DNA of 62,202 nucleotides. It comes from Pseudomonadota bacterium (GTDB lineage: Bacteria; Pseudomonadota; Gammaproteobacteria; SURF-13). The position numbers were made by a program, and so were the translations under genes. The notes under the pieces were generated by a model. That model saw only the letters and a list, made by a program, of their open reading frames with translations, was not told the origin of the DNA and ran no database searches. The number at the start of each line of letters is the position of its first letter. Position 1 is the first letter of the stretch. The stretch lies in contig JAQBXX010000001.1 of assembly GCA_027624315.1 (NCBI GenBank), positions 1 through 62,202 on the forward strand. Direction: 5' to 3'. Positions 1-62,202 of this stretch are shown here, piece after piece.

Positions 1-86
1 GAGGATTCCGAGCACCGCACGCACCCGCATCAAAGACGCGCAGTAGATTTAGGGCGCTATGTATAGACGGCTTTAAAATCTCATTT

Positions 87-3000
87 TCACGGATGCTCCA
101 TGGTTTCATGCGCGTCACCATGATCGTGCGCCAGTATCCTTGACAGCGGCTTCGCTCCCCACCGATAAAACATCACCGGAGTCAGCAGGGTATCGAGCAA
201 CGTGGAGCTGATGAGCCCGCCAAAGATCACCACGGCGACCGGATACAGAATTTCCTTGCCCGGTTCACCGCCCGCGAACATCAGCGGGACCAGCGCGAAG
301 GCGGCGACCAACGCGGTCATCAGCACCGGGGTCAGGCGTTCGAGTGAGCCGCGCACAATCATCTTTTCGCCGAATACTTCGCCTTCATGTTTTACCAGGT
401 GGATGTAGTGACTGAGCTTGAGGATGCCGTTGCGGGTGCTGATGCCGGCCAGCGTAATGAAGCCCACCATGCTGGCGACGGAAAGTGAAATGCCGGTGAG
501 CCACATGGCGATCACGCTGCCGACCAAGGCGAGCGGGATACAGGTCATCACCATCAGTGCCAGCGCCACGGATTGATAGAGGCTGTATAGCACCAGAAAA
601 ATAAGCGCGAGTGAGATCAGTGACAGCAGGGCGATCAAGCGCGTGGACTCCTCCTGAGCTTGGAACTGACCTTCGAGACGCGTGGAGTAACCTTCCGGCA
701 GAGCGGTCTTGGCCAGTTCCGCGCGCAGCGCGGCGATGATTTGCGCCATGTCCGTGCCGTCGCTGTTACCGAGCAGCACGATGCGGCGGCGGCTGTTGTC
801 ACGGCTGATCTGATTCGGGCCGTCGCTGTCGCTGATCCCGGCGATGAGCTTGAGCGGGATGCGCCCACCGGGTGTCTCAATCAGCAGATTGGACAGACCC
901 TCCGCAGTGCGGTCGCTGTCGGCGACGCGCAGCACGACATCAAAACGGCGACCATTTTCAATCACCTCGGCGACATCCTTGCCATTAATGAGCGTCTCCA
1001 GCGCGGCATTGATCGCCGCCGGGGTGACGCCATATTGCGTCGCCCTGGTGTAATCCATGGTGACCTTGAGTTGCGGAATGCGCACCTGTTTTTCGATCTG
1101 CAAGTCCACCAGGCCGGGTATCTTGCCGAGACGCGCCTGCATGTCGCTCGCCAGCGAGCGCAGGGTATCGAGATCATCTCCATAAATTTTCAGCGCGATC
1201 TGCGCGCGCACGCCGGATAACAGATGATCGAGGCGGTGTGAGATCGGCTGCCCGACGTTGGTCACTGCGGGCAGAGCGGCGAGCCGATTGCGGATATTCC
1301 GGATGATCTGCTCCCGGCTGCGCGCCGAGCGTTTGATGTCCACATCTATCTCCGATGAATGCACGCCCTCCGCATGCTCGTCCAGTTCCGCGCGGCCCGT
1401 GCGGCGACCGACCTGGGTCACCTCCGGCACCTGCATAATAAGTTTTTCGGCCAGCGCGCCTATCTTATTGGACTGCTCCAGTGAAGTGCCCGGGTTCATC
1501 AGCAGGCTGATTGTGAACGTGCCTTCGTTAAACGCCGGCAGGAAGGCGCGCGGAAAATATGGCACCAGCGCAGCCGCGATGATAACCGCCCCCAGCGCCG
1601 ACACCAGCAACGGCTTGCTGTGTCCGAACGACCAGTGAAGCAGACGAGTGTCCCAGCGTTTGAGCGTACGCATGACCAGACTGTCACCGTGACCGAGCGC
1701 CTTCATTTTTGGCAACAGGTAATAGCACAGCACCGGCGTCAGCGTCACCGAAACCAGCATGCTGGCAAGAATAGAAACAATATAAGCGATGCCCAACGGA
1801 GCGAGCAGCCGCCCCTCGATACCCGATAAGGCAAACAAGGGCACAAACACCAGCACGATGATAAGCGTGGCGTAGACAATGGCCGAGCGCACCTCCAGGG
1901 TCGCGGAGGAGATTACCTGCGTGATGCTCCGCTCACCGGCGACATTGAGCTTGAGACGGCGCAGTACGTTTTCCACGCCGACCACGGCATCGTCCACCAG
2001 CGCGCCGATGGCGATGGCGAGACCGCCCAGGGTCATGGTGTTGATGGAAAGATTGAAATACTTGAATACCAATACGGTGATTAAAATGGAGAGCGGGATC
2101 GCGGTGAGGCTGATGAAAGTGGTGCGAAAGTTGAGCAAAAACAGGAACAACACCACCGCCACCATGAGTGCGCCGTCACGCAGCGCCTGCTGCACATTGG
2201 TGATGGAGCTTTCGATAAAGTCGGCCTGCTTGAACAGGATATTGTTCACGCTGATGCCGCCGGGCAGCGACTTCCCCAGTTCGGCGAGCGCAGCCTCAAC
2301 CTCGCGCGTGAGCTGGACACTGTCCGCGCCCGGCTGTTTCTGCACCGAGAGAATCACCGCCGGTTTGCCATTGAAGCTGGCGTCGCCGCGTTTCAGCTTG
2401 GCTGCGAACTGTACGCTGGCCACCTGTTTGAGCAAAACAGGCTGATCGTTGCGATAATCCACCACCAGATTTTGCAAGTCTTCGATGCGCGTGGTGCGGC
2501 CGATGTTGCGGATCAGGTATTCCGCCGCGCCCTGCTGTAAAAATCCCCCGCTGGTATTCACTGCGAAGTCGCGCAGCGCAAGCTCCAATTTTTCCAGTCC
2601 CACATCGAGGCGCCGCAACATCACCACGTTGGGCGTGACTTGATACTGCTTGACCTCGCCGCCGATCGGGATGACCTGCGCCACGCCGGCTATCGTCAGC
2701 AGGCGCGGGCGCACCACCCAGTCCGCCGCTTCGCGCACCTGCATGGATGTAACCTCACCGCTCGCCTGCATGGCGATCAGCATAATCTCGCCCATGATGG
2801 AGGTGATAGGCCCCATCTGCGACGTGATGCCGGGCGGCATCTGCTCGCGCACCAGATTCAGGCGCTCCGCGATCTGCTGGCGATTGCGGTAAATCTCCGT
2901 GTCCCAGCCGAATTCGATATAGACGATGGAAAGACCGATGCCGGACACCGAGCGCACGCGCGTGACGCCCGGCAGGCCGTTCATGGCGGTCTCAACCGGA

Positions 3001-3200
3001 AAGCTGATGAGTTGCTCGACCTCTTCGGGCGCCATGCCGCTCGCCTCGGTCATGATCGTGACCGTGGGCTTGTTGAGATCGGGAAACACATCCACGGGCA
3101 ACTGTTGCAAAGCGAACCACCCATACAGCAACAGCAACAGCGAAGCGACCAGGACAAACAACCGCTGCTTCAGGCTCAACTCTACAATGGCTTTGAACAT
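87..3200 (-). CDS. HME-family RND metal efflux pump, inner-membrane subunit (CusA/CzcA-like)
   Basis: Proton-driven export of metal ions from periplasm or cytoplasm through a tripartite RND-adaptor-TolC complex. The product is about 1037 aa and begins [13 protein letters not shown]; this start has a GAGGAGG ribosome site nine bases upstream, so the in-frame start 14 codons earlier is rejected. Twelve membrane segments in the usual 1+5, 1+5 layout can be seen. The TM4 motif [18 protein letters not shown] carries the acidic residues of heavy-metal RND pumps. The periplasmic loop has [18 protein letters not shown] where CusA has a methionine of its Cu/Ag triad, so copper specificity is not supported by that residue. 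It is the last gene of an operon with an HlyD adaptor and TolC partner. Family certain, substrate unknown. Confidence 0.93.
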
Positions 3201-3213
3201 GATGTGCGCCTCC

Positions 3214-4902
3214 TCAGCGGAACTGACCCAACAGCGCCGCACCTTCAGTCACCACACGTTCTCCAGCCTCAAGGCCTTCCAACACGGCCAGGCTGTTGTC
3301 GCTCTGTTTTTGCACCCGCACTTTCTTTGGCGTAAACCGCTCGGCCTCGCTGTGCACCCAAACCTGAAGTTCGTCATTACTACCCTTCACCACGCTCTCC
3401 TGCGGCAACACAATGCCGCGCAGGCTTTGCTTGGTTTCAACATAGACCCTGAGCGGTTGACCGACGCTCAATTCAGGGGGGGGCGCATCGAACTTGAACT
3501 GCATCGGCAAGGCCTGTTCGTGGAGATGGAATGCCTGTCCGAGGTAAGTCAACGTCACGGCCTGCCCACTGCTCAGCACCGTGTAGGCCGCTTTGACCTG
3601 ATCGGCCAGCGCGGCATCATAGGTCACGGCCTCCACCCACAGCTTGGCGGGGTCTATGATCTCAAACAGCAGCTCGCGTGCCTCGACGATTTGTCCCACT
3701 ACCAGGTTTCTGTGATGAATGACACCCGACACCGGAGTACGCAGTGCCCCGGGATGAGCCATGCCTGCGGAGAGTGCAACTTTGCGATCGCGTAAGCTCT
3801 GCAACTCGGCGTGCGCCGCGTCGATTTCCTTTTGCGGGATGCTGCCGACAAGCTGCTCCAGACGCTGCACCTTTTTTTCGGTGAGCGACAGATTCGCATT
3901 GATCTCGGCAAGTTGCGCCTGCTGTACACTGGCTTCGAGACTCGACATGATCGGCGTAAGGTAGGCCAGCACCTCTCCCTTTTTGACCGGCTGCCCGCTG
4001 TGCGGGAGACCCTGCTCAGGCGCATCAATCCGTCCTGCCTGCGAAGCCTGCACACGGCCGCTGTAGTTGGGATCGCTGATGATCTGGCCATTAAGCTCAA
4101 CCGTGCGCGGGATGTCGCGCACTGCGGCCAACTGGGTGCGTATGTTGAGCAGGCGCTGCGCGGGCTTGGGCAGGAATAAACCGCCATCAGGCAAGCGTTT
4201 GGCGCCGGTATTGGCGCCGGCCAGGTTGGCCGCGCCGGAGGCTACCGGGAGAGCGGGCGCTGCCGCCTCGGCTGGTGACTTGTTATCTCCGTGATCTTCA
4301 TCACCGTGAGCCCATGATGAATCAGGGACACTGGAAAGCAGCGTCAGCAGCAGGAGTGGCAATACCACAGCATTGACTTTGCGCCACTTCAAAAAACCTG
4401 CGAGCAAACCCAGCACCACAACCACCAGCCCTGTCCATTTTGCATAGCCCAGCCATGTACCCCCATGACCATCGGCCATCGCGGCCGGGATTTCCAGAGT
4501 ACCCTTTAATGTGTCGCTCACTCCGTCCACTGCCACCGTAACCTGCACTTCATGTTTACCCGGTTGCGCCAGCCATTTTTGTGTGACGCTGTACAACCCC
4601 TGCCCCTCTGGTTTGGCCTCTGACCTCGCAGTACCTTTCGTCACGGTAATCCGCGCGCCATCCATGGGTTCGTTGCTTGCGTAACGATCCACATACAGCC
4701 AGAGTGTGGCGTCACGAAGGATGCCTACCAATTCGACGGTATTGGATCTTGCTGTAATGCGCGGCTCCAGTGTTGAGTCAGCGGCGGAAGGCGATGCTTC
4801 ATCACCGTGCCCGGCATCCGCCAGTACCACCGTTGACCAGGTTACTGGAATCAACGTCAGCGTCAGCGTCAGCGTCAGCAAACATCTTTGTAATTTATTC
4901 AT
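3214..4902 (-). CDS. HlyD-family periplasmic adaptor of the metal RND pump, with N-terminal membrane extension
   Basis: Membrane-fusion subunit joining the RND pump to the TolC channel. At 562 aa it is longer than typical CusB/CzcB adaptors (about 400 aa). Order: signal peptide whose core is a tandem Leu-Thr repeat (encoded by GTCAGC-type hexamer repeats at about 4853-4880); a periplasmic beta-type domain (about 30-140); two hydrophobic segments (about 150-170 and 178-197); a His/Asp-rich stretch [10 protein letters not shown] (about 198-208) likely to bind metal; then the barrel-sandwich and alpha-hairpin adaptor core, ending in a C-terminal proximal domain ([16 protein letters not shown]). 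Its start overlaps the tolC-like stop (ATGA). The extra N-terminal domain is the unusual part; I do not recognise its family. Confidence 0.9.
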
Positions 4903-6113
4903 GGCAAAATTCCTTGTGCTTGATTAAGCCGCGCCTTGCCCAAGGCCAGGGCAATCTTTTGTTGTGTATAGGCCTGCTCGGCGGAGAAGGCCGCATTCTT
5001 GGCTTGCAGCAACAAGACCAGACTCAACTCGCCGAGATCAAAAGATTTTTGCAGCAGAACCGCATTCTCAGCCATCAGGCGTTGCTGGGTCGCGCTGATC
5101 GCCAAGGCTTGCTGCGCGGCCTGAAAACCTTGCTCGGCCTGTTTGATCTCCACTTCGAGTTGCCGCCGCGCCTGCTCATATTGAGCCTGAGTTTGAGTCA
5201 GCGCAGTTTCTGCGCTGGCGGTCAACGGCCGATTGCGTGCCTCTGTGGCGAAAGGCAATCGCAAAGCAATGCCTATGCTCTGGTCATAGGACTCGCTGTC
5301 ATCACGCCGCTCGCGCCGGGTACTCAGTGTAAGTTCAGGGCTATCGCGCCGCGCAGCATTTGCCACGTGCAGTTGTGCTTGCGCGTAAGCTATGGCACTG
5401 CGCGCAGCCGTAAGCCTGGGATGTTCGTCCAGCGTAGCCGGTGGTAGCAGCGCTTCCTCCTGCCCGGCGACGACAGGGGGTGCTCCAACCAGAATCGAGT
5501 AGCTCTGCCCGGCCTGAAACAATCGAGTCTGCGCCTCAAGCAACGCCGCCTGCACGATGAGGGTGCCGTTTTGCGCCAGATTCAGATCCGTTTGCGCCAA
5601 ATCCCCCGCCGCGACACGCCGCCTTACATCTGCCTCTAATTTCTTTGCCGTCTCCAAGTGCTGTTCGGCAACCACTACCTGACTTGCCGCGAGCGTGACG
5701 GCCCATATCGCCTCGCGCAATTCACCAGCGAGTTTTAAGCGCAATGCCTGCATCGCTTGATTCAGGTTGGCCTCGGCTGCATTGACCTCTTCGGCTCGCG
5801 CGGCCTGCTGTCCAGGCAGCCACAACGGCACACTAACACCCGCCTCCAGCTCATCCTGGCCACGATTGTCCGTGTAGCGGTCACTGCGATCAGAAAACTC
5901 CAGCGCAGGCGCGCCGGGGAAGAGACTGCTGGCCGCCGTACGTTGCGCCGTAATTTCCGCGCGTCTGGCCTCCAACGTGCTGGCTTCCGCATTGCGCGCC
6001 CAGGCCTTATCCAGCGCCTCGCGTAAATCCCGTGAGGTGTCTGCGGCACATATTTGGGAAGTGAGCATCACCGCCATCAGTGACAACCCGCGCCACATTA
6101 TCGTTTTACTCAT
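4899..6113 (-). CDS. TolC-family outer membrane efflux protein (CzcC-like)
   Basis: Outer-membrane channel of the tripartite metal pump. 404 aa with a signal peptide (MSKTIMWRGLSLMAVMLTSQICAA, cleavage near AADTS) and the paired long-helix repeats of the OEP family: EARRAEITAQRTAASSLFPGAPALEFSDR at the front of repeat one and LRLPFATEARNRPL in repeat two, with heptad-like Glu/Gln/Ala-rich helices. No lipobox is evident after the signal peptide, unlike CusC. It lies between the cupredoxin gene (21 bases away) and the adaptor gene (4-base overlap), so it is co-transcribed with the pump. Confidence 0.9.
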   Translation of the reverse strand: MSKTIMWRGLSLMAVMLTSQICAADTSRDLREALDKAWARNAEASTLEARRAEITAQRTAASSLFPGAPALEFSDRSDRYTDNRGQDELEAGVSVPLWLPGQQAARAEEVNAAEANLNQAMQALRLKLAGELREAIWAVTLAASQVVVAEQHLETAKKLEADVRRRVAAGDLAQTDLNLAQNGTLIVQAALLEAQTRLFQAGQSYSILVGAPPVVAGQEEALLPPATLDEHPRLTAARSAIAYAQAQLHVANAARRDSPELTLSTRRERRDDSESYDQSIGIALRLPFATEARNRPLTASAETALTQTQAQYEQARRQLEVEIKQAEQGFQAAQQALAISATQQRLMAENAVLLQKSFDLGELSLVLLLQAKNAAFSAEQAYTQQKIALALGKARLNQAQGILP

Positions 6114-6134
6114 TAGAAGTACCCCACCTGAAGC

Positions 6135-6653
6135 TTAGTACGCAACGATCTTGCCCACCATGCCCGCAGCGTAGTGTCCCGGCTGATGACAGGCATACTC
6201 GAGAGTGCCTGCCTTGGCGAACGTCCATACCAATTCCTTGGTCTCACCCGGCTTGAGGCGAATGGCATTGGCCTCATCTGCCATGATCATGCCGCGCATA
6301 CCCTGCATCATCTTTTCATGCTCGGCCTGTTCTGCGGCATCACCCAGGACAAACTCATGCATCGAGTTGCCCTTATTGGTAACAACGAAGCGCACGGTCT
6401 CACCGGTCTTTACTTTCAGTGCCGGCAAGTCATACCTGATATCCAGTGCGGTGATGGTTACAATTCGTTCCGCCGCACCCGGCTTGCTAACGGAGTTTTT
6501 ATCAGTATCGGTCTTGTGATGTATGTCTGCGTGGCTTATGTGACGAGTGGAGTCACCCTTTTCAGCGCCAGACACAGAGCTGGTGAAAATCATGGCGCAG
6601 GCCGAAACCGCCACCAACACAGACGTCAAGGCTGACGAATGTTTTTTGAGCAT
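6135..6653 (-). CDS. Cupredoxin-domain periplasmic copper protein
   Basis: Small periplasmic protein of 172 aa with a signal peptide (hydrophobic run to about residue 29, then SGAEKGD) and one cupredoxin domain (about 68-172). The type-1 copper ligands can be seen: His in SMHEFVLG, then Cys, His and Met in YACHQPGHYAAGM. A His/Asp-rich linker (HISHADIHHKTDTDK) precedes the domain. It probably buffers or delivers copper to the adjacent efflux system, comparable in role to CusF or PcoA-associated cupredoxins, but that role is inferred from the context. Ribosome site AGAGGG lies seven bases before the ATG. It is the second gene of the operon. Confidence 0.88.
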   Translation of the reverse strand: MLKKHSSALTSVLVAVSACAMIFTSSVSGAEKGDSTRHISHADIHHKTDTDKNSVSKPGAAERIVTITALDIRYDLPALKVKTGETVRFVVTNKGNSMHEFVLGDAAEQAEHEKMMQGMRGMIMADEANAIRLKPGETKELVWTFAKAGTLEYACHQPGHYAAGMVGKIVAY

Positions 6654-6756
6654 GATTGTACCCTCTTAACTGAAGTTAAAAACGACCGCCGGGCATAAAG
6701 CGCCAGACGATGCTCAAGCTAAGGGCAGAAAAGGCCCGAAACCTGAATAGACCAGC

Positions 6757-7119
6757 TTAAGAGGCTTGGGGGGGTCTTACGTGGGGCGGGAATACCATCC
6801 CGGTGACCGGGATGAAGAGCAGAGCATACAACGTTGCAGAAGAAGAGATGGTGGTTGATGAATGGCCGGACATCAGCGCCGCCATGCAGGCAACGCCGCA
6901 GGTGGCATGATTGTGGCCGGTGCCGTAGTCGGTGCCGTGGTCGGTGTCCGGGGGTGACACGTCGCCCTGCGCTGCACTGTCATGCACATCCAGTACCACG
7001 GCGTTATGGTGGTGCGCATCGGCGGCACCGAATGCCGCCATAGCCAGCGCCGATGATACCGGGCCCAGCGCCAGCAGCAGTGCAAGCCACAGGTGAGCTA
7101 ATTTACGTGCCTTCATCAT
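6757..7119 (-). CDS. Small His-rich exported protein (CopL/DUF2946-like), first gene of the metal operon
   Basis: 120 aa. The N-terminus is a signal peptide (KLAHLWLALLLALGPVSSALAMA), followed by a His/Asp-rich segment (ADAHHHNAVVLDVHDS, DTDHGTDYGTGHNHATCGVAC) and a C-terminal hydrophobic stretch (LYALLFIPVTGMVF). The composition resembles the metal-responsive CopL/DUF2946 small proteins that precede copper-resistance operons; this is a resemblance, not a firm assignment. It begins ATGATG directly after a TTGACA/TATACT promoter with no room for a Shine-Dalgarno site, so translation may be leaderless. It is followed by the cupredoxin gene after about 100 bases. Confidence 0.65.
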   Translation of the reverse strand: MMKARKLAHLWLALLLALGPVSSALAMAAFGAADAHHHNAVVLDVHDSAAQGDVSPPDTDHGTDYGTGHNHATCGVACMAALMSGHSSTTISSSATLYALLFIPVTGMVFPPHVRPPQAS

Positions 7120-7125
7120 GAGCCC

Positions 7126-7153
7126 AGTATAGTGCGTATGCCGTCCATGTCAA
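7126..7153 (-). promoter_or_regulatory. Strong sigma70-type promoter of the metal-efflux operon
   Basis: On the minus strand TTGACA (7153-7148) and TATACT (7131-7126) are separated by 16 bases. Both hexamers are at or one base from consensus. The predicted start of transcription falls at or next to the A of the first ATG (7119). The spacer is short and therefore not of the 19-20-base MerR/CueR type. Confidence 0.7.
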
Positions 7154-7241
7154 CGTCGGACAAGGCGTTAGCCGTTAAGTTTCATGGCACGAACTCAATT
7201 AAGATTTCGCACCGCGCGGTATGAGCCCGCGGAGGATAAAT

Positions 7242-8873
7242 TTATAGCGGGCAAATCATCTGGCCGAGCTTCTCGGCCAATCTCTGATTTTCACTGTAAT
7301 CCACCGGACAGTCGATGATGCTCACGGTATTGTCGGCAATGGCCTTTTTGAGGGTGGGCAGGAGATCGGCCGCGCGCTCGATGCGATAACCTTTGGCGCC
7401 GAACGATTCGGCATATTTCACCAGGTCGGGATTGTTGAAACGCACATTCGAACTTCTGCCGAACGCATTTTTCTGCTTCCACTCGATGAGTCCGTAGCCG
7501 CCGTCGTTCCATACCAGAATGACCAGCGCGGTGCCGACGCGCAGCGCGGTTTCGATCTCCTGCGAGTTCATGAGGAAGCCCGCGTCGCCCGTCACCGCGA
7601 CCACCTTGCGTTCGGGGTGCGCGAGTTTGGCCGCGACCGCGCCCGGCACGGCGATGCCCATGCTGGCGAAGCCGTTGGAGATGATGCAGGTGTTGGGCTG
7701 CTCGCAGCGGAACATGCGCGCCATCCACAACTTGTGCACGCCCACGTCGCACACCACGATGTCGTCGAGGCCGAGCGCGGTGCGCAAATCCCAGATGATC
7801 TTCTGCGGCTTGACCGGAAACGACGCGTCGTCGCGGTGCCGGTTCATGTCGTCGATCAGCGCCGCGCGCAACGGGCGTAGCGTTTCGCGTGTGCGCGGTG
7901 TTGCGGCTTGCGCGATGCGCGTGAGACTCAGGCCGATGTCGCCCACCACACCCACCTCCACGATGTAGCTCGCGTCCACCTCGGCGGGCGACATGTCGAT
8001 GTGGATGATCTTGCGGTCGCAGGTCGGGTGCCACAGGCACGGATGATATTCGACCAGGTCGTAACCCACGCAGATGATGACATCGGCGCGGTCGAAACCG
8101 CAGTTAACGTAGTCATGCGCCTGCAGCCCCGCGCTGCCGAGCGCCATCGGGTGTTTGAATGGAATCACGCCCTTCGCCATGAAGGTGTTGGCGACCGGAA
8201 TCTGCAGGCGTTCGGCGAATTCCGCCAGTTGGCGGCAGGCGTGCGCGCGCACCACGCCGTTGCCGGCGAGTATCAGCGGATTTTGCGCGTTGCTGATGAC
8301 CTCGGCGGCGGCGCGTACGCGGTCCGCAGACGGCTCCGGCGGTGTGGCAAACTGCACGCGCAGCGGTGCGGCGTCGATCTCCAGTGCCGCGATGTTTTCC
8401 GGGAAGTCGATAAAACAGGCGCCGGTCTTTTCCGTCTGCGCGAGCTTGAACGCCTTGCGTACCACCTCGGGAATGATCTCCGCCTCGAGCAGTTGCGAGG
8501 TGTATTTGGTGATGGGCCGGAACAGCGCCTGCAGGTCCAGCACCTGATGCGACTCCTTGTGCAGGCGCGTGGTACTCGCCTGCCCGGCGATGGCAATGAG
8601 CGGCGCGTGATCCATGTTGGCGTCGGCCACCCCGGTGACGAGGTTGGTGGCGCCCGGCCCCAGCGTGGCCAGGCAGACGCCGGGGCGCCCGGTGACGCGC
8701 CCGTACACGTCAGCCATGAACGCCGCGCCCTGCTCGTGGCGCGTGGTGATGAAGCGTATGGAAGACCCCGTCAGCGCGTCCATCACGTGCAGGTTTTCCT
8801 CGCCCGGAATGCCGAAGATGAATTCGACACCCTCGTTTTCCAGGCATTTCACCAACAATTCAGCGGCTTTCAT
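7242..8873 (-). CDS. Thiamine-diphosphate enzyme, acetolactate synthase large-subunit family
   Basis: 543 aa with the full ThDP-enzyme order: N-terminal Pyr domain (MKAAELLVKCLENEGVEFIF, catalytic Glu in TTRHEQGAAFMADVYGR), central Rossmann-like domain (about 190-330), and C-terminal PP domain with the ThDP/Mg motif GDAGFLMNSQEIETALRVG ending in WNDGGYG. By family it condenses two pyruvates to acetolactate or acts on another 2-oxo acid. No regulatory small subunit (ilvN/ilvH) follows, so it may be a catabolic AlsS-like enzyme rather than the biosynthetic one. It is divergent from the cNMP-binding gene and has no clear ribosome site. Family secure, substrate not. Confidence 0.85.
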   Translation of the reverse strand: MKAAELLVKCLENEGVEFIFGIPGEENLHVMDALTGSSIRFITTRHEQGAAFMADVYGRVTGRPGVCLATLGPGATNLVTGVADANMDHAPLIAIAGQASTTRLHKESHQVLDLQALFRPITKYTSQLLEAEIIPEVVRKAFKLAQTEKTGACFIDFPENIAALEIDAAPLRVQFATPPEPSADRVRAAAEVISNAQNPLILAGNGVVRAHACRQLAEFAERLQIPVANTFMAKGVIPFKHPMALGSAGLQAHDYVNCGFDRADVIICVGYDLVEYHPCLWHPTCDRKIIHIDMSPAEVDASYIVEVGVVGDIGLSLTRIAQAATPRTRETLRPLRAALIDDMNRHRDDASFPVKPQKIIWDLRTALGLDDIVVCDVGVHKLWMARMFRCEQPNTCIISNGFASMGIAVPGAVAAKLAHPERKVVAVTGDAGFLMNSQEIETALRVGTALVILVWNDGGYGLIEWKQKNAFGRSSNVRFNNPDLVKYAESFGAKGYRIERAADLLPTLKKAIADNTVSIIDCPVDYSENQRLAEKLGQMICPL

Positions 8874-8960
8874 AGATGAGGTTAGACGCAGACAGGAGAA
8901 CCAGAATCTTTTATGCTATGCACTGACAGCAAATGCCACTCACGACAGGGGCCGATCACC

Positions 8961-9443
8961 ATGGATAAAGTCAGTCTCACCCAGTTTCTCAACCAGCAAT
9001 ATTTGTGCGAGTCGCTCACGCTCAATGAAGTCAGCACCCTGCTCGATTATACCGAGCTGGTGAGCTTTCACAAGAAAGACATCATCGCCGACATCGGCGA
9101 CGTGGGCGAGGCGCTGTACTTCGTCGTCAAGGGTGAGGCCGCGCTGTTTTACGAGGAGGGTAACGAGGAGATTGAAGCGGGCCGCATGCAGGAAGGCGAA
9201 CTGATGGGCGAGATGTCATTCTTCGACCGCGAGCCGCGCTCGGTGCGCATGCGCGCGATGAGCGCCGACACGCAGTTGCTCAAACTCACGCGCGTGAAAT
9301 ACCAGCGCCTCCGTGTCGAGCACCCCTACATCGCGGTGAACCTGCTCGAACACGCCATCATCAGCCTCGACCACCTGATCCGGCGCATGAGCATGGACGT
9401 CGCCACGTTCGCGCGCTACATCTACGGCGCGGGGCCTAAATAA
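8961..9443 (+). CDS. Single-domain cyclic-nucleotide-binding (cNMP) protein
   Basis: 160 aa from ATG at 8961 (the upstream in-frame ATG at 8913 gives an unlikely N-terminus). Nearly the whole protein is one cNMP-binding beta-barrel: GDVGEALYFVVKGEAALFYEE and the phosphate-binding-cassette-like GELMGEMSFFDREPRSVRMRA. There is no HTH or catalytic domain after it; a short helix (LLEHAIISLDHLIRRMSMDVATF) closes the protein. It is therefore a stand-alone sensor or adaptor rather than a Crp-type regulator. Ligand and partner are unknown. Its stop codon is followed at once by a repeat element. Confidence 0.8.
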   Translation: MDKVSLTQFLNQQYLCESLTLNEVSTLLDYTELVSFHKKDIIADIGDVGEALYFVVKGEAALFYEEGNEEIEAGRMQEGELMGEMSFFDREPRSVRMRAMSADTQLLKLTRVKYQRLRVEHPYIAVNLLEHAIISLDHLIRRMSMDVATFARYIYGAGPK

Positions 9444-9567
9444 TTCCAGGTCGCACTCAAAGCGCTACCTTTGTTGGCTGCGTCGTTCGCTCGTCGCCGT
9501 ACTGACTTGTACTGTCTCCTCGCTCACTCCTTGCCGCCTCGGTATCATCTTTGATTGCATACTGGAA
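9444..9567. repeat. Short inverted-terminal repeat element (MITE-like)
   Basis: About 124 bp with imperfect 19-base terminal inverted repeats (TTCCAG...CAATCAAAG type, 15 of 19 matching). It fills the gap between the cNMP gene and ccsB and begins on the base after the stop codon. The interior on the minus strand (AGGCGGCAAGGAGTGAGCG, then ACAGTACAAGTCAGTACGG) has the same build as the element at 16693-16833. It has no coding capacity. Confidence 0.65.
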
Positions 9568-9583
9568 TAAGTCAGTGGATCCC

Positions 9584-10762
9584 TTACAGCGAGCCGTAGG
9601 AATGCAGGCCCGATAAAAACATATTCACGCCGAGAAAGGCGAACAGGGTGACGAATAATCCGGCCACTGCCCACCACGCCATCGGGCGTCCGCGCCAGCC
9701 TTTGGAAAAGCGCATGTGCAGCCATGCGGCGTAGTTGAGCAGCACGATCAGCGCCCAGGTTTCCTTCGGATCCCACGACCAGTAGCCGCCCCACGCCTCC
9801 GCCGCCCACAGCGCGCCAAGCACGGTGGCGACGGTGAAAAATCCGAAACCGAAGGTGATCGCTTTGTACATCACATCATCCAGCACGTCGAGCGCTGGCA
9901 TGCGTGTGGCAAAGAGGCCCTGCGGGTTCATGCGCCCGGCGCGCTCGCGCAACAGATACGCGACGCCGACCATCGCCGCGATCGAGAATGAGCCGTAGCC
10001 GATGAAGTTTGCCGGCACGTGGATTTTCATCCAGTAGCTTTTCAGCGCAGGCACCAGCGGCGCAATGCCGCTCGCGCCACGATCGAAGGTGTACCAGAGC
10101 ACGAAGCCCACCGCGGCACTGATGATGAGCAGCACAAAACCGCCCAGCGCGCGCGTCTGGTAGCGGCCTTCGTAATAGAGATACAGCAGCGCGGTAATGA
10201 CGGAAAACAGAACAAACACTTCATACAGGTTGCTGACGGGGATGTGGCCATAATCGACATGAATGAGATAGGACTCGCGCCAGCGCACCAGCATGCCGGT
10301 GAGACCCATCGCCGCCGCCGACCAGGTGAATGCGGAAGCCACGTGGCCCGCGAAATCGGAGCGCAGAAACAGCGCGCCGAAATAAGTGACGGTGGCCATC
10401 ACGAACAGCACGCTCATCCACATGATTGCGGATTGACTGGAAATCAGAAACTTGAGTAGGAAACTGGTCTGCGCCGCATCCAGACTTGCGCCATAGATCC
10501 ACACCGCCGACAGGCTGAGCAACGCAACCGCGAGCAGCATCGCGCGCACTGCCTTCCAGTGCCAGCCCTGCGCGATCACCGCAGGCGCCACGCCGCTGAG
10601 AATGATGATTTCGTAGACATCCATCACCGCGCCGTAGCGGTATAGCACATAGCCCGCGCCGGCGAGCACCAGCGCGGCGAACAACCAGTCGAAGCCCGAC
10701 AGCGCGCCGAAAAACGGGCGCTTGTCGAAGCCTTTCACCATGCTATCGCGTGTAACGGCCAT
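9584..10762 (-). CDS. ccsB: Cytochrome c biogenesis protein CcsB (heme handling, System II)
   Basis: 392 aa polytopic membrane protein with about eight to nine membrane segments. The tryptophan-rich heme-binding WWD motif is present as WGGYWSWDPKETW, flanked by conserved His in HVPANFIGYGSF and AAWLHMRF. With ResB it carries heme across the inner membrane and ligates it to apocytochromes c. Ribosome site AGGAG lies eight bases before the ATG. It follows resB on the same strand, but a 168-bp MITE separates them. Confidence 0.92.
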   Translation of the reverse strand: MAVTRDSMVKGFDKRPFFGALSGFDWLFAALVLAGAGYVLYRYGAVMDVYEIIILSGVAPAVIAQGWHWKAVRAMLLAVALLSLSAVWIYGASLDAAQTSFLLKFLISSQSAIMWMSVLFVMATVTYFGALFLRSDFAGHVASAFTWSAAAMGLTGMLVRWRESYLIHVDYGHIPVSNLYEVFVLFSVITALLYLYYEGRYQTRALGGFVLLIISAAVGFVLWYTFDRGASGIAPLVPALKSYWMKIHVPANFIGYGSFSIAAMVGVAYLLRERAGRMNPQGLFATRMPALDVLDDVMYKAITFGFGFFTVATVLGALWAAEAWGGYWSWDPKETWALIVLLNYAAWLHMRFSKGWRGRPMAWWAVAGLFVTLFAFLGVNMFLSGLHSYGSL

Positions 10763-10782
10763 ATCCCGATCTCCTGATTTAG

Positions 10783-10972
10783 TGCTGCTATGTCACTACT
10801 GTCCGGTTAAATTGAAAATTGCCGATTTTAAGCATGCACCTGTTGATCCATAAGAGCCACAAAATGATGAGCGATTTCAAATCGGCACCAAATTATTTAC
10901 GCTACAATCCGCACTATTGTTGGGCTGTCGGCTGCAAATATGCAATTTAACCGGACACTACTGCTGCTATGT
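10783..10972. mobile_element. Non-autonomous MITE with 11-bp target duplication inside the resB-ccsB operon
   Basis: Perfect 15-base terminal inverted repeats TGTCCGGTTAAATTG (10800-10814) and its complement (10943-10957) bound an AT-rich interior. The element, about 10794-10961, is flanked by an exact direct repeat TGCTGCTATGT (10783-10793 and 10962-10972). An 11-bp duplication with such ends is typical of IS4-family transposition. No transposase is present, so it must have moved in trans. The interior contains no ORF of note. Confidence 0.85.
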
Positions 10973-10975
10973 ATA

Positions 10976-12958
10976 TCATAAAGCCCTGAGCCGCGCCTCC
11001 AGCCCCGTGTGCAACTCTGCAAAGTCCTTGGCGAAACCGAGTGAGTCACGGTTGGTGCTGCCCGCAAACACGACACGGGTCATGCCGCCCTCCTGCCGCA
11101 ACAAGGCCCACACGCGCCGCTGTGGCAGATAAAACATGATGAACACACCCATGATCAGCAGACCAAAGCCTGTATACACGATGCTCTTGCCTGGCGCGTG
11201 CGTGACCTGCAAGACGGCGGCCTCGATGTGCTGAAAATCCGCCAGTTGCAGGAACCAGGGTGAGCCATAATCACGCAGCACTCCGAGTGCATTCACCGCA
11301 TCATCGAAGAATCGGCTGTGATCCGCCTGGGTGATGCTGCCGCCCTCACCGGCGGCCGCGCCATCGTACAGTTCACGCAGCGTCTGGTGCAGGAATTCGA
11401 CATAAAGCCGTGCCGTCTCTGCGCGCTGCTCCTGCGGAAGGCTCTGCTGGACAAACTCCGTCACGGTTTCAAATCCGCCTGCATTGAACTGTGCCAGCAG
11501 CTTCTCGAGCAGCGCTGTCAACGCCTGCTGCATGCGCGGATCTGGCGCCAGGCCTGCGGTCATTGGCTCCTGTACAGTTTTTTGCACAGCCATCCGCACT
11601 TTTTGCGCATCGAGCAGCGCGGCACGAAAACGCATGAAGCGCCCGATACCGCCTGCTGTGTCCACCGGGATACGCAGGTAAGTGAACTCCGCATCGGGAT
11701 TGTCGCGCACACCACTCACCAGGTACCAGCGCCCCTCGTGCTCCTGCGGCTGCATGTAGTTTTCATACTCAAGCGCAACGCCGCTTTCATCACGCAACTT
11801 GAAGGTAAAGTTGGGGCCGATATCCTGAAACTGCTTGCCCGAACCTGCGGGTGCCGGCTTGACGTTATACAAACGGAAATCCCCAAACTCGATCGTGCGC
11901 GGCCCGCTCGCACCGGCGAGCTTCAGACTCTTGCCGACCTCGCCCTGCAGCGTTTGCACGGGGGCTGCACCGGCCAGCGGCCAGGCCTGCAACTTCAGCT
12001 TCGAACCACCGTCGCTGAAGCTGACGATATAGATCGCGTAGCCCTTGTAGAACCAGGGGTGATTGACCGAGATCGTCTGCTTCTGCGGCACCTGCCCCTC
12101 CCCGTCGTAAATCACCAGATCGCTCTCGAATGATTTGGGCTGGCCGTTGTCATACTGTTCAATGCGAAAGTCCGCCACCTTCACCTGGAAGGGCAATTCC
12201 TGCAGCAGGATACCGTCGCGCAACTTGAGGCCGACGTAGTTCACCGTGGCCCCCTCGGGGATGGTGACCAGACCACGGAACGAAGCGGTGTCCGCCGACA
12301 GCCGGCTGATCGCTGGCACCTCCGTCGAAGGAAGCTGGCGTGTCTCCACGCGCACCTTGCCGGTGAGCTCGGCGAACTTGAGCGGCAGATTGCCGTCCAG
12401 CAGCGCGCCCACACACACCACCACCACGCCGATGTGCGTACCGAGATAACCCAGGCGATTGGCGGCGCCCTTCATCGCGGCCACCACCGTATGATCGTCG
12501 TGCTGCTTCACGCGCAGACGGTAGCCGTATGAAAGGAGGTGACGCATCACCACCTCGCGCAACACATCGGGGGTGTGCGCAAAGCTCCATTCCGCCTTGT
12601 TGTGGAATGCACGCAACGAGCGCTCGGCAGTATCTTCGCGGTACGCACGCATGTCGCGCAGCATCCTCGGCCCGTTGCGATATACGCACACGCTGGTGGA
12701 AGTAATCAAAAAGGTCATGATGACCAGAAACCAGGCGGCACTGTAGACATCGTACAGGCCGAGCGATTTATAAACCTCGAACCAGAATGGCCCGAACTCG
12801 AGGATGTAATTCTGGTATGGCTCGTTTTGCTTGAGGATGGTGCCGATCACCGAAGAGAACGCCACCGCCACCAGCAGCGTGATGGCAAGGTTCATCGAAC
12901 CCAGGAATTCGAGCAGAATCGCACCCGCAGTGCGTCGGGGTCTGGCAGGCGTAGTCAT
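10976..12958 (-). CDS. resB: Cytochrome c biogenesis protein ResB (Ccs1)
   Basis: 660 aa. Three N-terminal membrane segments (LAITLLVAVAFSSVIGTIL, FLVIMTFLITSTSVCVY, THIGVVVVCVGALLD), a large periplasmic domain (about 190-590) and a final membrane segment (YTGFGLLIMGVFIMFYLPQRRVW) give the ResB/Ccs1 layout. It keeps apocytochrome c thiols available and works with CcsB in heme attachment. It starts at ATG 12958, downstream of a strong minus-strand terminator at 13034-13072, so it has its own promoter. Its stop lies three bases from the target duplication of the MITE. Confidence 0.92.
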   Translation of the reverse strand: MTTPARPRRTAGAILLEFLGSMNLAITLLVAVAFSSVIGTILKQNEPYQNYILEFGPFWFEVYKSLGLYDVYSAAWFLVIMTFLITSTSVCVYRNGPRMLRDMRAYREDTAERSLRAFHNKAEWSFAHTPDVLREVVMRHLLSYGYRLRVKQHDDHTVVAAMKGAANRLGYLGTHIGVVVVCVGALLDGNLPLKFAELTGKVRVETRQLPSTEVPAISRLSADTASFRGLVTIPEGATVNYVGLKLRDGILLQELPFQVKVADFRIEQYDNGQPKSFESDLVIYDGEGQVPQKQTISVNHPWFYKGYAIYIVSFSDGGSKLKLQAWPLAGAAPVQTLQGEVGKSLKLAGASGPRTIEFGDFRLYNVKPAPAGSGKQFQDIGPNFTFKLRDESGVALEYENYMQPQEHEGRWYLVSGVRDNPDAEFTYLRIPVDTAGGIGRFMRFRAALLDAQKVRMAVQKTVQEPMTAGLAPDPRMQQALTALLEKLLAQFNAGGFETVTEFVQQSLPQEQRAETARLYVEFLHQTLRELYDGAAAGEGGSITQADHSRFFDDAVNALGVLRDYGSPWFLQLADFQHIEAAVLQVTHAPGKSIVYTGFGLLIMGVFIMFYLPQRRVWALLRQEGGMTRVVFAGSTNRDSLGFAKDFAELHTGLEARLRAL

Positions 12959-13033
12959 GGCTGGGGCAAGAGTTTGGGTGGCTTAAGTGGGTGTGGCGTG
13001 CGCGGCATTATACGGCATTATCAGGTATCAGCC

Positions 13034-13072
13034 AAAAAAAGCCCTGGTTCTAGGGGGGGGAAGAACCAGGGC
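13034..13072 (-). terminator. Rho-independent terminator downstream of polA
   Basis: On the minus strand an 11-bp perfect stem (GCCCTGGTTCT with AGAACCAGGGC) and a 10-base loop are followed by seven T. It stands about 245 bases after the polA stop and 76 bases before the resB start. Confidence 0.85.
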
Positions 13073-13185
13073 AAGCGTCACCCGGCTTGTGCCGGGCTAA
13101 GGAGACCCGTTCAGGGAGGGAACGGGGAGCGCAATTGCTTGCGCTCTGAATTATGAGACTGGACGTGCCGGGAAAAGTTCATCTG
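13034..13185 (-). ncRNA. Candidate small RNA downstream of polA (stem-loop array plus terminator)
   Basis: Reading the minus strand, three compact hairpins (GAGCGCAAGCAATTGCGCTC; CCCGTTC...GAACGGG; GCCCGGCACAAGCCGGGT) lead into the strong terminator. A weak promoter (TTCAAG, 17 bases, TATATC) sits just upstream, near 13232-13204. In enterobacteria Spot 42 (spf), and in Pseudomonas ErsA, lie next to polA, so the position is suggestive. No sequence homology to either could be tested. An alternative is that this is only the structured 3' UTR of polA. Confidence 0.4.
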
Positions 13186-13186
13186 A

Positions 13187-13315
13187 CGGCAGAGAAAAGA
13201 GAAAAGATATAAGAGCAAAGAAAATACTCTTGAAATCAATGGTATAAGCCGGAGTCCGGTTATCTGTACCGCGGTTTCTCTCTTTATCTCTTGCCTCTTT
13301 TCTCTTTTCTCTGCC
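13187..13315. repeat. Polypurine inverted-repeat element (GGCAGAGAAAAG family), copy 1
   Basis: Near-perfect inverted ends of about 19 bases (GGCAGAGAAAAGAGAAAAG at 13188 onward, complement ending at 13314) enclose about 90 bp. The inner strip TCTCTTGCCTCTTTTCTCT recurs at 17221-17338 and 22668-22706. It sits between the polA stop and the candidate sRNA. Confidence 0.65.
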
Positions 13316-13316
13316 C

Positions 13317-15929
13317 TCAATGGGCCTCGTCCCAGTTGGCGCCCGTGCCGACATCCACCACCAGCGGGACTGACAAGCGCATTACCTCGGTCATGTGGGT
13401 GCGGATCGTCTCGGCGGCAGTGTCCACTACGCCTTCGGCCACCTCGAACACCAGCTCATCGTGTACCTGCATGACCATGCGCGCATCTGTTCCGCCCGCC
13501 GCGAGCCAAGCGTCGATGCGCAGCATGGCGAGCTTGATGATGTCGGCGGCGCTGCCCTGCATCGGCGCGTTGATGGCGGTGCGCTCGGCGTACTGGCGGC
13601 GGTTCATGTTGCGGGCGTTGATCTCGGGCAGATACAGGCGTCGCCCGAACAGGGTCTCCACAAAACCGTCCGTGTGCGCCTGCGCGCGCGTGGTATCCAT
13701 GAACGTCTTCACGCCGGGGTAGCGCGCGAAATAACGCTCGATGTATTCCTGCGCCGCCGCGCGATCCACGCCAAGCTGGCGCGCGAGCCCGAACGCTGAC
13801 ATGCCGTAGATGAGCCCGAAGTTGATCGCCTTGGCCGCGCGCCGCTGCTCGGCGCTCACCTGTTCCAGAGGGATGCCCATGACTTCGGCGGCGGTGATTT
13901 TGTGAATGTCCTGCGCGCCGGTAAAGGCGCGCAGCAGTCCTGCGTCGCCCGACAGATGCGCCATGATGCGCAGCTCGATCTGCGAATAATCGGCGGCGAG
14001 GATTTTGTAGCCCGGCGGCGCTACGAACGCCTGGCGGATGCGGCGCCCTTCCTCGGTGCGGATGGGAATGTTTTGCAGATTGGGATCGCTCGACGACAGC
14101 CGCCCGGTCGCGGTCACGGCCTGATGGTAGCTGGTGTGTACGCGCCCGGTGGCGGGGTCGATCTGCTCCGGCAGGCGGTCGGTGTAGGTCGATTTCAGTT
14201 TGGAGAGCGCGCGGTGTTCGAGGATGAGACGCGGCAGTGGATAGTCGAGCGCGAGTTCCTGCAACACGTCTTCCGCCGTGGACGGCTGGCCCTTGGGCGT
14301 TTTTTTCAGCACCGGCAGATTCAGCTTGCCGTAGAGGATGTCCTGAATCTGCAACGGCGAGCCGAGGTTGAACGGTTGCCCCGCGCTGGCATGGGCGGCC
14401 TGCTCAAGCTCGCCCAGACGCGCGCCCAGTTCCGCGCTCTGCTTATGCAGCAGGGCGGCGTCCACGCGCACGCCGGTGCGCTCGATGCGCGACAGCACCG
14501 GCACCAGCGGCAACTCGATGTCGTCGTACAGTTTTTGCACACCGCCCGTGCGTTGAAGCTGCGGCGCGAGGGTTGCGTGCAGGCGTACACTCATCTGCAC
14601 GCAAGCAGCGGCGTCCGGCGGCGTCATGGTTTCAGACAGATAGTGCCCCGCCAGCGCGGGCAAATCATGGTGTGTGGCAACGCTGTTCAGCACGTAGGAT
14701 TCCAGCATCACATCAAAACGCAATCCGGCGAGCGCGATGCCGTGCCGCGCCAGCACGTTCATGCTGAACTTGAGATCGTGGCCGAGCTTGGGAATGCGCG
14801 CATCTTCGAGCGTGGGGCGCAGCGCTTCAAGCAGTGCGTGCGGCACATAGGCGGTCTCCGTACCTGCGTGCAAGGCGAGCCCGGTGAGTGTGGCCTGCAT
14901 GTAGTCCGTGCCTGTGGTTTCGACGGCCAGCGCAAGTGGTACGCCTGACGCGAGCGCGCCGAGCCAGTCGTGCACCAGCGCTGCGCTCTCCAGCAGGACG
15001 GCGGCCTGCAGAAAAATCGAAGGCGGCGCTGGTGTGGGTGCGGCCACAGGCGGCGGCGCGTCATTTTTCGCAGGCGTCAGCCGCTCCAGCCAGGTCTTGA
15101 ATTCCAGCCGCGCGTACCACTCGCGCAGCGCCGCCACGTCCGGCGCGCGGCGCACGAGGTCGCGCGGGCCGTGTGGCAGCGGCACGTCCTGTTTCAGCGT
15201 GAGCAGCGCACGCGCCAGCGGCAGTTGCGCAAGGCTCGCGCGCAGGCTCTCGCCCACCTTGCCGCCGACCTCATCCGCATGCGCCACCAGATTGTCGAGT
15301 GTGCCGTACTGCGTGAGCCATTTGACGGCGGTGACGGGGCCGGCCTTGGGCACGCCAGGCACGTTGTCCGAGGTGTCGCCCACCAGCGCGAGGTAATCGA
15401 TGATGCGTTCCGGCGGCACGCCGAACTTGGCGATCACACCGGCGCGGTCGAGGCGCTGGTTGCTCATCGTGTTCACCAGCGTGACGTGGCCGTCCACGAG
15501 TTGCGCGAGATCCTTGTCCGAGCTTGCGATCAGCGTCGGTATGCCCTCTGCGGTAGCCTGCACCGCCAGGGTGGCGATCACGTCGTCGGCCTCGACATCA
15601 TCCACCATCAGCAGCGGCAATCCCAATGCATGTATAATGGCGTGCAGCGGTGCGATCTGTTCGCTGAGATCGTCCGGCATGGAGGGGCGCTGCGCCTTGT
15701 AGGCGGCGAAGAGATCGTCGCGGAAGGTCTTGCCCTTGGCATCGAACACTACGGCCACATACTGCGGGCTCACCTCTTCCAGCAGTTTGCGCACCATGTT
15801 GATGACGCCATACACCGCGCCCGTCGGCTCGCCGCGCGCGTTCTTGAGATCGGCATCGTGCATAGCGTGAAACGCGCGGTAGAGATAGGACGAACCGTCG
15901 ATCAGCAACAAGAGGCTGTTTTTTGTCAT
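13317..15929 (-). CDS. polA: DNA polymerase I
   Basis: 870 aa from ATG 15929 (MTKNSLLLLIDGSSYLYRAF); longer in-frame starts would run into the divergent gene at 15961. Residues 1-285 are the 5' nuclease (ASSDKDLAQLV, LVGDTSDNVPGVPKAG). Residues about 310-460 are the 3'-5' exonuclease fold. Residues about 470-870 are the polymerase with motif A DYSQIELRIMAH, the O-helix RRAAKAINFGLIYG and motif C MQVHDELVFE. The exonuclease metal ligands are not conserved: motif I reads ALAVETT (Asp lost), motif II LGHDLKFSMN (Asp lost), and the motif III segment is shortened with no matching Asp. It is therefore probably proofreading-deficient, like Taq Pol I. It fills Okazaki and repair gaps. Confidence 0.96.
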   Translation of the reverse strand: MTKNSLLLLIDGSSYLYRAFHAMHDADLKNARGEPTGAVYGVINMVRKLLEEVSPQYVAVVFDAKGKTFRDDLFAAYKAQRPSMPDDLSEQIAPLHAIIHALGLPLLMVDDVEADDVIATLAVQATAEGIPTLIASSDKDLAQLVDGHVTLVNTMSNQRLDRAGVIAKFGVPPERIIDYLALVGDTSDNVPGVPKAGPVTAVKWLTQYGTLDNLVAHADEVGGKVGESLRASLAQLPLARALLTLKQDVPLPHGPRDLVRRAPDVAALREWYARLEFKTWLERLTPAKNDAPPPVAAPTPAPPSIFLQAAVLLESAALVHDWLGALASGVPLALAVETTGTDYMQATLTGLALHAGTETAYVPHALLEALRPTLEDARIPKLGHDLKFSMNVLARHGIALAGLRFDVMLESYVLNSVATHHDLPALAGHYLSETMTPPDAAACVQMSVRLHATLAPQLQRTGGVQKLYDDIELPLVPVLSRIERTGVRVDAALLHKQSAELGARLGELEQAAHASAGQPFNLGSPLQIQDILYGKLNLPVLKKTPKGQPSTAEDVLQELALDYPLPRLILEHRALSKLKSTYTDRLPEQIDPATGRVHTSYHQAVTATGRLSSSDPNLQNIPIRTEEGRRIRQAFVAPPGYKILAADYSQIELRIMAHLSGDAGLLRAFTGAQDIHKITAAEVMGIPLEQVSAEQRRAAKAINFGLIYGMSAFGLARQLGVDRAAAQEYIERYFARYPGVKTFMDTTRAQAHTDGFVETLFGRRLYLPEINARNMNRRQYAERTAINAPMQGSAADIIKLAMLRIDAWLAAGGTDARMVMQVHDELVFEVAEGVVDTAAETIRTHMTEVMRLSVPLVVDVGTGANWDEAH

Positions 15930-15960
15930 GCTGCGCCTGAGGCATTGAGAACTTGTCATT

Positions 15961-16671
15961 ATGACTGAACAACGCAAAACTGCCCACCGCCCCATCGACG
16001 ACAAGTCGCTGTCGCGCGAGTCGTGGAAAATCTTCCAGATCATGGCCGAGTTCATCGAGGGCTTCGAGCGGCTGTCGCAGATCAAGCCTTCGGTGAGCAT
16101 CTTCGGCTCGGCGCGCACCGCGCCGGGGCACCCCTATTACCGGATGGGCGAAGAAGTCGCACGCGCGTTGTCCGATGCGGGCTTCTCCATCATTAGCGGC
16201 GGCGGGCCGGGCCTGATGGAGGCGGTGAACAAGGGCGCGCTCGCGGGCAAGTCGCCCAGCGTGGGGCTCAACATCATGCTGCCGCACGAACAGTCCAGCA
16301 ACGCCTATCAGGACATCTCCATCAACTTCCACCATTTCTTTTCGCGCAAGGTGATGTTCGTAAAATACGCCTCGGCCTACGTCATATTACCGGGCGGATT
16401 CGGCACCCTGGATGAGATGGCGGAAATTCTTACCCTGCTGCAAACACACAAAATCCGCCGCATCCCGGTAATTCTGATGCACGCGCCGTTCTGGACCGGA
16501 CTGCTCGACTGGTTCCGCAACACGCTGGTGCCGGAAGGCATGATTGACGCCGCTGATCTCGACCTGATTCAGGTACTGGACAAGCCGCACGAGGTGGTGG
16601 ATGCTATCTTCTGCCATTATGAATACCACGGCATGGACCCCGAAACCGAGGATCGGAGCATCCTGCTCTAA
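15961..16671 (+). CDS. LOG-family Rossmann protein (TIGR00730, nucleotide 5'-monophosphate phosphoribohydrolase type)
   Basis: 236 aa. The lysine-decarboxylase-like/LOG signature is complete: SIFGSARTAPGHPYY, then GGGPGLMEAVNKGA, then the catalytic PGGFGTLDEMAEILTLLQ. Characterised relatives hydrolyse cytokinin riboside or nucleoside monophosphates to base and ribose phosphate; the bacterial substrate is usually unknown. Only 31 bases separate its ATG from the divergent polA start, so the two promoters must overlap. It ends in an acidic tail (MDPETEDRSILL). Confidence 0.88.
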   Translation: MTEQRKTAHRPIDDKSLSRESWKIFQIMAEFIEGFERLSQIKPSVSIFGSARTAPGHPYYRMGEEVARALSDAGFSIISGGGPGLMEAVNKGALAGKSPSVGLNIMLPHEQSSNAYQDISINFHHFFSRKVMFVKYASAYVILPGGFGTLDEMAEILTLLQTHKIRRIPVILMHAPFWTGLLDWFRNTLVPEGMIDAADLDLIQVLDKPHEVVDAIFCHYEYHGMDPETEDRSILL

Positions 16672-16692
16672 CCGCAACGACTCTATAATGTA

Positions 16693-16833
16693 GGGCATCT
16701 CTAAAAATGATGGATTTTGCTTCAAGACAAGGCGCAGCGCAGGCGAGCAGCGCAGCATACACCCCAGTATGTGAGCAGCGGAGACAAGCTGCAACGCAGT
16801 ATTGGAGCAAAAGACGCATTTTTAGAGGTGCCC
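16693..16833. repeat. MITE-like element with GGGCACCTCTAAAAATG ends
   Basis: Terminal inverted repeats of 17 bases (16693-16709 and 16817-16833, 16 of 17 matching) bound a 141-bp unit. The right end lies three bases before the ribosome site of the DUF2782 gene, so the element now forms that gene's leader. The interior shares build with the element at 9444. Confidence 0.75.
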
Positions 16834-16848
16834 TTTAAGGACAATAAC

Positions 16849-17217
16849 ATGCGCGCTGCCATCCTGAAACGCACCCTGTTCACCTTTTCCCTCATCTTCT
16901 GTGCTGGCGCTTATGGCGCAGAAGCGCCCGCCACGCCGCCGCCAGCAGGCCTTGAGCCCGCACCGGAGCCGCCGTTGATTCCTGAGCAGGTGGAGAGTGG
17001 TCAGGCACTGGAGCCGGAGGTCACCATCACCCGGCGCGGCGCCGACACGGTGCAGGAATACCGCCTCAGCGGCCGCCTCTATATGGTGAAGATACTCCCT
17101 TCGAGCGGTGCGCCATACTATCTTATCGACACCGACGGCGACGGCCAGATGGAAACGCGGCAAAATGACGTGCGCACCAGCAAGGTACCCCAGTGGGTTC
17201 TGTTCAGTTGGGAATAA
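16849..17217 (+). CDS. DUF2782 periplasmic protein
   Basis: 122 aa from ATG 16849, with AAGGA eight bases upstream; the longer ORF reads through the repeat and is rejected. A signal peptide (LKRTLFTFSLIFCAGAYGAEA) is followed by a Pro-rich linker and the DUF2782 domain (VTITRRGADTVQEYRLSGRLYMVKILPSSGAPYYLIDTDGDGQ in outline), ending QWVLFSWE. Function unknown. The same gene stands between polA and thrB in Pseudomonas, which supports the call. Confidence 0.85.
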   Translation: MRAAILKRTLFTFSLIFCAGAYGAEAPATPPPAGLEPAPEPPLIPEQVESGQALEPEVTITRRGADTVQEYRLSGRLYMVKILPSSGAPYYLIDTDGDGQMETRQNDVRTSKVPQWVLFSWE

Positions 17218-17220
17218 CCT

Positions 17221-17338
17221 AAAGACAGAGAAAAGAGGCAAGAGAAAAGTTAAAAATACAGGAAACATTGAGCGGAAGGGAGGGTTTTAACTTTTCTCTT
17301 GCCTCTTGTATCTTTCCTCTGCTTTTCTCTGCCTTTAT
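17221..17338. repeat. Polypurine inverted-repeat element (GGCAGAGAAAAG family), copy 2
   Basis: The left half carries CAGAGAAAAGAGGCAAGAG and the right half the complement, ending TTTTCTCTGCC. The inner arms (AGAAAAGTTAAAA and TTTTAACTTTTCT) can pair to a long hairpin. It fills the DUF2782-thrB gap completely, so thrB begins a few bases after it and lacks an obvious ribosome site. Confidence 0.65.
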
Positions 17339-17343
17339 ACGCC

Positions 17344-18306
17344 ATGTCCGTCTACACGCGCATCGAGCAACGCGAGCTTGAGGAGTTTCTTGCAAACTAC
17401 TCTCTGGGCACGCTTGCCGGATTTTCCGGCATCAGCGCCGGCATCGAAAATACCAATTATTTCGTCACCACCACGCGCGGCAAATTCGTCCTCACCCTGT
17501 TTGAATCCACCCCCGCCGAACACCTGCCCTACTTTCTCGACCTGATGGCGTTCACTGCCGAACACGGCGTGCCGAGCGCGCATCCGCTGGCAGATAGCGC
17601 AGGGCACTATCTGCGCGTGCTGCAGGCGCGGCCGGCGGCACTGGTGCTGCGTCTGGAAGGGAGCAACGTGGAGCAACCGAATACCACGCAGTGCGCCGCG
17701 GTGGGTGATGCACTCGGCCATCTGCACACGGTGGGGCAGGCGTTTACAGGTCAGCGGGAAAACGACCGCGGCCCGCGTTGGCGAGAGATCATCGCCGCCA
17801 AGGTGCTGTCGCACCTCAATGACGAAGATGCCGCCCTGCTGCGCGACGAGATGGACTTTCAGGCACGCCATGCCGCCGTCGACGCGCCGCGCGGCGTGAT
17901 CCACGCCGACCTGTTCCGTGACAACGTGCTGTTTGTGGGCGACACGCTCACCGGCATGCTTGATTTTTATTATGCCTGCAACGATCTCCTGCTCTACGAT
18001 CTCGCAGTAACGGTCAACGACTGGTGCAGCCGCGAAGACGGCGCGCTCGACGCTGCGAAACTCAGCGCCCTGTTGGCCGCCTATCTCGGCCAGCGTCCGC
18101 TCCGGAGTGGGGAAGCCGCAGCGTGGCCGGTGATGTCGCGGGCGGCGGCGCTGCGCTTCTGGTTGTCGCGCCTGCAGGACTTGCACTTTCCGCGCAAGGG
18201 GGAAATAACGCACATCAAGAACCCCGATGTGTTCAAGCGCATTCTGTGCGCGCGGCGCGCGGCCGGCGCAGATCTGGTCAGACCGTTGACCAGCTTGTCT
18301 GCTTGA
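17344..18306 (+). CDS. thrB: Homoserine kinase (APH-fold ThrB, type II)
   Basis: 320 aa from ATG 17344 (MSVYTRIEQRELEEFLANY); the earlier start at 17299 reads the repeat element. Phosphorylates L-homoserine on the path to threonine. The aminoglycoside-phosphotransferase fold is clear: GISAGIENTNYFVTT (nucleotide loop), catalytic loop GVIHADLFRDNVLF and metal-binding GMLDFYYACNDLLLYDLA. This type is unrelated to the GHMP-type ThrB of E. coli and is standard in Pseudomonas relatives. Its 3' end overlaps the convergent GGDEF/EAL gene by 29 bases. Confidence 0.94.
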   Translation: MSVYTRIEQRELEEFLANYSLGTLAGFSGISAGIENTNYFVTTTRGKFVLTLFESTPAEHLPYFLDLMAFTAEHGVPSAHPLADSAGHYLRVLQARPAALVLRLEGSNVEQPNTTQCAAVGDALGHLHTVGQAFTGQRENDRGPRWREIIAAKVLSHLNDEDAALLRDEMDFQARHAAVDAPRGVIHADLFRDNVLFVGDTLTGMLDFYYACNDLLLYDLAVTVNDWCSREDGALDAAKLSALLAAYLGQRPLRSGEAAAWPVMSRAAALRFWLSRLQDLHFPRKGEITHIKNPDVFKRILCARRAAGADLVRPLTSLSA

Positions 18307-19912
18307 TCCAGCTCGAGAAATACGTCTCGGAGAGCGGATAGCAGATGTAATAACCCTGCACCGCATCGCATCCCAACGCCTTGAGCCGCTCGAGGATTTC
18401 CTCGGTCTCCACCCCCTCGGCCACCACCCTGAGGCCGAGGTTGTGGCCGAGGTCAATGGTGGCACGCACGATCTTCGCGTTGCTGTCGTTGTTGATCATG
18501 TCGATGACAAAGGACTGGTCGATCTTGATCTCACCCACCGGTAGTTTGCTCATATAACTGAGCGACGAGTAGCCGGTGCCGAAATCGTCAATAGAGAGCC
18601 GCACACCGATGCTGGCGAGGCGGCTGAGCATCTGTAGCACGCGCGGCGGGTCTGCCATCATCATGCTCTCCGTGATCTCCAGAATCAGCTGCTGCGGCGC
18701 CACATTGTGCGACGCCAGCAGGCCGGTCACGGTATCGGCAAGCTCCGGATCGGACAGCACGTGCGTCGACAGGTTCACGCACATACCCAGATCAAGGCCG
18801 TGCTGCTTCCACTCCGCGCACTGATGCAAGGCCTCGTTCAGCACCCACCGCGTGAGCGGCTTGACGAGTCCGGTACGCTCGGCGAGCGGGACAAAATCTT
18901 CCGGTTGCATAAGCCCGTGTTGCGGATGCTCCCAGCGCACCAGGGCCTCAACCTCGGTGATGTGGCCGGTTTTCACATCCACCTTGGGCTGATAGTGCAA
19001 CACCAGGCCATTGCCACCGATGGCCTGGCGCAACTCACCCATCAAGGTAAGCCGTTGCGGGCTGTGCTGATCAAGTTTCGGTGAGTACACCACGATACCG
19101 CTCTTGTCGCGCTTGGCGATATACATGGCGACATCCGCGCGCTGCTGGAGTACATCCACATCGCTACCATGTTCGGGGAATACCGTAATACCGATGCTGG
19201 CCTGGACACCGACCGTCAACCCTTCAAGGGTGAATGGCGCCTCCAGCGCGCGCAACAGCTTGCGCGCCACGTCGGTGGCGCCCTCCGGGTCGGCGATCTG
19301 CGGTAACAGGATGGCGAACTCGTCGCCACCCAGGCGCGCCACAGTATTGGGTTCGCGCACCACGCTCTGCAGTCGCGTGGCGACCTGCTTCAGCAGGCGG
19401 TCGCCATTGTAATGGCCGAGGGTGTTGTTGACCTCCTTGAATTCATTCAGACCCATCAACAGCAGGGCGAGGCGTGACTTTTCCTGCTGCGCAATCATAA
19501 GCGCCTGTACCACGCGGTCGCGCAACAGCACACGGTTGGGAAGATCGGTCAGGGCGTCATGCGTGGTGCCATGGATCGCTTCGTACTCCAGCGCCGTGGT
19601 CAGAGCGCGCAATTCGCTGGTCTGATCCACCACCATCGCGCCTGCCTCAAACGCCATCATTGAGCTGACATACTGGCCCCAGAAGGCGAACACAAACGGC
19701 ATCAGATCCAGCAGCCACAGTGCCGCGTTTTCCTGCTGAGCCTGCAGCAGGGACTCAAAGCTGAGACCGCCGTAGTGATAGGTGCTGACGAGCATCGTGG
19801 CGAGTACGATGGCGCAGGCCGCGATCACCATGCCGTAGATCGCGTGGCGGCTTGCCTTTGACTTCAACACCAGCACGTTGCGACTGAACATCTGACTGGT
19901 CTGCCCTTCCAT
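18278..19912 (-). CDS. Membrane GGDEF-EAL protein (c-di-GMP turnover)
   Basis: 544 aa. Two N-terminal membrane segments (about 24-45 and 66-90) with a short periplasmic loop, a GGDEF domain (about 112-272; RLGGDEFAILLPQ intact) and an EAL domain (about 288-535; EVEALVRW, ESMMM, DDFGTGYSSLSYMSKLP and KIDQSFV intact). Both active sites look functional, so it may make and break c-di-GMP, or one domain may be regulatory. There is no sensor domain apart from the short loop. It is convergent with thrB, the coding regions overlapping by 29 bases. Confidence 0.9.
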   Translation of the reverse strand: MEGQTSQMFSRNVLVLKSKASRHAIYGMVIAACAIVLATMLVSTYHYGGLSFESLLQAQQENAALWLLDLMPFVFAFWGQYVSSMMAFEAGAMVVDQTSELRALTTALEYEAIHGTTHDALTDLPNRVLLRDRVVQALMIAQQEKSRLALLLMGLNEFKEVNNTLGHYNGDRLLKQVATRLQSVVREPNTVARLGGDEFAILLPQIADPEGATDVARKLLRALEAPFTLEGLTVGVQASIGITVFPEHGSDVDVLQQRADVAMYIAKRDKSGIVVYSPKLDQHSPQRLTLMGELRQAIGGNGLVLHYQPKVDVKTGHITEVEALVRWEHPQHGLMQPEDFVPLAERTGLVKPLTRWVLNEALHQCAEWKQHGLDLGMCVNLSTHVLSDPELADTVTGLLASHNVAPQQLILEITESMMMADPPRVLQMLSRLASIGVRLSIDDFGTGYSSLSYMSKLPVGEIKIDQSFVIDMINNDSNAKIVRATIDLGHNLGLRVVAEGVETEEILERLKALGCDAVQGYYICYPLSETYFSSWIKQTSWSTV

Positions 19913-20103
19913 AGTAGCCTCCTGCGATTCTGCGCCAGAAATTTCTTTTTTTCGGGCCGGGCGGGCGGAGACCGGCCTGTGGAAGGCCGTCTCATCCCTG
20001 CCGCCTATTCTGCCGTGTCGGCGCTGTCCACCCTCTTACAATAAATTTCACGCTCATTGTCCATAATGAGGCGATATATAACCGGGTATCTGACGATACT
20101 ACT

Positions 20104-20271
20104 AGGGAAGCTCTGAATAAGTCCATCCTGGACTTCTCAGAGCACGAAAAGCAAAAACGTGGCCATACGATTATTATGGTGCTTTTCTTCATCTCTCAAC
20201 TACTTGTGTAGTTGAGAGATGGCGGTGCATCCATGCACCGCAGGAACCTCTGATTTAATCAGAGGTTCCCT
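20104..20271. repeat. MITE-like hairpin-rich element with AGGGAACCTCTGATTAA ends
   Basis: 168 bp with 17-base terminal inverted repeats (20104-20120 and 20255-20271, 15 of 17 matching). Several internal palindromes are present: GTCCATCCTGGAC, a 13-bp stem around 20191-20221 (CATCTCTCAACTAC with its complement) and GGTGCATCCATGCACC. The right end supplies two bases of the stop codon of the SPOR gene. The rest of the gap 19913-20103 holds nothing recognisable. Confidence 0.75.
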
Positions 20272-20833
20272 AACCCTTCACCTTCAGCACCACCGTCTCT
20301 ATCCTGCTCTCCTTGAGGCGCGCACGCACCGCATCGAGTTCAGCCAGGCTTTTGTAGGGCCCGACGTGTACACGATGCCAGGTGTCCTTGTGGTTGACCG
20401 TGACGGTCTGAATGCTCGCCTCCACGCCCAGCAACACGAGACTCGCCTTCAGGCGATCGGCCTCCTCGAAACTTCTGAAAGAACCTGCTTGCAGCAGATA
20501 CTTGCCCGGCTTATCGTCGGAGGGCACCGCGCGTGTCGCCTTGCCATTGGCGTCGCGGTCTGGCACCGCAACCTCCATCTCCGGCAGGATAGTGTAAAAA
20601 TCAAAGCGCGGTTTCGGCGTAGCCGCAGCGGTATCCGGCGTCTTGCGCACGGCGCGCGTGTCGGTCACCGCGGGTGTGCTCGCCGCCGGGGCCGTTGCTG
20701 CTACTGGCTTCACGGTGGGTGCGCGCCCACTGATATACACCAGCAACGCGACAAACAATCCGAGCGCAAGCCCGGTGAGCAGCCACACCCAGCCCGGCGT
20801 TGGCGAGGCTTTGGCACGATGGTTATTTTTCAT
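20270..20833 (-). CDS. SPOR-domain membrane protein
   Basis: 187 aa from ATG 20833, inside the last codons of argS (11-base overlap). Short cytoplasmic N-terminus, one membrane segment ([20 protein letters not shown]), an Ala/Pro/Thr-rich linker, and a C-terminal SPOR domain ([27 protein letters not shown] ... [23 protein letters not shown] in outline). SPOR domains bind denuded glycan strands at the division site; argS-SPOR gene pairs are common in gammaproteobacteria. The TAG stop is formed at the junction with the repeat element, so the original C-terminus may have been a little different. Confidence 0.88.
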
Positions 20834-22625
20834 CGTCGTCATCCCGCTGCATCGATGTAGGCGCACTCACACCCAGCACATTCAAGCCGTTACGCAATAC
20901 CTGGCGTGTAGCAACCAGCAGACTGAGGCGCGCATCGCGCAGATTGTCGTCCGTCACCAGAAATTGCAGCGCATTGTAGTAGGTGTGAAAATCCGTAGCG
21001 AGATCCATCAGATAATACGCTACTTGATGGGGTTCGTAGAGCGCCGCTGCCGCCTCGATCAACTCAGGATAACGCGCCAGCGTTGCGAGCAGCTTCCGTT
21101 CATGGCCCTCCACCAGCAGATCGAGATGCGCGCGACCGCGCACGGAACTCCATGCCCAGCCCTTGTCCTCGCCCTGCTTCAGCACACTGCAAATGCGCGC
21201 GTGCGCATACTGCACGTAGTATACGGGGTTTTCGTTGCTGCGCGAGGTGGCGAGTTCCAGATCAAAATCGAGATGCTGGTCGCTTTTGCGCATCACATAA
21301 AAAAAGCGCGCCGCGTCATTGCCCACCTCCGCGCGCAACGAGCGCAAGGTGACGAACTCGCCCGCGCGCGTGGACATCTGTGCGCGCTGCTTGCCACGAA
21401 ACAGGATGGCGAACTGCACCAGCACCACGTGCAGACGCGCGGCGTCTTCGCCGAGCGCGCTGAGCGCGGCCTTCACGCGCGGGATGTAGCCGTGGTGATC
21501 CGCACCCCACACGTTGACGATGCGCTCGAAGCCGCGCTCATATTTGCCGAGGTGGTACGCGATGTCGGAGGCGAAATAGGTCGGCTGGCCGTTTTCGCGT
21601 ACCACCACGCGATCCTTTTCGTCACCGAACGCGGTGGAGCGAAACCACCACGCACCGCCGGATTCGTATAAATGCCCGCTTTGCCTGAGGCGCTCGACGG
21701 CGCGCTGCACGGCGCCCGACTCGGTGAGCGAGCGCTCGGAAAACCAGTGGTCGTAACGCACGCCGAATTCGGCCAGATCGTCGCGGATGTCGGCGAGGAT
21801 GGTGCTGAGGCCGAGGTCGAACACCGCACGGCAGTCATCAGCGCCGAGCAGGGTCTTCATGCGCGCGATAAGCGCATCGATGTGCGCCTCCTTGTCGCCG
21901 CTGCCGCCGACGCTGTCATCGGCGGCGGCGTCGGACGGCGCATCACGCATCACGTCACTCAAGGGATGGCGCAGGCGCGCGGCGTGCGTCTGCTGCAGTG
22001 CGCGCGCGATGTCATAGACATAAGCGCCCTTGTAACCGTTGACGGGAAAGACCACCGGTTCGCCGCACACTTCGAGATAGCGCAGCCACACACTGGCGGC
22101 GAGGATGTCCATCTGACGCCCGGCGTCGTTCACATAATATTCGCGTTGCACCTTGAGGCCGGCGGCCTCCAGCAGATTGGCGAGCGCGCTGCCGATGGCC
22201 GCGCCGCGTCCGTGGCCCACGTGCAATGGGCCGTTGGGATTGGCGGAGACAAACTCCACCTGCACCGGGTGCGCACTGGTTTGCGCGGCTCTGCCATACG
22301 CCGCGCCGGCGTCGAGAATGGCGTTGACGACATCCTGCCACGCCGCGGGCGCGAGAAAAAAATTGATGAAGCCGGGGCCGGCGATCTCGACGCGAGCGAC
22401 CTTGTCCGAGGCCGGCAGGTGCGCCACGATCTGCTGCGCCAGTTCACGCGGTTTGCGTTGCGCTGATTTGGCCAGCGTGAGCGCGATGTTGCTGGCAAAA
22501 TCTCCGTGCTGCTGGTCGCGCGCGTGTTCGACGCCGATGTCAGGCAGCGCGCCCGCTGCCACTATATTTTGCGCCTGCAAGTTTTGCAGCGCCGTATGCA
22601 GCAACTCACACAAATGGGATTTCAT
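20823..22625 (-). CDS. argS: Arginine-tRNA ligase
   Basis: 600 aa class I aminoacyl-tRNA synthetase. Order: N-terminal Add1 domain (about 1-110), HIGH-type signature in [18 protein letters not shown], catalytic Rossmann domain, KMSK-like region [13 protein letters not shown], and the DALR anticodon-binding domain with the C-terminal [18 protein letters not shown]. Length is slightly above E. coli ArgS (577). It attaches arginine to its tRNAs in the cytoplasm. It precedes the SPOR gene on the same strand and overlaps it. Confidence 0.96.
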
Positions 22626-22667
22626 GCAACGAGGGATAGATTAGGTCAAGGAAAGAATGATTTTCAT

Positions 22668-22706
22668 TTTACCTTTTCTCTTGCCTCTTTTCTCTTGTAT
22701 CTGCCG
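22668..22706. repeat. Fragment of the polypurine repeat family, copy 3
   Basis: Only the right half is seen here: CTTTTCTCTTGCCTCTTTTC followed by TCTTGTATCTGCC, matching the strips at 13187-13315 and 17221-17338. It ends directly at the priA stop codon. Confidence 0.55.
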
Positions 22707-24704
22707 TCAAGCCATTTCCATCGGATCGACATCCAGCGACCAGCGTACCCGGCGCGCGAGCTTGAGACTTTCCCACTGCGGCAGACAGGTCGCCAGCAAA
22801 CGGTGCAGATCGGCGCGGCGCGTGGACTGCAACAGCAACTGCGCGCGATGACGCCCGGCGCGGCGTTCCAGCGGCGCGTTCACCGGCCCCAGCAGTTGCA
22901 CCTCCGCCACTCCCGCCTCCTGCGCGAGCGCGCACGCCGCCTCCAGAAAGGCCAGCGGCGCCTGCGCGTCAACCGCCTCGGCGCGCAACAGCGCCAGCGC
23001 ACTGTAGGGCGGCAGACCGGCCTCTGCGCGCTCTTCGAGGGCGGCCTCGGCAAAGGCGCCGTAGCCGCGCGTGAGCAGCAGACGCAGCAGGGGATGCTCC
23101 GGATGATGGGTCTGAATCACCACCTGCCCGGCGATGTCGCCGCGCCCGGCGCGCCCCATCACCTGCACAATCAGTTGCGCCATGCGTTCAGGCGCACGGA
23201 AGTCCACACCGAACAGACCCTGATCGGCATCGAGGATACCGACCAGCGTGACCTGGGGAAAGTGGTGCCCCTTGGCCAGCATCTGGGTACCGACCAGAAT
23301 GTGGCTGCGCCCGGCGTGGACATCGTCGATCAGCGCGTGCAGGGCGCCTTTGGCGCGCGTGGTGTCGCGATCCATGCGCGCCACGGCGGCTGCGGGAAAA
23401 TGCCGCGTCAGCGTCTCTTCCACGCGCTCGGTGCCATGGCCCAACGCGTACAACGCCAGCGAGTGGCAGGCCGGGCAGACTGTTTCCGCCGCGCGCTGCG
23501 CACCGCAGTGATGACACAATAGACGCTGCGCGCGCTGGTACAGCACCATGCGCGTATCGCAGCGCGCACAACTGGCGACCCAATGGCACTCCTTGCAGAT
23601 CAGCGTCGGCGCATAGCCGCGCCGATTGAGAAACATCAGTGCCTGCTCCGAGCGCTTCAGGGTGGCATCCAGCAGTGCGAGCAGCGGACGCGACACGCGG
23701 CCTTCCGTGGGTGTGCTGCGCATGTCCAGCACCGTGACCTGCGGCGCCTGCGCGCCGCCCGCGCGCTCCGGCAGCGCGAGGCGGCGGTAACGCCCCTCGC
23801 GCACGTTGTAGAGACTCTCCAGCGAGGGCGTGGCCGAGCCCAGCAACACCGGCACCCCGGCGCGCTGCGCGCGCATGATGGCGACATCGCGCGCGTGGTA
23901 GCGGAAACCCTCTTGCTGCTTGAACGAGAGGTCATGTTCTTCGTCGATCACAATGAGTCCGGGGCGCGCGAGTGGCGTAAACACCGCCGAGCGCGTGCCG
24001 ATCACAATCGGCGCCTGCCCCGAACGCGCCGTGCGCCAGGCGTGCAGACGTTCGCCGTCGTTGAGGCCTGAATGCAGCAGCGCCACCGGCACGCTGAAGC
24101 GCTGCATAAAGCGCGCCATGAGTTGCGGCGTGAGCGCAATCTCCGGTACCAGCACCAGTGCCTGTTGTCCGGCGGCGATGACCCGTTCAATGAGGCGCAG
24201 ATACACCTCAGTCTTGCCACTGCCGGTGATTCCCTCCAGCAGAAAGGCCTGAAAACCCTGTGCGGCGGCCACGGCCTCCACCGCCTGTTCCTGCGCCGGG
24301 TGCAATGGCGGCGGCGCCTCCGCAATGAGCGACACGGGCGCAACAGCGGCAGCACGCACGCGCGGCGTGCGGCCCTGACGCAACGCGGTTGGCAGGGCTG
24401 CGGCCACAACCTCGCCGATGGGGTGATGATAATAGTCGCTGGCCCAGGTGAGCAGCGCCAGCAGTTCCGCCGACAGCAGCGGCTCCTCGTCCAGCACCTC
24501 CAGCACAGGCTTGAGACGCGCACGTTCCACGCGGCTCTGCGCGGCGACTTCCAGCACCACACCCACCGTCTGCGTGCGCCCAAACGGCACCTTCACCCGC
24601 ATACCCGGCACCAGGCGGGCGGCATCGTAACCCCGCGGCAACAGATAATCGAAGCTGCGGCGCAGCGGGGAAGGAACGGCGACATGTAATACGAGGGAAG
24701 GCAT
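22707..24704 (-). CDS. priA: Primosomal protein N' (replication-restart helicase PriA)
   Basis: 665 aa from ATG 24704 (MPSLVLHVAVPSPLRRSFDYLLPRG, the usual PriA start). 3'-5' helicase that reloads the replisome at collapsed forks. It has an N-terminal 3'BD domain, Walker A GITGSGKTEVYL, motif II DEEHDLSFKQQEGFRYHARDV, motif III GSATPSLES, eight zinc-binding Cys in CKECHWVASCARC and CHHCGAQ...CPACHS, and motifs V/VI (ILVGTQMLAKGHHFP, QVMGRAGRG). All conserved elements are present. A DnaA-box cluster lies 99-133 bases upstream of the start codon. Confidence 0.96.
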   Translation of the reverse strand: MPSLVLHVAVPSPLRRSFDYLLPRGYDAARLVPGMRVKVPFGRTQTVGVVLEVAAQSRVERARLKPVLEVLDEEPLLSAELLALLTWASDYYHHPIGEVVAAALPTALRQGRTPRVRAAAVAPVSLIAEAPPPLHPAQEQAVEAVAAAQGFQAFLLEGITGSGKTEVYLRLIERVIAAGQQALVLVPEIALTPQLMARFMQRFSVPVALLHSGLNDGERLHAWRTARSGQAPIVIGTRSAVFTPLARPGLIVIDEEHDLSFKQQEGFRYHARDVAIMRAQRAGVPVLLGSATPSLESLYNVREGRYRRLALPERAGGAQAPQVTVLDMRSTPTEGRVSRPLLALLDATLKRSEQALMFLNRRGYAPTLICKECHWVASCARCDTRMVLYQRAQRLLCHHCGAQRAAETVCPACHSLALYALGHGTERVEETLTRHFPAAAVARMDRDTTRAKGALHALIDDVHAGRSHILVGTQMLAKGHHFPQVTLVGILDADQGLFGVDFRAPERMAQLIVQVMGRAGRGDIAGQVVIQTHHPEHPLLRLLLTRGYGAFAEAALEERAEAGLPPYSALALLRAEAVDAQAPLAFLEAACALAQEAGVAEVQLLGPVNAPLERRAGRHRAQLLLQSTRRADLHRLLATCLPQWESLKLARRVRWSLDVDPMEMA

Positions 24705-24802
24705 ACGGGATACTCTATGGTTCCTTGTGTAAACGTCCAGTAAAAGGTTGAGAAATTCTTCTGCAAAGTGCGCTAAGTTTTTGTACAAAATCGGGATTAA
24801 GG

Positions 24803-24837
24803 ATATCCACAAAATCTGTGGATAACTTTGTGGATGG
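24803..24837. promoter_or_regulatory. DnaA-box cluster upstream of priA
   Basis: Three 9-mers lie within 35 bases: ATATCCACA (24803-24811, one mismatch to TTATCCACA), TGTGGATAA (24817-24825, perfect on the minus strand) and TGTGGATGG (24829-24837, near match, minus strand). The 354-base gap 24705-25058 is otherwise AT-rich (for example 24905-24940) and has no ORF. There is no dnaA, gidA or parAB nearby, so I read it as regulatory or as a DnaA-titration site rather than oriC. Confidence 0.5.
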
Positions 24838-25058
24838 ACAGCGGCGGAATTGGTTTAAACCGCGTTGTTATTGGGCTTGAAACAAAATGGACACAATTTA
24901 ACCTTCCATTAAAAATGTAAATATAATCATATAGATAAGCGAGCGGCTGAGGGCTCCGGCGGAATTGCGTCGCACCTGAAAACGGGTTCAACGTTAGATT
25001 GTGTACAAACTCTCTCTGAAACAACGTGGAACCCGCGTGAGGGCGTGCTTTTAAGGAG

Positions 25059-25673
25059 TCAAGGCTGCTCTGCCAGCAGGCGCAACAAGCCGCTCAGCGC
25101 CAGACGGCGCATCGGGCGGCCATCGACCGGACTGCGCGGCGCCTGGCGCAGTCCGCCGACCGGAAACACCGTGAGGTCGATCACGACATCGCCGGCGACG
25201 AAGCGGTAGACCGGAACGCGCTCCGGCCCCTCGTCCTGCCCCCGGCGTGTGTGTCGTGTCTGGGTCTCGCAGGGAATCTCCCGCTCCAGCAGAAATACCC
25301 CCACCTCTTCGGGCGCATCGGTAAACAGGTGCAGGTTCACGTCGGAGTGCGCATGCGCCGTACCGCTCAACACCGAACCCACCAGACGCGGTTGAAACGG
25401 CTCCAGCAGACGCATCGCCTGGAGCGCCGTTTCGCGCAGGGCGCGCAGCCGACGCGGCTGCAGTTCGGCCTGGAACAGGCGCTGATAGGTACCCAGTTCC
25501 TGCTCGACCTCTTCGTTGCGCGGCATGTTTTGGGTGTCCGGCGCGCCGAGCTGGTGCGCGGCCTTGCGTTTGGCCGCGTAGTAATCGCTGATGCCGTGCT
25601 CCGCCATCAGACGCGCGGCCTCCATGGCGATGCGCTGACGCATGCGTTTATCACGGGCGGTGTGCGCGGTCAT
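25059..25673 (-). CDS. Conserved hypothetical protein with nucleotidyltransferase-like core
   Basis: 204 aa, soluble. Helical N-terminus (RMRQRIAMEAARLMAEHGISDYYAAKRKAAHQLG), then a segment LVGSVLSGTAHAHSDVNLHLFTD that resembles the GS-x-D-x-D/N core of minimal nucleotidyltransferases, and a C-terminal beta-rich part (VPVYRFVAGDVVIDLTVFPV). The family occurs in many proteobacteria without a known role. It lies 24 bases after the ponA stop and in the same frame as ponA. Catalytic activity not demonstrated. Confidence 0.6.
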   Translation of the reverse strand: MTAHTARDKRMRQRIAMEAARLMAEHGISDYYAAKRKAAHQLGAPDTQNMPRNEEVEQELGTYQRLFQAELQPRRLRALRETALQAMRLLEPFQPRLVGSVLSGTAHAHSDVNLHLFTDAPEEVGVFLLEREIPCETQTRHTRRGQDEGPERVPVYRFVAGDVVIDLTVFPVGGLRQAPRSPVDGRPMRRLALSGLLRLLAEQP

Positions 25674-25697
25674 GGGCTTGGGGCCTGTTAACAGGCC

Positions 25698-28121
25698 CTA
25701 AAACAACTGCTCGACGCCGCGCGCTGCGCCCGCGCCGAGGCCGGCACCCAGCGATTCTACCTCATCCGCGGACTTGGGCGGATGTTCGCTGCTGAATACC
25801 TCATTGATGGCCTGGCGGTTGTCGGCACGCGCCAGCGCGCCGGTCGCAGGGTCGATGCGCAGGGTGACGATCCCCGGCGGCGGCTCCGGCAGTTGCTCGG
25901 GACGATCCTTCAGCGCAACCTCCATGAAGCGCATCCAGATGGGCAAGGCGACGTAACCACCCGTCTCCAGATCACCGAGCGGCAGGTGTTTATCGAAGCC
26001 AACCCAGGCCGTAGCGGCGAGCGCGGCGTTAAACCCGCAAAACCAGGCATCGCGCTGGTCATTGGTGGTGCCGGTCTTGCCCGCCAGGTCGCTGCGTCCG
26101 AGCGCGAGCGCACGGCGCGCGGTGCCGGTGCGGATCACATCGCGCATCATGGAGGTCATGAGGTAATCGTTTTCCGCGGTGATCACGCGCAGTGCGGCGC
26201 GTCCCGCGGCACCACCGCGACTTGCGGCGGCGGGGATCGCGGAGGCGGGCGTGGCGCAGTCCATGCAGGCCACTAGCGGATCGGCCTGAAACAGCGTACT
26301 TCCGTCGGGGGCCTCGATGCGCTCGATAAAATACGGCTCCACCTGATAACCGCCATTGGCAAACACGGCAAACCCGCGCACCATTTCCATCGGCGTCGCC
26401 ACCGCGCTGCCGAGTGCCAGCGACAAGCCTTGGGGCAGCCGCTCCGGCCTGAAGCCGAAGCGCGTGGCGTAATCGATGGCGTAGTCGATGCCGATGGCGC
26501 GCAGCACGCGGATCGAGACCAGGTTGCGTGACTGGGCCAGTGCCTCGCGCAGCCGCATCAGGCCGTAGAACTTGCCGCCGAAATTCTCCGGGCGCCAGGC
26601 CTCGCCCAGGTCCGCGCCCTCCACCACGATGGGTGCATCATTGATCAGGCTGGCGGGGGTAAAGCCCTTCTCCAGCGCTGCCGAGTAGAAAAACGGCTTG
26701 AAACTCGACCCCGGCTGGCGGTAGGCCTGCACTACGCGGTTGAAATTGCTTTGATAAAAGTCGAAGCCGCCCGCGAGGGCGATGACCGCGCCGTCGTTCG
26801 GGTTGAGCGCGACCAGCGCGCCCTCCACCGCCGGCAGTTGCGACAGGCCCCACTGCTGGTCCGTTTGAGTGCCGGGCAGCGGCTCGATGCGGACGATGTC
26901 ACCGGGCTTTAAAAACTCCAGTGCAGTCTTCGGCGCCGGGCCGCGATGGTTTGCGTCGATATAGGGCCGCGCCCAGGACAATCCCGCCCACGGCAACTCG
27001 AGCGTTCCGAGCATCGGCTGGAACACGGTGACGCTCTGTACCGCGACCTTGAGCACGAGCGCGGCCTGCACACCGCCTATCTCCGGACTTCCCTCCAGGA
27101 TGCGCGTCCAGTCCTCGGGCTTGAGCAGGGGCGTGAGTTCGATATGGCGTTCCGGCCCGCGGTAACCGTGGCGCTTGTCGTATTCCAGCAGCCCCGCGCG
27201 CAACGCCTGGTTGGCCGCCGGCTGCAACCGGGTATCGAGCGTGGTGTAGACCTTGTAGCCGCCGATGTAGGCGTCTTCGCCGTAACGGTTCACCATCTCC
27301 GCGCGCACCATCTCGGCCACGTGCGGGGCCTCGACCTCGATCTCCAGCGCGTGGCGCTGCGCCGTCTCCGGCTCGGCCAGCGCAGCCTGGTAGTCCGCAG
27401 CGTCAAGGTAGCCCAGCAGGTGCATACGATCGAGCACATAATTGCGGCGCTCGGTGGCACGCTCCAGATTGGCGACGGGATTATATCTGGACGGCGCCTT
27501 GGGCAGGCCTGCGATCATCGCCATCTGCGCCACGCTCAGCTGGTCGACGCCCTTGCCGTAATAAAACTGCGCCGCGGCGGCGATACCGTAAGAGCGGTTG
27601 CCGCAATAGATCTTGTTGAGGTAGAGGGTGAGAATCTCGTCCTTGCTGAATTCACGCTCGATGCGCAGCGCGAGTAGGATCTCCTTGAGTTTGCGCAGAA
27701 AGGTCTTTTCGCTGGACAGGAAATAGTTGCGCGCCACCTGCATGGTGATGGTGCTGCCGCCCTGGCGCTTTTCGCCGGTTTTCACCAGCGCGAGGGCGGC
27801 GCGCAACAGGCCCTGATAGTCGACGCCGGGATGCTGGTAAAAGCGGTCATCCTCTGCGGCCAGCACGGCGTGCACCAGGGGTGCCGGCACCTGGTGGAAC
27901 TCAAGCGGGATACGTCGCATCTCGCCGAACTCGCCAATCAGCCTGGCCTCATGCGTGTAGACACGCAGCGGCACCTGCAGGTGCACATCGCGCAGGCTCT
28001 CGCTCGAGGGGAGCTGCGGTGCAAGATAGAGATAAAGCGCCATCAGCCCGACCGCCAGTAACGTGAGCCCCGCAAACACCGCCGCAAGCGCAAAGCCGAA
28101 TAACTTCAGGAGTGGATTCAT
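25698..28121 (-). CDS. mrcA: Bifunctional penicillin-binding protein 1A
   Basis: 807 aa. Peptidoglycan glycosyltransferase and transpeptidase anchored by one N-terminal membrane segment (LFGFALAAVFAGLTLLAVGLMALYLYL). The GT51 domain has AAEDDRFYQHPGVDYQG and KRQGGSTITMQVARNYFL. An OB-like insert (about 310-420) typical of PBP1a follows. The transpeptidase has GSSFKPFFYSAAL (SxxK), SRN in AQSRNLVSIR and KTGTTNDQRDAWF. The stop is TAG inside a palindrome (GGGCCTGTTAACAGGCCC). Divergent from pilQ as in other gammaproteobacteria, but a repeat element begins five bases before its ATG and no Shine-Dalgarno site is visible. Confidence 0.95.
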   Translation of the reverse strand: MNPLLKLFGFALAAVFAGLTLLAVGLMALYLYLAPQLPSSESLRDVHLQVPLRVYTHEARLIGEFGEMRRIPLEFHQVPAPLVHAVLAAEDDRFYQHPGVDYQGLLRAALALVKTGEKRQGGSTITMQVARNYFLSSEKTFLRKLKEILLALRIEREFSKDEILTLYLNKIYCGNRSYGIAAAAQFYYGKGVDQLSVAQMAMIAGLPKAPSRYNPVANLERATERRNYVLDRMHLLGYLDAADYQAALAEPETAQRHALEIEVEAPHVAEMVRAEMVNRYGEDAYIGGYKVYTTLDTRLQPAANQALRAGLLEYDKRHGYRGPERHIELTPLLKPEDWTRILEGSPEIGGVQAALVLKVAVQSVTVFQPMLGTLELPWAGLSWARPYIDANHRGPAPKTALEFLKPGDIVRIEPLPGTQTDQQWGLSQLPAVEGALVALNPNDGAVIALAGGFDFYQSNFNRVVQAYRQPGSSFKPFFYSAALEKGFTPASLINDAPIVVEGADLGEAWRPENFGGKFYGLMRLREALAQSRNLVSIRVLRAIGIDYAIDYATRFGFRPERLPQGLSLALGSAVATPMEMVRGFAVFANGGYQVEPYFIERIEAPDGSTLFQADPLVACMDCATPASAIPAAASRGGAAGRAALRVITAENDYLMTSMMRDVIRTGTARRALALGRSDLAGKTGTTNDQRDAWFCGFNAALAATAWVGFDKHLPLGDLETGGYVALPIWMRFMEVALKDRPEQLPEPPPGIVTLRIDPATGALARADNRQAINEVFSSEHPPKSADEVESLGAGLGAGAARGVEQLF

Positions 28122-28126
28122 TTTGA

Positions 28127-28280
28127 TTTACTCAGGAGTCACAAAGTAAGGCTGCAATGCTTATGACATGACTCCTGAGTAAATACGCTGTTTTATCTAC
28201 CCCCACCCTGTCCCGCCCCCTAAACAAGGGGCGGGGACGTAGCGGGAAGTGGAGTCTTACTTACTTGACTGTTGAGCAAA
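28127..28280 (+). repeat. Covarying-hairpin GC-core element, copy 1 (ponA-pilQ gap)
   Basis: 15-base hairpin arms TTTACTCAGGAGTCA (28127-28141) and complement (28169-28183). Then comes the invariant segment CTACCCCCACCCTGTCCCG with the GC stem CCCGCCCC...GGGGCGGG (about 28212-28236), and then a 40-base tail ending TGAGCAAA. Same architecture and length (154 bp) as the copies at 47585, 48752 and 59661. Confidence 0.85.
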
Positions 28281-28357
28281 ACGGTACGGCGACAAACTCC
28301 AGCCGCCGGCGGCGCGCAGATGCCAGTATAGACTGCCATCGCGGATTACGAAATATG

Positions 28358-28385
28358 TTGATTTTTTATACTGTTGATCTATAGT
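28358..28385 (+). promoter_or_regulatory. Sigma70-like promoter ahead of the truncated pilQ
   Basis: TTGATT (28358-28363), 16 bases, TATAGT (28380-28385). It lies in the AT-rich stretch that replaces pilMNOP and the 5' part of pilQ, and it could drive aroK, aroB and dgt downstream. Confidence 0.4.
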
Positions 28386-28429
28386 TCGGCCTAGTATTTA
28401 ATGAATTAAGCGATATATGCTACGTAACC

Positions 28430-30163
28430 CTGGAAAGCGCCCCTGACACGGCACTCGCAAAAGGCCCCGCCGCCGCCTCCCCGGCGGCAGGCGCGGGTGC
28501 GTCCCGGCAGGCCCTCAGCAATGTCGACTTCCGCCGCGGCGAGAGCGGCGAAGGCCGTATCCTGGTGACCCTGTCCGACCCCGCCACCGGCGTGGACATC
28601 CGCGAGGAAGGCGGCAAGATACTGGCCGACTTCATGAACAGCAGCATGCCCGAGAATCTGGAGCGGCGCCTCGATGTAACCGATTTCGCCACGCCGGTGA
28701 AGACGGTGGAGACCACCACGCTCGGCAGCCATGCGCGCATGACCATCACGCCGCAAGGTGAGTTCGAGCACCTCGCCTACCAGTCGGGCAATGTGTTCAC
28801 CATAGAAGTGAAGCCGCTCACCAAGGCACAGCAGGAAGTCGCCAAGAAGGACAAGGGTTACACCGGCGAAAAGCTTTCGCTTAATTTCCAGAACATCGAG
28901 GTGCGTGCGGTGCTGCAGTTGATCGCCGATTTCACCGGCCTCAACCTGGTGGCGAGCGACACCGTACAGGGCAGCCTCACCCTGCGCCTGAAGAACGTGC
29001 CGTGGGATCAGGCGCTCGACATCATTTTAAAAACCAAGGGCCTCGCCATGCGCCAGAACGGCAACGTGATCCAGGTGGCGCCGGGCGAAGAGATCGCGGC
29101 GCGTGAAAAACTCGACCTGGAATCACAGAAACAGGTGGCCGAGCTCGCCCCGCTGCGCTCGGAGTTCATCCGCATCAATTTCGCCAAGGCCTCCGACCTC
29201 GCCGCGCTGCTCAAGGCCAAGGAAAATTCGATGCTCTCACCGCGCGGCAATGTCGCGGTCGACGAACGCACCAACACGCTGCTGGTGCAGGACGTGGCGG
29301 ACAAGCTGGCCGAAGTCAGAAAGCTGGTCACCACGCTTGATGTGGCACAGCGCCAGGTGATGATCGAATCGCGCGTGGTGATCGCGGACGACAACTTCAG
29401 CAAGGACCTGGGCGTGAAATTCGGCGTGAGCAAAAACACCAACGCGGATGCTACTGGTGGCGGGATGGTGACGACCGCCGGTACGATCAACGCCACCACC
29501 AACCTGATCAACAACCTCCCCTTCGGCAACTCGAACGACTCCGCGGCGACCACGATCATCCCGACCGACCGGCTCAACGTGAACCTGCCGGTCACCGGCC
29601 CGTCGATCGGCCTGGCCATCGCACGGTTACCGTTTGGCACCCTGCTGGAGCTGGAACTCTCCGCGCTGCAGAAGGAGAAACGCGGCGAGGTCATCTCCAA
29701 TCCGCGCGTGGTCACGGCGAACCAGAAAGAGGCCCTGATAGAACAGGGTGAGGAGATTCCGTATCTGGAGGCGAGCTCGAGCGGCGCCGTCACCGTGTCA
29801 TTCAAGAAGGCCGTGCTCTCGCTTAAGGTAAAGCCGCAGATCACACCGGATAACCACATCATCATGGACATCACGGTGCACAAGGACTCGCGCGGCGAGA
29901 TCGTCGTCCTGGACGGCTCCTCAGTACCCGCCATCGACACCAAGCAGGTCTCCACCCAGGTGCTGGTGGATAACGGCGAAACCATCGTGCTGGGCGGCGT
30001 GTACGAACAGACCACCAGCAAAGACACACAGCGCGTGCCGTTCCTGGGCGATCTGCCCTATATCGGCTTTTTGTTCAAACAGGAGCTCAATATCAACGAC
30101 AAAAACGAACTGCTGATCTTCGTCACGCCCAAGATCCTGGAGGATAACCTGGGCCTGAAATAA
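28430..30163 (+). pseudogene. pilQ: 5'-truncated pilQ, type IV pilus secretin
   Basis: PilQ forms the outer-membrane secretin ring for the type IV pilus. The reading frame is open from 28385, but there is no ATG, GTG or TTG until GTG 28565. Homology begins in the Ala/Pro linker (LAKGPAAASPAAGAGA) followed by the second AMIN domain (SNVDFRRGESGEGRILVTLSDP), the N0/STN domain (KLSLNFQNIEVRAVLQLIADF), one N1 domain and a complete secretin C-domain (VVTANQKEALIEQGEEIPY, VLGGVYEQ, PFLGDLPYIGFLF). The signal peptide and first AMIN domain are missing, about 170-200 residues compared with P. aeruginosa PilQ. pilM, pilN, pilO and pilP, which normally precede it, are also absent. Without a signal peptide the product could not reach the outer membrane. 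Confidence 0.88.
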
Positions 30164-30180
30164 TCATATCCGTGGCACGC

Positions 30181-30201
30181 AGCGCCCGTTGAACGGGCGC
30201 T
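30181..30201 (+). terminator. Hairpin after pilQ
   Basis: Ten-base perfect arms AGCGCCCGTT and AACGGGCGCT around a single G, followed by TGATTT. The T-run is weak, so it could be an attenuator or mRNA-stabilising hairpin ahead of aroK. Confidence 0.45.
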
Positions 30202-30235
30202 TGATTTCCCCGCTGATACCGGCAAAGATGCCGGC

Positions 30236-30787
30236 ATGACCGCCATCCCACTCAAGCACGGAAATCTGTTCCTGGTCGGCCCGATGGGGGCGGGCAAGAC
30301 CACTGTCGGGCGCGAACTCGCGCGGCGACTGCACCTCACCTTCCACGACAGCGACCATGAAATCGAACGCCGCACCGGCGCCAGCATCCCGCTCATCTTC
30401 GAACTGGAAGGCGAGGCCGGCTTTCGCGCGCGCGAAAAAAACATGATCGCGGAGCTTGTCCGGCACGAGAACGTCGTGCTCGCCACCGGCGGCGGTGCGA
30501 TCCTCGACCCCGCCAACCGCGCCGCGCTTGCCGCGCGCGGTACGGTGATCTATCTGCACGCACCGACCGAGCACCTGCTCCAGCGCATCGGACGTGACAC
30601 GCACCGCCCGCTCATGCAAACGGAAAATCCGCGTGCGCGGCTGGAGCATCTGATGCGGGAACGTGACCCGCTCTATCGCGCGATCGCCGATCTTGTGATC
30701 GAAACCCATCGCCGCCGTACACCGAGCGTGGTGAATGAAATCCTGCGCCATCTCAAGACACGACCCGTACCGATTGGCGTACAATAA
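30236..30787 (+). CDS. aroK: Shikimate kinase
   Basis: 183 aa. Phosphorylates shikimate at O3 with ATP in the chorismate pathway. Walker [15 protein letters not shown], shikimate-binding [12 protein letters not shown] and ATGGGAIL, and the lid region [11 protein letters not shown] are all present. Normal length for AroK (about 175). It lies between pilQ and aroB as in most gammaproteobacteria and is likely co-transcribed with aroB (24 bases). Confidence 0.95.
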
Positions 30788-30811
30788 ACACCACACTTAA
30801 AAGCAACACCC

Positions 30812-31915
30812 ATGCCCACGCTGCAACTTGATCTCGGACCGCGCAGTTACCCGATCTGCATCGGCCCCGGCCTGCTGGGCCGCAGCGACGTCATCGCGCC
30901 CCACATCGCCGGCAAACAGGTGATGGTGGTGAGCAATGAAACGGTCGCGCCTTTATATCTCGACAAGACGCTGGCTGCGCTAACGGGCTTTCATTGCGAT
31001 TCGGTGATTCTTCCCGACGGCGAAAAATACAAAACCATGGATACGCTCAACACGATCTTCACTGCGCTGCTCGGTAAGCGTCACGACCGCAGCACGACGC
31101 TGGTGGCCCTCGGCGGCGGCGTAATCGGCGACCTCGCCGGCTTTGCCGCGGCGTGCTATCAGCGTGGCGTGAATTTCATCCAGATTCCGACCACGCTGCT
31201 GGCGCAGGTGGATTCCTCCGTCGGCGGCAAGACCGGAGTGAATCATCCACTGGGCAAGAACATGATCGGCGCGTTTTACCAGCCACGCTGTGTGATCGCA
31301 GACACCGATACGCTGAACACGCTGCCGGAGCGCGAACTCGGCGCCGGTATCGCCGAGGTGATCAAATACGGCCTCATCCGCGATCATGAATTTTTCGTCT
31401 GGCTGGAAAAGAATATCGAGGCCTTGCGCGCGCGCGAACCCGCCGCGCTTGCCTTCGCCATCGAGCGCTCGTGCCGCAACAAGGCGGATGTAGTGGCGCG
31501 CGATGAGCGTGAAAGCGGCGAGCGCGCGCTGCTCAATTTCGGCCACACCTTCGGCCACGCCATCGAGACCGGCCTCGGTTACGGCACCTGGCTGCACGGC
31601 GAGGCGATTGGCGCCGGCATGGCGCTGGCCGCCGATCTCTCCTGCCGTCTCGGCTGGATTTCCGCATCCGACCGGCAGCGTATCGAGGCCTTGCTGGTAC
31701 GCGCGCACCTGCCCGTGCGCGCGCCCGCGCAGATCGGCAGCGAGCAGTTTCTCGACCTCATGGCGGTGGACAAAAAGGTGAGCGGCGGCAAACTGCGCTT
31801 GATTCTGCTCAAGGGCATCGGCCAGGCCGTCATCAGCGCGGACTTCGATGCGCAGCTCCTGCGCGCCACGCTGGACACCTGTCGCAGCGCGCAACCGCTC
31901 CCCGCACCTGCATGA
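30812..31915 (+). CDS. aroB: 3-dehydroquinate synthase
   Basis: 367 aa. Converts DAHP to 3-dehydroquinate with NAD and a divalent metal. Seen: NAD loop [21 protein letters not shown], catalytic [21 protein letters not shown], metal-binding Glu in [13 protein letters not shown] and His in [13 protein letters not shown] and [11 protein letters not shown]. Full length. Its stop overlaps the start of the dgt-like gene (ATGA). Confidence 0.96.
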
Positions 31916-33060
31916 CGCTCGCCCCCTACGCCGCACATCCCGAACAGTCGCGTGGACGCCACCACGCGGAGGCCGCGCCGTCCTACCGCAGCGAGTTTCA
32001 GCGCGACCGCGACCGCATCATCCACAGTGCCGCGTTCCGCCGCCTGGAATACAAGACGCAGGTGTTCGTCAACCATGAAGGCGACATGTTCCGCACCCGC
32101 CTCACGCATTCCATCGAAGTGGCGCAGATCGCGCGCTCGGTGGCGCGCGCGCTCGCACTCAACGAAGACCTGGTGGAAGCCATCGCGCTCGCGCACGATG
32201 TCGGTCACACACCGTTCGGCCACGCCGGTCAGGACGCCCTCAACGACTGCATGCGCGAGCTCGGCGGCTTCGAGCACAACCTGCAATCGCTGCGCGTGGT
32301 GGATGAGCTGGAAGAGCGTTACGCCGGATTTGCGGGCCTCAACCTCACCTTCGAGACACGCGAGGGCATCCTCAAGCATTGTTCGCTGGCCAAGGCAAAA
32401 GAGCTGGGCGAACTGGGCCTGCGCTTTCTGCATAAACACCAGCCGAGCCTTGAGGCGCAGCTTGCCAACCTCGCGGACGAGATCGCCTACAACAGTCACG
32501 ACGTGGACGACGGCCTGCGCGCCGGCCTCATCAGCCTTGAGCAGCTCAACGCCATTGAACTTTTTCACACGCAATACGCGGAGGTGCTGCGCGCCCATCC
32601 GGCACTGGCCGAGCGGCGCGCGATACACGAAACGGTGCGCCGCCTCATCAACCGCCAGATCGTCGATCTAGTCGAAACCACCCGCGCCGCGCTCAACGCG
32701 GCGGCGCCCGTCAACATCGATGCAGTGCGCGTGCATACCGAGCCGCTCATCGGCTTCAGCCCGGAGATGCGCCGCCAGGGCCTGGAGCTGAAGCGTTTCC
32801 TGCGTGAGCATCTGTACCGGCATTATCGCGTCACGCGCATGACCACCAAGGCGGCACGCACGGTACGCGCGCTGTTCGAGGCCTTCATGGCGGAGCCCGG
32901 CCTGTTGCCGCCGGAGTTCGCCGCCCGCGCCACGGCCTTGGAGCATGAAACCGGCACCTCCGGACGCTCGCGCGCAGTGGCGGACTACATCGCCGGCATG
33001 ACCGACCGCTACGCCATCACCGAATATCACCGCCTGTTCGACCCCGCCGAATCCTCGTAA
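31912..33060 (+). CDS. dgt: dGTP triphosphohydrolase-like HD protein
   Basis: 382 aa. The HD phosphohydrolase motif is intact: [37 protein letters not shown], and the downstream Asp in [17 protein letters not shown]. Length and motifs fit the dGTPase-like family, subtype 2, which removes triphosphate from dNTPs. The family label is firm; the real nucleotide preference is not known. Four-base overlap with aroB indicates translational coupling. The aroK-aroB-dgt order is conserved in the group. Confidence 0.88.
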
Positions 33061-33073
33061 CGCACTTTTCGCA

Positions 33074-33102
33074 TTGAGCGAAAAACCTGCCAGCGCTATA
33101 CT
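33074..33102 (+). promoter_or_regulatory. Sigma70-type promoter of gltBD
   Basis: TTGAGC (33074-33079), 17 bases, TATACT (33097-33102). Transcription would start near 33109, which rules out the TTG start at 33074 and favours an ATG at 33161 or 33167. Confidence 0.65.
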
Positions 33103-33160
33103 GATAGACCCTTTGCGCGCCCAGACTGCGCAAGGGCCTAAAGAATTGACGAACTCACAG

Positions 33161-39132
<5,972 letters not shown>

Positions 39133-39164
39133 CAACAACGTGGGCCTCTGCACCGCCATCTAAC

Positions 39165-40232
39165 ATGACTATTCTGAAAAACGACCGTTTCCTGCGCGCC
39201 CTGCTGCGCCAGCCCGTGGATGTCACGCCGGTGTGGATAATGCGCCAGGCGGGCCGGTATCTGCCCGAATACCGTGCCACGCGCAAAAAGGCGGGCGACT
39301 TCATGGCCCTGTGCAAGACACCAGAGCTGGCCTGCGAAGTCACGCTGCAACCCCTCGACCGCTTCCCACTCGATGCCGCGATCTTGTTTTCCGACATCCT
39401 CACCATTCCCGATGCGATGGGCCTCGGGCTTTATTTTTCCGAAGGCGAAGGTCCGCGCTTCAAGAGCCCAGTGCGCACGGCGCAGGATGTCGCCGCGCTG
39501 GCCGTGCCCGATCCGGAAGGCGAGCTGCGTTACGTGATGGATGCGGTACGCCTGATCCGTAGCGAACTGCACGGGCGCGTGCCGCTCATCGGTTTTGCGG
39601 GCAGCCCGTGGACGCTCGCCACTTACATGGTGGAAGGCTCCGGCACCAAGGAGTTCGCCCACATCAAGCGCATGCTGTTTGACGAACCCCAAGTCATGCA
39701 CCAGTTACTCGACGTGCTGGCACGCGCGGTCACGGTCTACCTCAACGCGCAGATCGCGGCAGGCGCTCAGGCGGTGATGGTGTTTGACACCTGGGGCGGC
39801 GTGCTCACACCGCGTGACTACAGGGAATTTTCGCTGCGTTACATGGAGCAGATCGTGCGCGGGCTCACGCGCGAGCACGAGGGCCGCCGCGTGCCGGTGA
39901 TCCTGTTCACCAAAAACGGCGGCCAGTGGCTGGAGGCGATGGCGGCGACGGGTTGCGACGCGCTGGGTATCGACTGGACCACCGATCTTGCCGACGCACG
40001 CAGGCGCGTGGGTGACAAGGTGGGACTGCAAGGCAATATGGACCCCTCAGTACTCTACGCCTCACCCGCGCGTATCCGCACCGAGGTGGAAACCATCCTC
40101 GCAAGTTACGGCCCCGGTAGCGGGCACGTGTTCAATCTCGGCCACGGCATCCATCAGCACGTCAACCCTGATCACGCCGCAGCCTTTATCGATGCGGTGC
40201 ATACGCAGAGCGCCGCCTACCATAAGGGCTAG
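39165..40232 (+). CDS. hemE: Uroporphyrinogen decarboxylase
   Basis: 355 aa. Removes four carboxyl groups from uroporphyrinogen III to give coproporphyrinogen III in heme synthesis. Signature [18 protein letters not shown], active-site Asp in [12 protein letters not shown], and [16 protein letters not shown] are present. The end [23 protein letters not shown] is conserved, so the TAG stop is the true end. gltBD-hemE order is as in Pseudomonas. Hairpin-rich repeats follow directly. Confidence 0.96.
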
Positions 40233-40242
40233 CAGGCTGTTA

Positions 40243-40378
40243 GCAGGGTGTTGAAAACTCGGTTTTTCAACACCCTTTTTCAAACACCCAAGTGTTTGAA
40301 AAATGGAGCAAAGCAAAAATCACATTTTTTGCTTTGCGTCGTTGAAAAAGTCCTGGATGGACTTTTGCAACAAGCTGT
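40243..40378. repeat. Four consecutive hairpins downstream of hemE
   Basis: Stem 1: GGGTGTTGAAAA with complement (about 40245-40276). Stem 2: 12-bp TTTTTCAAACAC (40276-40303). Stem 3: GCAAAGCAAAAA (about 40308-40337). Stem 4: AAAAGTCC/GGACTTTT (40346-40366). The last resembles GTCCATCCTGGAC in the element at 20104. No protein is plausible here. Stem 1 followed by T could terminate hemE; the rest looks like nested repeat insertions. Confidence 0.6.
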
Positions 40379-40629
40379 CAGCGCCGCATCAGCACCACGA
40401 CATCCACCACATTGCCCTGACCCAAGCCGGGCTGATCACTGCCAGCGCCGCCTGCGGCCCTGCCGCCGGCGCCTACGCTGACCGCCTCCCAGCCCTGGGA
40501 CGCCATTTGATCCACCTTGAGTTGCGCCTCTTGCACCGCCTCGTCAACGGTCGCAAAGGAGCTGCCAAAAACAATTTTGTATTCGTTGCGCGTCCACTAA
40601 AATAACCAGCGAATCAAGAATTTCAACAT
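40378..40629 (-). pseudogene. Small DUF4177-like gene interrupted by an in-frame TAG
   Basis: A GGGAGGG ribosome site is followed by ATG 40629 and MLKFLIRWLF, then TAG (40599-40597), then in the same frame WTRNEYKIVFGSSFATVDEAVQEAQ, LKVDQMASQGWEAVSVGAGG, a Gly/Ala-rich linker and NVVDVVVLMRR, ending TGA. The body (QGWEAVSV ... VVVLMRR) resembles DUF4177 proteins. There is no alternative start codon directly after the TAG. It is therefore a broken gene, or a leader peptide with read-through. It lies after a four-TM protein on the same strand. Confidence 0.6.
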
Positions 40630-40662
40630 GATTTTCCCTCCCTTATTCGGCTCATAAAAAAC

Positions 40663-41115
40663 TCAAGAAAACCAACGCAGGAACGCCGCGGCGGTCAGCG
40701 CCGCAGCGCTCAGGCTAAACATCACGCGCCATGCTCTATCGCGCCGCGCAGGCGTCCAGCGCGGCGCGGTTTTGGGATAGCTGTACGCCAGCATGAATCC
40801 CGTCAGCGCGCACACCACCTTCACGACCAGAGCGGCGATGGCGATGCCCTTGATGTCAGGGAATTTCTCGTAATAGTAATAACTGGTTGCACCAAACCCG
40901 GCGCCGCTCAGCGCCTGCACCGCCCAGGCGATACTCATCCAGCGCGCCAGCCTGAGTTGCGCGACTTCGGCATGCACAAACCACAGGGCTGCGGCGGCGG
41001 TACCTACCGCCGTCACAGCCCCGAAGTTGTGGGCTAACTGAACCAGCGTATAGGTGAGATTTTCCAGCTTACTGCGCCACCACCTTAATGGTCTTTTCCA
41101 GGCCGGTGGGGACAT
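40663..41115 (-). CDS. Hypothetical four-TM inner-membrane protein
   Basis: 150 aa with four predicted membrane segments (LVQLAHNFGAVTAVGTAAAALWF; SIAWAVQALSGAGFGATSYYYY; GIAIAALVVKVVCALTGFMLAY; VMFSLSAAALTAAAFLRWF). The His in segment one (LAHNFGA) is reminiscent of small heme or copper-associated membrane proteins, but I do not recognise the family. ATG 41115 overlaps the preceding gene by 47 bases; a CTG or other start nearer 41070 is possible. Probably co-transcribed with the exported protein upstream. Confidence 0.6.
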   Translation of the reverse strand: MSPPAWKRPLRWWRSKLENLTYTLVQLAHNFGAVTAVGTAAAALWFVHAEVAQLRLARWMSIAWAVQALSGAGFGATSYYYYEKFPDIKGIAIAALVVKVVCALTGFMLAYSYPKTAPRWTPARRDRAWRVMFSLSAAALTAAAFLRWFS

Positions 41116-41407
41116 GCCCTTTGGTCACCACTTTGAGCGTGATGGTGTGGCCTCCGGGAGAGAGTTTGGGCAAGCTGTAGCTACCCTTCAGCGCACGCAC
41201 CACGTCTTCCTTGCCGTCGACATAAATATGAAAATGATCGCCAGTGGGGCCGGGGGTAATTTCATACACCACCTTGTTTTCAGCATCGGTCTTGAGTTTT
41301 GCGCCATCAGCGGGCGAGCTGATGGTGACCGAACCCTCGGCAGCAAACAGCAGCGACGCAAAACCGAGCAGCAAAACGAACAATGACACTCTATGCAACT
41401 GTTTCAT
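41069..41407 (-). CDS. Small exported beta-sandwich protein, function unknown
   Basis: 112 aa from ATG 41407, which has an ideal AGGAGGG site four bases upstream; the longer GTG/ATG start at 41479 lacks one. Signal peptide (QLHRVSLFVLLLGFASLLFAAEG). The mature part (VTISSPADGAKLKTDAENKVVYEI, GDHFHIYVDGKEDVV, LSPGGHTITLKVVTKGH) has the pattern of an Ig-like/DUF4399-type periplasmic domain with His residues. Function not known. Overlaps the four-TM gene, suggesting a two-gene unit. Confidence 0.7.
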   Translation of the reverse strand: MKQLHRVSLFVLLLGFASLLFAAEGSVTISSPADGAKLKTDAENKVVYEITPGPTGDHFHIYVDGKEDVVRALKGSYSLPKLSPGGHTITLKVVTKGHVPTGLEKTIKVVAQ

Positions 41408-41488
41408 GACACCCTCCTGTAAATCGCCTGCGCGAAATGACGAACAACCGCTTCCATTGTAGGGGCAGAGTAATCGCAATTCAAATCA

Positions 41489-41719
41489 TTAAATGACCCT
41501 GCTGCTTTTCAACGCTGCGAGCAAATACGCCACGTCGATGCCCTTGACGTGTATCATCTTGTTCCGGGACGTGGCGCCCCAGACAATCGCAATGCGGCGG
41601 CGCAGTGATTCTGATCTTCAGCGCGCCGTCATGCGCGCCCTGATTTGATTCTTCGCCGCGCGCGGCTGTATCCTTGCGCTGAACGTGACACCGCCGGGCC
41701 TTTCCGTGTAGCGCAGCAT
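41489..41719 (-). pseudogene. Decayed DUF167 (YggU) gene
   Basis: Starting at ATG 41719, frame one gives MLRYTERPGGVTFSARIQPR and AAKNQI. The reading then matches in a second frame (GAHDGALKIRITAPP) and returns to the first for IVWGATSRNKMIHVKGIDVAYL. These are the three conserved blocks of DUF167, in order, but in different frames and with about 25 residues missing between APP and the third block. At least one frameshift plus a deletion are needed. Located between the exported-protein gene and parC. Confidence 0.75.
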
Positions 41720-41747
41720 GTTCCAATTATAGAAACTATTGAGCGCC

Positions 41748-44003
41748 ATGACCAAGACTATCGAAATGGACTACGAAGGCGTCGAACGCCTGCCGCTGCG
41801 CACCTTTACCGAGAAGGCCTACCTGGATTATTCCATGTACGTGATTCTCGACCGCGCCCTGCCGCACATCGGCGACGGCCTCAAACCGGTGCAGCGGCGC
41901 ATCGTCTACGCCATGTCCGAGCTGGGACTTTCCGCCGCCGCCAAGCACAAAAAGTCCGCGCGCACCGTGGGTGACGTGCTGGGCAAGTTCCACCCGCATG
42001 GCGACAGCGCCTGCTACGAGGCGATGGTGCTGATGGCGCAGCCGTTCTCCTACCGCTATCCGCTCATCGACGGCCAAGGCAACTGGGGCTCGCTCGATGA
42101 CCCGCACTCGTTCGCCGCGATGCGCTACACCGAGGCGCGGCTGGCGCCGTACGCCGAAATACTGCTGAACGAACTCGGGCAGGGCACGGTGGACTGGACA
42201 CCGAACTTCGACGGCACGCTGGAAGAGCCCGTGCTGCTGCCCGCGCGCCTGCCGAATGTGCTGCTGAACGGCGCCACCGGCATCGCCGTCGGCATGGCCA
42301 CCGACATCCCGCCGCACAACGCGCGCGAGATCGCCAGCGCCTGCATCCGCCTGCTCGACGATCCCAGAACCACCGTGCAACAACTGTGCGAGCACGTGCT
42401 GGGGCCGGACTATCCGACCGAGGCCGAGATCATCACGCCGCGCGCGGACATTCTGCGCATGTATGAAACCGGCGCCGGGTCCATCCGCCTGCGCTCACGC
42501 TACGAGCGCGAAGGCAACGACATCATCATCACCGCCCTGCCCTACCAGACCTCCGGCGCCAAGGTGCTGGAGCAGATCGCCGCGCAGATGCTGGCCAAGA
42601 AACTGCCGCTGGTGGAAGACCTGCGCGACGAATCCGATCATGAGAACCCGACGCGGCTGGTCATCGTGCCGCGTTCCAGCCGCGTGGATATGGACGAGCT
42701 GATGGCGCACCTGTTCGCTACCACCGATCTCGAACGCAGCTACCGCGTGAACATGAACATGATCGGCCTGAACGGCCGTCCGGTGCTGAAAAACCTGCGC
42801 GAGGTGCTGGTCGAATGGCTGGAGTTCCGCACCACCACCGTGCGCCGCCGCCTGCAATACCGCCTGGACAAGGTGCTGGCGCGCCTGCATCTGCTCGATG
42901 GTTTTTTGATCGCGTTTCTGAATATCGACGAGATCATCGCCATCATCCGCCGCGAAGACCAGCCCAAGCCGGTGCTGATGAAGCGCTTCAAGCTGAGCGA
43001 TGCGCAGGCCGAGGCGATACTGGAATTGAAACTGCGCCACCTCGCCAAACTCGAAGAAGTCAAAATCAGGGCCGAGCAGAAAGAGCTCGCCACCGAGCGC
43101 GACTCGCTGGAAAAGACGCTGGCCTCAAAGGCGCGCCTGAAGACGCTGCTGCACAAGGAACTCACCGAGTGCGCCGAACGCTACGGAGATGCCCGGCGGG
43201 CACCGCTGGTGGAGCGCGCGGCGGCGCAGGCCATCGCCGAGACCGAACTCATTCCCACCGAACCGGTCACCGTGGTGCTCTCCGCGCAGGGCTGGGTGCG
43301 CGCGGCCAAGGGCCACGACATCGATGCGCGCGAACTGAACTACAAGGCGGGCGATGCCTTCATGGCCGAGGCCAGGGGGCGCAGCAATCAGCTTGCCGTA
43401 TTCATCGACTCGACGGGGCGTTGCTATACCCTGCCCGCGCACACGCTACCCTCGGCGCGCAGCCAGGGTGAGCCACTCAACGGGCGGCTGCAAGCCCCGC
43501 CCGGCGCGGGTTTCGCGGGCGTGATGCTGGGCAGCCCCGACGATTTTTACCTGCTGGCCAGCGACGCAGGCTACGGCTTCGTCGCAAAACTGGGTGACCT
43601 CTACAGCAAAAACAAAACCGGCAAGGCAGTGCTCAGCGTGCCCAGGGGCGCGGCGGTGCTCGCGCCTGCGCGCGTGTCCGACATGCAGAGCGACCGGGTC
43701 GTCGCCGTCACGCGCGCAGGTCATCTGCTGGTGCACCCGCTAACCGAATTGCCGCTGCTCGCCAAAGGCAAGGGCATCAAGATCATCGGCATCCCTGCGG
43801 CGCGGCGCGCAGAGCGCGAGGAATTCGTGGTAGCGGTGGCTGCGGTGGCTGCGGGTGCGAGCCTCACGCTGCACGCCGGACAGCGCCACCTTACGCTCAA
43901 GCCCGCCGACCTCAGCCACTATCAGGCCGAACGCGGACGGCGCGGCCTGAAGCTGCCGCGCGGATTTCAGCGTGTGGAAAGGATTAACCCAGAAGACAAA
44001 TAA
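41748..44003 (+). CDS. parC: DNA topoisomerase IV subunit A
   Basis: 751 aa from ATG 41748 ([20 protein letters not shown]); a TTG three codons earlier is less likely. Breaks and rejoins DNA to decatenate daughter chromosomes together with ParE. Winged-helix region [24 protein letters not shown] contains the quinolone-resistance positions; catalytic Tyr in MRYTEARLA. Coiled-coil gate (about 350-480) and C-terminal blades (about 500-740) follow. No parE in the window. Length equals E. coli ParC (752). Confidence 0.94.
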
Positions 44004-44009
44004 AAAAAG

Positions 44010-44030
44010 AGGCCGGGAATGACCCGGCCT
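44010..44030 (+). terminator. Hairpin after parC
   Basis: Eight-base stem AGGCCGGG/CCCGGCCT with loop AATGA, seven bases after the parC stop. It is preceded by seven A and not followed by T, so it works better as a minus-strand terminator. A second weaker hairpin (AAGGT...ACCTT inside ATAT...ATAT) follows at 44037-44074. Confidence 0.5.
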
Positions 44031-44192
44031 GATAAAATATAGAAAGGTCGTTGGGAGAGTAACCTTGCTATATTCAGGATATCGGCCGCCGGCGCCCTGA
44101 CTTTAGGGGTGTCTTTTAGCCGTTGGCCATTGAACTTCGCTGTACTCCACCCCATCTAAGTCAACAGTACCCAATTCCCCAGGGAGTCACAC

Positions 44193-45083
44193 ATGAAGCG
44201 CATTATTTTGTTCCTGCTCACCAACCTTGCCGTGGTGTTTGTGCTCAGCATCGTGCTGCAACTGCTGGGTGTAGATACCGCCCTCGAACAGCAAGGCGGC
44301 GGGCTCAACCTGCAAGGGCTGCTGGTCTTTGCCGCCGTATTCGGCATGGGTGGAGCGTTCATCTCGCTCGCGATCTCCAAATGGAGCGCGAAGCGCATGA
44401 CAGGCGCCAGGGTGATTAAGGAGCCGGGCGACCCCACCGAGCGCTGGCTACTGGAGACCGTCCGGCGTCAGGCGCAAAAGGCCGGCATCGGCATGCCTGA
44501 GGTCGCCATCTTCGATTCACCCGAACCCAATGCCTTCGCCACCGGCATGAACCGCAACAGCGCCCTGGTCGCCGTGAGCTCCGGCCTGTTGCGCGCCATG
44601 ACTAAAGACGAGGTTGAAGCGGTGCTGGGTCATGAGATCAGCCACGTAGCCAACGGCGACATGGTGACGCTGGCCCTGATCCAGGGCGTGGTCAACACCT
44701 TCGTGATCTTCCTGTCACGCGTGGTGGGACATGTAGTGGATCGCGTGATACTCAAAAATGATCGCGGGCACGGCATAGGTTTCTTCGTCACGACGATGGT
44801 CGCGCAACTGGTGTTGGGAATACTCGCTTCCGTGGTCGTGGCGTGGTTCAGCCGCCAACGTGAATTCCGCGCCGACGCAGGCAGTGCACGCCTCGAAGGG
44901 CCCAACAAGATGATCGCCGCGCTGGAAAAACTCAAGCTCTCCCACCAGGCCCCGCTGCCGGATCAGTTGGCCGCGTTCGGTATTTCCGGCGGTCCCGGCG
45001 ACGGCCTCAAGCGTTTGTTCATGTCGCACCCGCCGCTGGAGGAACGCATCGCAGCACTGCAAAGCGGACAGTGGCGGGCTTGA
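44193..45083 (+). CDS. htpX: Membrane zinc metalloprotease HtpX
   Basis: 296 aa. Degrades misfolded inner-membrane proteins, active site facing the cytoplasm. Two N-terminal membrane segments ([24 protein letters not shown] and [18 protein letters not shown]), HExxH zinc site [15 protein letters not shown], two further segments (about 150-220), and the third ligand in [12 protein letters not shown]. Full length. AGGGAG ribosome site eight bases upstream. Often stress-induced in other species; no such signal was identified here. Confidence 0.96.
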
Positions 45084-45117
45084 TTTTGCGCTAACCATCC
45101 AACTACCAACAATTAAT

Positions 45118-45190
45118 TCAACGCAAAGACGCCAAGACGCAAAGATTTTTTCAACGCACGTGTCTTTGCGTCTTGGCGTCTTTGCGTTGA
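45118..45190. repeat. Perfect 28-bp inverted repeat (CGCAAAGACGCCAAGACGC type)
   Basis: Arms at 45118-45145 and 45163-45190 are exact complements over 28 bases with a 17-base spacer. A degenerate copy stands at 49573-49629. This CTTTGCGTCTTGGCG motif is a widely scattered bacterial intergenic repeat; no T-run follows, so a terminator role is uncertain. Confidence 0.8.
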
Positions 45191-45214
45191 GCATCTAAAT
45201 ATAAGGGGTATGCT

Positions 45215-46456
45215 GTGTCTTTGATTCGCAGTTTCGCCGGGCTGCGCCCGGCGCCGGAATACGCCGCCGCAGTGGCGGCGCCGCCGTATGATGTCCTGAG
45301 CAGCGACGAGGCGCGCGTGCGCGCCACCGGGCGTCCTTTGAGCTTCCTGCACATCTCCAAACCCGAAATCGACCTAGCGCCGGACGTCGATCCCTGCAGT
45401 CCTGCGGTCTATGCGAAGGGCGCGGAGAATTTTGCCGCGCTCATCAAGCAGGGCGTGCTGCAACGAGACAAGAAGGCGTGCTATTCCGTCTACCGGCTGA
45501 TCATGGGCAGCCATGTTCAGACCGGCATCGTGGCCGCCGCATCGGTCGCGGCCTACGACAACGGGCATATCCGGCGTCATGAACTCACCCGTCCCGACAA
45601 GGAAGACGACCGCGTGCGCCAGATCGACGCGCTCAACGCCCAGACCGGCCCGGTGTTGCTGACCTACCGCCATTCAGACGCCGTTGACGCCATCGTGCGC
45701 ACCATCAGCGCCGATGCGCCCGAATTTGACATCAGCGCCGACGGCGGCGTACACCACGCACTCTGGGTGGTGCGTGATGCGGAAATCGGCCTGCACCTCG
45801 CCGCCGCGCTCGAGTCCGTGCCCACCCTTTACATTGCCGACGGCCATCACCGTGCGGCGGCGGCATCACGCATCGCGGCCAGCCGCCGCGCCGCCAACCC
45901 CGCGCACACGGGCGTGGAGAGCTACAACTATTTCCTCAGTGTGATCTTCCCCGACAACCAGATGCAGATATTCGACTACAACCGCGTGATCCGCGACCTG
46001 AACGGCCTGGCGCGCGAAGACTTCATCCGGCGCGTGGAACAGAGCTTCAGCGTGAGCACGAGCGCTGCTCCGGTAAAGCCCGCGCGTGCGGGGGAGTTCG
46101 GGATGTATCTGCCGGGCCAGTGGTATCGCCTGACGCTCAACAGCGACCTGATGACAGAGCGCGATCCGGTGGCGCGGCTTGACGTCAACCTGCTGGCCGC
46201 GCATCTCATCGAGCCGGTGCTCGGCATCAACGACCCACGCCGCGACAAGCGCATCGATTTTGTCGGCGGCATCCGCGGCCTGCCCGAGCTCGTCAAGCGT
46301 GTGGACAGCGGCGAGATGGCGGTGGCGTTTTCCCTGTTCCCCACCGGCATGCACGATCTGATGGCGGTGGCCGATGCGGGCGAGATGATGCCGCCCAAGT
46401 CCACCTGGTTCGAGCCCAAGCTGGCCGACGGCCTGGTATCGCACGTCCTCGATTAA
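45215..46456 (+). CDS. DUF1015 family protein
   Basis: 413 aa from GTG 45215 (AGGGG ribosome site upstream). Begins LIRSFAGLRPAPEYAAAVAAPPYDVLSSDEAR, the DUF1015 signature, with the conserved LYIADGHHRAAAASRIAASRR and DNQMQIFDYNRVI. Cytoplasmic, function unknown; in other bacteria it is often found near serine or other amino-acid metabolism genes. No operon partner is evident here: repeats lie on both sides. Confidence 0.9.
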   Translation: MSLIRSFAGLRPAPEYAAAVAAPPYDVLSSDEARVRATGRPLSFLHISKPEIDLAPDVDPCSPAVYAKGAENFAALIKQGVLQRDKKACYSVYRLIMGSHVQTGIVAAASVAAYDNGHIRRHELTRPDKEDDRVRQIDALNAQTGPVLLTYRHSDAVDAIVRTISADAPEFDISADGGVHHALWVVRDAEIGLHLAAALESVPTLYIADGHHRAAAASRIAASRRAANPAHTGVESYNYFLSVIFPDNQMQIFDYNRVIRDLNGLAREDFIRRVEQSFSVSTSAAPVKPARAGEFGMYLPGQWYRLTLNSDLMTERDPVARLDVNLLAAHLIEPVLGINDPRRDKRIDFVGGIRGLPELVKRVDSGEMAVAFSLFPTGMHDLMAVADAGEMMPPKSTWFEPKLADGLVSHVLD

Positions 46457-46458
46457 GG

Positions 46459-46590
46459 GAATCTCTGGTGCGTCGTCATTCCGGGCGCAGCGGAGCGGAG
46501 CGGAGACCCGGAATCCAGCAGTTGCAATGCAGTTGTTTACTGGGCTCCCGCTTTCGCGGGAACGACGTTTATTGAGTTATTCAGAGATTC
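46459..46590. repeat. MITE-like element with GGGAATCTCTG ends
   Basis: Nine-base perfect ends GAATCTCTG (46459-46467) and CAGAGATTC (46582-46590) enclose hairpins (CATTCCGGG...CCCGGAATC; CCCGCTTTCGCGGG). The termini resemble those of the elements at 16693 and 20104. Confidence 0.65.
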
Positions 46591-46602
46591 AATTTCCCAG
46601 CC

Positions 46603-47539
46603 TCAGGCATGATCCCCTGAAAAATCGCAGGTGAGTGTCTCACCCGGTTTCTGGAAGTAATAGCCCTGCGCATAATCGAGACCGTACTGCCATAACAGTG
46701 CAAGCGTCGCGGCGTCCTCCACACATTCGGCCACCGTAGCGATCTTCGCCACGCGCGCGGTTTCATGGACCAGCTTGACCATCTCCTGATTCTCGGGCTT
46801 GGCGGCAAGGCCCGGCATAAGAGAGCCGTTGATCTTGAGATAGTCGATCGGGAGATGCTTGAGATAGGCCAAGGTTGCAGGCCCGCTGCCTGAAGGCGAG
46901 TGGTTGAGCACGAAGCGGCAGCGCAGTTCCTTCAAGCCGTTGACGAATTCCTTCGCCTCCCTGAGATTGTCCGCTGCGGAGGCCTCGCGCACCTCGAAGA
47001 TCAGGCCATCACCCGCCAGGCGCACCGCCTTGATGGCTTCGCTGATCCAGGGCAGCAGCGTCTTGTCCGTCATCGTATCCACAAACAGCTTCGTGCGAGC
47101 TGTCGAGCAGCAGGCGATTGCGTTTTTCCGTTTCACGCAGTGACGCCTCACACATGCGATGGGCACGGCGCAGATCGAGATCGGAAAGTTCGCGTATCAG
47201 CGCAAGCTGCAGACGCTCGGCCTGATCCTTCTGCACCATGTCACGCGCCCCATTGCGCAGCGCCTCCAGTGCAGGGCCATGGTCTTCATTGCCGCCGGTG
47301 ACGACGATGAGCGGGACATCCATGCCGGACTCCAGTATCCGCGCGAGCACCTGCTGTACATCCATCTCCGCGAGTCTCGGCACGCTCACGATAAGGTCGA
47401 GCGTCTGGCCTGCGATCGCCGCCTCCACCTCGTCCTGTGTTTCTACGCGCGCGACGCGCACACTGTAACCTGCGCGGCGCAGCAGATTGGCCATCATCTC
47501 GGCATCGTCGGAGGAGTCATCGACGATGAGTAAACGCAC
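46603..47539 (-). pseudogene. FimX-like receiver-EAL gene broken by internal deletion and frameshift
   Basis: From GTG 47539 the first frame encodes a receiver domain (MRLLIVDDSSDDAEMMANLL) that lacks the phospho-acceptor Asp (LDLIVSVPRL), then RETEKRNRLLLDSSHEA, the usual entry to a PAS domain. At about 47085-47095 the reading shifts frame and continues with KLFVDTMTDKTLLPW and the C-terminal half of an EAL domain (GLIFEVRE, LPIDYLKINGSLMPGL, AECVEDAATLALLWQYG, AQGYYFQKPGE), ending TGA. The PAS, GGDEF and first half of EAL are missing. A receiver without its Asp plus this EAL type matches P. aeruginosa FimX, a type IV pilus c-di-GMP effector. FimX identity is likely, not proven. Confidence 0.72.
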
Positions 47540-47584
47540 TGTGTTTTATTTCTTCATCAAACTATTCACGCACCCAAAAAGGGT

Positions 47585-47734
47585 ATTGCTAATGAGTTCA
47601 TTGTTAAGGCTACACTATCCTGTACGTTCCCGCCCCCTGTTTAGGGGGCGGGACAGGGTGGGGGTAGAGCAAACACGGCATCACTCAGGAGACACGATTA
47701 ATGACGACACGTCATTAATCGTGTCTCCTGAGTG
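47585..47734 (-). repeat. Covarying-hairpin GC-core element, copy 2 (minus orientation)
   Basis: Read on the minus strand: perfect 25-base palindrome arms (47682-47706 and 47710-47734, three-base loop, outer part CACTCAGGAG/CTCCTGAGTG), then CTACCCCCACCCTGTCCCG and the GC stem (about 47629-47652), then the tail GTGTAGCC..AACAATGAACTCATTAGC. It lies nine bases after the epmB stop and ahead of the FimX-like gene. Confidence 0.85.
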
Positions 47735-47742
47735 CATGACAT

Positions 47743-48750
47743 TCACGCCAGCACCAGCTTGAATGGCATCCCTTCCTGTTCACGCACCAGGCGCGGCACG
47801 AGATAACCCGGCAGGCAGCTGCGCAGGCCGTGCATCAGGTCATGCGCGCGCGCTTCATCCACTTCGAAGTGCGCCGTGCCCTGCACCCGGTCCAGCAGGT
47901 GCAGGTAGTAGGGCGTGACACCGGCGTCGAACAGTGCCTCGCTCAGTGCGGCCAGGGCCTCCACCGAATCATTGACGCCGGCGAGCAGTACCGACTGATT
48001 GAACAGCACCACCCCCGCCGCAACGAGGCGTCCGAGCGCACGCCGCACCGCGGCATCCATTTCCTGCGCGTGATTGGCATGCACCACCATCACCGGCCTG
48101 AGGCGGCTCCCGGCCAGCCAGCCGAGCAGGGCATCGTCCACGCGCTCCGGCAGCACGATGGGCAAACGGGTGTGTATGCGCAGGGTTTTCACGTGCGCAA
48201 TGGATTGCAGCGCGCGGGACAAGGCCGCCAGGCGCGTGTCGCTCAGGCTGAGCGGATCACCGCCGCTCAGAATCACTTCGCGCAGACTGCTGTCCGCGGC
48301 GATATAGTCCAGCGCCGCGCTCCATCCCTCCTGCGCCGGATTGGCCTCCGCGTACGGAAAGTGGCGGCGGAAGCAATAGCGGCAATGGATGGCGCAGGCC
48401 CCCGTGGCCACGAGCAGTGCGCGCCCCTGATATTTGTGCAATACGCCGGGCACCGGCATGGCGCCAAGGTCGCCCACGGCATCGAAGCGGAACCCCGCGG
48501 TCTCGACACCCTCCTCGGCCAGCGGCAGCACCTGGCGCAACAGTGGATCGTGCACATCGCCCTTGCGCATGCGCGCCACGTAGCCGCGCGGCACGCGCAG
48601 CGAAAAGCCCTCCGCCGCGTGCCGCGCGGGGGACAACAGGCCGGGAGGCAGCTCCAGCAGCTGGAGTAACCGGGCCGGATCGCTGACGGCGTGTGCAAGC
48701 TCGCGTTGCCAGTGCGCCAGCGGCAGAGATGCCAAGGGTTGGGCACTCAT
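47743..48750 (-). CDS. epmB: EF-P beta-lysylation protein, lysine 2,3-aminomutase EpmB
   Basis: 335 aa radical-SAM, PLP enzyme that turns L-alpha-lysine into R-beta-lysine for EF-P modification. Radical-SAM cluster CAIHCRYCFRRHFPY, GGDPLSLSD, and the PLP lysine region near the C-terminus (LLDRVQGTAHFEVDEARA). Shorter than clostridial KamA and matching EpmB length. Divergent from efp, its target. The ATG (48750) comes directly after a repeat arm and has no Shine-Dalgarno site. Confidence 0.94.
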   Translation of the reverse strand: MSAQPLASLPLAHWQRELAHAVSDPARLLQLLELPPGLLSPARHAAEGFSLRVPRGYVARMRKGDVHDPLLRQVLPLAEEGVETAGFRFDAVGDLGAMPVPGVLHKYQGRALLVATGACAIHCRYCFRRHFPYAEANPAQEGWSAALDYIAADSSLREVILSGGDPLSLSDTRLAALSRALQSIAHVKTLRIHTRLPIVLPERVDDALLGWLAGSRLRPVMVVHANHAQEMDAAVRRALGRLVAAGVVLFNQSVLLAGVNDSVEALAALSEALFDAGVTPYYLHLLDRVQGTAHFEVDEARAHDLMHGLRSCLPGYLVPRLVREQEGMPFKLVLA

Positions 48751-48751
48751 G

Positions 48752-48905
48752 TTGCCAAGGAGTCATAAGACAGAGAGGGATTTATTATTTTGTGACTCCT
48801 TGGCAAAATACTGTTTTCCCCTACCCCCACCCTATCCCGCCCCCTAAACAGGGGGCGGGGACGTGTCGTAAAGTGTAGACTTGGCAATGAATTTATCAGT
48901 AAATT
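48752..48905 (+). repeat. Covarying-hairpin GC-core element, copy 3 (epmB-efp gap)
   Basis: Arms TTGCCAAGGAGTCA (48752-48765) and complement (48793-48806). Compared with copies 1, 2 and 4 the outer bases of both arms have changed together (ACTC/GAGT to GCCA/TGGC), preserving pairing. Invariant CTACCCCCACCCTATCCCG and GC stem follow, then a 40-base tail ending CAGTAAAT. It occupies nearly the whole 190-base epmB-efp divergence. Confidence 0.85.
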
Positions 48906-48941
48906 TTTCAACGTAAATATCACGCAGAGGCAAAAGACACG

Positions 48942-49511
48942 ATGGCTACCTTCAGTACCAATGAATTCAAAAGCGGTCTCAAAGTGATGCTGGACAATGA
49001 CCCTTGCGCCATCGTCGAAAATGAATTTGTAAAACCCGGCAAGGGGCAGGCCTTCAACCGCGTCAAGATACGCAACCTGAAAACCGGGCGCGTGATCGAG
49101 CGCACCTTCAAATCCGGCGACACCATGGAAGGGGCGGACATCATCGATACCGCCATGCAGTATCTTTATACCGACGGCCAGTTCTGGCACTTCATGGTTC
49201 CTGACACCTTTGAACAGCACATTGCGGATAGTAACGCAGTCGCCGACGCAAAAAAATGGCTCAAGGAACAGGATGTCTGCACCGTTACGCTCTGGAACGG
49301 GCAACCGCTGTTTGTCACTCCTCCCAACTTTGTCACGCTCCGGGTGACCGACACCGACCCCGGCCTGCGCGGCGATACCTCCGGCGGCGGCGGCAAGCCC
49401 GCCACGCTCGAAACCGGCGCCGTGGTACGGGTGCCGTTGTTCATCGAGGTGGGCGAGCTGCTCAAGGTGGACACGCGCACCGGCGAGTATGTGTCGCGCG
49501 TCAAAGAATAG
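48942..49511 (+). CDS. efp: Translation elongation factor P
   Basis: 189 aa. Binds stalled ribosomes between P and E sites and relieves polyproline arrest. KOW-like domain I with the beta-lysylated lysine in [13 protein letters not shown] (K34 equivalent), OB domains II and III, and the C-terminal GEYVSRVKE. The stop is TAG and the C-terminus is as in E. coli, so TAG is a normal stop in this genome. AGAGG ribosome site upstream. The modifying enzymes EpmB and EpmA flank it. Confidence 0.97.
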
Positions 49512-49572
49512 CTTCGTTACGGCTGGGTGTAGCCTTAATTGACCCACTTACTCACGTTAGGATGAAAAATGC

Positions 49573-49629
49573 TCAACGCCAAGACGCAGAGATTTTTATT
49601 TTCTTAGCGTCTTTGCGACTTTGCGTTGA
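49573..49629. repeat. Degenerate copy of the CTTTGCG inverted repeat
   Basis: Left arm TCAACGCCAAGACGCAGAG and right arm CTTTGCGACTTTGCGTTGA resemble the perfect repeat at 45118-45190 with several mismatches. Lies between efp and epmA. Confidence 0.65.
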
Positions 49630-49657
49630 GATTTTAGTAATTTAGTAATAGCACCCA

Positions 49658-50665
49658 TTGAAATCCTCGTCCGCCTGGAAACCCGCCGCCACACTTGAGA
49701 CCCTGCGTCTGCGGGCGCGGCTGCTCGCCGCGATCCGGGAATTTTTCGCAACGCGCGGCGTGCTCGAGGTGGACACGCCGGTGCTCTCGCATGCGGCGAG
49801 CACCGACCCGCAATTGCACAGCTTCACCACACACTACAGCGGCCCGGATGCGCCGGATGGGGCGCCGCTGTTTCTGCACACCTCGCCGGAATTTCCCATG
49901 AAACGCCTGCTCGCAGCGGGCAGCGGGCCGATTTACCAGATCGGCAAAGTGTTCCGCAACGGCGAATGCGGGCGCTGGCACAACCCTGAATTCACCCTGC
50001 TCGAGTGGTACCGCCCCGGCTTCGATCACCATGCGCTGATGGACGAGGTCGAGGCGCTGGTGACCGGTCTGCTCGATAGCGGGCTGAAGCAGCCGGCAGC
50101 AAGTGAACGCTTGAGTTACGGCGCGCTGTTCCTGCGCCACACCGGCATTGACCCCCACACCGCCAGCGCCGCCGATCTCAGGGAGTGCGCGCGCGCGCAC
50201 GGCGTGGGCGAAGTGCCGGGCCTCACGCTCGATGAGCGCGATGCCTGGCTCGACCTGCTGCTCACCCATACCGTGATCCCGTGCATGGAACCGCAGCGCC
50301 TGTATTTTGTGTACGACTATCCGGCCTCGCAGGCGGCGCTCGCGCGCATCCGCCCGCCCTCTCCCGGTCAGGCCTGCGCGCTGGCAGAACGCTTCGAGCT
50401 GTTCATCAACGGCATTGAGCTTGCCAATGGATTTCATGAGCTGGCTGACAGCGCCGAACAGCGCCGCCGCTTCGAGCGGGATAACGCACGGCGGCAAACG
50501 CAAGGGCTGCCGACTATGCCCCTCGACGAGCCTCTGCTCGCAGCACTCGATCACGGCCTGCCACCGTGTGCCGGCGTCGCGCTCGGCGTTGACCGGCTAC
50601 TAATGCTCGCCGCCGGCGCCGGCACCATCAGTGAGACCCTCGCCTTCCCCTTTGATCGCGCCTGA
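49658..50665 (+). CDS. epmA: EF-P lysyl-transferase EpmA (GenX/PoxA)
   Basis: 335 aa lysyl-tRNA-synthetase paralogue lacking the anticodon domain; it ligates R-beta-lysine to EF-P. Class II motifs: motif 2 FRNGECGRWHNPEFTLLEWYR, motif 3 GVALGVDRLLMLAAG, and ELANGFHELAD. Start is TTG 49658 (KSSSAWKPAATLETLRLRARL), the only start that gives the whole N-terminus; no good ribosome site is seen. Follows efp after a repeat. Confidence 0.94.
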   Translation: MKSSSAWKPAATLETLRLRARLLAAIREFFATRGVLEVDTPVLSHAASTDPQLHSFTTHYSGPDAPDGAPLFLHTSPEFPMKRLLAAGSGPIYQIGKVFRNGECGRWHNPEFTLLEWYRPGFDHHALMDEVEALVTGLLDSGLKQPAASERLSYGALFLRHTGIDPHTASAADLRECARAHGVGEVPGLTLDERDAWLDLLLTHTVIPCMEPQRLYFVYDYPASQAALARIRPPSPGQACALAERFELFINGIELANGFHELADSAEQRRRFERDNARRQTQGLPTMPLDEPLLAALDHGLPPCAGVALGVDRLLMLAAGAGTISETLAFPFDRA

Positions 50666-50761
50666 AAAAGCATCCCGCTGCCGCATCTTTCCGAGGCTTG
50701 CGTTTGCGCGCGGCGTTCGCTACTATCTGTCGCAGTGTGTCCTTTCATGGCATGCACAAGT

Positions 50762-50792
50762 GCCTGAGACTACAGTTTTTTTGCAGCCTCAG
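50762..50792 (+). terminator. Hairpin between epmA and the cold shock gene
   Basis: CCTGAG...CTCAGG arms with an internal run of seven T. The rest of the 183-base gap 50666-50848 would form the leader of the cold shock gene; a small stem GGCGGTGTTTTCCGCC stands at about 50803-50818. I could not recognise a classic cold box. Confidence 0.4.
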
Positions 50793-50848
50793 GAATTTAA
50801 TCCGGCGGTGTTTTCCGCCCTATATTTATGAGTAAGAGATAGTCATTT

Positions 50849-51055
50849 ATGAAAAATGGTACTGTAAAATGGTTTAACGATTCCAAGGGCTTTGGATTCA
50901 TCTCCCCCACCGACGGCGGCGACGACATCTTCGTACACTACTCCACGGTGCAAGGCGACGGATTCAAGTCCCTGGCCGAAGGTCAGGCGGTGGAATTCGA
51001 AGCCACGCGTGGCCCCAAAGGGATGCAGGCCACCAAGGTAGTTATCAAGGCCTGA
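50849..51055 (+). CDS. Cold-shock family RNA-binding protein
   Basis: 68 aa, the standard CspA size. RNP1 KGFGFISP and RNP2 DIFVHYS are intact within [19 protein letters not shown] single OB fold that binds single-stranded RNA/DNA and melts mRNA structure. Whether it is cold-induced cannot be said from the sequence; the 180-base leader is compatible with thermosensitive regulation. Confidence 0.96.
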
Positions 51056-51095
51056 AGCCTGACGTCAGTCGCTTAAAACAATAATAAATTTATTC

Positions 51096-51192
51096 CCCGC
51101 GCTCTTGGCGCGGGCTCCTTGACAATGGGGTTTCCAAAGGGGAGAAGTGCAACTCCCCCCTTTGGTCGCCCGCGCGGTTTTATACCGCGCGG
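51096..51192. terminator. Three hairpins between the cold shock gene and mutM
   Basis: CCCGCGC/GCGCGGG (51096-51114), CCAAAGGGGAG with CTCCCC..TTTGG (51134-51165), and CCGCGCGGT/ACCGCGCGG (51170-51192). They separate two convergent transcripts and probably terminate both. The rest of the gap 51056-51251 shows nothing coding. Confidence 0.5.
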
Positions 51193-51251
51193 TACGAAAT
51201 TAAATTGACCTCCCACTTGATGCTCCGTAGAGTGCAGGGTGTGCTGCGTGT

Positions 51252-52067
51252 TCAGCGCTGACACCGCACGCAATAATACGTTGCACGCTGCCCCTGCCTG
51301 AGTTGCCGCACGGGGTGCCCGCAGGCCTGACACGGCAGGCCATCGCGCCCGTACACGGCTAGCTGCTGCTGGAAATAACCGGGCGTTCCATCGCTACTGC
51401 GAAAATCGCGCAGCGTCGTACCCCCCTGTACAATCGCCTTGCGCAACACCTCCCGAATGGACTGCACCAGAAGCTCGCAGCGTTGCCGTGAGAGGCGGCC
51501 TGCGGCGCGCTGCGGATGAATGCCCGCAGCAAACAGGGCCTCACTGGCGTAGATATTACCGACCCCGACCACCATACGGCTGTCCATGATGAACAGCTTT
51601 ATCGCCGTGCGCCGGCCACGTGCACGGCGATAAAGATAAGCGCCGCTGAAATCATCGCCCAGGGGCTCCGGGCCGAGCGCGCTCAGCAATGGATGCGTGA
51701 GGGGATCGGCCTCGGTCCATAATGCCGCGCCGAAGCGGCGCGGATCACGCAGCCGCAGACAGGTGTGATCGGTGAACACAATATCGAGGTGGTCGTGTTT
51801 TTCCGCGGGGGTGGATGCGGGCAGTATGTGCAGGCGGCCCGACATGCCGAGGTGCAGAATGACGGTACCCACGCGGCTACGCAGCAGCAGGTACTTGCCG
51901 CGCCGTTCTGCGGCTTCAATCGCGTGCCCCGGCAACCGGCGCGCCAGCGCACGCGGCACCGGCCAGCGCAGACGCGCATCGCGCACCACCACACGGGCGA
52001 CCGTTTTCCCCACACTATGACGCGCAATGCCGCGCCGTGTGGTTTCCACCTCCGGCAATTCGGGCAT
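51252..52067 (-). CDS. mutM: Formamidopyrimidine-DNA glycosylase
   Basis: 271 aa. Removes 8-oxoguanine and FaPy lesions and nicks the abasic site. Catalytic N-terminal Pro and Glu in MPELPEVETTRRG, Lys in LHLGMSGRLHI, H2TH motif GVGNIYASEALFAAGIHP, and a complete four-Cys zinc finger CQACGHPVRQ...YYCVRCQR at the end. Last gene of the minus-strand run that includes the ABC cluster; two bases separate it from the DUF4340 gene. Confidence 0.96.
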   Translation of the reverse strand: MPELPEVETTRRGIARHSVGKTVARVVVRDARLRWPVPRALARRLPGHAIEAAERRGKYLLLRSRVGTVILHLGMSGRLHILPASTPAEKHDHLDIVFTDHTCLRLRDPRRFGAALWTEADPLTHPLLSALGPEPLGDDFSGAYLYRRARGRRTAIKLFIMDSRMVVGVGNIYASEALFAAGIHPQRAAGRLSRQRCELLVQSIREVLRKAIVQGGTTLRDFRSSDGTPGYFQQQLAVYGRDGLPCQACGHPVRQLRQGQRATYYCVRCQR

Positions 52068-52069
52068 GA

Positions 52070-52957
52070 TCAGGGTACGGCGTGTGCGCTGAGACTGAAC
52101 AGTTGCCCGCTGGCCGCCGCCGGAAAATGGTACTGCACGCCAAGGTCGGCCCGCGCCAGCACCAGGCCCGGCGCGCGGCTCACGATATCGAAACGCAGCG
52201 GCTGCTCTGCGCCCTCCAGATGAACAAAGATCATATTCTCCGGCTCCGCGCCAGCGCTCGCAGGTGTGACATAGGGGCGTACCTGGATCGCGCGTGCACG
52301 GCGCCAGGCATCGAGCAGCGCATTGACCCTATCCATCGACACCCCAGTCTCCGGCGGCACCTGCGCGCGGTTCGGTGCCTGCATCCAGCCGCCCTCGCCC
52401 ACCCGCACCAGGCGCAGGGCGGGCAGATCGATCTGCGTGAGGCGGCTCCCCGGCGCGAGCAGCGCGCTATCGGCAAATGCGGTGAACTCGCCAATCAGGT
52501 CGAAATACACGGTGTCGCTGATGAGGTGCACGCTGTCACCGACGCGCACGTAACGGCGTCCATTGAGCGGCTCGGTAGCGCCGAAGGCGAGCTCGGTAGT
52601 GCCGAGCCACAGCCGCGCGCGCGGCTTATCGAGCTTGAATTCGGCCAGCCGCACCGTGGCGGCGTCCAGGCGCGCGTGGCTCTCCGCCTGCGCCACCTGC
52701 AACACGGTCTCGACGCGGAAGGTATTGGCGGGCATACGCACCGGCGCCGTCATGATCCAGTCCTGCGCCTGTTTTTCCAGCATGATTGGCGCGGCGCCGT
52801 CGCGTTCGATGCGCAGATGCGTAATGCTCGCCGGCACGAGCGTGGTGAGTTTGGGCAACGGCGGCGCATTGTTGAGGCCGGGCAGATAGATGACCACCAG
52901 CACCAGCAGCGCCACACCGCCGAGTAATGCCAGATTGAGCCAGTTGCGTGTGGTCAC
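52070..52957 (-). CDS. DUF4340 protein of the Gld-type ABC cluster
   Basis: 295 aa with one N-terminal membrane segment (WLNLALLGGVALLVLVVIYLPG) and an extracytoplasmic region of two DUF4340-like repeats (LRIERDGAAPIMLEKQAQDWIMTAPV; DLPALRLVRVGEGGWMQAP). Regularly follows GldG-like genes; thought to be a partner of that ABC system, function unknown. Two bases after the GldG-like stop, two before mutM. Confidence 0.85.
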   Translation of the reverse strand: MTTRNWLNLALLGGVALLVLVVIYLPGLNNAPPLPKLTTLVPASITHLRIERDGAAPIMLEKQAQDWIMTAPVRMPANTFRVETVLQVAQAESHARLDAATVRLAEFKLDKPRARLWLGTTELAFGATEPLNGRRYVRVGDSVHLISDTVYFDLIGEFTAFADSALLAPGSRLTQIDLPALRLVRVGEGGWMQAPNRAQVPPETGVSMDRVNALLDAWRRARAIQVRPYVTPASAGAEPENMIFVHLEGAEQPLRFDIVSRAPGLVLARADLGVQYHFPAAASGQLFSLSAHAVP

Positions 52958-52959
52958 GG

Positions 52960-54345
52960 CTAGCGTTTGCGCCGCTGCAGCCAGATCAGCAACCCGCTCG
53001 CCAGCAACATGAGCGGCACGACAAACAACAGACCCAGTCCGATCAGCAGCGAGGCGGTGCGTGACAGGTGCAGCGCGGTGTCGGGCGCGGTCTTGGCCGG
53101 AATGGAGATCAGGCTGTCGTCGTGCGCGAGCCAGTTGATGATGTTGAGGCCGAGGTCGAGATTGCCGCCGTTGCCGAGGTAGGTGTTGGAGAGGAAATCG
53201 CCGTCTCCGGTAATCACAATGCGCTGCTCCTGCTGCGCGCCGGGGTTCGTCTCTGCGGCGTCGCGTACGAACGCGATGCCGAGGTTGAGCGGGCCACGCT
53301 TGTCACCTTTACCGGAATCGAAGCTGATGGCGCCGCTTAATGTGCCGGTCTCGGCCCAACTGGCCGCACCCGTCACCAGAATCGCCGTGCCGCGCCAGCC
53401 ACTGGCACTGTCGCCGGTGCTGTTATCAGCCGCGCTCAACTCCATGCCCTGTGCGCGCGGATATAGCGTGATACTGCGGAAGCCGCGCGTGACCGGATGC
53501 GGGCCGTACTCCGCCACCAGGGCAAATTCGGGACGGCTGACGCCGAGCAACTGGGCGGCGGGATCGACGATGACACCGGGCACAAACTCCACCCCCAACT
53601 GCTCGGCCAGCGGCTTAAGCCCATGCAACGGCTCCGGGTCGGTGAGCCAGAGCAGATTGCCGCCGCCCTTGACGTAGTCCTGGATCAGCCGCACTTCGCC
53701 CGGCAACAGATCGGTCTGCGGCGCGGCGATCACCAGCACGCTGGTAGCGTCGGGTATCTGCGGATTGGCGCCGAGATTGAGCGCGTGCGCCCTGAGGCCC
53801 TTGATCTCCAGTTGCCGCGCCCACAGGCCAAGGTCGTGATTGGCCTCGCCGTGCGGATCGCGCTCGCCGTGGCCGGAGAGAAACACAATACTGCGCTCAC
53901 CTCTGCGCGCCACGCGCGCGAGCGCATTGGTCAGCGCCTGCTCGGACAATTCGCGCAGACGCTCCACACGCCCGCCGTGCTCGATCACGAGCTCGCCGTC
54001 CACGGTGACACCCAGCGCGCGCACCTTTTCGGGCGCGCTGTCGGGGTTGACGAAGGCGAGTTTCAGGTCGGGCTTGTAGCGCTGATAGCGCGCGACGAGC
54101 TCACCGATGCGTTTGCGCAAAGCAGTGTCTTCGCGCGCATACGCCGTGATCTGCACCGCACCCAATTCCTTGAGCAGCGCCTGGCTCGGCGCCGACAGCG
54201 TGTTGCGCGCGCCCGCGGTCCAGTCCGCCTGATAGACATAACGCGTGCTGAGCCACGCGAGCAGGCCCATCACCCCGATGAACAGCACGACGAAGGCGAT
54301 ATTTTGCAGCCTGACCTGGAGACGCGATTTTGGAGTGACTTGCAT
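52960..54345 (-). CDS. GldG-like auxiliary protein of an ABC transporter
   Basis: 461 aa. N-terminal membrane segment (LQNIAFVVLFIGVMGLLAWL), a large extracytoplasmic ABC_transp_aux domain (about 40-420; RSIVFLSGHGERDPHGEANHDLGLWA, LLWLTDPEPLHGLKPLAEQLG) and a C-terminal membrane segment (LLIGLGLLFVVPLMLLASGLLIWL). In Bacteroidetes the GldA/F/G set is linked to gliding and protein export; in proteobacteria the substrate is unknown. Tight operon with permease and ATPase genes. Confidence 0.87.
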   Translation of the reverse strand: MQVTPKSRLQVRLQNIAFVVLFIGVMGLLAWLSTRYVYQADWTAGARNTLSAPSQALLKELGAVQITAYAREDTALRKRIGELVARYQRYKPDLKLAFVNPDSAPEKVRALGVTVDGELVIEHGGRVERLRELSEQALTNALARVARRGERSIVFLSGHGERDPHGEANHDLGLWARQLEIKGLRAHALNLGANPQIPDATSVLVIAAPQTDLLPGEVRLIQDYVKGGGNLLWLTDPEPLHGLKPLAEQLGVEFVPGVIVDPAAQLLGVSRPEFALVAEYGPHPVTRGFRSITLYPRAQGMELSAADNSTGDSASGWRGTAILVTGAASWAETGTLSGAISFDSGKGDKRGPLNLGIAFVRDAAETNPGAQQEQRIVITGDGDFLSNTYLGNGGNLDLGLNIINWLAHDDSLISIPAKTAPDTALHLSRTASLLIGLGLLFVVPLMLLASGLLIWLQRRKR

Positions 54346-54357
54346 AAGCGCCGGGGA

Positions 54358-55116
54358 TCAGTGTTGCAGCCGGTCGGCGTCGAGGCGCCGGATGGCGAGC
54401 ACCAGAAAAGTAACAATGAACAGCAGGTAATACACCACATCGGCGCTGTTGAACACGCCCTTGAGCATCGACTCGTAATGGCGCACCAGCGAGAGATAGG
54501 CGAACAGCCCGCTCGCTTCGGTGCCCTTGTCGCCCGCCCAGTCGATGATCCACAGCAACAGCAGTACGCCGAAGGTGCTCACCGCCGCCACGCCCGGATA
54601 ACTGGTGAGCGCAGACATGAACAAACCCAGCGCAGCGAAGCTTGCAATCATGAGCGCTAGCCCCATCAGCCCGGCGCCGAATTTCCCGGCATCCAGCGTG
54701 CCGCCGCCCAGCAGCAATGTCAGCGGCATCAACGCAATGAGCGCGAGCATGATGAAGAAAAACGCCAGCACGCCCAGATATTTGCCGAGGATGATTTCGG
54801 TCATCGACAGCGGCGCGCTGAACAACAGTGTGAGGCTTTGCGCGCGCCGCTCTTCGCTGATCAGCCGCATGGTAAGCATCGGCGCCACCAGCAGCAACAC
54901 GATGGCGACATTGCCGAACAGCGGCGCGACCACAATATCGGTCAGCCCCGGCGCGCCCTCGCGCGCGGCGAGTTGCGGTTGCAACTGCACAAAGGTGTCG
55001 AGCTGGATGAGAAACATGTAGGCGATGATGATCTGCACCACAGCGAGTATCGTCCACGCGAGCGGCGACAGAAACAGGCTCTTCAGTTCACGTGCAGCAA
55101 TAGTGAATATCAACAT
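54358..55116 (-). CDS. ABC-2 type permease (GldF-like)
   Basis: 252 aa with six membrane segments, including SPLAWTILAVVQIIIAYMFLIQL at the front and VVYYLLFIVTFLVLAIRRLD at the end. The conserved SEERRAQSLTLLFSAPLSMTEIILGKYLG loop marks ABC-2/GldF permeases. Start overlaps the ATPase stop (TAATG). Confidence 0.9.
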   Translation of the reverse strand: MLIFTIAARELKSLFLSPLAWTILAVVQIIIAYMFLIQLDTFVQLQPQLAAREGAPGLTDIVVAPLFGNVAIVLLLVAPMLTMRLISEERRAQSLTLLFSAPLSMTEIILGKYLGVLAFFFIMLALIALMPLTLLLGGGTLDAGKFGAGLMGLALMIASFAALGLFMSALTSYPGVAAVSTFGVLLLLWIIDWAGDKGTEASGLFAYLSLVRHYESMLKGVFNSADVVYYLLFIVTFLVLAIRRLDADRLQH

Positions 55117-56051
55117 TATGCGGCCACCGGTTCGCTGCGGGTCAACTCCATGAAAATCTGTTCCAGCGACAGCCGCTCCGGACTTAACTCGTACAGCCCC
55201 CAGCCCTGCTCTGCGGCATGCCTGACCACTGTGTCGGCCATCTCAGGTCCGGTGCAATACAAACGAAAGGCGCCGTCCTCAAGCACCTCGACGCCGTGCA
55301 CACCGGCAATGGCCTCCAGCGCGGACAACGCGGGTGGGTAGCGTAGCCCCACGCGCAGACTGGCGCCCTGCATGCGTCGCGTCAGCCCTTCGATGCTGTC
55401 CTTCAACACCAGTTCACCGCGATGGATGATCTGCACCTGATCGCAGATCGCCTGCACCTCGGGCAGGATGTGCGTGGAAAGAATCACGCTGTGCTCGGCG
55501 GCCAGCTCGCGGATCAGGGCGCGCATTTCGTGTATCTGGATCGGGTCGAGGCCCGCCGTCGGCTCGTCAAGTATCACCACGGCGGGCATGTGCACTATGG
55601 CCTGTGCAATCCCGACGCGCTGGCGGTAGCCCTTGGACAGATTGCCGATAAGACGGCTGCCCACGCCGGTGAGCCCGCAGCGTTGCCTGGCGATATCGAG
55701 CGCACTGTTTTCGCGCGCACGCGGGATACGGTGCAGGCGCGCGCAATAACGCAGATATTCGTCCACCGTGAGTTCACGGTACAGCGGCGGCTGTTCGGGG
55801 AGAAAACCGATATGTGTCTTGGCGCGCTTGGGTTCGTCCAGTATGTCGATACCGTTGATCCACACCCGCCCGCGCGTGGGCGCAAGGTTGCCGCTGATGA
55901 TCTGCATGGTGGTGGACTTGCCCGCGCCGTTGGGGCCGAGAAAGCCCAGCACCTCGCCTCGCCGCACCTCGAAACTCACGTCGCGCAACGCGCACAGTGC
56001 GCCGTAGTAGCGCGATACGTGCTCAACGCGAATCAGGGCAGCGTCGCTCAT
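55116..56051 (-). CDS. ABC transporter ATP-binding protein (GldA-like)
   Basis: 311 aa from ATG 56051 (MSDAALIRVEHVSRYYGALC) with GAGGA four bases upstream; the longer ORF reads into the corA tail. Walker A GFLGPNGAGKSTTMQI, Q-loop FLPEQPPLYRE, signature NLSKGYRQRVGIAQA, Walker B VVILDEPTAGLDPIQ, H-loop ILSTHIL. The C-terminal extension (about 220-311) is typical of GldA/CcmA-type ATPases. Powers the permease encoded next. Confidence 0.93.
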   Translation of the reverse strand: MSDAALIRVEHVSRYYGALCALRDVSFEVRRGEVLGFLGPNGAGKSTTMQIISGNLAPTRGRVWINGIDILDEPKRAKTHIGFLPEQPPLYRELTVDEYLRYCARLHRIPRARENSALDIARQRCGLTGVGSRLIGNLSKGYRQRVGIAQAIVHMPAVVILDEPTAGLDPIQIHEMRALIRELAAEHSVILSTHILPEVQAICDQVQIIHRGELVLKDSIEGLTRRMQGASLRVGLRYPPALSALEAIAGVHGVEVLEDGAFRLYCTGPEMADTVVRHAAEQGWGLYELSPERLSLEQIFMELTRSEPVAA

Positions 56052-56086
56052 GGCGTCCTCTACAGCCAGCCTTTGCGTTTGAAATA

Positions 56087-57007
56087 CTAATAGGGTGCCA
56101 CGCCAAATATGACCATCAGCACGATGGCCAGCGCATAGCCCCACTCCCAGCCTAACTCCGGCATATATGTGAAATTCATGCCGTAGATGCTCGCCACCAG
56201 CGTCGGCGGCAGAAACACCACCGACGCGATCGAAAATATCTTGATGATCTTGTTCTGCTCGATGTTGATCATGCCCATGCCGGCATCCATCAGCAGGTTC
56301 ACCTTTTCATACAGAAACGCGGAGTGGGCGATGAGCGACTCGATGTCCTTGAGAATTTCGCGCAGCTGCTGCGTTTGCACCGCGCTGAAATCGCCGCGCC
56401 GCAACAGATACGACAGGGTGCGCTGCTTGTCCATCATGCTGAGACGCGCGGTACCGTTCATGTCCTCGCTCGCGGCAATGCGCGTGAGTACCACGCCCAT
56501 GTCCTTCTCCGCAGTGCTGAATACGGTCTGGCTCAATACCTCAAGATCGGCCTGCAACCGCTCCAGCGTGTCCGCCAGGCGTTCGACCTTGATCTCGAAC
56601 AGATTGAGCATGATGGTCATGGCGTCATCGGCGAGCCCGGCCTGGCGCCGCGCGCGCATGCGGTAGACGCGGAAGGTGAGCAGGTCTTCGTCGTGCAGCA
56701 TGAACAAACGCCCCTGGTTCAGGGTGAAGGCCACCGTGATGTTGCGTGCGCGGTCTTCATAATCGTGCAGAAAATAGGAATGGATGTGGAGGCCGTCTTC
56801 GTCCTGGTAAAAACGCGCGCTGGCCTCGATCTCGACCACCTCGTCAGGCGTCGGCAGCGCCTGACTGTAAACCTGCTTGACCCAGGCAAGCTCTTCTTCA
56901 GTGGGCTGGATGAGGTCGATCCACAGCGCCTGCTGCTCCAGTTCATCCATACTGCTGATCTGCTGCTGCTCCAGACAGCCATCACGCAGTACAAATGTGG
57001 TAATCAT
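56087..57007 (-). CDS. corA: CorA-type Mg2+ channel, C-terminus cut by an amber codon
   Basis: 306 aa from ATG 57007 (MITTFVLRDGC; AGGGTGG upstream). Long cytoplasmic helical domain, TM1 with the selectivity motif YGMNFTYMPEL and a TM2 (WEWGYALAIVLMVIFGVAPY). The frame then meets TAG (56089-56087) but continues with YFKRKGWL and a second TAG at 56062-56060. YFKRKGWL is the normal CorA C-terminal cytoplasmic tail, so one substitution has removed the last nine residues. The channel may still fold but lacks its basic tail. Pentameric Mg/Co uptake in other species. Confidence 0.88.
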   Translation of the reverse strand: MITTFVLRDGCLEQQQISSMDELEQQALWIDLIQPTEEELAWVKQVYSQALPTPDEVVEIEASARFYQDEDGLHIHSYFLHDYEDRARNITVAFTLNQGRLFMLHDEDLLTFRVYRMRARRQAGLADDAMTIMLNLFEIKVERLADTLERLQADLEVLSQTVFSTAEKDMGVVLTRIAASEDMNGTARLSMMDKQRTLSYLLRRGDFSAVQTQQLREILKDIESLIAHSAFLYEKVNLLMDAGMGMINIEQNKIIKIFSIASVVFLPPTLVASIYGMNFTYMPELGWEWGYALAIVLMVIFGVAPY

Positions 57008-57116
57008 GTGCCCCACCCTGTTGAAAATTATATCCGCATCCGTGTCATGGTAAGCGGCCCACGCATGCGAGGCAATCGTTTAAAACGATGCAGCCGTGCT
57101 TATTACGTCAAACGCT

Positions 57117-57386
57117 TTACTCGGCCTCCCCGAAGCGCTCGCCGACCAGTTGTTCCAGGCGATCCAGCGCGGACGCCTCGTCTGCGCCAGCGGCAATGAT
57201 GTGCAGTGCGGTGCCCTGCGTGGCGGCAAGCATCATCACGCCCATGATGCTCTTGCCGTTGACTTCCCGTGCGCCGCGCGCAAGCCGGATGTCGCTCTCG
57301 AATTGCGCCGCCAGGGTGACGAACTTCGCCGCTGCGCGTGCATGCAGACCGAGCTTGTTACAGATGACGACCTCACGACGCTGCAT
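57117..57386 (-). CDS. ptsH: HPr-type phosphocarrier (NPr/HPr)
   Basis: 89 aa from ATG 57386, two bases after the EIIA stop. Phospho-acceptor His in NKLGLHARAAAKFV, and the Ser-46 region VNGKSIMGVMMLA, which is the target of HPr kinase encoded in the same operon. No sugar-specific EIIB/EIIC genes are seen and no EI (ptsI or ptsP) lies in the window, so this is an incomplete regulatory PTS linked to nitrogen or carbon signalling. Confidence 0.93.
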   Translation of the reverse strand: MQRREVVICNKLGLHARAAAKFVTLAAQFESDIRLARGAREVNGKSIMGVMMLAATQGTALHIIAAGADEASALDRLEQLVGERFGEAE

Positions 57387-57388
57387 GG

Positions 57389-57790
57389 TCAGACTGCGCA
57401 GATGGGGTTGCAGCACAACACACCGTCCTTGCCGCCGGAGATGGCCTTGTCCACGAGTTCGGCGAGGCCGAGCTGCGGATAATTCAGGATGCGGATCAGC
57501 ATCGGCAGATTGACCCCCGCAATCACCTGCACGCGCCCGCTGTCAATCAGGTGACAGGCGATATTGCTCGGCGTGGAGCCGTAGATGTCCGTCAGCACCA
57601 GCACGCCGTTACCCTGATCAAGCGCCGCGACCGACTGACGTGCCTTGCGCAGTGTCGTCTCCGGGTCTGCATTCTGCGTCACCGATAAAACCTCGGTAGC
57701 GAGTGGGCACAGACCCAGCATGGTGGTGGCGGTGGCGATCAAATCGTCACCGATATGGTTGTGAGTAATAATCAACAGGCCAATGGTCAT
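57389..57790 (-). CDS. PTS EIIA component, mannose family
   Basis: 133 aa stand-alone EIIA of the ManX type. Active His in LLIITHNHIGDDLIATA, and the conserved GVLVLTDIYGSTPSNIA and VIAGVNLPML. Since no EIIB or EIIC partners are present, it probably has a regulatory function, as in other proteobacteria where it follows rapZ. Start overlaps the rapZ stop (ATGA). Confidence 0.92.
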   Translation of the reverse strand: MTIGLLIITHNHIGDDLIATATTMLGLCPLATEVLSVTQNADPETTLRKARQSVAALDQGNGVLVLTDIYGSTPSNIACHLIDSGRVQVIAGVNLPMLIRILNYPQLGLAELVDKAISGGKDGVLCCNPICAV

Positions 57791-58644
57791 GTGAGGTCTC
57801 GATGTCGCACCAGTACATTATCGCGTATTTTATGGAAATGATCGGCCAGGCGCTGCGCGAAATATACCGAACGGTGCTGCCCGCCGGTGCAGCCCAGCGC
57901 CACCGTCATGTAGCTGCGGTTCTCCGCCTCGAACGCGGGCACCCAGTGTTCGAGAAACGCCGTGATCTCCCCGCACATCTGGTTGACCGGCGGCTGGGCC
58001 GCGAGATAGGCCGCCACCGGGGCATCGAGTCCGTTCTGCGGACGCAACGCCTCCTGCCAGTGCGGATTGGGCAGGCAGCGCAGATCAAACACGAAGTCGG
58101 CGTCCGCCGGAATGCCTCGCTTGTAGGCAAACGACTGAAACAGGATCGACATCGCGCTGCGGCCCTTTGTTTCCATGCGCCCGCACACCAGCTCGCGCAG
58201 CTGATGCACGTTGGTCTCGCTGGTGTCGAGGTGAGTGTCGGCACGCGCGAACATCGGCGCCAGCAGCCTGCGCTCATAGGCAATGGCCTCGGCCAGCGGC
58301 ATGCCGAGGCGCGACAGCGGATGCTTGCGCCGCGTCTCGCTGAAACGCTTGAGCAGCGTCTTGTCGCCGGCGTCGAGAAATATCATCTCGCACGCCAATC
58401 CGCCGTGCTTGATCTCGTCCAGCAGTTGCGGCACATGGTGCAGATCGTCGGTGAGCGTGCGCGCGTCGATGCCGACCGCTGCATTCTCGTAGCCCTGCTG
58501 CACCCCTTTCGCAAGCCCGGCGGCAAAGGCGGGCAGCAGGCCCACCGGCAGGTTGTCGATGCAGTAGTAGCCCAGGTCTTCCAGCGCCTGCAGCGCGGTG
58601 CTCTTGCCGGAGCCGGAGAGCCCGGTGACGATGACGAGTTTCAT
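57787..58644 (-). CDS. rapZ: RNase adapter / nucleotide-binding protein RapZ
   Basis: 285 aa. Walker A GLSGSGKSTALQALEDLGYYCIDNLP and the C-terminal HRSVYFAQRLADHF. In E. coli it guides RNase E to the GlmZ sRNA and so controls GlmS; whether such sRNAs exist here is unknown. Overlaps hprK and EIIA by four bases on each side, indicating translational coupling. Confidence 0.95.
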   Translation of the reverse strand: MKLVIVTGLSGSGKSTALQALEDLGYYCIDNLPVGLLPAFAAGLAKGVQQGYENAAVGIDARTLTDDLHHVPQLLDEIKHGGLACEMIFLDAGDKTLLKRFSETRRKHPLSRLGMPLAEAIAYERRLLAPMFARADTHLDTSETNVHQLRELVCGRMETKGRSAMSILFQSFAYKRGIPADADFVFDLRCLPNPHWQEALRPQNGLDAPVAAYLAAQPPVNQMCGEITAFLEHWVPAFEAENRSYMTVALGCTGGQHRSVYFAQRLADHFHKIRDNVLVRHRDLT

Positions 58645-59177
58645 GCCTGACGCTGCATGAGGTCGCGTTGCCGCCGGACAAAATCCTGTGCCGCGTCATA
58701 ACCGCTGCGGCGCAGCTTGAAATCACGCACCAGGGTTTCGACGAGCAGGGCCGTGTTGCGGCCGGGTATGAGCGACAGTGTTACTGCGGGAATGGCGCGG
58801 CCCAGCACCGTGCAGGTGCGATAGTCCGGTGTGAGGGTACGTGACGTGTCTGCGATGCTGCGTTGCAGGTGTATCCTGAGCGCGAGCACGGCGCGGGGTG
58901 CGATGGCGGCAGCTCCGAACAGGGCGCGGATATTCAGCACGCCGAGGCCGCGCACCTCGAGCATATCCTGCAGCAGCGGCGGGCATGTGCCTTGCGGCGC
59001 TGTATCCGTACCCGCGTGGAATTCCGGCGCGTCATCGGCGATGAGACGGTGTCCGCGCGTGACGAGTTCGAGCGCAAGCTCGCCCTTACCCGCACCGCTC
59101 GCACCGCACACCAGCACGCCGAGGTCCAGTATCTCCATGAACACGCCGTGCAGCGTCATGTCGGCAGTGCGGGACAT
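58641..59177 (-). CDS. hprK: HPr kinase/phosphorylase reduced to the catalytic domain
   Basis: 178 aa against about 310-320 for standard HprK. The product begins with the kinase domain (TLHGVFMEILDLGVLVCG), so the regulatory N-terminal domain is missing; only nine bases separate its ATG from the ptsN stop. P-loop is GASGAGKGELALEL, with Gly where Ser normally follows the Lys. The signature EVRGLGVLNIRALFG and capping DDAPEFH are present. Short forms exist in alphaproteobacteria, so it may be functional, but the P-loop change makes activity uncertain. Would phosphorylate Ser-46 of HPr. Confidence 0.85.
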   Translation of the reverse strand: MSRTADMTLHGVFMEILDLGVLVCGASGAGKGELALELVTRGHRLIADDAPEFHAGTDTAPQGTCPPLLQDMLEVRGLGVLNIRALFGAAAIAPRAVLALRIHLQRSIADTSRTLTPDYRTCTVLGRAIPAVTLSLIPGRNTALLVETLVRDFKLRRSGYDAAQDFVRRQRDLMQRQA

Positions 59178-59186
59178 GGGACCACC

Positions 59187-59648
59187 TCAGGCGGCAGGCC
59201 GCCAGTGGCTCAGAAGTTCGTACAGGGCCTCACTGGAATCGGCAGCGCGCAACTCCGCGCGCAGATTCTTGTCGCTGAACATCTGCGCCAGCAGGGCGAG
59301 TATCTGCAAGTGCTCCTCGGTGCAGTGTTCCGGCACCAGAAGCGCGAACAGGAGGTCGGCCGGCTGTTTGTCGAGGGCATCGAAATCGACACCGTCGGCG
59401 AGCTGCACAAAGGCGCCCATCGGCCGCTGTGCCCCCTTCAGGCGCCCGTGCGGCAGCGCGACACCGTGGCCGAGACCGGTGCCGCCGAGGCGCTCACGCG
59501 CCGCCAGGCTGTCGAAGATTTCGTGCGCATCAGGCCCCGGCTGCGCGCCTGCCAGCAGCTCGCTCAGCAATTCGAACGTGCGCTTCTTGCTTGCGCTGCG
59601 GGCGTGGCAGGCGATGCGTTGCGGGGCGAGAAGATCGGTAATCTGCAT
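59187..59648 (-). CDS. ptsN: Nitrogen PTS EIIA (PtsN)
   Basis: 153 aa from ATG 59648 (MQITDLLAPQRIACHARSAS); the GTG 11 codons earlier falls inside the repeat element. Phospho-His in GLGHGVALPHGRLKG (His of ALPHG), LLFALLVPEHCTEEHLQILA and FSDKNLRAELR are typical EIIA-Ntr blocks. Regulatory phosphoprotein of the PTS-Ntr branch. Normal operon position between hpf and hprK/rapZ. The repeat element starts 12 bases before the ATG. Confidence 0.93.
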   Translation of the reverse strand: MQITDLLAPQRIACHARSASKKRTFELLSELLAGAQPGPDAHEIFDSLAARERLGGTGLGHGVALPHGRLKGAQRPMGAFVQLADGVDFDALDKQPADLLFALLVPEHCTEEHLQILALLAQMFSDKNLRAELRAADSSEALYELLSHWRPAA

Positions 59649-59660
59649 GCTACTGCCGGA

Positions 59661-59814
59661 CTTACTCAGGAGCCACGACACAGACTACACAGCTGACTGA
59701 ATAACTCCTGAGTAAGCACCCCGTTTCACTTACCCCCACCCTGTCCCGCCCCCTGAACAAGGGGCGGGAACGTGTCGGAGAGTGTCGCCTTGATAATGAA
59801 CTCATGAGTAAACT
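59661..59814 (+). repeat. Covarying-hairpin GC-core element, copy 4 (hpf-ptsN gap)
   Basis: Arms CTTACTCAGGAG (59661-59672) and complement (59705-59716), invariant TTACCCCCACCCTGTCCCG with the GC stem, then a tail ATAATGAACTCATGAGTAAA whose last eight bases complement the outer left arm (TTTACTCA). 154 bp, the same length as copies 1 and 3. It interrupts the rpoN-hpf-ptsN operon. Confidence 0.85.
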
Positions 59815-59843
59815 GCAACGCGTGGGGTGAAGTGCGTGGCGTC

Positions 59844-60170
59844 CTAATCGTGTTTCTGGTTTTTCAGCGCGCCTTCGGAGCGATGATGATCGGTGATTTT
59901 TTCCTTGTGCTTTTTGATCTGGCGGTCGAGCTTGTCGGCGAGCGCGTCGATCGCCGCGTACATGTCTTCGTCTTCGGCATCCGCATGCAGACTCGAGCCG
60001 TTGATATTGAGGGTGGCCTCGGCCTTCTGGCGCAGCTTTGCGACGGAGAGGATCACCTTCATCTCGGTGACCTGGTCGAAGTGGCGCTGTACGCGTTCGA
60101 GCTTGCCCGTGAGGTAGCTGCGCAGGGCGGGGGTGATTTCGACATGGTGACCGCTGAGACTGATGTGCAT
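59844..60170 (-). CDS. hpf: Ribosome hibernation promoting factor (short form)
   Basis: 108 aa. Fold MHISLSGHHVEITPALRSYL, basic helix KLERVQRHFDQVT, and YAAIDALADKLDRQIKKHKEK are the HPF/YfiA core; the C-terminal dimer domain of long HPF is absent, as usual in gammaproteobacteria. Binds the 30S decoding region and promotes inactive 100S dimers in stationary phase. It follows rpoN by 27 bases. Confidence 0.95.
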   Translation of the reverse strand: MHISLSGHHVEITPALRSYLTGKLERVQRHFDQVTEMKVILSVAKLRQKAEATLNINGSSLHADAEDEDMYAAIDALADKLDRQIKKHKEKITDHHRSEGALKNQKHD

Positions 60171-60197
60171 GAATCGGGCTCCTTATGGATACACAGC

Positions 60198-61703
60198 CTA
60201 GGCCATCCGTCTGCGTTCGTTGGACGGGGGAATGGCCAAGGTTTCCCGGTATTTTGCCACAGTTCGCCGTGCGACGTTAATACCCTGTTTGACCAGGATG
60301 CCGGCGATCTTGCTGTCGCTCAGGGGCTGGGTGGTGTGTTCCGCCGCCACCAGCTTCTTGATGAAGGCGCGGATCGCGGTGGCCGAGCACTCGCCGCCGC
60401 TGTCGGTGCCCACATGGCTGGAGAAAAAATACTTGAGTTCGAAGATACCGCGCGGGGTGTGCATGAACTTTTGCCGCGTGACGCGCGAGATGGTCGATTC
60501 ATGCATGCCGAGCGCCTCGCTGACGTCGTGCAGCACCAGCGGCCGCATGGCCTCCTCGCCATGCTCCAGGAACGCCTGCTGCCGCTCCACAATACAGTTG
60601 GCGACCTTGAGCAGGGTCTCATTGCGGCTTTGCAGGCTCTTGATAAACCAGCGCGCCTCCTGCAGGTGATTTTTCAGGGTGGCGTTATCCGTGCTGCTGT
60701 CGGCGCGGCGGATCAGACCCGCGTACTGGTTATTGATACGCACACGCGGGGACACACCCGGGTTGAGCAGCACCTGCCAGGTGCCCTTGTGCTTTTTCAC
60801 ATATACATCGGGCAGAACGTATTCGGCGTGGCTTTCGGTCACCTGTTCGCCGGGGCGTGGATTGAGGCCCTGCACGAGATCAATCACCGTGCGCAGATCA
60901 TCCTCACCAAGACCCAGACGGCGGCGCAACTGCACGTAGTCACGGCTGGCCAGCAACGGCAGATGGTCGCTGACCAGCTGCCGGGCGGCCGCCAGCAGCG
61001 GCGTAGCGGGTGCACATTGCTGGAGCTGGACCAGCAGGCATTCGCGCAGATCGCGCGACGCCACACCGACCGGATCAAAATGCTGCACGCGGTGCAGCAC
61101 CGCCTCGATGGCGTCCATGGCCGCGTCCTCTTCGACGAGCGCACCGCGCAGGCCGGCCTGAATGTCTTCCAGGGAGCTCGTGAGATAACCGTCATCGCCG
61201 ACGGAATCGATGATGCTGGCCGCGATCATCATGTCCGCCTCGGAAAAGGGGGTCAGGCGCATCTGCCACACCAGGTGATCACGCAGGGTTTCCACGACGC
61301 TGTCCTGGGCTTCATAGTCGCGCCCGTCGTGATCGCGTGTCTGCGGATAGGCCTCACCCGCTTCATGGGAGTCTTCCCAACCCGTGTCCGCCACCTCGTC
61401 AATCGTCTCGACGTCCGGCGCGTTGCCCTCAAACTCGCTCGCGGCATCGCCCGCCCCGTCGCTCACCCCATCGCTCATCTGGGTACGCTCCGGCACAGGA
61501 GCCTCATACAGCGACAGTGACGCGCCGGCCAGACCGCCGCCGCCCTCCTCCTCATCCAGTTCCAGCATCAGGTTGGAGTCCAGCGCCTGCTGGATTTCAC
61601 AGTGCAGCTCAAGCGTGGAGAGTTGCAGCAGACGTATCGCCTGCTGCAACTGCGGTGTCATGGTGAGGTGTTGCCCAAGGCGGAGTTGAATCGATTGTTT
61701 CAT
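60198..61703 (-). CDS. rpoN: RNA polymerase sigma-54 factor
   Basis: 501 aa. Region I ([27 protein letters not shown]), acidic region II (about 50-135), core-binding domain, HTH ([31 protein letters not shown]), and the RpoN box [10 protein letters not shown] near the C-terminus ([11 protein letters not shown]). Directs transcription from -24/-12 promoters with enhancer-binding proteins. The TAG stop follows the canonical end. Confidence 0.97.
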
Positions 61704-61792
61704 AGTCTGCTTCCCGTGCCCTTGATTGCGGAGTTACTAAAGGTTCCACCAGGGTCACGGCAAATCTCATGCCAGAATTTATCATAACCGAA

Positions 61793-62202
61793 TTAAAGCC
61801 GGAAATCTTCGCCCAGATAAACCTCCTTGACATGGGGATTATTGAGCACGGCCTCCGGCGTGCCTTCTGCAATCACCCGGCCCTCATTCATGATGTAGGC
61901 GCGCGCGCAGATGCCGAGGGTCTCGCGTACCTTGTGATCGGTAATCAGGATACCGATCCCGCGTTCGCACAAGTGTTTGATAATGGATTGGATGTCGAGC
62001 ACCGAGAGCGGATCGACACCGGCAAAGGGCTCATCCAGCAGGATGAAGCTGGGATCGGTGGCCAGCGCACGTGCGATTTCCACCCTCCGCCGCTCGCCCC
62101 CGGAGAGGCTTAGACCCAGACTATCGCGCAGATGCGTGATGTGAAATTCACGCAACAGGTCTTCCTTCGTCTGCTCCTGCTCGTCCGGGTCGAGATCGGG
62201 GC
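61793..62202 (-). CDS. lptB: LPS export ABC ATPase LptB, C-terminal part
   Basis: Partial; the 5' end lies beyond the window. The frame is open to the edge ([20 protein letters not shown]), so the internal TTG at 62155 is not a real start. Signature [17 protein letters not shown], Walker [17 protein letters not shown]-loop [12 protein letters not shown], and the C-terminal [21 protein letters not shown] are LptB-specific. Energises LPS extraction with LptF/G. Usual neighbour of rpoN. Confidence 0.95.

Follow-up and report, generated by a model that had tools for sequence, protein, structure and literature searches.

What is the short element that occurs four times in a 62,202-nt stretch of DNA (the window) from the 1.43-Mb genome of an uncultured gammaproteobacterium (contig JAQBXX010000001.1, assembly GCA_027624315.1), and why do the two arms of its hairpin change together? 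An earlier note on this DNA took the covarying arms as compensatory change, and thus as a sign of selection for structure, and proposed either a REP-like mobile element or a regulatory RNA. Here, the genome holding the window (G000) was compared with five others (G001 to G005; six genomes in all). We consider it likely (probability roughly 0.8) that the element represents a new MITE family of ~145 bp that combines insertion at TA, a hairpin (hairpin A) reshaped by template switching, a near-invariant core and persistence upstream of genes.

Four copies in the window and the family beyond it

All four elements were found where the earlier note had placed them, and their body limits were set by the TA target sites. 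Copy 1 (plus strand, 28131–28276) is flanked by TA (28129–28130) and CA (28277–28278). Its hairpin A (28126–28184) has arms at 28126–28141 and 28169–28184 and is followed by a C-run core, CCCCCACCCTGTCCCGCCCCC (28200–28220), which carries a putative G-quadruplex motif on the minus strand and whose 3' portion forms the 5' arm of a second stem, stem B. The "40-base tail" of the earlier note is present (28240–28276) but is better described as the right terminal inverted repeat, as it approximates the reverse complement of the left arm and loop of hairpin A. Copy 2 (minus strand, 47589–47732) lies between two CA dinucleotides (47733–47734 and 47587–47588), with perfect 25-bp arms in hairpin A (47682–47734) and the core at 47644–47664. 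Copy 3 (plus strand, 48755–48899; flanks TG at 48753–48754 and TA at 48900–48901) sits between an earP-like gene and efp; the outer bases of its hairpin A (48752–48806; arms 48752–48768 and 48790–48806) are rewritten, and its core (48824–48844) has a TAT in place of the TGT loop. Copy 4 (plus strand, 59665–59808) is flanked by TA on both sides (59663–59664 and 59809–59810), with hairpin A at 59661–59716 (arms 59661–59672 and 59705–59716) and the core at 59733–59753. Searching the window with the core returned four matches at 0–1 mismatch and five at up to three mismatches, against 0.71 expected by chance. Fold z-scores, which cover copy 1 as RNA and copy 3 as DNA, were −5.3 and −5.9, respectively.

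The genome-wide covariance-model search that the earlier note had proposed gave 70 matches in G000 at E ≤ 1e-3, corresponding to ~65 distinct places. Matches were also numerous in G002 (75) and G004 (66), few in G001 (8) and G003 (5), and absent from G005. The element is thus multi-copy and, judged from its length, too short to encode a transposase. A long form of ~237 bp, with a structured insert inside the core, is also present, and our preferred reading does not account for it. The earlier note had matched the element to no named family, and this held: no Rfam family reached threshold anywhere in the window and three further sources gave only weak, sub-threshold matches, so an Rfam identity was dropped. 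An origin in phages, plasmids or viral contigs was likewise set aside, as neither single copies (blastn, one copy each) nor the exact 25-base core matched such sequences.

Insertion sites and the search for a mover

The element is a mobile MITE (a non-autonomous DNA transposon), because orthologous sites occur empty and insertion duplicates a TA. Its ends, of the type CTCAGGAG, form imperfect terminal inverted repeats of ~30 bp, and the target is a duplicated TA, sometimes CA, mostly in the context T-TA-A. Comparison of filled and empty sites revealed clean TA duplications at three loci (L045, L049, and L059) and at one G002 site against G001, and a CA duplication at a trpB site of G002. All four window copies are missing at the corresponding spots of G002, a close relative (for copy 3, at locus L063). 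Orthologous G002 sites were resolved for 20 of 54 G000 copies: nine are shared, eight are empty, one (near the copy 2 site) holds an independent insertion in the opposite orientation ~27 bp away, and two fall into other categories; copy 1, placed separately, adds a ninth empty site. The family thus includes both old insertions common to the two genomes and new ones confined to one. Terminal inverted repeats, duplications between filled and empty sites, and short length combined with many copies are the features of a MITE, and the TA target duplication is that of MITEs derived from IS630/Tc1-mariner elements. The mover was probably a Tc1/mariner-IS630-type transposase acting in trans, to judge from the target duplication, and would now be absent or not assembled.

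Several observations count against this reading. The target sites are imperfect: among 64 copies of G000 and G002 with both ends recognised, the left dinucleotide is TA in 42 and the right in 47, and the flanks are identical in 38 but not in the other 26, with TG, CA, AA or TC replacing one TA at several copies. No transposase with matching ends, whether of RAYT or other type as the earlier note had anticipated, was found in the six genomes, all of them draft assemblies. The only DDE_3 gene among them, in G004, has ends unrelated to those of the element, which rules out this IS630 element as the autonomous partner and leaves no lineage IS630-type element with shared ends among the six. Similarly, none of ten otherwise unexplained places with the end pattern had a gene inside.

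REP/BIME sequences associated with RAYT are palindromic intergenic repeats present in many copies, and in these respects the family resembles them. The earlier note was right that the element is mobile, as the empty sites and TA duplications indicate, but the REP type that it suggested is not borne out. A REP/BIME-like repeat moved by a Y1 (RAYT) single-strand transposase would fit the palindromic units and the four Y1_Tnp places in G000, but the core, stem B and tail are absent from all ten loci inspected among the 18 Y1_Tnp places of the six genomes, so that no repeat flanking a Y1 gene was seen in these ten. Three of the inspected loci have a chance-like 12-base match to the ends at two mismatches, and at the three G000 loci checked the gene is surrounded by other inverted repeats of its own. 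Moreover, G002 has 75 matches yet no Y1_Tnp, and the element, unlike REP/BIME, is bounded by inverted ends and duplicates 2 bp of its target. We therefore reject this identity as highly improbable.

Closer parallels come from small elements that insert at TA. In PMC2229807, the Correia/NEMIS elements of Neisseria are described as short (~107 and 155 bp), with two length classes distinguished by an internal segment, TA ends with target duplication and, in its table, 24-bp terminal inverted repeats. The present family shares the short length, TA duplication, terminal inverted repeats and two length classes, but differs from that description (compared as such rather than by consensus alignment) in its sub-terminal hairpin A and four-C-run core, and the window holds no Rfam match. 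The same source, where it treats RUP of Streptococcus pneumoniae, presents a 107-bp intergenic MITE at TA that has ends in common with IS630-Spn1 and is proposed to be mobilised in trans by an IS630-type transposase (PMC2229807). RUP is similar in being a short intergenic MITE at TA with a proposed IS630-type mover; in contrast, no IS630 element with the same ends was found in the six genomes studied here.

Covariation and arm rewriting in hairpin A

Covarying bases are generally regarded as the strongest evidence that an RNA structure is under selection. The covariation reported by the earlier note is real and strong: all 15 pairs of hairpin A have changed on both sides and 92.9% of arm cells are paired. 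Double-changed cells outnumber single-changed ones (51 versus 10), although a single pair accounts for 18 of the double changes, 15 of them being the letter of one subfamily. None of 500 shuffles reached this extent of change, and sliding the register by 1–3 gave at most eight such pairs; these controls take no account of kinship or of the derivation of the structure from the same sequences. Two particulars of the note proved to be local. AGGAG paired with CTCCT occurs in the four window copies, but other arms are found at L022, L037, L041, and L046, and the 25-bp palindrome of copy 2, while unique within the window, is not so in the genome, since perfect stems of at least 20 bp occur in 7 of 54 G000 copies and 5 of 51 G002 copies.

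Orthologous copies reveal how the arms have changed. At L055, compared with its ortholog L161 (a site that is empty in G001), the left arm has been cut back into the host flank and the right arm is now its complement; the new right-arm bases fit the flank-derived left arm and correspond to no element sequence. Between the orthologs L011 and L115, several bases of one arm have been rewritten to fit the other, and a two-base mismatch is kept at L115 in G002. Loops have been replaced or deleted between orthologs at L012, L039, and L044, and the arms remain paired even where the end sequence has changed or been lost. The two ortholog pairs point to arm-to-arm copying (template switching), and the covariation of hairpin A alone is no proof of selection on RNA.

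Hairpin A forms because the outer part of the left inverted repeat recurs inside the element, where the repeat can pair with it. We suggest that this near-palindrome is a hot spot for template switching during replication. After one arm has mutated, shed bases or incorporated host flank, the other would be rewritten as its complement, probably in one step, and the arms would therefore differ among sites yet stay matched; L055 and L011 are the direct examples. Such events have precedents in two reports on quasipalindromes, in RNA genes and in E. coli assays, in which one template switch yields multi-base compensatory change and homogenises the arms (PMC8794818, PMC7202029). Both features recur here, but in a different setting: the hairpin belongs to a bacterial mobile element with scattered copies, one of two species carries a mismatched allele and the other a repaired one, and an arm derived from flanking DNA has been copied.

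The alternative is that selection holds hairpin A, acting in RNA or as a cruciform (through leader regulation, mRNA stability or recognition by a transposase), with compensatory changes fixed since unpaired arms are harmful. The extensive pairing, the shuffle and register controls, the persistence of pairing at altered ends and the absence of copies between convergent genes (see below) are all in its favor, and selection on stepwise mutants is an alternative to arm copying, which was seen directly at two loci only. On the other hand, the excess of double over single changes, even with the concentration noted above, the exchanged loops, the mismatch retained in G002, the flank-derived arm copied at L055 and the lack of a clear orientation preference are difficult to reconcile with it, and we consider it possible but rather unlikely. 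Strong as the covariation is, the earlier note's inference of structural selection from compensatory change is thus not secured, because in two ortholog pairs one arm has been recast over several bases to match its partner. The family offers many natural copies, with orthologous before/after pairs, in which mutation itself can generate covariation, and the question can thus be tested directly in bacteria.

The C-run core and neighbouring genes

The earlier note considered stem B and the tail nearly identical among copies, but conservation is highest in the four-C-run core and lower in the 3' arm of stem B. By pattern, the opposite strand of the core has the makings of a G-quadruplex (four runs of at least 3 G, loops of 1–7). 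Divergence in the core is 3- to 13-fold lower than in other parts, depending on the set. Across eight shared ortholog pairs (L152, with its left half deleted, was excluded), differences number 2/184 in the core, 147/1064 in the rest of the element and 656/6453 in the flanks, a core figure biased by the largely core-based patterns used for gathering. A whole-genome tail search (26 non-edge places) gave 3.3% for the core, 17% for the linker and 9.4% for the stem-B 3' arm. The contrast between core and linker is weaker in sets found by the left end, which include wrong-strand reads and long forms (G000, 0.087/0.197; G002, 0.062/0.171; G004, 0.186/0.308). The core is thus close to invariant and may therefore have a function, in mobilisation or for the host.

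Among nine one-mismatch cores from a whole-genome search, one breaks the four-run motif, compared with half of the possible substitutions (P = 0.02; 1/7 and P = 0.06 when counted by type). A larger count (1/23, nominal P = 2e-4) overstates the contrast, since one loop position had been left free in the patterns used for fetching. It leaves out 22 of 139 rows, those with at least two mismatches; by eye, these comprise 12 reverse-strand stem B sequences, 3 with inserts, 2 that are not the element and 5 altered cores.

Copies lie mostly just upstream of genes, and none of 49 lies in a gap between convergent genes (P 0.002–0.02 by the yardstick used; 4 of 53 copies, without a neighbour on one side, were dropped). 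Neighbours were taken from our own gene calls, and for copy 2 Pfam identified the neighbour as a response regulator encoded on the opposite strand. Codirectional neighbours number 23 versus 12 by element orientation (P = 0.09). Both orientations occur and the named neighbours are mixed housekeeping genes, whereas a cis-regulatory RNA would be expected to keep one orientation and a set distance to genes of one class. No terminator or sigma-70 promoter was found within copies 1 and 3, the two scanned, and for these an internal signal of either kind was dropped.

The low divergence of the core, the rarity of motif-breaking changes and the avoidance of convergent gaps could also be read as signs of a host-domesticated upstream module, whose core affects transcription, or the structure of intergenic DNA, and whose copies are kept by selection. 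This is unlikely in our view, since at about half of the resolved sites the element is confined to one species, so that those copies are not essential, and since the larger motif count is inflated, both orientations to genes occur, and copies 1 and 3 hold no promoter- or terminator-like match. A combined version, in which a MITE carries a G-quadruplex core under host-level purifying selection while its arms are continually rewritten, even from the flank, giving site-specific perfect palindromes upstream of genes and start codons to some of them, is put forward only tentatively, as a doubtful prospect. The family nevertheless provides a large natural set for testing constraint on an intergenic G-quadruplex motif.

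For the MITE we favor, the ends themselves may help to explain tolerance upstream of genes, as the left end of some copies provides a stop codon and the right end of some an in-frame ATG. Translation of parE and other genes apparently begins at the ATG of the tail, so that housekeeping genes seem to owe this codon to a mobile element.

Anatomy, target sites and mobility

The four copies of the ~145-bp repeat described in the earlier note were confirmed by sequence at 28131-28276 (+), 47589-47732 (-), 48755-48899 (+) and 59665-59808 (+), and repeat finding recovers all four, in direct and inverted orientation. They belong to a new MITE family that inserts at TA. From the target TA inward, the left end reads CTCAGGAG(T/A)CAC..AAGTAAGG.TACA and is followed by the right arm of hairpin A, the linker AAACCCTGTTTACTCTA, the core CCCCCACCCTGTCCCGCCCCC, stem B and the tail TGTAGTCTTACTTACTGACTTATGAG, which abuts the second TA. 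Sequence comparison shows that the tail approximates the left end, hairpin-A loop included, in reverse complement. This gives the element terminal inverted repeats of ~30 bp, imperfect in match, and leaves its left end two possible pairing partners, the tail and the internal right arm.

Two subfamilies of the tail and several of the hairpin can be distinguished. In G002 and G004 there are also longer forms of ~237 bp whose core holds a structured insert, and a smaller insert occurs in G002 and the element's own genome (G000; G001-G005 are other genomes of the same family); one match in G001 has the ~237-bp length, judged by length alone. In the long copies L168, L169, L170, L171 and L172 (G004) and L145 (G002), the core insert of ~75-90 bp carries hairpins of its own (TTTTGCGC..GCGCAAAA, among others), and by eye one of the stems is not the same in G002 as in G004 yet remains paired.

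Mobility was assessed by comparing copy flanks between genomes. In the compared stretches of the close relative G002, 20 of the 54 G000 copies could be placed, with nine sites filled in the same orientation, eight empty, one carrying an independent insertion and two of other kinds. The independent insertion is that at window copy 2, where G002 has an element in the opposite orientation ~27 bp away; at window copy 1, which was placed separately, the G002 site is empty; by these site comparisons all four window copies are missing at the same spot in G002. Target duplications are clean at L045 (GATTA/../TAATAC vs. GATTAAATC; slashes mark the element ends), L049 (GTGATA/../TAGCATT vs. GTGATAGCATT) and L059 (GTTTA/../TATCATGC vs. 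GTTTATTATGC). The trpB site has CA on either side when filled and CA when empty (L162 vs. L015); other sites have drifted, with one TA replaced by TG, CA, AA or TC, and L034 and L051 are among those with an ambiguous element boundary. Across the 64 G000 and G002 copies with both ends recognized, the dinucleotide is TA on the left in 42 and on the right in 47 and is identical in 38, with a T preceding in 45 and an A following in 54. The TA duplications and the empty orthologous sites support the mobile-element option of the earlier note.

Distribution and the search for a transposase

Within the window, bases 1-62202 of a 129-kb contig, the core motif occurs four times at ≤1 mismatch and five times at ≤3 mismatches (0.71 expected). 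The whole genome (1.43 Mb, 53 contigs) contains 56 cores at ≤1 mismatch (29 forward, 27 reverse), against three for the reversed control. A covariance model built from 37 aligned full copies, out of 43 non-edge copies found first, gave 70 matches in G000 at E ≤ 1e-3, five of which overlap a stronger match, leaving ~65 distinct places; raw matches numbered 8 in G001, 75 in G002, 5 in G003, 66 in G004 and 0 in G005. Among 95 genomes, the exact 19-base core is present in four, which all belong to the same family and include the element's own. Of 185 genomes drawn from the class, with at most 16 candidates scored in each, four matched at E ≤ 1e-6: the own genome, G001, G027 and, weakly, G086. The single intact copy in G027, a genome from another family of the class (L203, G027:C51:18398-18555), has an extended hairpin and reflects either horizontal transfer or a binning error. 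At the sensitivity used, searches of plasmids, phages and viral contigs gave no match, and a 15-base core string did not occur in the literature searched. At window positions 49526-49554, near the spot of an intact G002 copy, GGTGTAGCCTTAATTGACCCACTTACTCA looks like a degraded remnant of the element's tail.

The RAYT-type transposase with the same ends that the earlier note had suggested looking for was not found among the loci inspected. Y1 (RAYT) genes occur at 18 places in five of the six genomes (four in G000, none in G002), and the core, stem B and tail were not found at the ten Y1 loci inspected; three of these resemble the element's end over 12 bases with two mismatches, taken as chance, and three G000 Y1 loci checked for repeats each have their own inverted repeats. 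In searches with end patterns, the right end was matched at 30 places in G000 and the left end at 35 in G004. Ten of them were not accounted for by a listed model match or core and comprise three contig-edge copies, five long copies, an internally deleted copy of ~60 bp and a reverse read of a long copy; no gene was seen in the ~320 bases viewed at each. The Pfam family DDE_3 was not found in five of the six genomes, and its sole representative, in G004, was rejected as the partner on account of ends unrelated to the element. The partner transposase is either missing or lost in the draft assembly. Five G000 contigs (C4, C6, C14, C36 and C45) end inside or beside the GC-rich core of the element, and copies as well as any partner transposon may thus be missing from the draft.

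Elements of the IS630/Tc1-mariner type are known for such a TA target, and, as no partner was found, it is from this signature that we infer that the element belongs with that type. RUP and Correia elements also sit at TA (PMC2229807).

Covariation and apparent arm rewriting in hairpin A

The covariation of hairpin A noted earlier is strong: 92.9% of arm cells pair, and 15 of 15 pairs have changed on both sides, with 51 double-changed, 10 single-changed and 39 unpaired cells (17 of the latter in the two outermost pairs). None of 500 shuffles reached any of these measures and slid registers gave at most eight both-side-changed pairs, controls that allow only partly for relatedness among copies. 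Cells do not equal events, since 18 of the 51 double changes fall at one pair, where 15 are the letter of one subfamily. No covariation was detected in helix B. The perfect stem of hairpin A has a median of 15 bp in G000 and G002 copies, reaching 20 bp or more in 7 of 54 and 5 of 51 copies, respectively, and falling below 8 bp in five and two.

The step from covariation to selection for structure is not secured, as template switching also fits. At L055, G001 is empty (GCCGCCCATTAAAATG) and G002 retains CTCAGGAGACAC..GTGTCTCCTGAGTAAT; in G000 the left arm is short by ~8 bases and now starts in the flank (CCCATAAGACAC), and the right arm, GTGTCTTATGGG, is the exact complement of the new left arm, with three substitutions within five bases, all toward it. 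At L011 the left arm is TTAAGCAGG in both species, and the right arm is CCTGAGTAA in G002, with two bases mismatched, and CCTGCTTAA in G000, matched. Such changes would arise by template switching within a quasipalindrome, a known process (PMC8794818). Read from these alignments, the two loci fit this process, although two are few and assembly error is possible; selection that favors pairing can operate in addition. Loops of orthologs are replaced or deleted at L012, L039 and L044 and nearly constant at L006 and L015. Copying from one arm to the other appears to rewrite the hairpin arms, a feature that goes beyond an ordinary MITE. At L153 (G000:C18:32638-32765), the core and stem B now form a single long, near-perfect palindrome in which letters have changed and four C-runs are retained, and arm rewriting may act on stem B too.

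The C-run core and the genomic setting

In eight shared ortholog pairs, differences amount to 72/432 in hairpin A, 15/160 in the linker, 2/184 in the core, 17/168 in the stem-B 3' arm, 43/304 in the tail and 656/6453 in the flanks (core vs. rest of the element, P = 9e-9; vs. linker and stem-B 3' arm, P = 6e-5; vs. flanks, P = 2e-6), a core figure that is biased because the loci were fetched mostly by core patterns. The whole-genome right-end search of G000, which used the tail pattern alone, gave the 30 places mentioned above; at the 26 away from contig edges, mismatch rates are 0.033 in the core, 0.170 in the linker and 0.094 in the stem-B 3' arm, and three have a core altered by more than one base. 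Left-end sets, which are less clean and contain wrong-strand reads and long forms, gave core and linker rates of 0.087 and 0.197 (G000), 0.062 and 0.171 (G002) and 0.186 and 0.308 (G004). Stem B, in the structure used, excludes the first nine core bases and so does not explain their conservation.

The reverse strand of the core, GGGGGCGGGACAGGGTGGGGG, fits the quadruplex pattern. Among 23 cores with a single substitution, the four-run motif is broken in one (nominal P = 2e-4), a result favored by fetch patterns that left loop position 11 free; with that position omitted, it is broken in 1 of 9 one-mismatch cores from the whole-genome search, vs. 21 of 42 possible substitutions (P = 0.02), or 1 of 7 by distinct type (P = 0.06). 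As evidence for the C-runs as such these counts are suggestive, and the evidence for core conservation is stronger. As a sequence motif, the conserved C-run core with its putative G-quadruplex goes beyond an ordinary MITE.

Pfam places copy 1 beside a penicillin-binding protein and a secretin, copies 2 and 3 beside a response regulator and a protein whose radical-SAM match lies just below threshold, copy 3 also beside efp, and copy 4 beside a PTS EIIA protein and an S30AE ribosome-associated protein next to sigma-54. The radical-SAM neighbor, 93% identical in G002, we take to be earP-like from its position beside efp. Neighbors on both sides are available for 49 of the 53 G000 copies with gene calls: 14 settings are divergent, 35 codirectional (23 along the element, 12 opposite; P = 0.09) and none convergent. 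The calls come from a purpose-made gene caller, and for the lack of convergent settings P is 0.022, 0.006 or 0.002 according to whether the yardstick, the intergenic regions of the window with their five convergent gaps, is taken by TA count, gap number or length. In many gene calls the upstream gene ends in a stop codon located at the left end or within it. Near the right end, 71 bases from where the core starts, an ATG begins the frames of tilS, bioF, recX and parE in G000 and of tsaB, yoaA, comEC and trpB in G002. Family matches that start as early as residue 2 (parE, whose frame is truncated by the locus end) and residue 4 (tsaB) support this ATG as the start; the recX match is under the curated cut-off. 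The scpB gene (L034) has an alternative ATG of its own two codons on, present in the empty allele too, and the empty G000 allele of trpB, as its sequence reads, could start at an upstream GTG.

Another family of palindromic repeats in the window, CAACGCAAAGACGCNAAGACGCAAAG, occurs as inverted pairs (45118-45190 and 49603-49628), with 59 genome matches at ≤2 mismatches and many facing pairs within ~150 bp. A further short inverted repeat family (TTTTCTCTTGCCTCTTTTCTCT) occupies three places, at 13184-13320, 17224-17328 and 22667-22710.

Follow-up and report, generated by a model that had tools for sequence, protein, structure and literature searches.

We asked what has become of pilM, pilN, pilO, pilP and the head of pilQ in a gammaproteobacterial genome (G000) that keeps only a truncated pilQ at its type IVa pilus (T4aP) secretin locus. 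The arrangement ponA / pilMNOPQ-aroK-aroB has been described for T4aP secretin loci and is conserved in gammaproteobacteria (PMC7545093), and pilMNOP was present at 66 of 66 GTDB loci in which 4.2 kb or more of sequence precedes pilQ. Relative to the locus described for gammaproteobacteria (PMC7545093), G000 retains the flanking genes in unchanged orientation, a secretin of the PilQ family and the native pilM upstream region, but has lost pilM, N, O and P together with the 5' portion of pilQ (Table 1).

The window analysed here is a stretch of 62,202 nt, bases 1-62202 of contig C15 (129,269 bp) in G000, a 1,426,021-bp draft of 53 contigs that is rated at 100% completeness and 0.38% contamination and is apparently a metagenome-assembled genome. 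The comparison set consisted of two genomes of the same genus, G001 (1.9 Mb) and G002 (1.7 Mb; in GTDB release 220 a metagenome-assembled gammaproteobacterium, contig JAURVQ010000003.1), plus three genomes of the same family. Each species was represented by one genome.

Table 1 Features of the ponA-aroB region (window coordinates).
Feature	Position	Strand	Evidence or remark
ponA (penicillin-binding protein 1A), intact, divergent left flank	25698..28121	-	Pfam Transgly, Transpeptidase, PCB_OB
Dispersed repeat copy (~150 bp) between ponA and pilM promoter region	about 28131..28283	.	Not at deletion join
Native pilM upstream region	28284..28429	+	Alignment to G002 and G001; promoter scan
Deletion join, ~3.3 kb missing	28427..28430	+	3-bp ACC common to pilM-upstream side and pilQ side
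Headless pilQ remnant	28430..30163	+	Last strand of AMIN1, AMIN2, N0/STN, Secretin_N, secretin domain
aroK (shikimate kinase), intact	30236..30787	+	Pfam SKI
aroB (3-dehydroquinate synthase by position and homology), intact	30812..31915	+	367-aa ORF, aligned with relatives

The locus in G001 had the standard layout, a divergent ponA followed by pilM-N-O-P-Q-aroK-aroB with pilM-N-O-P-Q complete, and ponA of the window aligned with G002 contig C118 at 93.7%. Compared with these two relatives, G000 carried one deletion of ~3.3 kb. It begins 24 bp ahead of the start codon of pilM, reaches the last strand, or end, of the pilQ AMIN1 domain and removes pilM, pilN, pilO, pilP and the start, signal peptide and AMIN1 of pilQ (the first ~133 pilQ codons). 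Measured against G001 the missing segment was about 3,284 bp, inside the 3-4 kb of the original prediction, and the comparison with both same-genus genomes supported its claim that pilMNOP and the pilQ head had been deleted and aroK/aroB spared. The G002 sequence reads GTAACC/ACGG on the pilM side of the join (more fully GTAACC/ACGGATATC...GTG, where GTG is the pilM start and the slash marks the join) and CTCACC/TTGG on the pilQ side (CTCACC/TTGGAAAGCG), and G000 reads GTAACC/CTGGAAAGCG across it. On the basis of comparing these three sequences, we placed the join in the common ACC at 28427-28429; the junction had been put at about 28290-28430, and the actual join is confined to 28427-28430.

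The AT-rich stretch earlier taken for the junction itself (28350-28429, 70% AT) proved instead to be native, the promoter region of pilM, and it is conserved in G001 and G002. The spacer between ponA and pilM in G002 matched window positions 28283-28429 at 88.5% over 148 bp, G001 matched 28324-28403 at 84% over 81 bp, and a promoter scan returned a candidate sigma-70-like element, TTGATT-16-TATAGT, at 28358-28385 within this native upstream region. Conservation of the AT-rich stretch in G002 and G001 ruled out foreign filler, and native pilM upstream sequence runs right up to the join. The dispersed repeat, whose first copy had been assigned a role at the junction, turned out to have inserted separately, about 146 bp from the join; with native sequence lying between repeat and join, we ruled it out as the cause of the deletion. 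G002 lacks it at this spot and has the two flanks directly joined, so that relative to G002 the copy is a clean insertion. About 40 copies, several of them at contig ends, were found in the 1.43-Mb genome, and those in the window lie at 28131-28283, 48773-48882, 59682-59791 and, inverted, 47586-47675; this ~150-bp repeat resembles a small MITE-like mobile element.

The frame of the pilQ remnant was open from 28385 to 30163 (592 codons), contained no ATG, GTG or TTG before the GTG at 28565 and encoded no signal peptide, so that frame and translation confirmed the original description on all these points. Pfam searches of the frame found a single AMIN domain (frame residues 46-146) followed by STN, Secretin_N and Secretin, and the PilQ model TIGR02515 scored 531 bits against a cut-off of 284. 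The remnant is thus recognizable as PilQ by its Secretin, N0/STN and Secretin_N domains and by the subfamily model, and is without the start codon and signal peptide of one. Its homology to PilQ begins at residue ~133, and the orthologous frames at the same locus are 745 aa in G001 and 724 aa in G002, which bears out the claim of a pilQ without its head; the part that is left is 93% identical to G002 PilQ.

The original prediction had further proposed looking elsewhere in the genome for pilMNOP, a second pilQ, pilBCTD and pilA. A concatenated query of PilM, PilN, PilO, PilP and the PilQ N-terminus from G001 gave 0 matches in G000 and multiple matches in 5 of the 5 other genomes, profile searches of G000 for PilM, PilO and PilN returned nothing over the cut-off, and the remnant was the sole secretin match in the 1.43-Mb draft, with no second PilQ or other secretin. 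On these negative query, profile and secretin searches we rejected a second pilMNOP or secretin elsewhere in G000, a genome in which the alignment complex of a functional T4aP (pilM, N, O and P) is absent.

The same look through the genome found most of the remaining pilus core broken. In G000, pilT (contig C22) contained an in-frame TAG stop, pilC (contig C20) had -1 and +1 frameshifts and four stops in continuous reading, and pilB had a +1 frameshift near its 3' end that replaced the last ~26 codons; the copies of pilT, pilC, pilB, pilU and pilD in G001 and G002 were all intact. Both pilU and pilD were intact or open in G000, the PilD frame being colinear with that of G002, and open frames were also found for comEC, for a cluster of minor pilins on C38 and, near 69.4-69.9 kb of C15, for a PilA-like gene. 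Pilus decay in this genome is therefore partial: the pilins and prepilin peptidase of a functional T4aP are there and intact pilB, pilC and pilT are not, with pilins, pilU, pilD and comEC still open. PilY1 had no match in the whole genus and was uninformative. A fragment of a second T2SSE-type ATPase was observed at C30:30362-30601 (locus L085), where it ends at the contig end.

Controls were conserved ORFs sampled in the surroundings of the pil loci, and 88 of the 96 distinct places sampled (about 170 kb of G000) were without a stop. The eight with a stop included pilC and pilT; the other six were over-long ORF starts (ribD, bamC), CorA, or ORFs without a Pfam domain, and among these six a stop fell inside a Pfam domain in CorA alone, 8 codons from the end. 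First flags of ribD, argH and bamC as broken controls were traced to over-long ORF starts and dismissed; the bamC-like G002 ORF was named from reading its sequence. Clean control genes ruled out random sequencing error as the source of the pil lesions. Outside the pilus genes, a response-regulator/PAS/GGDEF-EAL gene at window positions 46612-47557 (-), which is full length at 695 aa in G001, had lost its middle (about residues 165-533) and is another, non-T4P pseudogene. In G000, an ORF of unknown family at 48923-49803 (-) was broken by a stop and a change of frame; in G001 it is 248 aa and 89% identical over the larger part.

We further compared nonsynonymous and synonymous changes (N:S), polarised with G001, on the G000 and G002 branches by Fisher test. 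For pilQ, pilB, pilC and pilT together the counts were 72:112 on the G000 branch versus 41:119 on the G002 branch (p = 0.008), whereas eleven control genes gave 126:207 versus 119:203 (p = 0.87); for pilQ alone they were 25:29 versus 9:36 (p = 0.01). The excess rests on few changes and is absent in pilT alone. The excess of amino-acid change on the affected branch that marks relaxed selection was thus found, at modest counts.

These cumulative results make it very probable that the locus is a decayed T4aP locus, produced by recent, stepwise loss of the pilus. An artefact, with a misassembled or chimaeric join and frameshifts due to sequencing error, is improbable. G000 is a draft in 53 contigs, the ~40-copy, ~150-bp repeat with several copies at contig ends lies 146 bp from the join, and contig breaks fall inside or beside pilP in both G002 and G003; however, an assembler would need a longer overlap than the 3 bp common at the join, synteny with G002 continues through the repeat, no pilMNOP copy occurs on any other G000 contig, lesions cluster in T4P genes with nearly all of the other conserved ORFs sampled being clean, and an indel-type error would not produce the in-frame stop seen in pilT. 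Misassembly is excluded only by argument: the join contains no repeat, and the decay of pil genes unlinked to it agrees with the deletion.

Polymorphism is a somewhat more serious alternative, though still unlikely: the deletion may occur in part of the population and the assembly may have followed that variant, a situation compatible with the preferred reading, though the loss would then not be fixed. Such drafts are, as a rule, composites of a population, and the breaks in or next to pilP (G002 contig ends C118 and C76, and G003 contigs C41 and C46; loci L168, L036 and L038) could be chance or could reflect mixed variants coexisting in the sampled populations, but the other pil lesions, on different contigs, fit a pilus-less lineage. 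Least credible is a short PilQ made from a non-standard start that still works, with the functions of pilMNOP supplied otherwise. The frame is open for 592 codons, the promoter region is intact, and secretins without AMIN domains exist (PMC7545093), yet the frame offers no ATG, GTG or TTG before 28565 and no signal peptide, PilM/N/O/P were not found in G000, pilC is broken, and amino-acid change in pilQ was higher on the G000 branch (25:29 versus 9:36, p = 0.01). We likewise give almost no credence to a headless PilQ made from an unusual start for a function independent of PilMNOP and of export through a signal peptide of its own.

Under the preferred reading, recent and stepwise loss of the pilus, the deletion may have arisen by short-homology end joining or replication slippage. 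Missing its alignment complex and an exportable secretin, the T4aP could presumably not be built, and selection on pilus function would have ended recently in a lineage for which the pilus has become dispensable. Since the promoter and both genes were kept, aroK and aroB may be transcribed through the remnant; the old pilM promoter would now read through it into aroK-aroB, and the deletion may have been tolerated because of this read-through. In Acinetobacter baylyi, both aroK and aroB appear on the list of essential genes (PMC5542475).

Comparable decay has been described elsewhere. Francisella tularensis type B strains carry a pilT pseudogene caused by a stop codon (PMC2941502), as G000 does, but G000 is also hit in pilMNOPQ, pilC and pilB and belongs to an unrelated lineage with no known host. 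Reduced Endomicrobium genomes show pilus-gene decay (PMC8809381) that resembles the present case in its many pilus-region pseudogenes, in the retained prepilin peptidase and pilins and in the reduced genomes, but there it concerns a Tad-type pilus in endosymbionts, in contrast to the type IVa pilus of G000. The pilus loss in G000 is ordinary gene decay caught early, and to a specialist it is tidy rather than surprising. With intact same-genus relatives as controls, G000 documents type IV pilus loss in a gammaproteobacterium of reduced genome at one stage, at which the alignment complex and secretin head are deleted, pilC, pilT and pilB are broken, and pilins, pilU, pilD and comEC are open. Read-through into aroK-aroB may, as this case suggests, restrict the positions at which such deletions can end.
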